From the NCBI GenBank assembly GCA_014773175.1, contig VXCM01002879.1, positions 1 through 64,000 of the forward strand: a stretch of DNA of 64,000 bases, given 5' to 3'. The notes under the pieces are model-generated. The model saw only the letters and a list, made by a program, of their open reading frames with translations, made no database searches and was not told the DNA's origin. A program made the position numbers and the translations under genes. Positions 1 to 64,000 of the stretch are shown piece after piece (positions within the stretch are counted from its first letter, which is position 1; every line of letters starts with the position of its first letter). The stretch is from Lucifuga dentata (taxonomy: Eukaryota > Chordata > Actinopteri > Ophidiiformes > Bythitidae).

Positions 1-463
1 GGATAAAACCGTATTTCAGCTTTCCTGATATTTTGCAAAATCTTTTAATCTTTCAAAATCAAATATGCAAGGGATACACCACCTTAAAAATCCATGTTTC
101 ACCTGCTAATAGTTACGCAGCCTTATGGTAGTTTAAATTTTTCAATAAAAGCAGGTCTTCTTTTGGGACTATACTCCCTGGTGGAGACATACATTCACTC
201 TGCACTTTTTATTGCGCTTAAATGCTACACATATTGTTCGCGCTGATGGATTACCTATCCAAGAACGTTTCAAGTATCAACAAGTTGATTTTAATAGCGT
301 ACCATAATGAACTGAAACCAATGGCAGTCTGGAAGGTAGGAAAATTTTTTTTAGTTCACCGTTCCAGTAATATGCTTTGGGAAATGGTTGTCAGTAAAGT
401 TACATGTATGAAAATTGAATATATTAGGCTCAAACATGCAAAATGGCCGGGATGGTCCTTTAA
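1..463 (+). mobile_element. TTAA-flanked inverted-repeat element, copy 1 (partial)
   Basis: Right part of a dispersed element cut by the window edge. It ends with the shared terminal sequence GGCTCAAACATGCAAAATGG followed by a few bases and GGTCCTTTAA. The TTAA at 460-463 fits a TTAA target-site duplication, as for piggyBac-type elements. No coding capacity is seen. Confidence 0.7.
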
Positions 464-3400
464 CACTTTCAAATCACGCACACTTAAACCTGCTCACATA
501 AAAAACAAGCACAACTGAGTTCATACAGAAAAAAAAGTCACTTCACACATTTACACTAGACAGAAGAATGCATGCAGATCATAAAGATCTTAAAATAAAC
601 ACACATTTCTGATTACTAAAGTTCACCGCTGTTGATTTATGGTTATTATGGCTTTTTCAGGATTTAATGTTCACTTTCCACAGATTTTTTTTTAACATTT
701 CCAGATTGAATTTCTCAGCTACCTAGACATATTTTTATGTGCTTCTGAGGAATGACTTACGAAAGATCAGGGCGGTGGATGAAAACTTTCGCCTCATCTG
801 CGCTGTCAAACATCGTCAGGTCCCAAACCTGCACTGGGTGCTGTAGATCCTCGCTTTTTGGATTGGTCATGAACATGAAGTTAGTCTCACTGGAGCAGAC
901 GTTTCGGAAACCAACAAATGTCGTGTCTTCATGTTACAAGTACAGAGATTAAAAAAAAAAAAAAAANAAAAAAAAAAAACAAAAAAACATCAGAGGAGTG
1001 TAATAAATTTTCAAAGGATATGGAATTTGATGAAAATAAATGACCATATTGGTGATTTTGCATGTTTAAGCCCAATAAATACTACCCACACACACTTTAC
1101 ATTACTCACACTCATTTTCTAAAACGTAAAACCGTATTTAATTTTCCTGTTGTTTTGGTCACATTCCCTAATCTTTCAAAGTCAAATGTTCAGGTAATAC
1201 ACTCACCTTAAAAGTCAATATTTTGCCTGCTAACAATTACATCAAAATGTACTGTAGAGGGAACGGTTGTTTTTAATTTCTCTGTAAAAGCTGGCTTCTC
1301 CTGGGACTATATTCCCTGGCGGAGACATACATTTTCTTCTGTGAAGCTCCATGTTGAACCAGTTAATTAAGTAACTTAGACAAAAAAACAAGAACAACGT
1401 TTAGTTCACTTTGATGGATTACGTATCACAAGCACGTTTCAAGTCTCTACAAGTTTCGTTTAATAGCGTATTTGAATGAACTGAAACCAATGGTGGTGTG
1501 GAAGGCAGGAAAAACTAATCTAAAATGTACTTCTCCAGCGCTGTGTTTTGGAGATTTTTTGGCTGTGATGTAAAGTGTGTGCTGGTTGTATTTTTTTGGG
1601 CTCAAACATGCAAAATCACCGAAATGCTTCTTTAAATACCTTCGTGTCACAGTCTTAATTTTTGTCATTTTAACTTAGACATGCTAAAAATTTTGTTCTG
1701 AATATTGTTTATCTGTGGATTAATTTAATGAAGCAGCATTAAATTAATCCAACAAGAGCTGCTAGCACAGCATCTGCAACTTTGTCCAGCTGATTCCAGA
1801 ATACAGAGACAAAACTCACCGCTGACTTTCATCACTCCTGCAATGGCGTTGTAGCTGGTGCTCCCGGCAAGTTCCATTTCTGGTCCACCGTTGTGGTCAG
1901 AATTAAACGTTGGCCAGCAGATTCCAGACCTTCCACCTATACATGAAAAATACAGACAGAATCAAGTTTATAAGAATAACTGTGACCTTAACACTGCGCT
2001 GACTATTAGCATTACATGCTAAACTAAATACATCATTTCATCACGATCTGGAGAACAGTGGATATATTAGAAATAACCTTTTTTTTTTTTTTTGGAAAAG
2101 CATACAAGCTTCTTTTGAGCTAAACAGCATTTTTAGTGTGAATTTTAGTGTGTTTTAGTGTTTTTTAGAGTGTTTTCAAACAACATCATAGGTCAAGGAC
2201 AAATTCAAGGACTTAAAGACTTTCAAGGTCTCAGTTGGTAAAATTCACAGACTCAAATTAGGCAAAGCTACACATTGCAGGCTCTTCGAATTTTCCTTGT
2301 GATCCTGGTTAAGTTAATAAATCCAGGCAAATTCTTCACTTCTGTAATATCACAAATTTCCATAGAACGTGGAGCTTTAAATCTTCATACAGAGAGTTGA
2401 GATACTGATGAACTTCTGTGATTTGACAAAAAGACAAACACGTACAGATTTTCAAAGCCTGTAGACAACCGTGTGCTAGTTTCTAAACATAAAACCAACA
2501 ACATAGATGTTATAAATTCCATTTATATTCCATGTTTTTAGTGGGTTGACAGTTATCTGCTGCATGTACTTAAGGTTTGGACAGTTTTACTTACCGTTGG
2601 GAGGTCTGGAGGCCCGATTGGGATTAGTGTTGATGACATTAAAATCTGTGGTGGGCAAACCGTCTGAACAGTTGAAGTTTGGACTGCTGCCGACGATGAA
2701 GGCATTCTGGGAAAGTAGGAGGAAATATGAATATTGAATTTGAGAAGAAACAAAACTTCAGTCTGTGATATTCTGACAAAGTAGAAAAAGCCCTGCTTTC
2801 TAATATTTTTAAATAGGTATTCATGATTTCCATGCATTGTGTAATTAAATAAAAAGACAACACATGAGATTGAGACAAAGCAAAGGAAGACTGAATCAAC
2901 ATAATGCTCCTCACCGTGATCTGCACAAATTTATTGGCATACACGTGGGTGAGAGAGGGCGGGAGGTAGATGATTGGCATGATGCCCATCCCGTTGTCTA
3001 CCAGGGTCACATTGTCAACAATGACACTTGAGGATGTCTATGGGGATAAAGAGGAAGAAGAGAAGGATAAGAGGAAGCAGGAGAGAAGCACTAAGATGTC
3101 ATTTCTTTTGAAACTCAAGCCCAAAACAGCCCTGATAAAATTCCTCCCAAGTTTTTTTTATTTTATTGTTTTTTTTATTTGAGAAAACTTGTACATTCTT
3201 AGTTTTCTACAGCTTAAAGCACAAAGCACAACCACATTTCAATTTTCAGTTTCTTCCTACAATTGTCAGCAGTGCCAGTGAGAGTCTGATCGATAAAACA
3301 TGGGCAATAATTTAGAGTAAACAGAGTAAATCATCTTGAAACACTAGAAACAATGTTGATGGAGCTCATCATTTAATTTAAACTGAGCTATTTCTTTTAA

Positions 3401-6400
3401 AAGAATCATGTATTTTTCAATAAAAATCAAGTAAGAATGAAAACAATGAACATTAGGTATTGAAATGTAATGACAGAAAGGAAATCCTTCTACAATTGAC
3501 TGGTTGCTTATTAAATTGTGCTCATGGTCTTTCATGTTAGGAATCACAGCTCCACACTGTGGCCTCTTGATACAGTCACATTCAGTCCAAAAGCTTTTCG
3601 TATGAGAAACAGAGGATGTTCAGTTCAGTTTTCAAACCTGGAAGTAGATTCCGTAGTCATAGCTCCTCCAAATATTGAAGCCTTGGATGAGGGTGCAGCC
3701 TGGCATACCATCTTCGTTCAGGTACACTCCATACAAACCGCCATGAGCCTCATTCTGAACCCACTTCTCATTGGTGTTTGGGTAATCTGCAAAGGCAGCA
3801 TTCAGAAACTGTCTCTGAGGATTCTCTCCTCAATTTTTATGCCAATCTATCGCTTCATATGATATGAAAAACTTTACGCTTTGATAGAAATTGTAATTCC
3901 TTGCATCCCTGTGGCTTTACCTGGACATGGTTCACCATCAAAGCGGTAGGCGATTCTCTCAAAACCGGCCACAGTGTTACCCTGCAGCACAGCATCCCTC
4001 CCCTTGACCTGATATTGAAAATAATGTGGGAGATTATACTTATAAAAACACATTTAAAAAAAATTTAAATATTGTATGTTTCAATTCTTTTAGGAGATGG
4101 ACCTCAATGGTAGCAGTCCAGTCAAAGTTGAAGGGCTCTTCTCTGTCCTGGTATGATCCAGGCCACAGCGAAAGTGTTGCCAGATTATTCCGTAATAAAA
4201 TCCCATCACCTCCCACTCGGATTGCTGGAAACAGGCATGGTTTTTTTTTTTTTTATCAGGCATGTTTTTTCTGAGGCACAGTAAAAAAAAAAAATAAATA
4301 AAAAAAAAAAAAATAAAGCAAATTTTCCTAATTCAGAATGTTGCTATCATTTTTAGACACAGAATGTGAGATATGATTCTGACCAATAGATGTCTCTGGT
4401 TGTTTCAAAATGACTGCATTCTATATATTTACTGAAGCTTAACATGTATTTCTATTTTTTTCTATCAAGCTAAATAGTGATGGATTGCACGAACTGAAAA
4501 ATCAAAGTATTGGATAACCACAAAAAATAACCTAAAGGCTCAGAGATTTCTTCCAATTTATCCCCATCCGAGGAACTATGGTGGTAAAAATGGAATATAA
4601 TTTGCAAGCAACTACTATTCTGAAAGATTATTAAAAAAATACATTGTCTCAATCTACCTTGTCCAACAGTGTGATAGATGACGTTATCATCAACCTTCAT
4701 GTTATTTGTACCGGAGACACCAATAGCTGGAGCGAAGCCATCATGGAAAGCGCAGCCCTGAATGTACGACTCATTTGCTGAAACCTTTACAACACAGAAA
4801 CAGAAATATTCACTTTACATCATGTTCCTGTAAGTGGCTGAGTCCTTTGTCTTCACTAGATGTTAGTATCATTAGTTTGAACTTCATTATGTGACCACCT
4901 AGTGGTCACATAATGAAGTTGCATGTAATTCCTGTACGTAAGAGATAAAATGCTTTTTGCTATTGTGCAAGATTATTTATGTGCTGTTCCTTTACTTTTT
5001 AATACTAATATTACTTGCTTTACTTTATCTGTAAATGCGATAAAACCAAATAATATGTAATGTGTGGAAGTCATAATTCTGCATCGTTTAATACCAGATA
5101 GTATTACTGATACAAATAAACACGATACTGTGAGTAAATATGAATTATAGTGATGGAGTTGTCTATCAGAAATTGTTATAAACTTTTAGAAAGAAGCCAC
5201 ATTTCAATATACATGTTTTTTTTTTTAATTATTATTTAATTTCATTTCATTTTATATAATTTATTGGATTCTTTTATTCAAATTTTAAGGTGAATACAAT
5301 TTTAAGTGTGGGTGGTCTCAGTGGGAAGTGACATGCTAAACATTTCTGTATTTGTAATATTCTTAAGTACTTAAATCCTCAAGTTTTAATGTGATTTGTT
5401 TCAGTATGTGTGTGTGTGTGTGTGTGTGTGTGTTGCTTTACCTCTCCCAGGTTCAGGAACGCCACAGAGTAGCGGGGGTCTGTAAAGTCGGTCCAGCCCT
5501 CCTGACCAGAGTGGAAAAACTCCACGTTCCTGATCTGAGCTTTTCCTGTTGGAATAAAATATCAAACAGTGATTAATGTGTAAATAGTAGAAACATCATG
5601 CCATGGCTTCGTATCCTTGAAACAAAGACTAGAGGCGGAAAATACAATTTTGAGGTATACTGGCACTTTACTTGATTAATTGCTTTTTACTTTTACTCCA
5701 TTACATTTCAAAAGAAAATGCATTGTTTGAGAGCTGTATTTACTAGTTACTTGTGGATTCAGATTTTACATTCACATGGGATGAAGTCAAAATGTCAGGC
5801 ACAGATTTTTCAGAGTAGCATACAATTAATTAATTAATTAATTAATATTATAGCACTTTTTTTTTTAAAGTTCACTTTTATCACCCTCTATAAAAAAGTT
5901 CTGTTTACCTTTATAATCGACGCCCTCAAAGGAGAAGGTGCCGACCACCACCCTGGCTCCAAATGATTCCTCCAGCAAAGTCGGGTATTCCTGACCGATG
6001 ATCTTGATGTTTCTGCTCAGGAGACCAACGTCAGCGGCCAGAGTGTAAGTCCGCGAAGTACCCGAGACTGTGTAAGTCTCCCCTGAAGAGAGAGAGAGAG
6101 AGAGAGAAAGATTCTGAGGTCATATAAAGACTAAGTTTGAGACCACTATGAACACAATTAATGTTTCAGTATAAAATAAAATGCAGGTGTCACATATTTC
6201 AAACAATCCCATAAAGAAAATACAGGAAGTACAAATCAAGCTTATTTAAATTTTAATGTGTCGCCTAAAAATAAGTACTCAGACTCAGACTTGGACCACT
6301 TTAAAGCTACGTTCTACATACAAACAAAAGGGTCATTCCACCAAAAATCAAAACACAGGATTGGAGCCTGCCATTTCTATTCATTGTATTAACAAAAATG

Positions 6401-9400
6401 AAGTTATTAATATTTTCTCATGTTGTTTAAAGTTTGTTTACATGAAATAGGTCGTAAAACAGGAGGAAAAACAGGTGTATACAAAAATGCTCTATTTCCA
6501 TCTATAAACTCATCAGTTACTGTACATATGGGAATAAACCTCAATGTGGTCAGAAATTGCAGATTGGACCTTTAATACTAGGAGAGCCAATCAGCATTCA
6601 GTCAGTGGACATTGTTTAAAACAGAAATCCATATAACTCATAAATAATAGTTAAAAAAGGGAAATATTTTACCTTAAAAAAAACCCAAAAAACAACTAGT
6701 TATGATCTATATTGCATGAAAGATGAATAACTGTTTTTTTTTTTATTAGCCACTTGTCTCACAAAAAGGCCTTTTAGCTCTTTTAATAACACATATAAAC
6801 AGTGACACCTTAGCTGGTAAGTAGCAAAAAGGATAAATTTATACATTTATATATAAATGTCACAAATGTTTACCAGAAATTTAACACATTCTTATAGTGT
6901 ACAAGGCATTTGGTGCGTATACTGAAGCAGATGCTGAACTGACCAATGTGAATGTAGGTCAAAGGTCGGTTCAGGGTCAGGACCCTGCCATCTGCAGACA
7001 CATCACTGATCTGATGTTTCTCTGTCTCCCATGCATTGTAGCCAGTGGTGGAAATGACGATCTCATCTCCGACCTACACACACAACAAACACACAAACAA
7101 ACACTCGACGTAGCTGAAGGTACTAGTAGAACTGGTTGATTGATAATACATGCATAGAAATATATATTTAAGTAAGGTTTTAGTGTATAGTTTAATTATT
7201 ACTAAAGCTGTTGATATTTGATTATTGCTTGAAAAAACCTTTCAAAACCTTTTAAGGTGGAATTCATAAAACACAGTGCCAGAGTTAACGTGTCAGTAAA
7301 GGCAACTAGCACCACACAACCACGCTCCCTCATTCATAAATGCCTGCATCTTTTAGCATTTACCTTGAGAAAGGCATTACTATGGTACTTGATACTTTCT
7401 TATCTACATGTTGGGGAAACAATTCATGAAACACACCGTCACGCAAAAAGTAAGACCTGTTTCAGTAAATTTCAGCGATATGAAATCTGGTCGAAACTCT
7501 ATTTGCCTCACGTGTGTTAGTGATCAATAAATTTGATATTTAAGTCTACACAGTTGATCAGAAAGTTTATTTAAATGGAGAGTTTTGCGCTCTGTCTCTC
7601 TCTCTCACACGACACACTACACCCACCGTCTGTGTGCAGGACACCCAATTTTGTGTGTGGATACCGTTTCTGTCTCTCCTCTCTTAAAATGTGAAGCAGA
7701 GAATTTAGGTTTCCTTTGCTTATTTAACATATTAATTTTGCTTTCACACTAGAGGAAGTAGTATGAAGCGTCTCTTAAATATGAAGCAGCTTATTAACAC
7801 GCCTGACCTTCATTGTCTTTTCCCTGTGACATCCCTTACAAGATGTGCTTCATGAACATAAGAGAAGCTTTGGAATGACTTTAAATGATCACAGTGCGAA
7901 TTTTGTGATGCCATGTAGTCACCGTGTTTTTTTTTTGTCCTTAGTGTTTAAAGTGAAAAGAAATCCTAGTGACCTGCCAGTCGACGGGCTGAGCCAGAGT
8001 CAGCGTCTTGGTGTTGGCTCCTGCTGTGGCGGCTAGTTTGGTGTGATAAACATTATGAGGTTGTCCATAGAGCTCTAGTACGCCAAACACACCTGTTAAA
8101 CAACAAAACACACTTAACTCCAACATTCATGAAGGTCACCTGTTTCTCATTTATTCCACCCATTTCTTCTAACAGATTTATAGAGTTGGACAGAGAACCT
8201 TCTGGTCTTCAGCACACTAAGCTGAGCCTGACACGATTTGTTTCCTTACCCAGGACTTTGGATCCCTGGTTGGGCCCTTCAGGCAGAGGCCAGTCAGGAG
8301 TGTGATGGTTCCCTCTCAGCTGGATGTGGAGCTGATCCCTGAACGGCTCCTCATCCCATCCTGCTATCATCCTGCCACCCTGAAACAACATGCAACACAA
8401 AAAACAATAAATACAATCAAGACGGTAAATAAAATATTAATTTGGAAGATCATTTTTTGTTGCTAAGTGGTCTTTGATGTGGTATTTTCACACTACGTGT
8501 CTATCAAACTGCAGTAATCTGCATGCTGCATCCAAACCAATTTAGACCCTGTTTGACTGCTGAAAACTTGCTGGAAAATTTGCCTTTTCAAAACATAAAG
8601 TTGCTACTTTGTGCAACATTTTTCACTCATCTCACCAATATTAAATCAGAAAATGTAAAAAAAAAAATCTCAAATGACATGACTGACATTTATCAGATTT
8701 ACAGTAGAACAATAAAATCCCATATCGTATGCTTACAGTATTCCTAAAGATAAAGTCTGACCTGGATGGATATGTAGACAGCATCTATCACCACAGTCCT
8801 GGGTGTAGAGCGAATATGTCTGCTGGATGAGGTGTTCATGGTTTCGGTGTCTGGGATCTCAAGAACTCCGATGATTGTCAACTTATTGAGAGGAGGAGTG
8901 TTGCCGTCCAAGACTACCCATTCCCCTGTGGATTGGTGGAGATACAAAGGGATGGTGCTAAAATAATCCTACTGTATGATCCCTTTGAAATTTTGGTTGT
9001 TATTTTGCATTTTCCTGAATTTCTTCCATGAATTTTCAGGTATTGTTCCCTAATATACAGGGGATAGAGAGCATTATTTTACCCTTATTGCAGTAATCAT
9101 TACCTGATGAAATGACCACATCAGCGCCCTCTCCTGGTACAGTAAAGTTATTTGCCTCTGAATTTTCCCAGAAAGATGAATTAGACCAGAGACTGGAAAC
9201 AAAATACAGAAACACACACATAGAAAGAATATTTTAACAGTAGGAATGGCCAACTTGACATCATTTATCAAATTTATTTATGTATTTTTTTTTTAACTAT
9301 CATACTTTTTAAAGGACCATACCGACCATTTTACATGTTTGAGCCTAATATATTCAATTTTCATACATGTAATGTTACTGACAATTATTTCCCAAAAGAT

Positions 9401-12400
9401 AAAACTGGAACTGAAAAAATGTTTTTCCTACCTTCCAGACCTCCACTGGTTTCAGTTCATTCTGGTACGCTATTAAAATCAACTTGTTGGTACTTGAAAC
9501 ATTCTTGGGATAGGTAATCCATCATCGCCAACAAGACGTGTATTCAGGTTTGTTTTAAGTTACTTAATTTTAGTATTTAAGTACAATAAAAAGCGCAGAG
9601 TGAATGCATGTCTCCACCGGGGAATATAGTCCCAAAAGAAGACCTGAGTTTATTGAAAAATTTAAATGACTGTGACTTCATAAGGCTGNAATATAGTCCC
9701 AAAAGAAGACCTGAGTTTATTGAAAAATTTAAATGACTGTGACTTCATAAGGCTGCGTAAGTATTAGCGGGGGAAACATCGATTTTTAAGGTGGGTGTAT
9801 CGCTTGAATATTTGATTTTGAAAGATTAAGAAAGTTTGCAAAATATCAGAAAAGCTGAAATACAGTTTTATCCTTTGGGAAATGGTTGTCAGTAACATAT
9901 CATGTACGAAAATTACATATGTTAGGCTCAAACATGCAAAATGGGTGGTATGGTCCTTTAAGCTGGTGTTGCTAAAATCCATGCAGGAAAATAAGAACGT
10001 TCTTATACTTACCTGATTCTACAAGAGATAATGATTAACAGTTTGTTTATGTATATCTCATATTGAACTTCAACCATTTCAAATAGCTTTAACTGAATTC
10101 AAATAATTTTGTTGCTAGTCATGTTGCGTTTGGGAAACATACATGAAGTCGGCAGGTCGGCGGTCTGGAATGGGTGCAAGTGTTGCTGGGGGAGGCGGTG
10201 GTGGCGGGACACAGTTCAGGTAGAAGCAGCGGAAAACCTGTAAGTTGACTGAGACATCGATCATGGAGCGGTCAACACTGTTACGACGCCGTCGGCTGCT
10301 TTGCTTGCCAGACACTGGAGGAGCAAGACAACATCAAATGGATGAACACACTGGAATTGCTGTTCTTAATGATCTTGGAGGACAAATTATGACATCCATC
10401 ATGAATTCAATGAATAAAGTTGAATAAAGTGCAAGTGGAGGTCAAATTATTCTTGTTTTTTTTTTTTCCATGGATAAAAAAAAAGNTTGAATAAAGTGCA
10501 AGTGGAGGTCAAATTATTCTTGTTTTTTTTTTTTCCATGGATAAAAAAAAAGCGGAATCTTTGTACAGATGAAGCTCTTACTCCAATGTAAACATTTAGA
10601 ATGATATTAAAGTGTGTGGGTGTCTAACCGATGTAGTAGAGGTCGTTGGAGCTGTCATCAAAGTACCAGTCTCCGTTCTGGTTGCTGCTGTAGTTGAGTG
10701 GTGTTGTTGACTCATTCCTCTTGTCCACTATATAGAAACTGTTTGGCTTCTGGGTGAAGTTGTGGTTGATGATCACATATTCATCTTGCTGTATGAGAGG
10801 AAAAACACATGTAAAAACATCAGTGTTACTCCTACAAATAGTGTAGTATTTGGCCCAGACTCAGCTTTAAATGTGAAACAGATCTTGGATTTACCTTGAA
10901 GCCGTAAAACTTTGCGGAATAAGAAATATTTGTGATATGGTCCGCATTTTCAAAGAAAACGTTGTATGTTTCATAAGAGGGCAGCAAGGCCATCCAGCCG
11001 AGCTTATGGGTCATTCTCTTCTCCATAAAGGGAACCACACTAGTGCCTGTAATATTAAAAAAAAAAAAAGCCCAGTTTTCCCCAATGACAACACAAACAA
11101 AACAGAAATATATACAGTAGGGTCCAAAATTCTGAGACCACATTGAAAATCTGTGATGTTTTCCATGTAAATCTGGAAATAATTGGAAAGTCTGACATCA
11201 CAAGAAGCTCTTTGGAACATTGTCAGATCATGCTGGGATAACTTGGGTCATCAGGTTTTGCACAAACTTGTGAAGTCCATGCCAGCTCGAGTGCATACTG
11301 TCATTAAAGCAAAAAAGGGGCATACCACATATTAAGATATTCTGAAAATCATGTATATTTTTCAAAGATTCAACTTCTCACTCTAATAGCTAAGATGATA
11401 TTATAATTTGTAATGAAAAATCTTGTAATAAATTCAAAATGAATGCAAAATAGAAGCATTTTTATAGTGGTCTCAGATTTTGGACCCCACCATACGTTTA
11501 TACAGGAATATATATTTTTACGTGTTTTCAAGAATGGGCAATCAGTTGAGTACATTGAATTTAAAGCAAATTCAGTACAATTAGTACAATTTTCAAGGAA
11601 ACATTCCTCATTCCTAAAAAAATACAACCTTAACACATAATCACTTGTCAGATTATTAGGTACATGAGCAATTTAAGGCAATCCAATAAAATAGCCCCAC
11701 AGTAAATCCTATCATAGTGTAGGAGCTGAATCAACAGTGGTTCTGTTGTATTGGATTACATTATATTGAAAAGCACCTTTTATATTTTATCCCAATTTCA
11801 TGCATTTGAGGGACAAAATATTACAAATGAGTCTCACTATAATGCAATCTGATACAACACCAACCACAAAAAAAATACTGTAAAGCTCAATCAACAGCTC
11901 TTCAATCAACAAAAACTGAACATTAAAAGCTTCACAAAGATATGATTTATTGTAGGATCATTGCATTGATTGGCACAGGATTGTACGGGTGTTCCTGATA
12001 AACTGGAGTTTATCAGGAGGTTTTTGAATAATTCTGTGTCTTTTTTAATACCATATGAGTTGGTCATGATGGCATTCTTGGCACTCAGAGAGGAAGGCGA
12101 GGGGTTGTTAAATGACAGACGGTGGAATTCAATAGTTTCGTCGCACACAGCACCAGGGAAACCCACGCTCCACTCAGCATTCTGGGAACAGTGTGCAGGA
12201 TTCAACAAGTTGCTCATTGGCACCACTTTACTGTTGGTGATTCCTGCAGATGAGGAAATATGGATGACAGAGTTTAGACTGACAGAGTTTAGAAAGCCAC
12301 ATGTGCAACTGATTGGACTATTGTTCATTAGAGAGTTTAACATGGAGTTTATTTGAATAACAGAATTAGTATTAGTATTATTAACAGTATTAGTACTTTT

Positions 12401-14206
12401 ACTTAAGTAAAGGGTTGGAGTACTTCTGCTGCTGTTGGTTTTTATACCCCATTCTGTCAATACAGACTGGCACAGATCAATTAAAAAGTGGTTGTAATTA
12501 ATCTTTGTAAAACTAATATGGTGAACTCTAGGATAAATGATAAAATGCAGACTAGATATTAATATGACTATAAAAATATAAATAAAACCATTAAGATGAT
12601 GTATAATAAATTGTAGCTCCTAATCACAAATGATTAAATAATAATCAGCAGGAGTATTATAAAAGAAATCTGAGCAGCAGATCACAAATATGACTGATTA
12701 CCTGTGAGGCTACCATCAGTGTCCACCAGCTGGATCTCGTGCTCCCATCTGAAGGCGGCCTTATTGGAGGTGCTGTGGTACTCGATGCCACTAAACCTGG
12801 CAGCCCAGCCTCCACAGAAATTTGCACATGTCCCTTGGATTGAGGCTACCCCAATAGCTGCACAGGAACTGCGATCAAAGTTGATAAACTTGGTGTTGAG
12901 GACACTCAAGCCATCGTCAAGCGGCGCAATGACACCTCGGCCCGTGCAGTATTCGTTTCCCAGGCCGAGNCTCAAGCCATCGTCAAGCGGCGCAATGACA
13001 CCTCGGCCCGTGCAGTATTCGTTTCCCAGGCCGAGCTCATCTAAGTGGCCAACGATGACGCTGTTAGATATCATTGCCCCTCCTTCTTCTCCGAAGCCAC
13101 TCACTGTCGACTGTATGATGCGCTTGGCTTCTACACCTGCTTTCTCGTTGTTGACCATGACAAATCCAATGAACTGCACAGCACCCACGTTAACCCACTC
13201 TGCACCTTTCTCACAGTTCCAGGCAGTGAGGTTTCGGAAGCCAGCTGGCTCAGGGGTTCTGGAGAGACAGCCTCCATCTTTCATGGGGAAAAAATCTTGG
13301 AAGATCCAGATGCCAAACCAACCCTGGGAGTGCACAGTATTGTTGGAAAACTCCCCCAGGGGAACTTTCTTCTGGCAGATGTTTCTGTCAAATGACGCAC
13401 CATCTGGGTGCTCATGCATCCGGTACCAGAAGCCAAAGTGGGTGCCCCCTGCGGCAGCATTGTTACGAATGATGTTGTTGGGGTTGGTAACCCAGTAAGC
13501 GGCTGGGGTGACATCATCGTTCAGAAGGCTGGTGCTTTGTTTGACAAAGATAGCCAGGTTATACTGCAGGATATTCCCTGTCTCAATGCCATCTTCGATA
13601 AAGAAGGCACCACCCATGATGTCATAGATGACGTTGCGCTCCACCAGCAGCCTGTGGGTGTTGTGGATGGTCACAGCCCTGTTGAAGGTCCGATGGATCC
13701 CGCATCCTCTCACGTAAGACTTAAAGTTGATGTCTCCCATCAGATGCCAGTGGATTGGATAACGTCCAAGTCTAAAGGCCTGTCCTGCATGGAAAATCTG
13801 CAGGATAAAAGCATTCGTAATGACTTTAGAATTTCTTTATGTGCATGATTAAATAAGGAAACACAGAAGGGCAGAAAGTAGAACAAATGGAAGAAACAGA
13901 TATTAAAGGTTGAGTAATATGACTCATTTCCATGGGCAATAATTACAAGCAGCAGTTTTTATGCTTTGTACCTCAACATATTCTATTCTGCCGATTGCAA
14001 GGTTCTCATTTGGCCTGGGTGCATGGAACATGATGCAGCCTCCAAACTCATCGCTACCCATCTCCTCACCAAATCTTCCCTGGAAACAAGTCTGAGTGGA
14101 AAATTGACCTGCAGCACACAGAACAATGTTAAGGACTTACATGGTAAACTGCACTAAATATTTTTTTGTTAATTTCACAACTAAACTCCTGCATTTGTCT
14201 CTGACT

Positions 14207-14256
<50 letters not shown>

Positions 14257-17200
14257 TTACAAGAAATGAATTATGCTATATATAAAATCAGAAACTTCTA
14301 CCTGTGTCAAAACCATTGGGGCAGCCATCAATCTTGTCATTCCACTCTATGTTTTGGGAGCCTCGGACCACGATGTTCCTGGTGAGGAGACCCACCTCGG
14401 CTCGGCCCTCAAATGGTGTCCCATCAGGCAACGTGACGCTCACCCCAAGGTGAGGGTACTTGAGTGGCTCGGTCAGTGTTAGCATCATGCCGTCAGCCGA
14501 CACAGAGGCGATCGTCTTCACCTCGTTTTCTCTCTGACTATGCCTAGAAAAGTTAAATAACAGTTTAGGATGAGATAATGTGGGAGATTTCAGCCTGTGC
14601 CTTCCTGAATTTGTCCCCCTCTCTGCTTTACCAGGGTTAAACGATTGAGTAAACACGCAAAAGATGATGGACCTGCTCAGAGCTTTGAAATAGAACAGGT
14701 AATATTAATTGTTTGAAGTCAGCCACTTTTAGATTGTTAGGATTCAGAAAAATTTACAAATCAATATAGCAATATTCCAGACTATATTCTAGAGGGAATG
14801 TCAACTTCACACACTTAAAGGTGCTTTTAACTGAAATGAGTGTGAGCATGTACATGTATGTGTATGTATCTTTATAACAGTATTAAGTTAAATATAACAT
14901 CATGAATTCCCAACTTTACTGTACCTATGTCCAGTGGAGGCAATGACGATTTGGTCTCCGGTCTTCCATGTCACCGCCTGCATCAGGTTCAGCGTGACCG
15001 AGCCACTGGCCGCTGTCTGGGCCAAGTGTGTCCAGGTGATAGGAACGGGAATACCTGGAGAAACAGGTTCACAACAATGAGTGACACCTGGGGGGGGGCA
15101 ACTGAGATGTCAACAATAATAACATCCCTGCAGGATCTGAACTGAAGTGTGATCATCGGGTGACGTAGTGATAGTCAGGGGTTTTTGGAATAAATGGGTC
15201 ACACCTATTTTAGTGAGAGATATTTGGCTCCACAGGATATGAGTTACATAATACAATTAAGAAATAAAATATCTTTTTAAGAGTCAGAAGTCAGAGGAAA
15301 CAATTCATTTGGGAGCAATACTTTTCAAAGTTACAAATAAAGGCAAAGGCAAATTTATTTATATAGCACAACAAACAAAATTCATTAAAACAACATTTAA
15401 AAGACAATACAAACAAAATAAAGCAACATTTAAAATACATTAAGAACAAAAANTAAAACAACATTTAAAAGACAATACAAACAAAATAAAGCAACATTTA
15501 AAATACATTAAGAACAAAAATAAAAGCAACATTTAAAAACCAAGAGTGAAATAAGATTAAGTAAAAAATAAAAAAAAGAAGATAAGATAAGATAAAAGCA
15601 AATAAAATAATCTATTGTGTGGTTACAGTGCAAAATTAATGAAATTGGCCCCAGATTGAATTACAGTGGAAAGCCTTAATTAAAAGCAGTGCTAAAAAGA
15701 AAAGTTTTGAGCCTGGTTTTGAAAGTGGTTACAGTTGGAGCANATTAAAAGCAGTGCTAAAAAGAAAAGTTTTGAGCCTGGTTTTGAAAGTGGTTACAGT
15801 TGGAGCAGATAAATAAATAAAGACAGTGTACATCTCACGTGTGTATCAATCTACGTGTATGTAAGTGTGTGTGTATGTGTGTGTGTGTCCATACCATGTA
15901 GGTCCAGCACTCCCTCTCTTACAGCCAGCGTTTTGGTTCCATAGACAGGAAGTTCTGTGGACCGGACATGTCCATGAAGGGTGATGATGGCTTTGTGCTG
16001 AAACGGCGCCCCTTCCTGGCCGATCTGGAGTCGTCCTCCATCAGCGATCAGGATGTTTTCTGCCTGCAGCTCGATGTCCATCTCATCAAACACCAATGTC
16101 CCTCCTGGGCACAAAGGAACAGTACATCAGAGTAAATATTGCTTGTATAAGAAGAGTTTTATGTTTTGTCTGTGTTCCATATTATTGTCAATCATTGACA
16201 AGATACACCTGAACTTACTATTGCACTGGTTCAAAGTGTGTTACAGCAATAATTTGTTTCATCATTTTCGTCTCTGAAATTTACCCTAATGAGAAAATTG
16301 GCATATATATGTATATATAATCTTATATGTGATCCTACATGCATTTTTTCTATGATTAAAACAAACTTCTGCACTTTCAGGAACTCATGACCGGAAATTA
16401 TGAATACAGCTCTGTTAGCAACGTATGTAACATCATGTGCAAATTCACAACATGGACCATCAGCCTCAGAAGTTGTGCATTTTGTTTTCTGTATTTTTGT
16501 CATTTTAACACAATGGTTTATTTTACTTTAGTTGACAAAAAAAGCAAGAGCTATATCTCAGCTTGTTTATCAAAGTTCACAGGGACTTGTAGAATATTCA
16601 AACAATCAGAGTATGATAGGAAATTTGTCAAGCAACCATTCCTAAAACTAACTTAACTGGATTGTTAATACACACAAAAATCCACTTATTGAGTATTGGT
16701 ATCAAATATATTAATGCAAATTTCTTGTATTCTGAATGTAGAAAACATTTCTCTGTTAAAAAAAAAAAACTTCTCTGCCTACAAACTTTTTAATGAAGAA
16801 AAAAAACACATAACTTTGTTGTTATGACGTAATTATTTTTCCGAAAAATTTCATGGAGGAAAAAACACATAACTTTGTCGTTATGACGTAATTCTTTTTC
16901 CGAAAAATTCCCCTGAATCCTTAGGAGCAAAGTTCTCTCTAATAGGTTCTGGCCTTGAGAAAGTCTTGTTATACCTTTAATGAGGAGCATTTTGAGCACA
17001 GGGGTGTTGGTGTCCAGCAGGATGGTCTGGCCTTCTGTGATAACAGCAAACGAGCCTTTCTCCGGCGGAGGCAACCCACCCCACGTGAATCTGGATGACC
17101 ACACGTCAATGTAGAAGAAATCAGCATTTTCCTGAAGGAAGAGGAACATTGAAAGATACAAGATCAGTTTAATTATTTTAGTTTCTAGGTTGACCTTTGA

Positions 17201-20200
17201 CAAATAGATTAATTACACTTATAAATGATTATATTCTGAAAAATTCCTCCAAATGTCTTTGTACCATCCTGGCGATGCCTTGGTTCCCGACACTGACTCT
17301 AACTTTGGTTTCCTGAGATTTTGACTGAGAGTTTGTCACACAGATAATGTGTGTGTTGTTGGTGGACTGGATGTCGCACACAGACCCTGCAATGGTCACG
17401 TTGACTTCGTTGATGTTGGTGCTGTAAGGTGGAAGAATGAGTGAACACAATGAAATACAAGTCAAGTGAAAACAAGAAAGAAAAGTTTGTTGAAAATTAG
17501 GTTAAAAATCAGCATAAGTAATTAAGTTAATTATATATATATCATTATATACTGTATATCATTATATATATCATCATATATAGAGGATCTCAGACTGGCA
17601 AAGTCAGTGTTTTCTTTTTTTCCTGTGGCCTTTCCCTGTTATAACTGTTCTTATTATGGTTACTCTTTATTTCTTAAACTATTTATTACTGTTTTATTGT
17701 TTGGTTTTTATCTACTGTATTAACTATCAACTGTTCTGTTAAGTACCTTGTAACTTTGGTGTTCTATAAATATTATTATTATTATTATTATAACGATAAT
17801 GGGAGTTTTACTTTTGGATTTTTGATGTAATTAGGGGTTGAGGGTGAAAGCAACTCATGTCGCTTTCACTCTCAACCAATAATGAATGGAATTAATTACA
17901 GGCCACACACATAATGATGTCAGAGGAGAGAGCATTTGTGTTGTGTAAGTCAAACATTTAATTCTTAACCCGTGCCCCATAACCTGGGTGTGCCTCTCCA
18001 TTGTGATATTTATACACCATATTGTCATATTCTTATAACACACCTGAAACCAGAGCCAGTGATTGTGAGTCTGGTGCCTCCAGCAGTGCCTCCTCTGCGT
18101 GGAGAAACGTCGGTGATCACAGGAGTCAGCAGGGATTTGTAGGTGAAGCCACTGGATATGTTGACGGCATACAGCTGGTTAATGACAGCAACCTCACAGC
18201 TCACCTCTGGCTGAGTGCCTGAGGGTTGGTAGCATGCCCACACAACCACAGACAAACAAACAGACAGACTGTCACGTGCAACAATGAAATTTCGTGCGTA
18301 GAGATAATAATCAAGCTAAGATGTCTCGTCAGCTGTGACTTGTTATTGTCTTATCTGACATGCCTGCCATTTTTGGCTGCGTTTTAAGTCTGAGAACATT
18401 CCTCACACACAAAATCAATCTCCATGACAAACAACATTTCAACTAAGACAGAACTGGTTGGACTTAAATATAATGAGCCGGAATCATTGCGTTTGTAGGA
18501 GGGTGAGAAAGCATTTGTTTAAATAGTGAGCAGCTTCTCCTAAGAAGCAATAAAACCAATAAAGCTGATAAAATTATTGAAATGTCATCTGTTTGTGNCC
18601 CCCCCCCCGTATAAAGTGTGTCTCTTATCTTTGAAGCAGCTCATGAACTCACTGACCTTCATCGGCTTTGACCTGAGACACCTTTACAATGCTTCGTGAA
18701 TGGGACACCACATTAATTAACGTAAGAGAAACTTCATGAATGAGCTTCAAATATCACGGCACTTATTTAGTGTGGCGCTGTGTAGTTAAGCATGATTTTT
18801 TTTATGGATTCCACCCAATTGTCTGTTAAATTGAATTAAATTTTAATATTCTAAATCAAATGCAGACATACTGTTGTGGAAGGGTGACTCGCAGTAAAGA
18901 CGCGACGATGTGGACATTTCTCTGTCAACTTCACATTCTTCTCCGCAAATCAGCACATTGGAGTTTTGGGTATCAAACCCAGAACCCTGAATAGTCAGCA
19001 GAGCACCACCAGCAAAACTGCCTAAATAAACAAAAAAAGACACATGGAAAACTTATTACTGTGGGGTTTCTGAGTCATTACTGCAGCAAAGAATCCAAGG
19101 AACTCTACGATAAAAGTAAGAATACTGTGAGTAAAATATTCTGAAAATCAGAGAATGAAAAATTACAGATGTGTCTTGCTAACCTGGTGCTTTGATTTCT
19201 GTATACCTTTCCTCATTTAATAAAGTCTGAAGATAAAATGCTATACTGCATTATAACAATTGAAAAGTCTTACTTATATAAGACATTTACTCTTAGTTTT
19301 ACACCCCTGAGATTAACTACTAAGTCAAAACTAGTTTCGAATAACTGCATTTGTTATAATTGATATTACTTTAGTATTTTGGTTGGTATAAAAAAGTACT
19401 GCAGTACAAAACCCTACAAAAGACATTTTCCAAATCATATTTCCATTTAGCACTGACCTTCTGTACTTACCCTCGTTTGGCTGGACACCGCTGAGAACCA
19501 GGTCATAAGTGAAAGTAACATCTGACTGGGCATGACCTTTGACCCAGTGATGGAGCATGACTGAGTACGTCCCCCCTGGGTTTTCTCCTGCAGTACACTG
19601 AACCTGCGTGTCAGTGACGGCTGAAACATTGCAGGGCACGTGGTTTATCTTGGCAGAGATGTGTTGCGGGTCGGTGCCAAATCCTGATCCTGTCAGTGTG
19701 ATGACTGAGCCGCTTGGGCCTGTGGGACATAAACAGAGAAGAAGGAAGAGGGGGGCAAGGTAATGAGAGAAAGGTTAAACAGGACAGGATAAATGTAACA
19801 TGAGCATGATACATTATCTCAAAGACGTTGTGTAATTTCTTGCTTTGTTCTGGGAACCGAATGTTCTTTTTTTTTTGTCTGTCAGATTGTCTGAAATAGG
19901 GTTGTTGTCAGGTCAAACTGTAATAACTCAGAAGATATTGTCTGTACTTTTTCAATATAAGATGAACCTCTATGTTTATTAAAGATTCTAGTGCCTGATG
20001 TATGTGAAGACTGATGATTACCATTGGTGGGGCTGATGGAGCTGATGACAGGAGTGTGGGCTGCAGAGTATGTGAAGTTGAGAGGAGGATACAGCACGGA
20101 GAAGACCTGGACGCTCACGGAGACCAGCCCCTCGTCGTGAGGTGGCATCAGGCAGCGAACTTGACCTGGGGTGACCTCCTGAATCTTACAGGGTTCGTCC

Positions 20201-23200
20201 CCAACCATCACACTTGTGTTTCCTGGAGCAAAGCCATTTCCCATCAGGACAAGGGGGGTTCCTCCTGCCAAGCTGCCCACATCAGGACTCAGCGTTGCAT
20301 GGGCAATGCTGCTCAGAGCAATGTGACCGGACGCCATCCCTTTACTTCTCACAATCACCTTGACTTTGTGGTTACCTGCAGGCAGAGCACCAACACTAAC
20401 TGCGATGCTGTTATCAGTTACCACGGTGACCTCCAGCTCGAGGAACCAGGCAGAAACTGTCACATCATCAACCTGGCTGCCAAATCCTGCACCAGAGATG
20501 GTGACGCTGGTTTGATTGTCATGTGTGCTGTTGGGAGAAATGCTGGTAACTGTGGGAGTGACGGAGGCAGAGTACTCAAAGGAGCAGTTTGAGTAACAGG
20601 AGCTCCTGATCATGCCCATGTGGAAGACGACATCACCCGTGTGTGGCAGAGAAGGGGCTGTGTCACAGATGATGTGGGTATAATTGACTGACACGACAGT
20701 GCACGGCACACCGGCTACAGTCACTTCCCCATCAGAGAAACCAGAACCGCAGATGAGGAGCCTTGTGTAGCCAGTCGGGCTGCCGACTGGTGGCAAGACT
20801 GAGTCAATTACGGGCAGAACCACAAAGCGGCGGTCAAATTCATTTTTCACAGCGATGATGCTAGTGCCCATGTTGTTGACTCGGACAGCCACAGGGAGAG
20901 GAACGCTGATGGGAGCTTCACTGTCTGCGCTGAGGCTGCAGTAAATCTCAGAGTGAGAGCTGTTGATCACCTGACAGGGACAATCTTCCACTGTCACCTA
21001 CAGCACACACACAACAGCACAGTGTCAAATACAGCAAACTGTCATGTATTTGATGAACTTTGTAAAAATTGTAAATTAGCACTAATTTTGAAGTGTTTTT
21101 GACATTAAAATTGTTGATGAGGTTTTGGAACCTGAAGGTCTTACAAATCTTGAAAATCAACATGACAATGTTGACTATGTAATGATGGAGTAACTGGTTG
21201 GCCAAGAAGAATACAACAATCCCTTCCTTTAACATTGTGACAGAAATGTAAACGTAATAATTATGTGACAATTAAATTAAATGACTAAGTACTTGCAGCA
21301 CTTTGTGATACTTAGAGATCTCTTCTCATTAAAAGAAGGTTGGTGGCGGTGTGCGGGCTCTCAGAATTAATATTTAATATGCTCTAATTTAACTTTTAGG
21401 TATGCTGTTTTTGAAACTCAATCCAATAGAAAATAGAAAGAAAGAAGTAAAAGAATAGGAGTTTAATTCTTTATTTAGCAAAATTTCAATACATTTTGAA
21501 GACACAGGCATCATCTAATAAGAACCATTAAAGGACTGCTAACCTCATTGGCACAGGCTGTGTCACTGAAGCCCTGGCCCTGGATGTGGATGATCTGGTG
21601 ATATGAGCCCTTGTTGGGGGAGATGGAGTGGACCGTGGGGGTGGAGCAGGCAAAGAAGCTGAAGGAAAGGCCTTCTGAAGTTGCGTTGCACTGTGTGGAG
21701 GAGACACACTGAGCAGTCGACCTCAGGATGCGATGAGAACCTGCAGGGTCGGCAGATTGAACAAGTGCTGTAAAGCTTGTTGCTATTTGAATTCTAAAGC
21801 ATTTCATAAGTTTTCTAGTTTTATTTTCTCCTTTTCATTCATTTCACTGTGGTATGAGTATCAGTTTACTTATTGAGACAGGTAATCTGTCATGTTTATT
21901 AGTATTGTTATTTTCGTCTAAGTTAAATACATCATCAAGACCTTGAGTAGTTGAGCAGAACATTTTTTTTTAAATTGTCCTTGATGGTGCATTCAAGCAC
22001 TTTCTGCCATTTCATGACTAGCAGTTGGCTGGCAAGAGGACGGCTATGTTTTGGTCGAGTTGAATTGGTTTTGTAATTTTTGTAGAATTTGTTTTTTATT
22101 TTGCTTTGGTTACATTTGTAAAGTACCATTATTGTATGGCTTTCACTGTCATTATGATGATATATGATATATGATATCATATAGCCAATGCAATGCAGCA
22201 TATAGCTAATACAGTTTCACATTTCTAAACCACTGGCACCAAAAGTTTGCTGCACATTTACTGTTCTCCGTCAGTGGAAATACTCTTATTATGCATCTGA
22301 TGATTTATGATGCAGGTCACAAGCTAACACAGGAGTTCTGACATTTGTCTTGCTCATGTACAAATTCTGATGCTCTTCCTGACTGAGAGAAATATATCCA
22401 CATCTGTACGTTTACCTCCTGGCACATGTCTGGCCTCCATGTCTTCCACTCTGACAGAGACTTCACTGGTCTCCTCCTCGCGAGGCTCTACTCTCACAGC
22501 ACCCTGTAGCGACTTGGTGTTGAACTCGTCTATGTAGCCGCTGCTGTAGTAATACACACCGGGCACAGTGAAACGGTAGCTGAAAAAGCCTGAGGGAAGT
22601 AAGGGAAAGAATCAGTATGTATATTGGTGATAGCAACTTATGTGGCATGGTGAGATCTTGTCTTAGTTTGTCTCTCACGCATAAGAAATGGCATGATTCA
22701 TGACATGGCATATTAAAAAAAAAAACGGCTACATCATTAATCATACCAGCACTGACATATGTTGGTATATTTCAACTGGAATTCTATAACAATAAAAAAA
22801 AAACTTACAATGTAGCCCTTTACAGAGAAACTGATGATATCTATCAGTATCGAAGGCTGAATTTTTAATTTAAATTTGGATATTTTTTCCGATAACCAAA
22901 AGGGTTTTTTTTTTTTTTTTTTTTGACCTAAGAAGTTTGGCTTCCTGTGGCAGATTGTTTTATTGTTATTGGTGATCCGTCTATGTGTATCTTTGGTTGT
23001 ACTGCTGTCTTTTTTGATTGTTTTCCACACTACTGAGTTGATGTGTATTTTATAGTTCTTTGTATTAATGGATTTTATGGGATTTCAGGGTGCCTTTTAA
23101 ACATCTGGCCAGGGTCTGCAGATGAAAATTAGCCTTTTAGCTCATTTGCAGTTTTCTGCTTTACTGTTATCAAATGAGCATTGTCCCTGACAAATACATA

Positions 23201-26200
23201 AATAAATAAATAAAATAAAATAAAATAAAATAAAATAAAATAAAATAAAATAAAATAAAATAAAAAATAGAAAGGCTCCTTCTTGCTTCTGTTAATTGCT
23301 GGTGTCTCACTACTCTACCTTTTGGAGTTTTTGTTGTTCCGCTGGTGAACGGCCCATCTTCATAGCTGGTGCCACTGGGGCTGGAAACACTAAAGACTCC
23401 GTACAAAAAATTCTTGAACATTGGTGTCTCCCAATGCCAAACTACTATATCCCCAACAGTCACTTTGTGTGAAGCAGGACTCCATGCGTAACCTATTCCA
23501 AATTCTGGACCACACAGACAGACATCAAATCAAACAGAAATGTAACACATATACATGCAAGCACTTGATAAATGGCAGATACTAGACATTCCTTTCTCAA
23601 ATTTATAATTAAGGAAAAATGTTATAGAGCTGGACAGTCAAACTCATTTTAAAGAGACGTAAGATTTACACTAATCCCTCAACCCATTTCTAGGTGCAGT
23701 CACACTGAAGTTACAGGAGACAGTTTCCTTGCTAACAGCAATTTTCTGTAAGTTAAACTAGTTTCTGTTGTCGCCAGTTTTGACCTGCTGGGATTTGGTT
23801 TTGACAGCTGCACAAAGAACTGACATGTAAACCTACCATGGTGGGAGCCCTGGTTGGTGACGATGTGAGTCGTCTCCTCTGACTCTAAAATACATTGCAG
23901 CTCGTTCTCTGAGGCGGACTCGAGTTCACACTCAGCACCCCCTATCATGATGTAAGCAACACCAAATATGTGAGAGATCATATATGGAAGCTAACACAAC
24001 TCATGTATTATCATTTCATGTGCTGCATCAGACTCGTAATGGGAAATTATCACGATAGCTATGGCTTGTTAATTTAAATACTTTTTCCATGGAAAAAAAA
24101 AAAACACTGGTAGATAAAATACTGAAAACATGGAGTGAATTTTGGCATATCACCTCTGTTGTAATTAGCTGGAATTAGAGATTGTTGGACCTCATGTTGC
24201 TTACCAACAGAGACTTTGTTGTCGGAGGGGACAGGGCTGAAACCAGAGCCAGAGATAGTCAGTCTGGTTCCTCCCATCAAAGAGCCAAGCATGGGAGAGA
24301 TCCTGTGAATTTCTAGGATGTATTCAACAGTGGCATTCACACCGCTGCTATGAATCAGAAAGCAGAAAAATACATTAAAAACATTTAACATAATGACTTA
24401 CGTTTTTATAAAAAAAGGAAAATTTCCAGCTTAACAAGTCCTTTAATTGCAAATTTTGAGTCCTGAAAAGTTTCATTAAGCAAGTGAGAAAAACAACAAA
24501 ACAACTGTTTCCAATACAAATCAAATTTGTTTCAGAAATTTTCCATAAATAAGAGTGTCTTCTATCTTTAAACAAGGCAGATTGCTGTGTAATATCAACA
24601 AATATGTGAAGAATTTGATTTTTATTTGAAATAGGCTGAAATAAATAATTATAATAATACATGTATATAAAGTATTCAAAATAGTTGCAACATATTAAGA
24701 ATTCATTTGCAAAAAACAACTCAGTTTTTATGAAATTGTAAAACATAAGGTTTTTACTTGTATATTTTCTGTAATATTAATCAATATATTAATAATATTA
24801 ATTTAAATTTTTAAAAAATCCAAATCGATTAATCAAACACGGACAACATGCAGTTTGGGTGATATTACCTGAAATTATGACTTTAAAATTTTATAAAAAT
24901 GGAGCTTATCTGTTTTGACAAATAAACTCTTCATATGAGTTCCTTCTCATCGGTGTTTTCGTAGCTTTGTTATAGTTGGACTGTTTCAAATTTCTAAGTC
25001 AGTGCACTCAGAAAAATGTCTTCCTCTTTGTACCTCGTCTGGGGGTAGCCATTATTTCCAACCTGTACATCCACCTGATGCAGGCCAGGTGGCAGCATGG
25101 GGAGATGACAGGTGATATTAGTTGTCGTCCAATGTATGATGGGACACTCCTTCCTGCCAACGAACACGGCGCTGTCATTGTTTTGACTTTCGAAACTTGA
25201 ACCTGTGATGGTGAGAACACGGTGTCCTGCAATACATGTGAGGAGAATGTCAAAATCAACATGTGAGACTTCCTGCCATTCAAGTGCCAAAATAATTAGC
25301 ACTTTTCAACTGGTTAATTCCGCAGCTTAATCTTTGAGAGTGGCATGGATTGTCCTCCAGGTTAACCTGTAGCAGGAATGCTCCTTGTGCGGTAGCTTTT
25401 GGAAACCATAATTATCAGTAATGCCCTATTCAGCTTTGTCTCTCTCTGGGCCTGATGAGAGTAAAGGGCAAATACAGAACAAACCTGCAAGTCAACATTA
25501 CACGGCACTAAACAACACTAATGAGGTATGAGGAGTAACAAAAGGTTTCCATGTACACATAAAGCTCCTGGTGACAGCACAGTCACGCAGAGCAGTAAAG
25601 AACAAACACACAAAACAGAAATGAGCACCTGCCAAAGACTGCATACGTTAAATGCATTTCATCTTCCTCTGCTCTGCAATACAGACAGATATGCCAAGTT
25701 CATCAGTAGATACGTTTCTGATTTTACAGCATGCTAATATTCATTCATTACAATAGTTTTCAGATATCAAGTCAAGTTTATTTGTATAACTCAGTATCCC
25801 AGTATACAATGTCTCAAAGGGCTTTACAGGTCTGCACATTAGCCCAAGCTAACGATAAGCGCCTTGAGCGTTGTGCTGACATGGGCGTTCCATTATTGTG
25901 TATTGGGAGCTGAGCAATGACTCCTAACCTTGTGTCATGCTATCTTGGTGCCGCGTATATCAGATTCTCCGTTTTGACGCGGTGCTCAGAGTTCAAGTAA
26001 ATTCAACTTTGACTTTCCGATGCTAACCTTTCCAACACTCAACCAGTCAGAGAACAGCTGTATGTCACGTAAGCAGAAGGCCACAGCGATGGAGGAGCTC
26101 ATAACTGTGTAGAGCAGTTTAGAACGGTGACTCAACAAGGTTTCATGCACCCATATTCGCTGTTTTTTTTTTGCTTTTCTCCTCCAAATGAGAAGAAGAA

Positions 26201-29200
26201 CCAAAACCTTCTTTGTTACGATGTCCATGTTGTTACCCGATTTGATCTGGAAACCTGAGATGGATCATGAATGTGCAAAGATCACCCATGGTAACCGTCA
26301 ACATGTCATTAGCAATGAACGCTTCCTGTTAGCGCTCGGCACTGCTCAGACTCCTCTCATGTACAAGAAAGCGTTGGATGCCAAACTCAGTGGAAACACT
26401 CAATGCTTATCATGTGAAATCAGCCTTTGAAGACAAGGAAACTCCCCAAAAATCTCATTATATAAAGAAAATAAAAGAAACCTCTGGAAAGGCTGTTCAA
26501 AGAGAGATTCCCTCTCCTCAAACAACCAATATAATTCACTAATGGCAGATGTACTGTGTGGATTTCTGAGTAGTTTTGTTGAAGAAAAACAGGTTGAGAA
26601 TTATTTTGAATTGTGAGAGAGAAACACAATGGCTGAACACTGAATCCTATTATTTCCTAAACAAAGGAGTTAAAGGACAGAGCATTTAATCTGTTGCACC
26701 CTCTTGCACCCAACAAACACATAAGATTTCAACAGACCTTTACAGAAAAATAACCACCCTGCCCATGAAGCCTATTTCTTCATTTAACCACATCAAAGAA
26801 CACACTTCAAGGCACTCCTCTATGTGTAACCATCTCAGCAACCCATTATAATGATCCTATCTACTTTGAATGGTCATTAAGGTAAATAAACACGTTTTAT
26901 AAATGCCTTGTTTACAGCACCAACATAAAAATGTCTCTCAGCTTACCAATCACAGTGGTAGATTGAGGACTGAGGCCTGAGATGAGTGGTGTGAGGCTCA
27001 GATCGTAGGTGAAGGAGCTATTTGCTGCCTCAGTCATGCTGCCAACCATTACGGTGACTGTCTCTGATCCTGCAGTACCCTAAAGCAATTAATAAAGGCA
27101 CATATTTAGTGTAATAAATCAATCAACCAATCAATCAATAAAGAAGAAGTCTATTCCATGATTCATATCCTGTGCACATGTGGAGCACAGGATACACAGT
27201 TCTACTTTATAGAACAGGAAATGCAATGATTTGTCCAATCAGTGATGTAAAACATGTCATTTACTTTAGCCCTTTGAAAATTAGCGAGGTAAACAAAATG
27301 TTACCAATAAATAAAGATCAATAAGTGTTTGGTGTTCTGTGCTGCAGGTATTTGAGCTTTACACACTCACAGCTGGTGTCCTGCATTTTAGCTCCGTGTC
27401 AATTGCATGAACAACTCTGCACTCCTGACTGCCAACAGTAACTATGCTGTGCTGGCCGAAGCCGAAGCCTGTGATTGTCAGCAGTGTGCCTCCTGTGAAA
27501 AAAGACCATAAAGTAATGTCATAGCACCTACTGTAAAGGATTATTGACCACTGTTACTAAAAGTGATTCTACTTCTGATTTTGGGACAAATATTAGATTA
27601 CTTTATCAGTTCTCAGTATAGCTGCTTTATTTGGTGGTGACCTACCTGCCACACTTCCTGACAGCGGAGAGAAGGAGGACACAATGAGCTGATAGGTGAA
27701 GTTGGAGTTGATGCCGTCGGCATAGTGGGAATGACCCAGAGAGGGAAAGCTAACGAAAACAGGGTAGGTACCAGCGCTGGCACTGCCCAGTCTGCACACC
27801 TGGGTGGTAGCTGAAACACAATTCATAAAATCTGGTTAAACATCTAGCTGGAAAAATGTGAAGTCAAATTCTTTTTGGCAACTACAGACATGTAGCCAAA
27901 AATTTCTCTTGCACTTCCACAATATCAGCAAGTATTTAACCTCTCCAAACTTGTTCCACTTACTTATGATTTGTTCCACTTGGCACCTGGCACGTCCCAC
28001 CATGATGGAGGCATTTTCATCGCTGAAGCTCGTCCCAGTTATAGTCAGAAGGGTCCCCAGGCCAGGAGAGCCTGAGAAACACAGGGATATTTCATAACCA
28101 CTGTTGCCATCTTTAGATTTACTTTTATTGTACAGTACGTTGGCAACTTCTGTTGTTTGCTGAGATTTAGAATAGAGTGATCGCAACCAGCATGTCAGAA
28201 ATTAATCATTAACCAGTATTTCTTAGTGTTTATGAAAATAATGATGTTTAAGGCACCTTGAGAAGGGCTGATTCCAGTCACAACGGGGGTCTTTTCCTCA
28301 GACCACTCAAAGCTACAGTCACCGGAACACTTTGAGGGAATGCCGTTGATGTAAACGCCCACCTGCCAAAAGCATTAAGTAGACCTTTGCAATTAAAAAA
28401 AAAAAAAAAAAAANAAAAAAAAAAAAAAAAAGACACAACATAATGAAGTGGACTAACCACTGGAATGTATAGTTACTCCTGCTAGAGTCATAACAAAATA
28501 AAGTAGGCTAATCACAACTACCAGCCATGCTAGCATCTTCAATGGCATAAAACAGTTTATTAATAAAAGCAAAGGGATTAAAGCTTGCCTGGAAGCGCAA
28601 AATATACGAATAATGTGACGTTATATAACATCATAGAAAAATGAGGACTTGTTTTACAGGATCTGCAGCAATGAAATACATGAAGTGGTGAGCAAAGGGC
28701 AAAGCAGACAATAGAAAGGCAGATAATACTGCAGCAGATAATACTGAATGTGCCTGAGGATGTTTGCATCACACTATACCTGTGACTTTTCTTCCCAGAC
28801 ACGGAAGAAATCTCCTGTCAGTTGATGTATCAACAGCCCACCCTTTTTCCTTTCTTCTGCTTCAATTTCTACGCCCTCCCCCACAATCAATGAGCCGTCA
28901 ACCTACAATGAGAGCAACTCACAATCATGGCCAGGCCGATGTTCTTTTTACACCTGCATGAACAAGTATGGCTGGACAATGAGACACTTAAGATACTAGT
29001 TTATAGTACACAACTTTTATATATATATATATCCTGTAATCGCATTAAAATCACAGTTATAAGGTGTTTTACAAAAGCCATAACAGCTAAATCTTGTCAA
29101 AATCTAGATTTAGGCGTAGATGAGAACTAGATGAGAAGCATGAGGATCTAAAGGAGGAACATATAGCATTAGAAAGTTGGAGATATAAACTGGAGCTCCT

Positions 29201-32200
29201 CCTGGCTTTAAAAATTAAGAGTAACATTTTAAAATCAGCACAGGGATGAAATAATTTCTCAAGTATGATCTCATTTTATATTTGCTATCAGCATTACTAT
29301 TTCTATGCTACTGCTACTACTATCACTAACATACTGTAGCTACCACAGCTTGTACTTTTCATATTGCTACTATAACTGCTGCTACATCACTATGATGACC
29401 ACAATTAATACCATTATTACTGATGAATACTTTGCAACTGAGTTAAAAGGTATTTCCAGGGCAAATAATCTATAGTAGCTAAAGGATAAAAAAAAAGACA
29501 AAAAAACATTCCATGTGATATGCTTTGGTACAAATGACATTAGTGTCTGACCTGCATCAGAGGCTGGTCTCCTGGTTTAGTGAGCCACTTGATGTGCCAC
29601 ATGGGGCGCCTGCAGGTTCCTACTGAGTTGACCTTAAGCTGACCCATCCCTGGGATTCCCTCCAGAGCGTACTTCAAGTCCTTTTCACTGATGTCCACTG
29701 GCAGATCTGAGGAGAAACACAGGTCATGTAAACTGCCACGCTTGCTGCTGGAGCTGCAGCCTGCACATCTCGATGCAATTTAGCATCTTCAAGCTATCAG
29801 CGATCATTTTCACTGACACCATTTCTTCCATTCCAACCATTTACCTTTAGTTTATTTTGGTTCTCATTGTTACAGTGGCATTGTTATTATAATGCAGAAG
29901 ATGTTTTTGGTGTAAACCTTGATCATAGGTAAGCTTCAGTTTGCATGATTCTATCTTTGGACCAATGTGCACATCACCATGACAGCTACAGTTGTTATGT
30001 GACACGCTGCCTAAATGATCTACCTTCAACATGGCTTCCATAAATTTCCACAGCAAAGGTGCCATTCAGGGGTGGGGTGGCCTGGTGAAGGCGAGTGACA
30101 TTAACGGTAGCTACTCCTTCCTGGAACTCAGCCATGTCCTCGCTGCTGCTGGTCATCTTAAAGGAAAATGGAGAGGGAAGCAGGTTAAACATGTTGAAGA
30201 CACACGACTCACAGTCATTTTGAACATGTATGACATATTCTCATAACCATAAACAGGATGCTGATTTTTAACACATCTGTGTGATGACATTAGGACACCA
30301 CTTTTCTTTAAAAAAAAAAAAAAAAAAAAAAAATAGCTGGAATTTGATTGATTTTAAACTGATCACATTAGACTGACAGTAAAATTTCAGTGGAATGAGA
30401 AGTCTGTCTGTAAGAGACACTACACTCTTCAATCTGATGTTTCTGTGCCATCTCCTGAGTCTCTCTTTGCATCTTTGAGAGGATTGAGGCTTGAGAAGGT
30501 CCATGTTTTGAGGATTGTTTGTTAATCTGACAGGACTTTCAGCTTACACTCAGCTGTGATAAACAACCAAGAAGATGCAGGGAGTGGTGAAACCAGACAC
30601 CAGGATCCTACACAAAAGACTGACTGTAAATCTACTTAAAATGTTGACCCAAGAGAATAAAAGGTAGATAATATAAACTGTTACCTGTAGGAAGCCGACG
30701 TCGAACAGTGGGAACCCAAAGGCGCATTCTTCAGGTGTGGCTGTGATCTTGTAGCTGATCTGTGATGCAGTTGATGTGTCTTTGATAACACTAATCTCAC
30801 TGAAGACTTTTTCAGAGCTCTCAAACAGCCTGGGCCTTCTCTTGTAGGTAATAGCTGTGATAACACCAATAAAATAAAGTGCTTAACTTTTAAAGGTGGA
30901 TATTAACAGGCAACATCTGTACAGTGTCGCTCTTACATAGTCAATAAACAATTTAATACATAGAGGACATTGATATGTTTGAAAATTGGAATGTTTCATT
31001 GAAATGTATGTTTCTTCTGCATTGTTTTGAGAAAATGAACTCAATATGATTGTAAAAAAAAGTGTATCTAATTTGCTAATTTTAAATCACATAAAACTGC
31101 AGTGCATTCACATACATAATTTAAGAATTAAAGTCAAGAAGTCTGGAAAATCTGGATTTTGACTTGAGGGATGTGGTCAGTTTTGGATGCCAATTTTTTG
31201 ACATTAATGATGCCAAATGTATGTAAAATTGGAACACAGAAAACCACATTAACACATTGAAAAAACCCAGTTCACATTATGAAATATAGCATTAATTTTA
31301 ACAGCATGATATTAGCTTTGGTGTTTAAAAAAAACTGCTTCAAAACTAAAATTAGTAAAGAGCTGTGTACCGTTTTCATCAATTGTGGTGGCTGTCTTTC
31401 CAATGTGAATGGCATCCACATAGAAATCTTCACCAGAATCATCTTTGTACAGATAGATCTCGAGGACCTCGTAATTGCTGCCAATGAAATCTGTCTGCAG
31501 ACTACTCAGCATGTCCATGCATTTATAGCCCCATCTGTAAATAAATAATTGCATACTGTACGCTGCAATGTAGCTCAGCAATGCTGAAGTGGATTCTGTG
31601 TTTGCATTTATCTGACAAATCAAAATCTCTTTATGGTTTTACAAACCTGGGGCCCTTAGTGAAAGAAGTTGAGATCGTTGCTGTCTCTGTCGAGGTTTTG
31701 CTTGCACTATTCTTGAAAGTGAACTTGAATCCGATTTCATCCTTCAGCATCCCCTTGTACGCAAAGCAAAGCTGGTCGAAAAAGCATGAAAGGATACAGA
31801 GAAATGGAGACATGAAAGGCAAAGATTTAAACCAACATTTTCCCTATATTTACAATAAATGGGACAAATGAAGCATGTGTGTGCTTTACCATGGAATACT
31901 GTTGCAATGAAACTGATCCATACGAGTCACCAGACTTTTTGGTGTAACTGTTCTTGAAAATGACAGTGGGATTCTCCAGCGACCAAAGGCCACAGAAAGC
32001 ACTTATCTTCTGAGGTTTCCCTTCCTCAGCACTGTTGAACTAGTGAGTGAAAGACATGAGAAACTATGAGAAACCACCAGAAAGTCACTCTGCAAATACT
32101 GAATGTGCATGCGCTCATTCAGTGTAACATCAGGATTGTGTACATTTGGTTGTCACTAACCTGAGAGTTATCATCTTCAAAGTCCATGAAGTATTTCACA

Positions 32201-35200
32201 TTTGTGCCTTCGGTAGTCAGAATCTCACCGGGACACTCAGCACTCAGCATTTCCTCCACAGTCGACTTCACCTGTTCATAATCACATGCGTTGATCATTG
32301 GTATTTTTGTGTGTGATAAAAATTCAAAGCCAAACCTCATTTCAGGATGATAAAGAGTTATTACGGAGGAGAAGCAAATTTTGCTAAAAGCAATTTTGTT
32401 CATTGCACTCTGAGTTTCAGGCTAAAAACTTTCCTCAAACATTTACATTTTAAGACTTTCACATATATTCCCAATCACACAAGACTAATGGATATAAACT
32501 TAGAAAGTCAACTTCTGAATTGAAGGATTCTGACCTCAGACTCAGAAGCGTTGAAGGCGATGGGCTTTGAGGGGATTCCTCCCCACAGCAGCGTGAAGGT
32601 CTCCATGTTGCTGCGTCCCTTGGTGATCTCAGCAACAGTGATGTTGGTGTCGGAGGCATAAACCTCAGAGTGAAGTGCCTCAAAGTCCCCTATAGTAAAT
32701 AAACACAGATTATAGGATGTCTTCAGCACATGTTACCAATGTATTACCAATTTATTCCACTTTTGCTGCTTAAGACAAAATCCAATATCAAGTAGGGTGA
32801 TAGTGTGGAGTATCAAGGCCCATTATGCCACAGTATGTCTGTATTGTTCCTTTTAATTGAATGTGAAAGTGACATTTTGGGTGAAAATGAGTTTTATATC
32901 TTATTGGAAAGCTTTCTGAAGAGCTCTTTTTGATGATTAGAGAACTATGTTATCTTTGCAACCATTAAAACTATGTTTATTCTGCTGTAATTTGAGTCTG
33001 AAGTCAGTCTGAATGCAGCATAAAATCTGAAAAGATCAAACCCAATTCTCCACCCTGAACAAACAATGCTGTTCCTCTGATGAGCTGTATTTTCTCTCTT
33101 CTTACCTCTGTCAGAATTGAATGTTACTGTGTAGTGAGCTCCTTGACTGTGGTCCTCTTTAGTGACCTGGACTGTGTCTGGTTTAATGGACCAAAGGTTG
33201 TTCAGGGCTGCTTCCACCATGCTTGCTGTGGCACCAAAAGGAACCGGTCCTAAATAAGAAAAGAAGAGGCTTGTGAGCAATCATGTTTTTCTTATATTGC
33301 TTCTGTATATTACAGAACAGGAATGTGGTCAGGTTTAGAGCTATACCCATACTTAAAACACTTTAGGATGGAAAATATTTTCAACTTTAATTATTTTCTG
33401 ATCTACATTACCGGTCTTTGCACCTCCGTAGCTCAGGCTGAAGAAGATGCTGCCACACAGATGACTGGCACAGCTGCTGCTCACGCTTACCTTCTGGACC
33501 TCTTTGACTGAGGTGACAGCGCTCCAGGAATCAAAGGTAATCACCTGGAAAATGGGGAAAATGAGAGGAAGTGTGTGCTGAGTCGCTAGGCAGAAAATGA
33601 AGGAATCATAGGTATAACCCATTCTTAAGAATTATATAATCAGTCTGTGCTAGAGTTATTCTATGATGGAGTGTTTTACTCTTTTATTATAACTCGTTCC
33701 TCAGCCTGTCTCATTTACCTTTAACATTTCACCCCTGTTTTATTATAACTCTCTGAACATAATGTGTCAAACACACACCCAAAAGGAAAGGAGAGAGGTG
33801 TAAAATACAGTTGATTGAGACTTTACTGGCTAATGTTGTGGCTTTCAGATGCAAGTTGTACATGAAAAACTGCCCTTTATAACTTAGAAAACATTTTCTT
33901 GTACTGTTCAAAGGGGAGGTGTTGAGCGCATTGTCCATGAATTGCTCTAAAACTCTATGAGTTTTTCAGGGTTTTAATTAACAGATTATAAACCACATAC
34001 CTGTTCCTCATCATATAGATCATATTCTATTTTGATAGACTGCATCTCATTGACAGCATCTTCTGTCTGCTCTTCTGTAAAATCACTTTCTCCTCGGAAC
34101 AAGGCCATGTTGATATAAGCAGTTACACCATATTCTTGGAACAGAATTTCCATGTAGTAGCTATAGAAAAATTTATTTAAAATACAATATATTAACAGGT
34201 ATTCTGAATATAATGCAATATGAATGAATTGTTTGTACTTTCAAAGAGCAAAAGAGAGCCACAGTTCAGTACTTACAGTTTTCCTTCCTCTAGAGCCATT
34301 ACTTCAGACTGTTGTGATTGCATTGACCAGAAATTTCCGACATAATAAGGTTGGTATGCAACTTTAACCTGAAGTAGAGCATGTGGAAAAAAAAAATCTC
34401 CAAGGTTTTGCAGCAGAAAAGACATCAGGATGACACTTGACATTGAAAATTGCCATAATTTCATTTCAATTCTTAACATTTGATTTCTAGTAGTCGGTAT
34501 TACTCATTCCTCATTCTGAACCAAATCTCTGGTCATACCTTATCTTCTGAGCGGCTGGAGTTGCTGAAGTAGAGCGCACATCTGTCGTCACAGTTCAAAT
34601 ACAGGGTGTAGTTCCCAGATGTTGGAGGGGCAAAGTAGCCTTGAGCTCTTGCGGAAAAATAGTCATTTTCCAATGGAAAAGTAAAGCGCATGGAGTCAAA
34701 CCACTCTGACCAGTAGCCATCTTTGCTCTGATTGTAGTCCCGTATATCTTCCAGGTCATGAGGTCTTGTGTTATTCCACACCTCCACCTTCATGCCTCGG
34801 CCACCTGCATACAGGTTTACATAAAGAACGATGTACAACTATCATGCTGCTGTTGTTGTAAATGCATCATTACAGAGCGTGAATAGATAATCATATTGTA
34901 ATGCTTATCAATTCATTAATCAAATCAATCAAAGAATTTCTATTGAAAAAGATTCCGTGGCAGAGCCTGGCTTTAATGTCAGCTCTGCTAAGATGGCTTT
35001 TGTAATTTGTTTTTCAATCAGATATTATATCTTCTCCCAGCAGACAGCACCTCAAAGTCTCCTGAGTGTTGATAAACTGTAAAGAATGACAGAAAAGGTA
35101 CTATATCTTCCAGACATGATCTTTTTGACAAGAGAAAATACTGATCAAGATGCCATCTATTGTTCATGTCCTTCAGATAATGACTAAGCATAAAATAAAG

Positions 35201-38200
35201 CGATAGGAGGGACAGAGTTGAATGCTGTTTGCGTAAGATCAAAGGACAGGGGATTTTGGAAGAAAATAAGGTGTGTTCTTACCTGGGTTGCCTGTCATGT
35301 TTTTTATCTGCTGCCGTGGAGTCCTGCATGTAATTTCGTCATCAGAGACACTCTGGACTTCACATGGCAGGCCTGAAAAAAATAAAAAATAAAAAATAAA
35401 CGGTGTTATCAGAGGTCAACTCCAAAACTGAACTTAAAAAACTGTACAAAGTATACTTCATGTGCATGTTTCAATTTGGGGATATTTTTGCTTTTACTCC
35501 AATAAATTTCAGTGGAACATTGTGCACCTAATAGTCAATAATTATTTTGTAGATTGAGATTTATATATTCAAAATGAAATAAAATTATAAAATATTGCTA
35601 ATATGATCTCTCTCTCTTCTCTCTCTCTCTCTCTCTCTCTCTCGTCGTGTTCCCCTTATTTCTTCATTTCTTTCTAGCTTTCCTTTCCTTTTTTCCTTTC
35701 TTTCTTCCTTCCTTCCTTCCTTCCTTCCTTAATTCCTTCTTTTCCAAGTTCTCTCCTTATTTCTTCCCTCAACTGAGCTGAAAATGCTCTCAGATATAAG
35801 ATAAACCCTGTTTATCTTATATCTGAGATACAAGGTAAACAGGGTTTTTATCCTACAGCAAAACTCTATTCTACTCATATACTCAATTAATACTTTGAAT
35901 ACTTGAGTGCTTTTTACTGAATTGCTTATTTTCACTTGATTATAAATCTGAACACATAACCTTTACTTGTAATGGGTTAGTTTTACACCTTAGTATTGCT
36001 TGTCCACCTGAGTAAAAGATTTCACTTTTTACATTAAAATGACCATTTTCACCACAAGGTAAAAAATTCAGTCACCTCTATGAAGCCCAATAAAGTTTGT
36101 AGAGACTCACTTTGTACGTAGAGGGTTTTGCTTACACAGCTGGGTGCAGCAGATAAAAACTGATTTATTATTTTTGGGTGAACTGTCCCTCTAAGTTGTA
36201 AATAAAAATAATGTGTGCTATGAAAAAGCCTTGACAATGTTAAAACTAAGGCTCTAACTGATGATTTTTTCATTATCAATTACTTTATCAAATACATTTT
36301 TGAATAATTAGTGTAAACCTGTCAAAGATAGTGATAAATGTCCATCAGAACTTCTGACAGCCGAAGCTGACATCATCAAATTGCTTAAAACAGTAATAAA
36401 AAAATACTAAATAAAATTAAAAAAAAAAAAAAATAAATATTTTTACTTTATGAAACAGAAAAAAGAAGCATATCCTCACAATGGAAATGTTTGGCATTTT
36501 TACTTAGCAACTGACTAAAATAAATGCTTTGATGATTTGTTTCCATCAACTAATCACTGAATCATTTCAGTACAACCTACAAGTTATGACTAAGAATCTT
36601 TACACGCCACTGTCGAACAGCCTGTATCTCAATGTCAACAACATGTCATAAAATCTCACGAAAGATTGATGTTTCACACAAAGCAGCAGGATGTTTGTCA
36701 CGCTCTGTGGTCTTCCTGTGTTTTCGGAAGATTCTTTGCTGCAGATTGTCTTTTGTCTGTACAGTAGACTTTTAAAGTATGCAGATGTCTGTACTGTTGA
36801 AAACGATTAGCTAAGATCCAAACAATGTGGTTTGTTTGTAGACACGCATGACATTCATTCGTCTATTTATAGCACAACCGGCAAAGCTCTCTTTGAAACA
36901 GTGGTGAATTCCACCCTGACAATGATGGATACCTCCAACAAGGACTCGCGCTGGGTGATCTGTTTGGTCAAAGAAGCGACCATTGATGGTCAAGAGGGTT
37001 CCGCCCATTAGGCTGCCCTTCGATGGGGAGACTCCTGTCACCTCTGAACAAAAAGCACCACAAACATTTTACTGAATACTACAGAATATCTACATACAGC
37101 CAAATATTAACCATGCTGCCAGATTTCTTTTTTGTACATACCAGCATAGGTCTGGAACATGGCAATCTGATTTAATGCTGAAACCCTCTTCAGGTTCATT
37201 TCTGTTAAACTCCTAAAGTATTTGAGGCAAAGAGTTAACAAGAAGATATTTCATCTTAAAAAAAAAAAAAAAAAAAATCAACTTCTCACAAACCTTCTAC
37301 TTGATAACCATGATTTTTTCAGTTTATTGTTGCATATAGCCAGTGAGAATTTTCTGAAACCACAAGGGTGTATGTAATCCACCAATTTAAGCTAAAATCA
37401 TCAGAATTTCTTTCCTTCACCTTCCATATTCACTGTCCAGAATGAAACTGAAGTTGTGATGCCCTGTTGTGAACAAAATATAATACATTAATGAACATTT
37501 TGAGAACATCTGCATCAAAAAACAACAATCTTTCAGTGGTAACAGCAGTTTTGACAATGAACCAAACTAGCTTACCAATATACGTGGAGGTAATTTTGCA
37601 GCTCATGTAACCCCACCAAGATGTGGGAGAATCCAAAACCAGTTGATAGCTTTGGAAAAATTTATAAGAATTATAAACTACCAGTGCAGCCATAATTACT
37701 TTATTTCATGAATATAATTTTAATATACAATAGCTTCATCAATCTGCTTTAGTTCGGTACAATACTACATTTCACTCAAAAGATTATTCTAAAAGCATGA
37801 CAAGTACATGCATTACTTACAGCTCATCTGAGTTTGGCTTCAGCAGGTCACAGGGCATCCCTCCCATATATGCTCTGCAATGAACAAGACATCAAAAATC
37901 TGCTTTTCAATAAATCTGTCGACATGAAATCCGAGCAGTCATTAAGTAAACATGTTAGGTAAGCTCCCATAGCGTCTTAAAATCTTACTTTTTTTCTTAA
38001 AACAAGTGAAAAGTGTCATGTCACTGGGATGGGATATTTCTGTTAATTTCAATGCAAACAAGCACATTTAAAGAATTTTATTCACTCTTGAGCTAATGAT
38101 TATTTTTATTTTGTAGAAACCTACAGAGTCTTAAAATTAATTGATTCATTGTTTCATGTAACAAAATAATAACATATACCCAACAAAAGTATGAAAAGCC

Positions 38201-41200
38201 CAAGACAACAGAGACGAATCCTGACATTTGAAAATTTGGAACCAGAAAATGTTGGACATTTTGCTTTAACTCATACAGTAAATGACAATAAAACAATTAA
38301 TCAGCCACTGAAATTGTTGTGGTTAATTTTTTGTCAGTAAATTAATAGAATTATTAATTAATTGTTTCAGTACTATTTCAATCAAAACTTATTTTCTTTC
38401 AGTTTTATTGGTGAGATAATAATCATCTGCCTTATTTTGCCTTCTTCCACAGTGCTAGACAGGATATTATCACACAGTTTTGTACTCATTTCTAAGAAGA
38501 GTTCATTTTCACACGTTCATGGACAAACTGCGGGTATAACATCAGTAGACCTATGATATTTTATTTTTTATATTTAATTTTTTACCTCAGAAATCTAGTG
38601 TTGAGACCATTCGTGCTCTTGGCAGTGTTGCTTCCGTACACGTCCGTGAAGATCTGTCCTCGCACTGTCACGATGGTGCCTGTACATTTGAAGTGGGTTT
38701 AATGAAAAGGATCAAGGTGAAGCCAGTACATCCCCTACAATGTGTGTATGGTTTATGGGTAAAGACTCTACCTGGGGGACCACTGGCTGGATTCAGGCTG
38801 TATATAATAGGTGTGTGATACCATACAGACTGAGGAAAGTTAAGAATGAGAAAACACTATTAGTAACTTTTAAGGCAAGCCTCCAAACTCAGGATCCTGC
38901 AGTGTTAAAGTGATTGATTTGCTCGTGGAGACTTGTTTTACTTACCCACAGACTGCAGTGGTACGACTTATATACACCATTGCATATATTGCTCTCAGGA
39001 ATAGGAACACCATCCACACGGACACGGACCACATACTGGCCATTTGGCATGGGTCTACAATGGACAGAGGAAATAATGACACACTTTAGATCCTGGACAC
39101 TGATTTGGTAATTAGTGATTGCATGAAATTAATGATTTTTAAAGGTAGTGGAAAATTTATCATGTTGGCTGACTGTAATTAGTCTGGATCTCCTCATTTT
39201 AGAGCTCTTTCAAGTATATGTGCTCCCAATATGGACATTAAAGGACCATATCAATGTTTTTGCATGTTTAAGCCTAATACATACAACCTGCCTACATATT
39301 ACGTTACTGACAATTTCCAAAACATAAAACCGTATCTTAGTTTTCTTGTTATTTTTCCAAATCCCCCAATCTTTCAGAATCAAATGTTCAGTTGCTACAC
39401 AACCTTCAAATTCAGTGTTTCACCATGCTAATGCTTTAGCACGTTCACAGAAGGCATAGTCGTTTTAATTTCTTGGTAAAACCTGTTTTCTCCTGGGACT
39501 GTACTCCCTGGTGGAGACATACATTGTCTTCCATGCAGCTCCATGTTGGATTAGTTAAATAAAGCTATTTCAACAAAAACCTTAATAGACGTAATGTTTG
39601 TCATGTTGAATTACTTATCTCAAGTGCAGCTCAAGTCTCTACAAGTTGATTTTAATAGTGGACTAGAATTAACAGAAACCAGTGGCAGTGTGGAAGGTAA
39701 GACATTTTTTTTTTGTTTTAAATTCACCTATTGTTTTGGGAATTTTTTTGTCAGCAAAGCAGTACTAGGGTTAGGGTTAGTCTAAGTGGGTTGTATTTAT
39801 TAGGATCAAACATGCTAAATCAGCTGGATTGTCCTTTAAGTTGAATATAACTTTTCAAATCTGTGTTATTTGGCCTACAAATGCTACCTGGTATAACACA
39901 AGATTTGGTTGCCATGTGTTGAGTCTCTCTCCACATCACAGGGGACTGACAGGGTATCTGACACAAAGGTCACATGGTTACCGAAATCGTCATCTTTAGG
40001 AAACAGCTGGAACTGATTCTCCTGGCCAAAACCTAAAAAAACAAACAAAAAAAAAAAACCAAAAACAAAAACAAACAAACAAACAAACAAACAAAAAAAA
40101 CAAAATAGTAATTTAAGTTTTCATTTTAAATTTTCTAGTTAAATTTAGTGAGGCCAACAAGCAAATATCATCAGTCCCATTATATCAAATCTTAAAATGA
40201 AGTGTTCACGGCTGGGCGTGGTGATAGGTTAAAACATCAATTAACATCAGATGTGGGTTTTTTTTGTGCACTAAATGTTAAACAGCAAGATTAGGATTGA
40301 CAAAATTTGCCAAATTTTAGATTTTAATAGACTTTAATTACACATATGGACAAGCAACCTTTGCAACTACCACATCACATTCTGTTCATCTAATGGTCCT
40401 GAAATGACCTTTTCAGCATTGTTAACTGATGTGTAATAATAAAAACACAGGTTCCAAAAAAATATGCAGAATGCTATATGAATACATAAAATAAAATAAA
40501 TAAGATAAAATAAGATAAATAACATACTGTGCTAAACAAGGCCAGAATAGAACACATAAATGCAAATTCAAGATTATAAACAGCAAAAGAGTATTTAGGG
40601 GATATTTTAAAGTTTGGATGTTTTTTTGTCAGCCTGATTGAGAGAGGCAGACTGTTCCAGAGTTTGGGTGTCTTCACTGAAAAAGCTGAGGCTTCATTTG
40701 AAAAAATAAAATTTTGATGACACATTTGGAACCTCTATTTTTTCATCTTTTTTGGTTAGTAATCTGAAAGAGATGATGTATAAATTATCTAAATAAGTGA
40801 ATAAATAAATGAAAATTAAAAATTCTATCCAGTATTTAAGTCTACAGTAACACCCTGTTGCTACTGCCAGTACTATGCAATATGTAATTACAGTTATTTG
40901 CTGTATTTGTATAAAACAGTAGCAAACTGTAAATTTTACCAGCAGTAAGAACATGTTAATTTTATAGTAACATAATGGCAACTGTGCTGCCTGTTTTTTT
41001 TTTTCTTTCTATTTTTTTTTTTTTTTTTNTTTTTTTTTTTTTTTTTACTGTTTTTTGTTTTACAGGACAATTCTAAAAGTGCAACTCCTGCAATAAAGTT
41101 GAGGTTGGAGTCAAATATAATGCCATTTTATGAGTATGTTAAGCCTCACAACCAACAACCAACAACCAAAGTTGTACAACCACACACTTGTGTTAAAAGG

Positions 41201-41697
41201 CCAAGTCACACAATGTTTATCCTTATATGAACTTAAAATGGGCTAACACAGGCAAGTAATTGGTTTAAATTTGCATAAGTTGCTAGAAGAACAAACTCAA
41301 TCAATCTCTTACCGTCTCCTGAAATAGTGATTACTGTTGCTCCATTGGCACTTCCTCTGTGTGGATATATATAGTTTACTCGTTGACCATCTGGAAGTAA
41401 GGTAAATAAATAAATAACTAAATTTAAGAAAAAAAGTAGAAAACTCATCATCTTTTTGTTCCCATTTCCCTACAAGAACAGAGAAAACCATATGGAGACT
41501 TTGCTTTGGTGACTTTGCGCATTTAAAAAAGGACCAACATTCAAGGTACTGAAGGGAACCTAAAAGCACTAAAGGCATTAATGAACCTTCACTGCTTTAT
41601 CGTCTTTACATTCAGTGATTTACTTACCACAGCAACACCAAAGTGTGAAGAGGAGGAGAGCTGCTTGCCGGAGTGCACACAATAATGCGCACTGCAT
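1..41697 (-). CDS. PKHD1L1: PKHD1L1 (fibrocystin-L), 67 exons, 3' end outside window
   Basis: Giant extracellular or cell-surface protein of the fibrocystin family; in mammals it is known as a stereocilia coat protein of hair cells and is expressed in immune cells. The translated exons, read on the minus strand, follow the human protein domain by domain: signal peptide, IPT, PA14, middle region, IPT, cupredoxin-like, IPT, G8, PbH1, linker, G8, PbH1. Nearly every exon boundary has an AG acceptor and GT donor and preserves phase. The exon at the left edge (761-926) matches the human region about 680 residues before the C-terminus, so the C-terminal part and membrane anchor are outside. Exon coordinates are in the block entries below. 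Boundaries were read by eye and may be off by a few bases. Teleosts can carry duplicated copies of this gene; I cannot say which copy this is. Confidence 0.95.
761..5545 (-). CDS. PKHD1L1: PKHD1L1 exons 59-67: second PbH1 beta-helix (continues left)
   Basis: Exons: 5442-5545, 4658-4784, 4103-4224, 3921-4008, 3638-3786, 2915-3037, 2595-2706, 1820-1936, 761-926. The translation includes [93 protein letters not shown] and [13 protein letters not shown], all with clear human counterparts. Exon 67 ends [13 protein letters not shown] before a GTAAGT donor. No further exon is recognisable in 1-760, so the next one lies outside. The exon 60 acceptor at 4785-4786 was chosen because exon 59 ends in phase 0. 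The exon 61 donor is GTCCAT, a weak site. Confidence 0.88.
1040..1635 (+). mobile_element. TTAA-flanked inverted-repeat element, copy 2
   Basis: About 595 bp, with both terminal inverted repeats (GATTTTGCATGTTTAAGCCC on the left, GGGCTCAAACATGCAAAATC on the right). The right end keeps TTAA; the left end is mutated. It lies in the PKHD1L1 intron between exons 66 and 67 and is degenerate compared with other copies. Confidence 0.7.
4880..4920. repeat. Perfect hairpin, 19-bp arms, 3-nt loop
   Basis: AACTTCATTATGTGACCAC at 4880-4898 is followed by CTA and its exact reverse complement at 4902-4920. In the PKHD1L1 intron between exons 59 and 60. Confidence 0.9.
5407..5432. repeat. (GT)n microsatellite
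   Basis: About 13 GT units directly beside the donor of PKHD1L1 exon 59. Confidence 0.9.
5909..9192 (-). CDS. PKHD1L1: PKHD1L1 exons 53-58: second G8 domain
   Basis: Exons: 9104-9192, 8762-8925, 8250-8379, 7974-8092, 6944-7073, 5909-6082. This is the second G8 domain: [20 protein letters not shown], then [61 protein letters not shown] and [20 protein letters not shown]. Exon 58 gives [20 protein letters not shown], parallel to the strand after the first G8. The two G8 plus beta-helix units are an old internal duplication of the family. Donors of exons 54, 56 and 57 start with GTCAG or GTCAC, weaker than the usual GTAAG or GTGAG. Confidence 0.9.
7740..7935 (+). repeat. Dispersed repeat family A, copy 1
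   Basis: Similar in order and wording to 18604-18800. Both have a TCTCTTA...TGAAGCAGC...ACTGACCTTCAT-like block, then CTTCATGAA...AAGAGAA, and end near a TGTAGT block. Identity is partial. It lies in the PKHD1L1 intron between exons 56 and 57. Confidence 0.45.
9309..9961 (-). mobile_element. TTAA-flanked inverted-repeat element, copy 3
   Basis: Flanked by TTAA at 9309-9312 and 9958-9961. Terminal repeats of about 75 bp start with AGGACCATACCG and pair with the other end. The interior is inverted relative to copies 1, 2, 4, 5 and 7. The real length is about 67 bp shorter than shown because of the duplicated segment around the N at 9689. Confidence 0.75.
9623..9755. other. Exact 66-bp direct duplication around N (9689)
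   Basis: 9623-9688 and 9690-9755 are identical. Probable unmerged contig overlap, inside TTAA element copy 3. Confidence 0.85.
10143..14108 (-). CDS. PKHD1L1: PKHD1L1 exons 47-52: first PbH1 beta-helix and basic/proline linker
   Basis: Exons: 13972-14108, 12702-13797, 12052-12243, 10895-11046, 10629-10788, 10143-10314. Exon 47 has [19 protein letters not shown]. Exon 48 opens with [19 protein letters not shown], the most conserved stretch of the family, and carries right-handed beta-helix repeats ([49 protein letters not shown]). As given, exon 48 is 1096 nt, but 66 nt of it are an assembly duplication (12971-13036 with the N), so the true length is about 1030. Exon 52 is less conserved and holds an RRRR motif (10283-10294) and a run of seven prolines (about 10188-10208) before RRPADFMY. 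Confidence 0.9.
10420..10552. other. Exact 66-bp direct duplication around N (10486)
   Basis: 10420-10485 and 10487-10552 are identical. Probable assembly artefact in the PKHD1L1 intron between exons 51 and 52. Confidence 0.85.
11113..11494 (+). mobile_element. Tc1/mariner-like element, deleted remnant
   Basis: The ends are inverted copies (GGGTCCAAAATTCTGAGACC on the left; GGTCTCAGATTTTGGACCCC on the right), bounded by TA. Inside, 11268-11337 on the plus strand reads [20 protein letters not shown] followed by TTY and a stop, the usual C-terminus of fish Tc1 transposases. The rest of the transposase is deleted. It lies in the PKHD1L1 intron between exons 49 and 50. Confidence 0.75.
11640..11735 (-). 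repeat. Dispersed repeat family B, copy 1
   Basis: Its reverse complement (TGTTGATTCAGCTCCTACAC ... TTTTATTGGATTGCCTTAAA) aligns with 60245-60345 on the plus strand. It is a fish repeat seen twice in this window in opposite orientation. It begins just after the Tc1 remnant. Confidence 0.5.
12905..13035. other. Exact 65-bp direct duplication around N (12970) inside PKHD1L1 exon 48
   Basis: 12905-12969 and 12971-13035 are identical. With the N they add 66 nt, so the frame stays open and 22 false residues appear (a second [20 protein letters not shown]). The human protein has the segment once. Confidence 0.92.
14210..14253. repeat. Poly-A tract
   Basis: About 40 A residues in the 193-bp intron between PKHD1L1 exons 46 and 47. 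On the minus strand it is a poly-T tract. Confidence 0.85.
14302..17131 (-). CDS. PKHD1L1: PKHD1L1 exons 43-46: first G8 domain
   Basis: Exons: 16975-17131, 15895-16104, 14925-15054, 14302-14543. The G8 domain, named for eight conserved glycines, starts at [19 protein letters not shown] and continues with [20 protein letters not shown] and [20 protein letters not shown]. It then passes into [20 protein letters not shown] and IVIASTGH. G8 domains also occur in CEMIP/TMEM2 hyaluronidases and polyductin. Exon 46 carries [15 protein letters not shown], the strand that opens the first beta-helix. Exon 44 is bordered by a GT-rich intron. Confidence 0.92.
15386..15520. other. Exact 67-bp direct duplication around N (15453)
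   Basis: 15386-15452 and 15454-15520 are identical. Probable assembly artefact within the interspersed repeat. Confidence 0.82.
15679..15807. other. Exact 64-bp direct duplication around N (15743)
   Basis: 15679-15742 and 15744-15807 are identical. Second such artefact within 300 bp. Confidence 0.82.
16800..16912. repeat. Two-unit tandem repeat, 59-bp period
   Basis: Two copies of a segment with AAAAAACACATAACTTTG, GTTATGACGTAATT and TTTTTCCGAAAAATT, differing by several substitutions. Because the copies have diverged and there is no N, this is a genuine local duplication. It lies about 60 bp from the exon 43 donor of PKHD1L1. Confidence 0.75.
17265..21740 (-). CDS. PKHD1L1: PKHD1L1 exons 37-42: second IPT/TIG array, including a 976-nt exon
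   Basis: Exons: 21544-21740, 20022-20997, 19471-19719, 18872-19021, 18044-18218, 17265-17421. The 976-nt exon alone encodes most of three IPT domains and the start of a fourth: [16 protein letters not shown], then [13 protein letters not shown], then [16 protein letters not shown], then [11 protein letters not shown]. It also holds [11 protein letters not shown], nearly identical to the human protein. The later exons carry [16 protein letters not shown] and [16 protein letters not shown]. The last exon, with an IPT Cys and the segment THIICVT, leads into the first G8 domain. Confidence 0.88.
17600..17795 (+). mobile_element. LINE-type 3' tail with (ATT)n end
   Basis: The text TTAAGTACCTTGTAACTTTG followed by CTATAAATATTATTATT is typical of the 3' end of L2-like fish LINEs or the SINEs they mobilise. 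No coding part is visible. It lies in the PKHD1L1 intron between exons 41 and 42. Confidence 0.5.
18604..18800 (+). repeat. Dispersed repeat family A, copy 2
   Basis: Partner of 7740-7935, same orientation, in the PKHD1L1 intron between exons 40 and 41. It is preceded by a C-run with an N at 18598. No coding or terminal-repeat structure was recognised. Confidence 0.45.
22416..23504 (-). CDS. PKHD1L1: PKHD1L1 exons 35-36: cupredoxin-like domain
   Basis: Exons: 23319-23504 and 22416-22589. The translation includes [20 protein letters not shown], then [19 protein letters not shown], and in exon 36 [14 protein letters not shown]. This is the layout of a cupredoxin fold (VxVGDxVxWxW ... FTSG ... 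PGxYxYxSG). The usual C-terminal copper ligands (Cys-x-x-His-x-x-Met near the last strand) are absent, so it probably does not bind type-1 copper. The human protein has the same arrangement. The domain sits between two IPT arrays. Confidence 0.82.
23195..23270. repeat. (TAAAA)n microsatellite
   Basis: TAAATAAATAAATAAAA, then about twelve TAAAA units, in the PKHD1L1 intron between exons 35 and 36. Confidence 0.9.
23837..28902 (-). CDS. PKHD1L1: PKHD1L1 exons 26-34: central IPT/TIG array
   Basis: Exons: 28780-28902, 28257-28362, 27964-28071, 27646-27810, 27371-27492, 26947-27079, 25034-25226, 24205-24347, 23837-23941. Several IPT domains are recognisable, each with a G-(T/S)-x-L-T-I-(T/S)-G-x-(S/G)-F strand: [13 protein letters not shown] (exon 28), [14 protein letters not shown] (exon 30), [12 protein letters not shown] (exon 32), [12 protein letters not shown] (exon 33). 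The typical IPT Cys pair (as in CxxxxxxxxxxxxC) recurs. Domains are split by introns at similar places, a sign that they arose by tandem duplication of an exon pair. The intron between exons 31 and 32 (25227-26946) is long and holds repeat remnants. Confidence 0.85.
25762..26170 (+). repeat. Interspersed repeat remnants
   Basis: The segment near 25770 (AAGTTTATTTGTATAACTC ... CTCAAAGGGCTTTACAGG) resembles the start of the same type of repeat as at 15345. The following stretch, 25965-26110 (TCCGTTTTGACGCGGTGCTC and onward), resembles fish DNA-transposon MITEs. Both assignments are tentative. Confidence 0.4.
29552..34160 (-). CDS. PKHD1L1: PKHD1L1 exons 15-25: beta-rich middle region
   Basis: Exons: 34001-34160, 33412-33544, 33106-33249, 32535-32689, 32161-32271, 31890-32039, 31647-31771, 31371-31534, 30685-30854, 30024-30155, 29552-29706. 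This region has no commonly named domain but matches human fibrocystin-L throughout, for example [11 protein letters not shown] in exon 17 and LCFAYKG in exon 21. Two similar units are visible, one in exons 16-18 and one in exons 24-25. Each has a helix-like segment resembling (M/L)xxALxxL followed by a VxVT strand. The second unit ends with the segment matching human CAGYAWNIKW. The donor of exon 18 is GTCAGA, weaker than the neighbouring sites. Confidence 0.82.
34277..35372 (-). CDS. PKHD1L1: PKHD1L1 exons 12-14: end of IPT 3 and PA14 domain
   Basis: Exons: 35283-35372, 34539-34804, 34277-34368. Exon 12 finishes the third IPT (CEVQ...ITCRTP). Exon 13 starts with [15 protein letters not shown], which matches the human sequence before PA14, and continues into a PA14 beta-barrel with the typical run [20 protein letters not shown] followed by [13 protein letters not shown]14 domains bind carbohydrate in several other proteins; binding here is an inference only. 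Potential N-glycosylation sites (NNT, NYT, NSS) fit a secreted protein. Confidence 0.88.
35600..35730. repeat. (CT)n and (TTCC)n pyrimidine tract
   Basis: CTCTCT run at about 35605-35643 followed by a TTTCCTTTCC/TTCC run to about 35730, in the PKHD1L1 intron between exons 11 and 12. Confidence 0.9.
35789..35827. repeat. Perfect hairpin, 17-bp arms, 5-nt loop
   Basis: CTCAGATATAAGATAAA at 35789-35805, loop CCCTG, exact reverse complement at 35811-35827. A partial third copy of the motif (GAGATACAAGGTAAACAGGG) follows. Confidence 0.9.
36933..41390 (-). CDS. PKHD1L1: PKHD1L1 exons 2-11: N-terminal IPT/TIG domains 1-3
   Basis: Exons, in transcript order: 41313-41390, 39888-40032, 38946-39054, 38772-38829, 38586-38679, 37821-37874, 37576-37649, 37421-37463, 37142-37212, 36933-37043. 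The IPT signature (Y-P-x-x-G-S-x-x-G-A-T-x-I-T-I-S-G) is visible in exon 2. A second IPT starts across exons 5-6. A third is clear in exon 11 ([20 protein letters not shown]). IPT domains are immunoglobulin-like folds. Exons 4 and 7-10 match the human N-terminal region closely, for example [12 protein letters not shown] in exon 10. Exon 9 is only 43 nt. The exon 10 acceptor was chosen by phase, because exon 9 ends with two bases of an Arg codon. Confidence 0.85.
39238..39839 (+). mobile_element. TTAA-flanked inverted-repeat element, copy 4
   Basis: Flanked by TTAA on both sides (39238-39241 and 39836-39839), about 600 bp. It has the family terminal motif TTTTGCATGTTTAAGCC and the family interior (CCAATCTTTCAGAATCAAAT). 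It lies in the PKHD1L1 intron between exons 3 and 4. Confidence 0.75.
40570..40725 (-). mobile_element. LINE remnant (reverse-transcriptase C-terminal segment)
   Basis: The minus-strand frame reads [16 protein letters not shown], a segment resembling the C-terminal end of L2/Rex1-type fish retrotransposon proteins. It is short and lies in the PKHD1L1 intron between exons 2 and 3. Family assignment is from memory of the motif. Confidence 0.5.
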
Positions 41698-41746
41698 CCT
41701 GATCTCCTGCTGCTGCTGCTGTGCCTCAAAGCTGAAAGATCCAGAC
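41628..41746 (-). CDS. PKHD1L1: PKHD1L1 first coding exon: start codon and signal peptide
   Basis: The ATG is at 41695-41697. The first 23 residues ([20 protein letters not shown], then CCC) form a typical hydrophobic signal peptide, followed by a GTAAGT donor just below 41628. The coding part is 70 nt, so the next exon must begin in phase 1, and it does (completing an Asp codon). Bases 41698-41746 are 5' UTR preceded by a TTCTCAG acceptor, which implies at least one upstream non-coding exon. A cysteine-rich end is unusual but compatible with signal peptidase cleavage nearby. Confidence 0.85.
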
Positions 41747-42062
41747 CTGAGAACATAAAGTACCAGTAAATACTGAAAAAAAAAAACATATGAAAAGCAC
41801 TATTTTAAATTCTTATCTCTAAAAAAAAAAAAAAAAAAAAATCTCTAAAACATGCATAATGAAAATCTAGGTGAATACAGAATGATAATAAACTTTTAAA
41901 AACTATAGACATATAAATTCATATGATATTATTACTGGATTATTAGCCCACATAATCCATCAACTACATGAAACTGACAACACACACACTTGAAAGACTA
42001 CATGCAAATTACAATGAAATAATGAAAAAATAAAGATGTTGTAAGCATCAAAAAAGTAGTTT

Positions 42063-42135
42063 ACCAGTAAATATCAACTGTGCAGAACAAAGGCAGGGAT
42101 TCACTGACTGCAGAAATGTGCTGAAACATTTTATA
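42063..42135 (-). promoter_or_regulatory. Putative PKHD1L1 promoter (TATA box) and 5' non-coding exon
   Basis: On the minus strand a TATAAAA box lies at 42129-42135. About 30 bases downstream is a plausible start site near 42100. The short stretch down to 42063 ends at TTTACTG followed by GTAAAC, a donor-like site that could splice to the TTCTCAG acceptor at 41747-41748. This is inferred from motif spacing only; no expression evidence was available. Confidence 0.4.
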
Positions 42136-42648
42136 ATGTGCACTTTGTCCCACCCTTTACCTGAAACTGGGAGGAGACTCATGAGATACACCCATCCTGT
42201 CCACAGCAACTCCAAGCCAGAGACTATTGGTCATCAAAGTGTTATTTAAATAACCAAGTTAAAACATGCGCATGTAAAAATCCTTTCAGAGCATGCAGCT
42301 TTACCTACTTGGCACCTAGAGTATGGATGGGAATTCTCTAAATTCTGTAAACTGTTGGAACTTTTGACACAGGATCTTAAAAAAAAATGATAAAGTGACT
42401 TTACAGTAAAAAGAAAACATTAAAAGAGTAAATGTACTGGATTGCCATCTATAAAGATTTTTAAAAAAGTGTTTTAACTATCTTTGCAGCTTTACAAACA
42501 TGTACTGGGCATATATTGAAAACAGATAAAATATTTTTCAGGGGGTGGACAAAATAACTGCCAATATAATGCTGTCCAGCCCCAAAATAAATACTGTATG
42601 TTTCTTCTTTCTATGAGACATTGATGGAGCATTTAAGAATGTATGAAT

Positions 42649-42688
<40 letters not shown>
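42649..42688. repeat. (TAA)n microsatellite
   Basis: About 13 TAA units in intergenic DNA upstream of PKHD1L1. Confidence 0.9.
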
Positions 42689-42689
<1 letters not shown>

Positions 42690-44746
42690 CTTTATCTTTC
42701 AACATATATGATATGATATTTATACAGTTGTGTGTTTTTATTTATTTATTTATTTTTTAGATGTCTATAATGTTACAAGTGAGTAAAAAACAAAAGCATC
42801 CTTTCCCCATTTGCTCAATAGTAAGAATAGTCAAATGCAAGAGCTAAACTACTGCATGTGGTGCCTCACAAGTTAACTCTTGCATCAGTAAACCTGCTAT
42901 GGAATTTCCACAAACCTTATAATCCAAAAGGTTTTGACAAATAATCCAAAAACAAGACATGTTTAGTACCACACAACATAGTATTATTAGCCTCTGATGA
43001 CATCCTGAATAAACAGAATTCAGACTATGATTACAATTTCAGCATCAATCATCACATTCAGTCTTTCTCATATTGTCTGTGTCCTTTTCAGCAATACTCC
43101 CCATTTCCTTTAAGACTCCACATTGCACATGGGAGGGTTATGTCATTTCCTTAATATTAATAATCTCCTGTGTGGTCTGAGCTTCAGACAATGGAGGTTC
43201 ACATGACAGTCAAACAAACAGATTCTATCAGGACTGTCAAAGGTAAAAGTACACTTCCAACAACTATGAAAACACAGTAAGGGACAAGAAGCCTTCATTA
43301 TGTGAGATCAAAAGAGGAAGTGAGGGAAATTTGTTTCAGTGCAATAGGAATGTTGCTCACAGCGAATGCAAAGAAGCCATGCACGTCTCATCATTGTGCC
43401 CATGTGTCAATCAAAGAATACTTAAATAGGAAATGATGTCTTGCAGACTTTGTCCAAGAATGGATAGTAATTTTTCAGAGTAAAACCCAGACCCTTGTCA
43501 AATCTTGAACATGGGCTGTTTGGGGTTTTACTTATCCTGACAACATGGTAATACTTGCTTTCTTAAGCAGCCAACATGGAACTGAAAAGAAAAAGAAAAT
43601 GAAAGAAAGAAAAAGCACCTACACTGATACAATATATTTTCTGATTTAGTTTATCACTTGACAACAGATTACTGTTCATGGACATCTTCATTTCCTTTGG
43701 TAAATGTGACACTACACCTAAAATGTGTGTGTATACTATGTTCAATATGTTGCTAATGTTGGTAGTTATGCAGCTTTACAGAGGCTTGTTTTGGGCTGAA
43801 TGGCTGTGACCTGACTGACTACATTTGCATTACAGCAAACTGATTTGTTACTTGTTTTATTCTGACTGATTTCTAGCAAAAATTCTACAGTCCAGCCACA
43901 ATTATAAAATGTTTACCCAGGATTAAACCAAAGTTTAAATGCAATACTTCCCCAGACGTACGACCAGTTTATAGGAAACACAGGCACAGTCATTTATTAG
44001 ATTTTTGCCACACTTAAGCTTCTATCATTCTGGCTGGACTGCAGACATCCAAGAGATCAAAGATGTACCTTTGAAAATGGCAATGCAACCTGCTGTTGTA
44101 AAATAGATTAAAAAACCTTTTTATTCTTCATCCCCTAAGGCTAGCATTGGCTACACTGTGTGACTGAATCATCGCGTAGGGACTGTTGAGGTTACAGATG
44201 AGGCTAGATTGCACAATCTACTATATGCAATCCATATTTAATGTCTTTATGTCACTATAGTTGTTTCAGGATCAGAAGTTTAATTTCTGACCATTTTTCC
44301 TAACAGGCCAGGGACGATAATTATGATATGATAATTATGATTGTATTTAGTAAAGTCTGAGATACCCTTGTGTTGTTTTAAAGGAGTTTAGTTACACAAT
44401 TTACCTGGATGCACAATAAATCATCAACAATAAAGCAGTGGAGTATTTAGCCAAAACAAGGTTTTGCCTTCTTGCATAAGTTCAGTGAAAGCTGCAGAGT
44501 GAGCTCCACCAAGAGTGTGTTAGGTGACAATGGTAGTTCTCTCATACTTTCTTGAAGAGCGATTTCTAGACCAAACCATTAATCATTCTGTTTCGCAAGA
44601 TAATGAAAGATGGGATGAAAGAAAGATGATATGCAGTCTGAAGTTTTGAACTTGTTTGAACTTTTCAATCATTCAGTCACCACCAACAAAAAGTTCTGCT
44701 CTATGAACACAAATAGGTGTATAACCCCCATACAAACTCTCACACC

Positions 44747-44873
44747 ACCCACTCACAATACCAGCAATATTTAGAGATTTAAAAAAAAAAACAGCTGACA
44801 TTCCAAAAANACCCACTCACAATACCAGCAATATTTAGAGATTTAAAAAAAAAAACAGCTGACATTCCAAAAA
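44747..44873. other. Exact 63-bp direct duplication around N (44810)
   Basis: 44747-44809 and 44811-44873 are identical. Intergenic, downstream of ENY2. Confidence 0.85.
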
Positions 44874-45479
44874 ATTTGGAAAAGGGAACAAGAGCAGATA
44901 TGTTGTTCATCATCAGCAGTGATGCATGATGTCATCATGAGCATTAATCCATCTGGCTCAACTTCCCCTGAGTAATACTGTAGAAATCAGAGTACAGTTA
45001 CTGAAAGAGCCACCAGCATGAGCTCATGCCTGGATAGATTGTTCTCTACAGGAAATAATTTTTAAAATTTTTGTTATAATAGGCAAGAAGATAAGTGTTT
45101 GTACTGGAAATAACTCTTTGTAAAAATCACCAACTGCTAGGAAAAAGAACCACTCTATAATTTAATTTCTATATAATATATATATTCTTTATAATTCAAT
45201 TTAATGAGAAGTGCTTAACCAGATAAAATTCTGCCGTCTTACACATCATCTTTAACAGAAACAGCAGAGGTCCAGAAGGATGGTGCACACGGAGACAATG
45301 GCATCTGTTAAAACAGTTGTTTTATTACTTTTAGCTCGATCAGTCATCCTGCTCGCTGTGAAGAAACATGATCTGTTGTCAAAGGTTAACCCTTTTAAGA
45401 TTTAACAAGCAAAGCAAGTCATTCCACTTGGTCTTCAGCATTACAAAAAAAATCAAGACCCTTGATGACCAAAATAGGC

Positions 45480-45492
45480 ATGATTTTATTTC
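45480..45492 (-). terminator. Possible ENY2 polyadenylation signal
   Basis: On the minus strand an AATAAA hexamer (plus-strand tttatt) lies about 170 bases past the ENY2 stop codon. It is the first clear hexamer in the 3' flank. The region is AT-rich and a hexamer by chance is possible. Confidence 0.4.
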
Positions 45493-45655
45493 TTCCAAAT
45501 TTGTTGCATAACAAACTAAAATCAATATAAAAACACACAATAAAAAATAAAAATAGCACTTCAGCATTGCTCACAATGAGAACAAACATCAGTATTGGAT
45601 TTAATTGTGGCTCTATAGTAAGTAAAAAAAACTTCCTAGATTGGAATCATCTCAT

Positions 45656-47291
45656 TCACAATGTTGCGTGTTGAGCTAGAAACGCTCTGATTCTCTGTAG
45701 GAGCTCTTTCTTTACGCTGTCTGGTACGAGTGCTGCAAAGGAGGGACAAAAAGGAAAGTGTTAATAACTATAATCACAAACATTCCAAATATATAAAATA
45801 TAAACAGGTTGCTGATTAGAAAAGTTTATTAGTTATTATTATACAACAGTTAATTTTGACCAAGTATTTTGATTGGACAAGAAGCATTCCAGGAGTGCTG
45901 ATATTAGAGTATAACAGCACTTGGACTTTTAACTAAATCTATCACACACGCTACCAAAGAGACTGCCAACAGACGCTTATTTCACTGGAAACATACAGAT
46001 ATGATTATACAAAGTAGCTGGCCTGTGGTAACGTGTACACAAAGTAGCCAGCNTGGAAACATACAGATATGATTATACAAAGTAGCTGGCCTGTGGTAAC
46101 GTGTACACAAAGTAGCCAGCAAGCTAGTGTGCTGTTTATGTTTTACTTAGCAACAGTCTGGTTGCGGAACTATTTGTGTTGGCGGAGCCAAATAAATGAT
46201 TAAAGAAACAAACAAATCATAATATGTTGTCACTTATTGCTTTTAACTCGCTTGTAGAAGTGTTGTATAAAAGCAATATCACACTCGAGGTCGTGCTGTT
46301 GTACTGAATAACAGCATGGCTGCGATTATCTTCAGCACTCGGCCTGCGGCCTGGTGCCTACGACCAAATCACAGCCATGTTGATATTCAGTACAACAGCA
46401 CTCCCTCTCGTGTGATATTGTTTAAATATCTTATGGCATATGTAATAAGCCAGTGTCTGCCCATAATATCGGTGCTGCAGATGTATCAGTCAGGCTGTGA
46501 TTGTAACTGAGGAAGAATGCAATTTCAGTTCTTGTAACTGATTGGTTCAGTGACATTATGTAGTTTTTAATGATTCTGACATAAATTGGAATATAATGCT
46601 TTGCTATGATTTATGTAGAACAAATCTTGTCCAAATGTGGAGTCATTTGCAGAAAGCATTTGAGAAATCTGGCTATACTTTATTTTAAACTTCAGAGTTC
46701 CAACAGAATCTTGGACTCTGCAAAAAATCCAGCAACTCTGTCACGTTTGACTTGCTTCTTCAACTAGTGAGTTTGCTGTCTTAAGCAGACGTTTACATCT
46801 TGTCTAATATTTTGACATTTTTCTAAGCCCTCTTGTGCTGCTGTGCTGACATATGATCCACTGTACTGTACCTCTGCCTTTTGGTGTGACTTCTGTGACC
46901 AGATCCTCCACTGTGACATGCTCCAGGCCTTTTTCTCTGATCACATCTAAACAAAAGTGTGACAAGTGTTCATGGGACACATCCATCATTATTCCCCATC
47001 CTAAAACACACATACAGACACAGACACACAAACACACACACTACCTTTGCAGTGTGCCTTGAGCTGATCCTTCCACCCACACTCCACCAGCTTTGCCCTG
47101 AGCAATTCTTTCAACCTGCGGCCACAAACAGACATTTAGATGAGCACTGTGTAAGTGTCTGAAAACCCCCGGTGTCTTTAAACCATTTATGACTGCAATC
47201 GCTGCAGATAAAAGCTTTCTTACCGCTCCCGTTCCCCCATTTCTATCAGCTTCTGATTTATTGCAGCCCTCATTTGAGAATCCTTGTTCAT
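45656..47291 (-). CDS. ENY2: ENY2, transcription and mRNA export factor (complete)
   Basis: Small helical protein, the yeast Sus1 homologue, shared by the SAGA deubiquitinase module and the TREX-2 mRNA-export complex; it acts in the nucleus and at nuclear pores. Coding exons: 47224-47291, 47045-47115, 46872-46946, 45656-45732, giving 291 nt or 96 residues plus stop. Motifs match human almost residue for residue: [56 protein letters not shown], and the C-terminus [15 protein letters not shown]. All junctions keep phase with GT-AG borders. The start is the MNKD methionine; the five-residue MVVSK extension of one human isoform is not visible. A CAG acceptor lies just upstream of the ATG, so the first exon is non-coding and probably ends at 47399 (GTAACG donor). 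Confidence 0.95.
45986..46120. other. Exact 67-bp direct duplication around N (46053)
   Basis: 45986-46052 and 46054-46120 are identical. In the last ENY2 intron. Confidence 0.85.
46272..46424. mobile_element. Fold-back element between ENY2 exons 4 and 5
   Basis: The two halves are near-perfect inverted repeats. The left arm starts near CAATATCACACTCGAGG and runs to AACAGCATGGCTG. The right arm mirrors it from CAGCCATGTTGA to CTCTCGTGTGATATTG. The centre is rich in CGGCCTGCGGCC. It resembles a fish fold-back MITE. Identification rests on structure only. Confidence 0.6.
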
Positions 47292-47399
47292 GATCTGTCT
47301 GAACAATACAAACACGAACTGTAACGCTTTAATGCAGCTTTTTAGAGATTAATACACAATCGATTAGTTTTATTTTGCTAGATAGAGACGTTACCTTTG

Positions 47400-47779
47400 A
47401 CGAGATAGCGGTGGAACGCGCGGTTCCTCTATACTAACACTAACCACACCGTCGTAAAACAAGCCCTTTGCTAATGGTTCCTTTTTCGCAACTCTTAATT
47501 TGCAACCAAACGACAACACGTCTGTTAATAAAATCTGGCGTCGAAGTACAGTAGTTTATCTTCATGAGAATGATTTTTTTGGGGGTGTGTGTGTGACGAC
47601 GAAATAACGTTTATTAAGGCTGGGAAACATTTAAATAGGAACACGATAAGAACTCGGCTTCCCATGAGCATCCAAGATGCTGGTGTACGTCCTAAAATGA
47701 CTCCGTGTGGCACAAACAGGAAGCGTCACCATCACCATCCCTGATGCTGTACACTTAAGAAGTTGTGAATAAAGAAGAC
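47400..47779. promoter_or_regulatory. ENY2/NUDCD1 head-to-head promoter region
   Basis: The divergent first exons of ENY2 (minus) and NUDCD1 (plus) are separated by only about 300 bases. The stretch is locally richer in CpG than its surroundings (for example CGCGCGGTTCC near 47417) and has no TATA box in a useful place. Candidate sites are an ETS-like ACAGGAAGCG near 47715 and a YY1-like CCAAGATG near 47670. The same divergent pair exists in human, which supports a shared promoter. Motif assignments are tentative. Confidence 0.55.
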
Positions 47780-50700
47780 ATGGCTGCGTCTAATTATTCT
47801 TTAAAGGTCAACAGAGAGCTGCTGGACCCCAACTTTGAAAGTTACAGATTGTCTCTGGACGCCATTCCAACTTACAATGTAGAGTTGGATGCAGGTGAGA
47901 GAAAATAGACAGAACTATTTTAGCTAAATGGCTAGTCTGCTAGCACATGGCTGGAAGATGCAATATTCACTTCTGTTACTACAGTTAGCGAAATTAAGTG
48001 AAGTTAAGTGACATGAATCTTCAGAGGTTAACTTGTCGTTTGTGATGTTTTCGTATGAGCCAGCTCCATTCACCTTTAACTCAGTGGTTCTCAAAGTGAG
48101 GGTCATGATCCTCCAGTTATCCCTGAGGGAATTTCAGGGTGACATTCTAATTTCCTGTAGATTAACTAGATCTGGAACGACACAATTTAATGAGGGACTA
48201 GTGGTATTTATTTACTGTATGTACAGCTGCTTTACTCAAACAAAGTTAGTATGTAAATGAGTATGTTGAGATTCTTAAACGACAAACCAGGAAGATCATA
48301 ACTTTGGCACTTAAGCAAAAAAAAAAAAAAAAAAAAAAACCAGATTAAAAAAATATAAAATGTTATGAATAGTCCCCTGAGTTTTTTCCCCTGTTAATTT
48401 CATTTTTTCCCCTCTGAACTGCAGCTGTGGAGGAGGTTAAACTGAAGGATAATCAATACACCCTGGATCATATGCGTGCTTTTGGCATGTACAATTACCT
48501 GCAGTTAGATCCCTGGTATGAAGAAAGTGTTTTTTTTGTGGACTGCACAGGACGAATTCTCAGTCTCACCGTCACTCTGGTAAGATTATGAATCTGCAAA
48601 TACCCCTGTTTTTTTTTTTTNTAGCTGTTGAGGTGTTCCTTCACTGATATCTCTGTGCATTTATTGTACTTGCAAATAAAATTAGTTGATTCTGATGCTG
48701 ATGTGACAGTGGAAATGTTGATGGTCTTTAATGCCACTAACACACCAGTAGATGGCAATCAAATATTTAGCAAATACTCGAGAAATTGCAACTGCAGCCC
48801 AAAGTGCATTTCTCACTGAAGATGCTAGTGTTAATGTGAAATGTAACGTAAGGGGGATTTTGTGACATTATTTGAGTGACTTGTCTTTCTTGCTTAAGAT
48901 GCTGAATTGGACAGACAGTCAGATGGAGAGTGAGAGCTTGAATATTAAAAAAACAAAACACAGTTATTTATTTCAGTTTTTGTTCAACATATGATTCAGT
49001 GCAATCTCACACTCAAAAGTTTATATCAGCCTTAGTGTGTCTTGTTAATCACAGGAGTAATTACAGAACTATAAACTACTTTCCAGTTTTGTTATCCAAT
49101 ACCAAGATATTAAGATGAGGAGCAAAATTGGTAGAATGACCTTTTTATGAGAGATTTCTTTTATATCTGAGACACAGCATTGATTAGGGATAATTCTTCC
49201 ATATTGCTGTTTTTATAACTGGCCTGAATAATGATCATCAGATAATCATTATCATCAGATAACAATAATCTTAAGAGACAGTATTTGTGGTTTTCAGTGG
49301 CATCATTAAATGAGTCTTTATGGAAATGGGTTGCTCAAATTCTAATTACAATGATCAGATCACAATTATCGTCCTTGGCAACTCTTTTGTGTACATTTGT
49401 AGGTAAGCGGCGCATTGTACGTGGCAGCGTGCCCTCCGTTCAGGGCATTAATGACGTGAGTGCTAGAGAAAATGATCTGAAAGGCATCATACATTAGACT
49501 CTGCTATAATACACAGTGTCACGCTCCATGGCAACAACAGGACAGATGCTGCCCAGTTCTTTTCAAATACTGTTACTTCGTGCAACAAGTAATTGATGCT
49601 TATGTGGTGGCATATCTCTCTGATGCTGCTAAGTCACACGAGTCATGCATCACATGAAACAGTTACATGGGTGCCCACGTGAGGGTTGGTAACTTTCATG
49701 TACGTGGCTTGTTCTCTGTAATTCAGTCTATTGACAAAAGTATATTCCTGTGTTTTCGGAAATGAGAACACTATGCAAATGATGTTTTTACAGTGTGTTT
49801 TCAGAGTCAACGTTAATGACCACATTTTCTTATGGGATTAGAGTGGCTACTTCAGTATGAAAGCAATAACCTGTTCCTTCGTCTGTACTTCAAAGACCTC
49901 TCATTAAGAGTCTCCATTTGAGTCTTTGTGAGACGTGATAGGACTGCATTAAGGGTGTAACTTGGTTGAACATAGACACAGCAAGATGATTAGATATGTC
50001 AGCCATTTTACATTATTTATCATTATCAGTTTCAGTTTCATTATCAGAATCCACGTTGTGCCATACCCATGTTTTTATACATACACACACACCACACCAC
50101 TACATTTAACTTTCCTCTTTGCAGGTACACGTGATTCAAATGTGGCTCGGATCCATCTGCAATATTTTTTTTTGTGTGTTTTCTGACTGGCAGCTCTGTT
50201 GTGTTGTGTATCCAGGACACCGCCCTGGGGAAGCCGAGAGAGGTCNTGACTGGCAGCTCTGTTGTGTTGTGTATCCAGGACACCGCCCTGGGGAAGCCGA
50301 GAGAGGTCTACCGCATCAGCACCGACTGCATGCAGTGTGAGGATCGTCTTTGCACCTCCCTCAGCCTCACCTCAGCGACCTGGGCAGCCCTCTCTGATGG
50401 CACCGGCAGACTCTTCCTCCTCCACACTGGAAAGAGGGGAGAGGGCTCTCATATGAAGTGGGAGGTAAGAATAGCGGCTGGGTGACCGGCTTCCATTAAG
50501 TGGAATTTCTCGCCGCTACACAGATACATTTTCAGGCGGTTGTGTGTGTTTCCTTCAAATTACAAATCTTTCTTTGAGTCATAGAGTCTATGAGTTGCTC
50601 TCGAGCAGTCATAGTGAAGTTAAAAGGGCACAAATGAATCGGTGACCTCTTATTGACCTCTACTGGTGAATACCTGGAAATGCAACAACACTGATTGAAC

Positions 50701-53700
50701 ACAGGCCTCGAACGCAGCTCCCATCTTTCCTCTCTCTCCCTGAATACATTTTGCTCCAAACATTTTGCAAACAGCCACCACAATTTCACAGTAGAGGCAA
50801 CTAAATAGAAAGAAGAGATATTTGTATAGTAAATTTAAAGTATCACCAATGTAAAACTGCAATGATAAGGCTGCTATTTTGGGCTCAAAACTGAGGCTGA
50901 TTATCCTGTGATATCTCAACAACTTGTGAGTTTGTAGAAATAACTCAGTCAAAACCCCAGAGAGGTGTATGTGTATGATATTTTATGCTCAAGGGCAGCA
51001 TTCTTAAATATTGATACTGGCAGTGTTTAATTCTGGCTGTAACAAAAGCATACCATACCATAGTATTACCCATTCTGCCAAACACTTTGGCACATAACCA
51101 GCCATTATTTCTTTTCTAAGAGTCATATGTGGATGGCTGGATGGTACTCAGTAGTTAGCATATGAAATTTGGTCTAAAAAACCCTGCTATAAGTTTCTAA
51201 TAACAGATTCATCAAAATTTACAGTGGTGTATACCTAGAAGGTAGAAAGATTAAATGGTACCTAATTTAATAAAGCAGAGTTTAATTCTGATTAGGTAAT
51301 GAAGGTGATCCTAGGAAACACCTTTTTCCAATATTTACAGATTAAAAAGCTTTACATATTCTCAGATGAACATTTATTTGAGGCCTCACTGTGCTCGATC
51401 GAACATCCACCTCTAAAATATCTGTATGATGAGGTGAATTTTCTATTTTTTATGACATATTATTGGCATTTGCTAAACAAAATATTCTATTTGTCTGCAT
51501 GAAACGATGGAACACAGAGCAGTGGGGAGAAACATGCTTTATGGCCCAAATCCAAACTATTAGCACCAGATGCAAATTGTTATAATATCAATGGATGCTA
51601 AGGATTTACAATGCACATGTTAAATTATACAATTTTAATCCCAATATTCCTGATAAGCCTATAAATGTATTGAAAAAATATATCCTCTTTTCCATTATAT
51701 GGGGCAGTATCTGAAGCCTAAGATATCCTGGAAAGAGGTTTTTGAACTAATTTCCATCAGAAGTCTTGTTCTTGTCCAAGCAAACTTCTGTAGAAAGTTA
51801 TCAAAATAAATATTTTTCAGCTGTTATTCAAATTTGAGCTTTGGAACCAGTTCCAGCGTTTGAAAAGTAGAGCCAGTCTGCGGAAATTGGCTTGCTGTAG
51901 TGAGAGATGAACTCTTTAATCAGACGAGTCTTTGTTCACTTTTTTTCTGTTGACAGGCATGAGATTGGGATAAGCTGCAAATGAGAGTTCACCCTCTTAC
52001 CCCAAACACGCTTGATGCAAATCCGAATGCAAAGTTCAAGACTAGAATTCCTAATGAATATTTGGGCTTTTGAGTCAGTAATGTTCGACTTTCTCATTTT
52101 ACCAGCTTTAAATGTCAGTAGTCGAGGATTCAGACAAGCCATGTTTCACCTTTCATTTTGTATTGTGTGTAGGTGTTTTAAAGAAACCTATAATAAACTG
52201 ACTCATAAACCACATATATTTATGCAATCACTTTGTCTTTTTCAACCAGACAACTGTAGGCACTGGTTTAGAAATAGCCTTTTGAATTATCATTTTATTT
52301 ATCATTTTATTTTATATAAAACTTTATTTTATCATTTCATGTCTCTTGTTTAAAGCACAGTATAGCTTCATACTGTTTGGCTACGTCAGCTCATTAGAGG
52401 CTCATATAGTTAATGTTGAGACATTAACTTAATAATCTTCTGTCAGCTTGCATGTGGCTCTTAAATTTTTTAACCACCACAAGAAATGTAATGACGTCTT
52501 CCCAAATCCTTGTAAGTGGCACAATTTACTATTACATTTAAAAGTTGATGCTCTTGGTAAGAGTTATTTCCAAGTGTAGTGGCTTCTTTGTGGCCACCAG
52601 GTTCCTCACAGGAAAAAAGGTTTCCAACATCTTACATCTTTGTGTTGCAAATAATATCCTTTATTTTCGTAAATCTCGTGACGATCAAACATAAAGGCTT
52701 ACACACTAATATCTCAGTTCAAAAGAAAAAAGACTTGATCACTTGATCTGTCCATGCTGAATTACATACTGCGTTACGTGCTGCGTGTGTTGAAAAACTG
52801 TTTGCGTACCTGCCGGAACACCTGGTGAGGGACCCCCTTCTATTCTTATAACCTCCAATCTATGTGCAGTGACTGGTATGCATACCAGGGGATAGTTATG
52901 TAATTTAGGTGATTACTGACAGAGTAAACAAGCATGCATGCAGCATAAATAATCAATTAGATAAAGTGAAATACAAATAATAATCATCATCATAGTCACA
53001 TCAAAATGATCAATCTAATCTTTAGGCTCCAGCACCAAGAATCGCCACAAATGTAAAAGTAGCCAATAATAAGGATTGTGAGTTCAGAGGCAAAGCTCTA
53101 AATCTAATTCTGTGGCTACAGATTGATCATGTAAGACAGAGTTCATGGAAATAATTGTCTAAATGAAAATACATAAGATTAAAGTGAGTTCGTCATTGTT
53201 AAATGTTTGATAGACCTGCAGCTTTATGTAAAGACATTTGAGAGACAGTTTGATCATGAGACCAACCTCTGTCCTAAAGGCCACAGGTTTGATCCCTACC
53301 GGGTTCCTTTACCAAATACTGGACTACAGCTTATCTCAAATAAATGTAATAGTCTAAAATAGTCTGGAATTCTAGATGATTTTTAAAGGTGATAACCCAT
53401 GAAATGCTTATTCTTTTACATTTTGATAATGTCTTTTCTTCTACATATCATTGCCGTCATGTTTTATTTATTTTTTTTAATGCACTACGCTTCTCACAGT
53501 CCATCCATCCATCCAGTATCCATATCTACTTATCCTATTCAGGATCGAGCGGGACTGGAGCCTATCTCAGCAGTCCATCCAGTATGATGTTAAGTTACTT
53601 GAATATTCTATTGATGAAGTGCTGGTGTAGCTGCTGCTGTATCTCAATCTGATCAGCAGTGATCCCCTTTCCAAACCAATTACATAAGAACAGAATTAAT

Positions 53701-56700
53701 GTCAAGTTGGCTGGTGATAAACGAATGAATCTCACATTCATAAGATGAATTGTAACATTACCGTTTGCCACGGCGGCTAACAGACCCTGCTCACCATCAC
53801 TTGTATCCTGCTGTAATGATTAAACTTAAATTTGTTGCTTGTGTGCCCACAGCCGCTGTTCAGTGAGGACACGGGGGAGCCTTTCATCATCCTCCACAGC
53901 GTCTCACATGTCCAGGCTGGAGTCCACACGATGGAGATTCTGCTGCTCCGCATCCAGAAAGACCCACAGGAAACCAAAGGAAGCGGATACTCTGTGTCTC
54001 TTGAGTGGATCACAGTTGCAAACACTGCAGGACATGGTGAGCAATGCACTGGCCAAGTGTTGTTTTGGTAATTGAGCGTTTAGTAAAATAAGACAGGCGT
54101 GTAACTAATAATTGCATCTGAATTAGGATTTAAATTTGGGCCTATGACTTTGGCTTCATGTGCATTTTTAGGATCCCAGCATTCATGCTCAGTAGACTGC
54201 AGAAGTCCGTGTTAATTAAAGGATGCGAGGAAGTCAGTCATACTCCGTAGTTAATTGAGCTTAATTATTATGGCTCAGATGAGATTAGTGCATTCTGTAC
54301 CAAATATTGGCAAGAATCATTTTGATTAAAGTTTTTGGCACTTGCAGGGAAAGAGAGACACCCTGACTAATGATGATTCATAAACTGCAGAGACAGAATT
54401 TAAAAAAAAAAAATGATAACAGCCTTTTGAGAGCCCCTTCCTCATTTTGTTGGACTTTAAGATGCAGTCCTTTGATATCTGCTCACTGCAGTTTAATCTT
54501 TTGTTGTTGGTTTAGTGTCTCAGTATTCAGACTAAGTCTGCATATTCTTTATGCTAATCAGTTATTCTGGGATTCAGTTTTAATTAAGTTTAACATGGCT
54601 CTGTTATCAGTCAACAGAGCTCGAATATGACTGCTGAGGGAATCCTCAGCAGTCATATTCAAATGTCAAATGTCAAATTAAATAAGTCAATAAGTCAAAT
54701 TAAATAAGTCAAATGTCAAATTAAATTAGCCATAATTACTTTAATGCAAGGTAGCACTTGTATTAATATTCTACATATGCTCACATAAAATATTACCATG
54801 AACAAATCAACCATAGATCAAAACTAACATCAATGCTTTAAGCTTTGATCTTATCAAGAGGTTTTCTGTTAGCAGTGACACTGAACTGACAAGTGCCTCT
54901 CTGGATTTATGCAGAGAGAAAAACGACTTAAATGCCTGAGAATGTGTCAATAACCTTTTAAAGGCCAATGAATACGATCTGCATATACCTTATGTTACTG
55001 ACAACCATTGTCCAAAATATAAAACTTTCATTTAGTTTTCCTGTTATTTTGCCAGATCCTCTAATCTTTCAAAGTCAAATGTTCAGGCGATACACCCATC
55101 TTAAAATTCAATGTTTTGCCTGCTAACATGTATGTCTAAATGTAGAAGGGATGGTTGTTTTTAATTTCTCAGTAAAATGAACTGAAACCAACTGAAATCT
55201 GGACAGTAGGAAAAATAATTCCAATATTTACTGCTCCACTAGCATGTTTTGGAAATGGTTGTCAGTAATGTGGGTATGCAGGTATTATACGTATATTGGG
55301 CTCTAACATGCAAAACCATTAGTGTAGTCCTTTAAAATCACTTCAGAGTCTGGTTTGACATGTCTGTAGTGTCTGCTGAGAGATTAACTTTTACCGTTGA
55401 CACCAGCAGATGCCAGGAGCAAAAATATTAGCTAATATTAAATATGTGTGTTTTGTATCAAAACTACAGAATATTCTACAATTTATAATTTATAATTGTA
55501 ACTATATTTATTTTATCATTTCTACTTCTTAAGTGTTTTCTATGTGGGTTTCTTTATAAGTGGGGGAAGCTTAATTTTGGGACAAATTCAAATTTAGGTT
55601 AGATTTCTCTAGTAATAAGCTTTTTTTGATGTAAAATATGGTGTCCATCATTTTTACATTTCTGCTCAAATTAGCTTACTTGTGTGAATTTTCAGTAAAT
55701 ATTTGACATCACAGCTTATGTTAGTTATAAATCATAATTCAAGAGCTGGTTTCTGAAAATGGAAAATGGAAAGTTACAGATTACTTGATACCTTTAACAC
55801 TGTGTCCTTTTGGTTCCGCTCAGATCAGGACAAGAAGTATGAGATGAAGAAGAGGAGGGTCCTGAGGGGGAAGTCAGTCCCACACTATGCAGCGGTGGAG
55901 CCACAGGGTAAAGGACTGATGGTGGCGTCCGAGAAACCGTTTGTCTTCACACATGTGGATGGTCTTCCTGTGGAGCAGCCTGACAAAGAGCCCATGGAGG
56001 TGGAGAAGACAGGTGGGTTTGTGTCTCAAGGGAAACTGCCAAAAAACGATCTTTGTGGTTAGGAATTTGCTTCCCAAAACAAATCTGCCATTTATTTAAG
56101 CTTTAAAACCAACATTCAGTCACCGCATCACCTCTACTCCATGTTTAAAAACCACTTAAACTAATAACTGGTAAAAATAACAGAGCTGGCTTTCCAAAAA
56201 TACTTTTTGGCTCATCATGGAGTTTCAGAGAATGCTTTACCCAACTGCTCGCATTGTGCTTCAACTTTTGGCTCTCTGTGTAAAAAAGAGCTTGTGCAGG
56301 CCAAATTTCTAAAAAGTCATGATGACATGTCTAAGGGGCGACACAGTTACTCACGCTTGAGAGACAACACTACGTTTTGATATCTTCTTGAGTTGATCAC
56401 ATTTATAGCAACAAAGCATGATCGTTTTCTGTTAGCATCACATTTTGAACATGACCAGAGTGAACAAACCTGTCTGTAAAACTGTTGAAACAGTGGAATA
56501 CAGTCATCATCTGACCTCTGAGCTACACTTCTGCCATCCTCCATGAATGATGTGATAACATCATATTTCTCATTTCTTGGCATTTTTCTGATGAGACCTT
56601 TTCAGCTAAGATTCATCACACAGATGCAGCTGCTTGTTTTCAATCAAGCAACATTCACTTATTCCACTCATTATCCCTAAGAGCTCCAAGTTGAAGGAAC

Positions 56701-59700
56701 ACACTGACAAGTGTTTCTATGGTTGTAGCCATAGAAACACCAGAAATTTTTCCAGTAAGAATGAGTTCTCTCAGATCTGATAGCCTGGTAATTTCATGTT
56801 ATCAACTTCTTTTTCCTTTCTGACTTGTCTGTAATAAATTGTACATGCCTGTCTGCAGCATAATCTTTCTTCTGATGTACTGAGAAGAAAGAGAAGATTG
56901 TAAATTCATACCGACAGGCTTTTATGAGGTTTGTGTCTATAAACTGCAAAATAACCAGGAAGCAACACCATGGCAATCACCTACCTACACCTTAGTGACC
57001 ATCCGGAAAACCATACCATTTAACAGCAAACCCTAGCAACTGCTCTGAACATCAAAGCAGCCACCTAGCAACCACCAAAAACACCATAGCAACACTCTAC
57101 CAATTTCTCAGAACACCATAGAAACTACCTAGCAAAATCTTAGCAACCACCATGAATACCAGAGAAAGTATGTAGAATCTATCTAGCAAAAACTCTGAAC
57201 ACTATAGAAACCATCTATCAAAGCAACCACCCAGCAAAATACTTGATATTTTTGTAGAAGTTATTAATGAATGGTAATACTACTATGGTACTCAGTAGTA
57301 AATAATGAGTACCTCCAAAGTTGGGGTGCAACTTGTTTTAAAACTCACAATTTTGTTGATCAACCAGGCAAAACCTTCAAATCAAATTCTTTAGATACAA
57401 TATGGGCCAGAAGTTTGAGGCCACCCCAGACTGAAAAAAAATCAATACGCTGTTTTACAATTTTTTGCACAGAAAATGACAAAAATATATAAAATAAATG
57501 TAACTAATTAGTTTTCAAGAAAAATTTGTCAACATGAGCATGTTATGTAGCCACTATGGCTTAAGAGATGATTTTTAATGAAGGCATGCCCAGTCTGTAT
57601 TACTGCTGGCACTCCAGTTTTGTTCCAACTCCCTTGCTCAAACTTTCTTGCTGATGTGTTTCATAATTTTATTCAATAAAAAGCCTGCTGTCTGCCTTCT
57701 CCCAGATCATTTTATGATTAACTTGCTACAGTCTGCTCATGCTAAATTTGGGGGTGGCCTCAAACTTTTGGCCTGCAGTTTATCCTTTTCTTTTGTTACT
57801 TTCACAATTGCACTCGCTTTTAAAGGATCATACCGGCCATTTTGCATGTTTGAGCCTAATATATTCAATTTTCATACACATAACATTANGGATCATACCG
57901 GCCATTTTGCATGTTTGAGCCTAATATATTCAATTTTCATACACATAACATTACTTACAATCCTTTCCCAAAGCATACTACTGGAATGATAAATTGAAAT
58001 TTTTTTTCCTGACTTCCAGACTGCCATCGGTTTCAGTTCATTCTGGTATGCTGTTAAAATCAACTTGTTGATACTTGAAATGTTCTTGGGATAGGTAATC
58101 CATCATCACAAACAAGACGTATATTCAGTTTTTTTCGAAGTTATGTAATTTTAGGGTTTAAGTCAATAAAAACCGTGGAGTGAATGTATGTTGCCACCAG
58201 GGAATATAGTCCCAAAAGAAGACCTGCGTTTATCGAAAAATTTAAACAACTGTGACTTCATAAGGCTTTGTAACTATTAGCAGGAGAAACATCGAGTTTT
58301 AAGGTGGGTGTATCGCTTGAATATTTGATTTTGAAAGATTAAGAGATTTTGCAAAATATCAGGAAAGCTGAAATATGGTTTTATCCTTTGGGAAATGGTT
58401 GTCAGTAACATAACATGTATGTAATTGAATATATTAGGCTCAAACGTGCAAAATGGCCCGTATGGTCCTTTAATTCACAACCCATAAACAAGCAGACAAC
58501 AGCTACCTTCATTTTCAAAAGACTGAGGATGATCCAGACTGGGTGAGGTAGGTTGTGTGTGTGTGTGTGTGTGTGTTGATGATAGAGGTAGCATGATGGC
58601 AGCTTTTTTGCCCAATCCTTTTATCAGTGCTCTGCATTTCTCTTTATGGAGAGGAGGAGTGGATTATATGTCAAAAGATTAGGTATCTTCAAAGATGAGC
58701 AGAAGTGATAGGAGAGCAAATGCCACCGAGACAAGAGAGAAGCAGGTGACGTGAGGCCGTGCTGATAGAGAGGAGATATATAGATATTCTCATATGTATA
58801 TATATTTATACATGACAATATGTAACTATGGGTCATAACTGTATGTCTTTTGGTATTATGTAATTTCACTTTTTCTGTGCTGGCCCTTGCAAGATATGTT
58901 TTATTCAGCAGCTTAGCCGCCAAAAGTAGTTTGAGCAAGAGAGCTAAACACTGAGGAAGAAGATTAGTAATAAAGAGAAAGGTTTGGCAGCTCATTCCTC
59001 TCCTCCTCATTAAACTCTTTGTTGATTCAGTTGACAACAAAAGGTGATAATGAACACATTGCAGTCCCGCATATCCCCGCCAGATATGGGCCATGTCTTT
59101 TGGTTTTGGAATATCATAATTGGACTATTTTCAGTACTTAGGCTTTGCCAGTAGCCGCTGAGTGTTTTATATGCGAGTCCTGGCACTGATGAGTGTTGGC
59201 GCAGAGTTGATACGAGTATGACCTCAGCGCAATCAGTCCCTTCTGTCTGTTCTTGTTCCAGCATTTCTTTATCTTGAAAGTTGTTTTTTGTTAAATTCTG
59301 TGTGTTATTTTGATATTGAGTTTAGAGCAACCCGCTTATCACTTATCAAGTTCCCCTCCCAACACATTTTAAGTTGTGAAAATGCTCTGCAGTGAATAAT
59401 GTTTTGATGGAACCCCGGATCTTTAGAGATGCATTTGGAGCTTTTTCCAGCTTCATGCATTTCTACAATTCTTCTTCTAAGGTTTTGATTGGGTGATGGT
59501 TCAAATGCTAGTAACCAGACCCTACATACCTTTTTAACATTCCACAGAACATCTCCACTCCCAACACACTCAATCTCATCAGTCACAAAATAGCTTTTAG
59601 AGTTATTAAACATTTATGTTTAAGACCAAAGAGGAGATTTATGGATGTAGTGAAAGAGGACATGAAGTTAGTTGGTGTGAGAGAAGAGGAGGCAGAGGAT

Positions 59701-62305
59701 AGGGTTAGATGGAGGCAGATGATTCGCTGTGGTGACCTCTGAAGGGAAAGCCGAAAGGAAAAGAAGAAGAAACAATTATGTTTTAAATGTAGACTATGAA
59801 TGTTTAAATTAATTATTGAAAAGAATAAGTGCAATGAAAGGACCATATTAGTGATTTGATTTTGTGATTGAGCCTGATAAATATTACCAGCATACACATT
59901 ATGTTATTGCCGACCATTTTTCAAAACAGAAAACTGTATTTTAGGCTTTGTGTTATGTTAAAAAAAAAAAAAAAAAAANAAAAAAAAAAAAAAAAAATCC
60001 CCTCATCTTTCAAAATCAAATGTTCAGGTGATGCACCCACCTTAAAATTCAATATTTTACCTGCTAAACTTCTGCATGATTGTATCTCTTTTAATTTCTT
60101 GGTTAAATCAGTCTTCTCCTGGGACTGTGTTTCCTGCCGGAGACATCCATTTTCTTTTGCGTTGGTGCACTTAAATTAAGTAACTGTGACAAAATATTTA
60201 ATGGACGTTGTCGCTGAACTAATTATTTTTAGTTGTTACACTGTTAGAGAGGTGTTGATTCAGCTCTGTCACTTTTGAGGGCGGAGCCTGTGTTGTTATT
60301 TCATTGGACTGCCTTATATTGTACCATGTTTCTTAAAATTTTGCTCACCTCATTCACTTGTATGCCAAAATATTAGAAACATGGTACAATATAATATATT
60401 GCATTGAAAAGGTCTTTTGATTTTTCTGGCCACTAAGTGTATTTTCAGCTTTTATTCTGTTCTCAGCGAATGAGGCAGAGCTTGGAGTGATAGGGTCCCT
60501 GTATTTTTTTTTTCCTTTCAAATACCTGGCATCCAAAAGTACAAAATGGAAAATCTTCAAGCTGAAGCAAGGAATCAGAAAGTAGAAGCCATGCTCTGAA
60601 AGAAATAATGCATGAATCTCTCTTTACTCATAGCCATGGATGACAGTCTTTTCTTTATGTAAAAAAATTCAGAGGGGCTTCTTCTTCAAAATGGAATTCA
60701 AGCACGAGGGCTTGAAAATCATCTGTGATCATATACGTGGCAAGATGTTCAATTGTGATTATGTACTTGTCATCCAAAGTCATTTAATCCAGCAGCTGTG
60801 GGTAGTTTGAGGAAAACACAAGGCCTGGTGTTCATACATATTCCAGTAGGCCTGTTCACAGACATGCCCTTCAGTTTGGCAGCGTTTACAGTTGTTTTCT
60901 GCATTGCCAGCAGAGTTAAGAAGCCAAATGTTTGCTGCTTCCAACCTTCTCCTCATTTAAATTTGGTGTTTTAGCAGAGGTGAAACACCAAGCTTGACAG
61001 AAAGATAAGCTTGATTTATCTTTCTGTCATCATACGAACCGATCGACTGTTACAGATTGATTCGATTGAAGAGCAGAAATGTAAACAGCATTTTTACTGT
61101 TGCAGGCAGGTTAGTTATAACACCTGTTTTGTGATGTAGTGAAGAATCAAACTTCTTTAAATTGCGAACAATGGTGGGAGCAGATTTGTACCCTTCTAAG
61201 CTGAAGTGGAAGTAATACTGGAATATTCACGAACACATCACCCTGTCTGCAACTTGAATTTATTGCACCACGTGCCTCTACTCTGGCTATTGCCTTCCAA
61301 ATAAATGCCATAATTTATTGCTACTGTATTACGTGTGGCTGCTTCAGCATTTCTTACCAATGGATCGACTGTTTGTGGATGAAGAGGGGATAAATCTCAC
61401 TGTTAGATTTATATTGCTATTTTACAAAAGTTGCCTTCAGATGAAAAACCTCATGAGAATTTGTAGATGTTCTGAAGAGCCCGTGTGCTGTCGTGTGGAA
61501 TTTCAATCCAGATTATTCAGTGTGAGTGTGACCCATCAGGTCAAAAATGTGGAGACACCACTGTGTGCATGAATATGCATAAATGTGTACCTTGCACTCT
61601 TCAGAATCTAGGTTGTCTTGAGGCTGAATGTCAATAGTGCTTTACGTGGCTCACACAAGGTTTAAAGGAAAGTTACAGTACCAAGAAAATATGTTTAAAA
61701 TCATTGCATACAATCTGTGAAATGTTGCTGTAAAGATTCCATTCATCCATTGGAGACGTAGCGAGTACAAACACATAGTATGCATCTTAACCAAAACGAG
61801 CCACCAGGTACCTAGCATTCTCGATTTTTCCTTATGACAATGTAGATTCTTTAAATTTCCAGTTATGCAAAGGAATTGGCCTTGTAACCTGGCTGTGACC
61901 TACCTGTCAAATTACAGTATGATAATTCATTTTATTTAACTTTCTCACATCAGCCGTGTGACTGAATATTCAGGAACAATTCCTTTCAGTTTATTATATT
62001 CGATGTTTTATGTATGACAGTGTAACAAACTGCGGCACTGTAAAACAAGAATTCCATTAATGCAAAAGCAGTCATTTCTTTTTTTGTTTGCATTCAGATC
62101 CCATTTACTTCTGGCAGCAGACAGCAGAAGATATCACGGTGAGCATGCGCATGCCCGAGGGCATCACCAAAGACGAGGTGCGGTTCAGGCTGACGGCGGA
62201 CAACGTGAGCGTTGGAGTTCAAGGTTTCCCTCCCTTACTGGAAGGCCAGCTGCACGCATCCATCGACCCTGAGGCCAGCGCTTGGATCATCAAAAACGAC
62301 AAAAG
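47780..62305 (+). CDS. NUDCD1: NUDCD1 (NudC domain-containing 1), first six exons; 3' end outside window
   Basis: NudC-family protein (also called CML66) with a CS/p23-like domain, a family linked to HSP90 co-chaperone activity. Coding exons: 47780-47894, 48425-48579, 50279-50464, 53853-54036, 55824-56012, 62098-62305. The start is [20 protein letters not shown]. Later matches to human are [69 protein letters not shown]. The CS domain is in exon 6: [20 protein letters not shown], then [19 protein letters not shown]. Exon phases agree at all five junctions. Exon 3 is affected by an assembly duplication, and the copy of its start nearest the rest of the exon was used. About 345 residues are present of about 583 expected. 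Confidence 0.95.
50184..50308. other. Exact 62-bp direct duplication around N (50246) at NUDCD1 exon 3
   Basis: 50184-50245 and 50247-50308 are identical and include the acceptor and the first 30 bases of exon 3. With the N they add 63 nt, so a read-through from the first acceptor stays in frame. The human protein supports a single copy of [10 protein letters not shown]. Confidence 0.92.
50465..53852 (+). other. NUDCD1 intron 3
   Basis: AT-rich, without a recognisable gene; the only repeat I can name is the CCATCCATCC remnant near 53.5 kb. Open frames of 60-110 codons on both strands show no family resemblance. Confidence 0.6.
53490..53590 (+). repeat. CCATCCATCC-type fish repeat remnant
   Basis: Contains CCATCCATCCATCCAGTATC, then CTTATCCTATTCAGGATCGA and GGAGCCTATCTCAGC. 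It is a degraded copy of a very common fish repeat with the consensus flavour CCATCCATC...GCTTATCC...GGGTCG...GGAGCCTATCCCAGC. It lies in NUDCD1 intron 3. Confidence 0.6.
54623..54660. repeat. Perfect hairpin, 17-bp arms, 4-nt loop, then AAATGTC/AAATAAGTC tandem
   Basis: GAATATGACTGCTGAGG at 54623-54639 pairs exactly with 54644-54660. It is directly followed (54660-54730) by an irregular tandem of CAAATGT and CAAATTAAATAAGT units. Confidence 0.9.
54958..55335 (+). mobile_element. TTAA-flanked inverted-repeat element, copy 5 (internally deleted)
   Basis: Only about 378 bp, but with both ends and TTAA at 54958-54961 and 55332-55335. The central part, present in copies 2 and 4, is missing. It lies in the NUDCD1 intron between exons 4 and 5. 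Confidence 0.7.
56711..56740. repeat. Perfect hairpin, 12-bp arms, 6-nt loop
   Basis: GTGTTTCTATGG at 56711-56722 pairs exactly with 56729-56740, in NUDCD1 intron 5, about 220 bp before the CACCATAGCAAC minisatellite. Confidence 0.85.
56960..57245 (+). repeat. Degenerate minisatellite (CACCATAGCAAC-type)
   Basis: A loose tandem array of units resembling ACACCATAGCAACCACCTAG with variable spacing. At least eight imperfect units can be read. It lies in NUDCD1 intron 5, just before the two DNA elements at 57.4 and 57.8 kb. Confidence 0.6.
57401..57782. mobile_element. Short Tc1/mariner-like inverted-repeat element
   Basis: Ends pair as inverted repeats: GGGCCAGAAGTTTGAGGCCA at the left, and its imperfect complement GGCCTCAAACTTTTGGCC at the right, next to TA. 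No transposase segment is recognisable. It is a non-autonomous remnant in NUDCD1 intron 5, directly upstream of TTAA element copy 6. Confidence 0.65.
57820..58473 (-). mobile_element. TTAA-flanked inverted-repeat element, copy 6
   Basis: The best-preserved copy. It has TTAA at 57820-57823 and 58470-58473 and terminal inverted repeats of roughly 75-80 bp (start AGGATCATACCGGCCATTTT, end AAAATGGCCCGTATGGTCCT). Orientation matches copy 3. The first 64 bp are doubled around the N at 57889, which is an assembly artefact. Confidence 0.78.
57825..57953. other. Exact 64-bp direct duplication around N (57889)
   Basis: 57825-57888 and 57890-57953 are identical. In the left terminal repeat of TTAA element copy 6. 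Confidence 0.85.
59623..59780 (+). mobile_element. LINE 3' end with C-terminal coding segment
   Basis: The plus-strand frame 59623-59742 encodes 39 residues and a stop, including [20 protein letters not shown] and ending [11 protein letters not shown]. This is the widely repeated C-terminus of a fish non-LTR retrotransposon and is followed by GAAGGGAAAGCCGAAAGGAA and an A/G-rich tail. It is a 5'-truncated insertion in NUDCD1 intron 5. Confidence 0.7.
59834..60215 (+). mobile_element. TTAA-flanked inverted-repeat element, copy 7 (truncated)
   Basis: The left end (AAAGGACCATATTAGTGATT) and left half are recognisable, and the right terminal repeat is missing. It contains a long poly-A run with an N at 59979. 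Confidence 0.6.
60245..60395 (+). repeat. Dispersed repeat family B, copy 2, with 18-bp inverted repeat
   Basis: Contains GTGTTGATTCAGCTCTGTCA and TTCATTGGACTGCCTTATAT. Inside it, 60316-60333 and 60375-60392 are perfect 18-bp inverted repeats (ATATTGTACCATGTTTCT) separated by 41 bases. Confidence 0.5.
60995..61029. repeat. Perfect hairpin, 14-bp arms, 7-nt loop
   Basis: TGACAGAAAGATAA at 60995-61008 pairs exactly with 61016-61029, in NUDCD1 intron 5. Confidence 0.88.
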
Positions 62306-63540
62306 GTGTGCAGTCTGGTCTGTGCTTTGCTGTTGTTCAGGAGATTGTTCTCTGATTTCAAGTATTTACAGAAACTCAGCAGTGACGAAGGAAGCCTCAC
62401 AGTACATGACGGCAGTATCTCAGCTTTTGAGAGCATTGCGTCTGAATGTGACCCNCACCCTCAAAGAACACTTTCTATCTACAGGCATCTTTGTTCACTT
62501 TCACTATTTGACAACCTCATCTCAGACTCATGCACCTCACACAAACAGCATGCACCCTATGGCAGTTTGGATCTCAGAAAAGGGAATTGTTTCATATTTG
62601 GGGAAACACTGGATGAGCACCGAGTTTTCTTCCACCATCCCAGGGATTTAAAAGTTGGACCGATATACTGATGAGCTTTGCACAAGTTGAATTTGTTTCA
62701 CTTGTCATCATAATGACTTGGAAAATGTTTTGAAACGTAATTAGACAATTCCTGAGATATGGAACACGTCGGAATGGTTTAAAAATTATGTTGAAAAATT
62801 TATAATATAATTTTAATAGATATGATGGCTCAGCCTGTCACTGTAGGGAATGTAGAGTAGTATAGACTTGAGCACATTAAAATGTCCAGTCAAGAAAGAC
62901 ACATCTGAAGGTGTAAAGTTTGAAATGGAAAACGGAGGACTTCCAGGACTTCGTAACAGGGTTGTCATATGTATCTTACTCACTTCATAAGCTGGTTGTG
63001 AATGTGAATTGAGTCATACTCCCACTGAAAGACCTTTCTTCTACATCTCTACCAATTCTGAATCCCTGCTTCCTGTTTTTCACAGAAAAGTCCTTCGATG
63101 CTCCATTCAGTGCAAAAACATATTACATAGCTTCTTTGTTAGTTTTCTGATAAACCTTGAGAGCTGTTTGTGAATGTGTGCTATTATTAGTGTCTCCCTC
63201 CCAAAGATTTTTCTCTCTTTCATACTTTTTCCTCAGTCAATGCTTTTCTAGCAAGGGCAATTTGTTTACCATCGTTCAGCACTTGATGGAATTTAATTTG
63301 TTACATTGACCGTTTCTCTTTAGGCGTATCTGTGGATTATCTGCTACTTGTGTACCTTGTGCCCTTAGATGCCCTTTTGAATGTGGCTATCTTAAAGAAA
63401 TACAGTTGTATTGTGTGATTTATTGTGTTTTCCAGTCAGTACTTAAGGGACACGATGATAGCCAAACAAAATACAAAATAGATGGCAAGCTAAAATGGCA
63501 GGATTCTGATGGGCATCTAGCTGAGATAAGTGACTGTGTG

Positions 63541-63585
<45 letters not shown>

Positions 63586-64000
63586 NAATGTAAATATCTA
63601 AAAAAACAAAACAAAAAAAAAACAGCCAATTTCTTTTGTTGTCTATGCAGAGCGGAGCCCAAAGGTAGGAGTTACGCTCGTTATAAAACATCATCTTAGC
63701 TTTTTTCTTTAGCTGTTTTTTTTTTTGTTATCTTTAGCTTTTTTCTGAGCATCTTACTTTCTTTTGTCCAGAACTGAATTAAGAGGCTTAGCCTTTGTGT
63801 TTACTTTCCAAATATAGACCTATTTTTATAACAGAAATACAACAGGAGTATGAGCAATACAGGTTTTTGAAGTCTGATGTTAAAGTCACATCCTGTTGAT
63901 ACCAACATTGTTATTTAGAAATCAGACTTTTCGAAATAATCTGATGAAAAACCTGACAAGAACATAAGAATCAATATTGCATTTTTTTTTCCCTGTTTTT
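62306..64000 (+). other. NUDCD1 intron after exon 6 (runs off the window)
   Basis: I could not find the next NUDCD1 exon, expected to complete the CS domain. The stretch holds Ns at 62455 and 63586, the (GT)n array and simple T-rich sequence. Confidence 0.6.
63536..63585. repeat. (GT)n microsatellite ending at N
   Basis: About 23 GT units ending at an N at 63586, so the array length is uncertain. In the NUDCD1 intron after exon 6. Confidence 0.9.

Follow-up and report, generated by a model that had tools for sequence, protein, structure and literature searches.

The nine short direct duplications centred on single Ns in the window, i.e., the 64,000-base stretch of DNA analyzed here, are almost certainly not real duplications but overlapping ends of short-read contigs that were joined by one N. 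As far as assembled sequence can tell, this artefact is supported by four features: 1) N-centred copies with zero divergence are widespread in the assembly; 2) the length of the copies has a ceiling of 67 bp; 3) only single copies are present in relatives and in most copies of the repeats concerned; 4) at two pairs of loci, the cut positions are tied to S, the exact stretch that the two loci share. The preliminary description had already attributed the duplications to overlapping contig ends joined by one N, and this attribution is upheld by the pattern in a sample of the assembly, the 67 bp ceiling, the single-copy homologues and the cut positions. The contig that holds the window is 74,212 bases long, and the window covers it from its first base to base 64000; the assembly, to judge from protein matches that of Lucifuga dentata, a blind cavefish, totals 597,888,862 bases in 8,189 contigs. 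The genome of this fish is termed an annotated draft in PMC7826195, and the name of the assembler was not found in the main text of that paper by the terms searched.

All 17 Ns in the window are single-base, and nine of them are flanked on both sides by perfect direct repeats of 62-67 bp. These are the nine positions at which exact copies of this size had been described, and each was confirmed, with no mismatch between copies in 584 bp summed over the nine sites and with the N abutting both copies at each. In order along the window, the sites comprise a 66 bp unit on either side of the N at 9689 (9623..9755), inside a copy of a transposon-like repeat; a 66 bp unit around the N at 10486 (10420..10552), an exact repeat in the window sequence; a 65 bp unit around the N at 12970 (12905..13035), in a coding exon of PKHD1L1 on the minus strand; a 67 bp unit around the N at 15453 (15386..15520), within an A-rich array with a period of about 33; a 64 bp unit around the N at 15743 (15679..15807), in a dispersed repeat, with an identical unit-N-unit at C7481:150-278; a 63 bp unit around the N at 44810 (44747..44873), again an exact repeat in the window sequence; a 67 bp unit around the N at 46053 (45986..46120), in a dispersed repeat with an exact single copy at C1994; a 62 bp unit around the N at 50246 (50184..50308), straddling an intron-exon junction of NUDCD1 on the plus strand, with the last bases of the intron and the first of the exon; and a 64 bp unit around the N at 57889 (57825..57953), at the terminus of a transposon-like repeat copy, with an identical unit-N-unit at C213:137127-137255. 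When 63,600 positions in the window were tested for identical sequence of 40-149 bp on the two sides of a skipped base, these nine sites alone qualified, and no further exact direct repeats of at least 30 bp at offsets of 31-400 were detected in the window. As the sole exact repeats of their kind here, the nine sites constitute a pattern far beyond chance.

The remaining eight Ns did not display any comparable duplication, with local-alignment scores between their flanks of 10-22, whereas 1,857 random positions had a median score of 10 and reached 46 at most; those at 967, 18598, 28414, 41029, 48621, 59979 and 63586 are positioned inside or adjoining homopolymers or simple repeats, and the one at 62455 lies in plain sequence. 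As for the earlier remark that the units share nothing except length, the nine are indeed mutually different in sequence, but those at 9689 and 57889 turned out to come from copies of a single transposon-like family, each from another part of it. Unit length showed no convincing correlation with GC content (Spearman -0.35, p 0.36), and such a link was dropped, and searches of PDB and Rfam yielded nothing bearing on the duplications.

Taken at face value, the sites could be true and recent tandem duplications of 62-67 bp with one undetermined base between the copies, given that both copies do stand in the deposited sequence and that site 15453 is located within a real tandem array, which makes it the least clear of the nine. 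We consider this reading very unlikely, as it is at odds with zero divergence in 584 bp, with an N that always falls exactly between the copies and with a ceiling of 67 bp in 45 of 45 units; in addition, a search of the window for N-free tandem pairs with 80% identity or more and offsets of 45-90 yielded a lone pair, at 16790, which is 88% identical.

Beyond the window, our sample consisted of 19 contigs picked at regular intervals, each represented by its first 10 kb (149,774 unmasked bases in all), together with five hand-picked interior stretches (50,000 bases). The preliminary description had proposed a scan of the whole assembly for the unit-N-unit pattern; in the 199,774 unmasked bases that our sample covered, 25 of 67 single Ns were flanked by exact units, with the same ceiling of 67 bp. 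Contig starts contributed 24 of these units (among 56 single Ns, in 12 of the 19 contigs), and the interior stretches one (among 11 single Ns), with the density of units being far lower in the interior (1 in 50 kb) than at contig starts (24 in 150 kb) or in the window (9 in 64 kb). The gaps seen were all one base, apart from seven longer runs, all at the starts of retrieved stretches and probably withheld sequence. Together with the 9 units of the window and 11 from places to which the repeats had led, the 25 sampled units make up a set of 45, with lengths of 59 bp (1 unit), 61 bp (3), 62 bp (5), 63 bp (3), 64 bp (7), 65 bp (4), 66 bp (6) and 67 bp (16), and with none of 21-58 bp among them. 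Both the mode and the ceiling of this sample of the assembly are 67 bp, none of the 45 units being longer, in keeping with a fixed upper limit of overlap.

Two genes were recognized in the window, PKHD1L1 (fibrocystin-L, with TIG, G8 and CEMIP beta-helix domains) on the minus strand and NUDCD1 on the plus strand, with Lucifuga dentata proteins being the top matches in both protein searches. The open frame with the PKHD1L1 exon struck by site 12970 (12682..13836, minus strand) matched Pfam CEMIP_beta-hel (E 5.5e-56) and fibrocystin-L proteins, and the duplication adds 22 residues in frame to PKHD1L1. The unit was present once (at least 11 of 21 residues) in 120 of 120 PKHD1L1 homologues compared, these being the 120 listed of 763, and all 120 scored better against the exon with one copy removed. 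Similarly, the start of the NUDCD1 exon that is duplicated at site 50246 (approximately 50279..50464, plus strand, its limits judged visually from the reading frame and protein P0123) was present once (at least 7 of 10 residues) in 120 of 120 homologues compared (the 120 listed of 335). Several of the proteins compared are isoforms or same-species entries, and L. dentata's own annotated proteins are included; these comparisons show that the duplication is not ancestral, and no more than that. L. dentata's own two proteins derive from the same assembly, yet they are single-copy; the annotation must therefore have skipped one copy. Because the PKHD1L1 unit contains AGGT, one copy would be removed by a spurious GT-AG intron with a length of exactly 66 bases, and the L. 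dentata gene model for PKHD1L1 may have used this intron.

Other copies of the affected repeats provided a second set of controls. For the 9689 unit, a single-copy join fits better in 4 of 4 other copies within the window. The same repeat was listed at no fewer than 39 other places in the genome, of which we examined eight, with seven carrying one copy and the eighth, C2583, showing a separate unit-N-unit of 67 bp at the matching position of the repeat; in total, 11 of 12 other copies are without a second unit. Likewise, 6 of 7 other copies examined of the 46053 repeat are single, whereas a unit-N-unit of 67 bp occurs in the seventh, C1703, again at the matching position; in the C1994 copy of the 46053 unit, the left flank diverges from the first base beyond the unit. 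With the in-window repeat copies of 57889, the single-copy score was higher by 10-14 in 4 of 5 and equal in the fifth, a weak comparison because the unit is located at the end of the repeat. At C5391 and C296, which represent shifted positions of the 15743 repeat, exact units (62 and 67 bp, respectively) likewise flank one N. A second copy was thus absent from the listed relatives for PKHD1L1 and NUDCD1, and from most other repeat copies examined for 9689 and 46053. The recurrences in C2583 and C1703 at the same repeat position, and in C5391 and C296 at shifted ones, could resemble a hotspot of real tandem duplication, but a hotspot does not sit well with the single copy that all 120 listed homologues of each gene, and most of the repeat copies examined, possess.

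The position of the cuts could be read from twin loci, namely 15743 with C7481 and 57889 with C213, each pair having an identical 64 bp unit-N-unit. In both pairs, S comprises 3 bases to the left, the 64 bases of the unit and 2 bases to the right, amounting to 69 bases, and the flanks beyond S are diverged repeat copies or unrelated sequence. With S of 69 in both pairs, the left contig at all four loci includes the first 67 bases of S and the right contig includes the last 66, so that the overlap equals 133 - S, i.e., its length follows the shared stretch. In a graph simulation with one random pair for each S from 62 to 80, no cut occurred when S was less than k-1; with cuts, the left contig ended k-1 bases into S and the right contig started S-k+1 bases into S. 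The left cut observed (67) fits k = 68 and the right cut (S-66) fits k = 67, with no single k fitting both, the discrepancy being one base. If the shortest S were 66, a ceiling of 67 would follow from this rule.

The preliminary description had put the overlap at about the assembly k-mer and had left open why its length should vary at a fixed k. The approximate size holds, as evidenced by lengths of 59-67 bp and cuts near k of 67 or 68, but a constant overlap of exactly k-1 fails; as it stands, it is ruled out by window lengths that take every value from 62 to 67. The 133 - S relation, drawn from two pairs, accounts for the spread in length as a plain k-1 overlap does not, and in those two pairs it partly answers the question of varying length. 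Random trimming of contig ends is unneeded at the twin pairs, where both loci are cut alike, and may still have acted elsewhere. Overshoot by a gap filler, as judged from the parts of the GapFiller paper available to us (PMC3446322), would not explain cuts tied to S.

We therefore envision a short-read de Bruijn assembly with k of about 67, in which contigs would have ended wherever at least k-1 bases were shared with another place, be it repeat copies or possibly alleles or error paths. About 67 bases from the start of S would belong to the left contig and about 66 from its end to the right contig, and both would thus carry the same 133 - S bases. Read pairs would have set the two contigs adjacent with a gap estimate of zero or less, and, with the overlap unmerged, the scaffolder would have written one N, leaving on either side of it one piece of the genome written twice. 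In this scheme, four elements are inferred from the pattern, namely the type of assembler, the value of k, the part played by read pairs and the way in which the scaffolder dealt with negative gaps. The gap that separates the two copies of a false duplication was a single N at 9 of 9 sites.

The 133 - S relation breaks down at two other sites: 1) 46053 and C1994 share 0 + 67 + 12 = 79 bases and the overlap is 67, where the rule would give 54; 2) C1703 and C1132, an exact match, share 0 + 67 + 7 = 74 bases and the overlap is again 67, where the rule would give 59; 3) at both 46053 and C1703, the left end keeps to the 67-base rule and the right contig begins at the start of S. Contig ends therefore lie at fixed distances into S on both sides in the two twin pairs and on one side at 46053 and C1703, with no partner found for 12970. 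At 46053 and C1703 the scaffold may have incorporated the repeat as a collapsed contig, in which case a portion of the sixteen 67 bp units would have this origin. For site 12970, a second match elsewhere in the assembly was looked for and not found, which leaves no assembled repeat to account for the break; the cut there probably has another cause, such as alleles, errors, or an unassembled or withheld copy. Two features of the sample also count against the scheme, namely the scarcity of units in interior stretches and the absence of lengths of 21-58 bp.

Alleles also figure in another explanation, in which two haplotype contigs were joined end to end and the two copies are alleles. A gap between copies marks that kind of false duplication as well, according to the available parts of PMC9516828, and two heterozygous sites flanking an identical stretch of 66-74 bp would presumably give the same graph cut, which could explain unique sites such as 12970. 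Such a join should, however, bring mismatches and variable length, whereas no mismatch was seen in 584 bp and the lengths have a ceiling, making it highly improbable in our estimate. Alleles as the cause of the graph cut would be a variant of the overlapping contig ends that we favor. A gap flanked by direct repeats would also be left if the N concealed an unsequenced insert and the repeats were its target-site duplications; we deem the probability of this close to nil, as each of the nine gaps is a single base, repeats enclose two of the units and another falls in an exon of a gene without a second copy in the listed relatives, and we know of no insertion duplications of 59-67 bp with varying length.

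Returning to overlapping contig ends, we entertain, with more doubt than conviction, the idea that the length of an N-centred duplication is a read-out of S between repeat copies or alleles (overlap = 133 - S). Were this true, a deposited short-read assembly would record both k and the spacing of differences between repeats or alleles, and these could be recovered without reads.

False duplications separated by an assembly gap were reportedly noted by Kelley and Salzberg in 2010 (PMC2864568). Those of Ko et al. 2022 (PMC9516828), in the parts available to us, likewise consist of adjacent copies with an assembly gap between them, without real duplication and with errors in gene models; their examples, however, are on the scale of genes or exons and many are allelic, whereas the units described here are 59-67 bp, identical and bounded by k-mer length. 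The criteria in that paper also include read depth and pair discordance, whereas our window is known from assembled sequence alone. PMC5368935 describes short-read scaffolds in which a gap was kept between contigs that in fact overlap; a unit-N-unit duplication does not feature in its available parts. For Meraculous (PMC3158087, in part), flanking contigs are said to overlap at times, and a gap is then estimated as negative if their overlap is repetitive or short; 938 of 985 gaps estimated as negative were closed there, in contrast to the many left here. As far as these partial sources go, neither a gap left where contigs overlap nor a false duplication beside a gap is new (PMC5368935, PMC3158087, PMC9516828). 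Our literature searches on the artefact found no paper on unit-N-unit duplications with this length rule, and the relation of length to S is the sole part not met in those searches; the available parts of PMC9575681, PMC7757076 and PMC10854053 held nothing bearing on the question.

Artefacts of this type are ordinary, but they can mislead gene and repeat studies on this assembly. A crude extrapolation from the sampled interior and contig-start densities gives roughly 12,000 to 96,000 false duplications in 598 Mb, a range that is wide because interior stretches are poorer in units. The available parts of PMC7826195 count gene-breaking mutations in this fish, a use in which artefacts in coding sequence would matter. 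The effects to be expected comprise false tandem repeats, short introns invented by gene finders and false in-frame insertions such as the 22 residues in PKHD1L1.

Arrangements in which a single N separates two exact direct copies of a unit were common at the starts of assembly contigs (L009-L027, a systematic sample), where we counted 24 in 150 kb, and rare in five interior stretches (L029-L033), with 1 in 50 kb. Both in the window and at the other loci examined, the overlap lengths were bounded on both sides, with a lower limit near 59 and a ceiling of 67; no exact units of 21-58 bp were found beside single Ns in the window or at any of the other assembly loci examined.

One of these sites, at 12905-13035, lies within an exon of PKHD1L1, and the peptide that is doubled there is present once in the annotated L. 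dentata PKHD1L1 protein (P0003). This single occurrence suggests that the L. dentata PKHD1L1 gene model contains a false intron of 66 bases.

Among the eight single Ns of the window that lack a flanking duplication, seven (967, 18598, 28414, 41029, 48621, 59979 and 63586) are situated within or next to a TG repeat or a run of A/T or of C. Of the 67 single Ns sampled elsewhere in the genome, at contig starts and in interior stretches, 34 had homopolymer-like flanks. The remaining one, at 62455, is surrounded by plain sequence and is positioned less than 400 bases from the NUDCD1 CS-domain exon.

Separately, a tandem pair without an N extends from 16790 to about 16920, with 88% identity at an offset of 59, and may be a real, older duplication. 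The window also harbors a transposon-like repeat family, about 650 bp long and terminating in inverted repeats of roughly 90 bp each, with copies at 9307-9961, 57820-58473 and 463-1 (the last on the minus strand) and weaker copies near 1037-1616, 39238-39843 and 55000-55335; at least 39 more locations in the assembly match part of this repeat.
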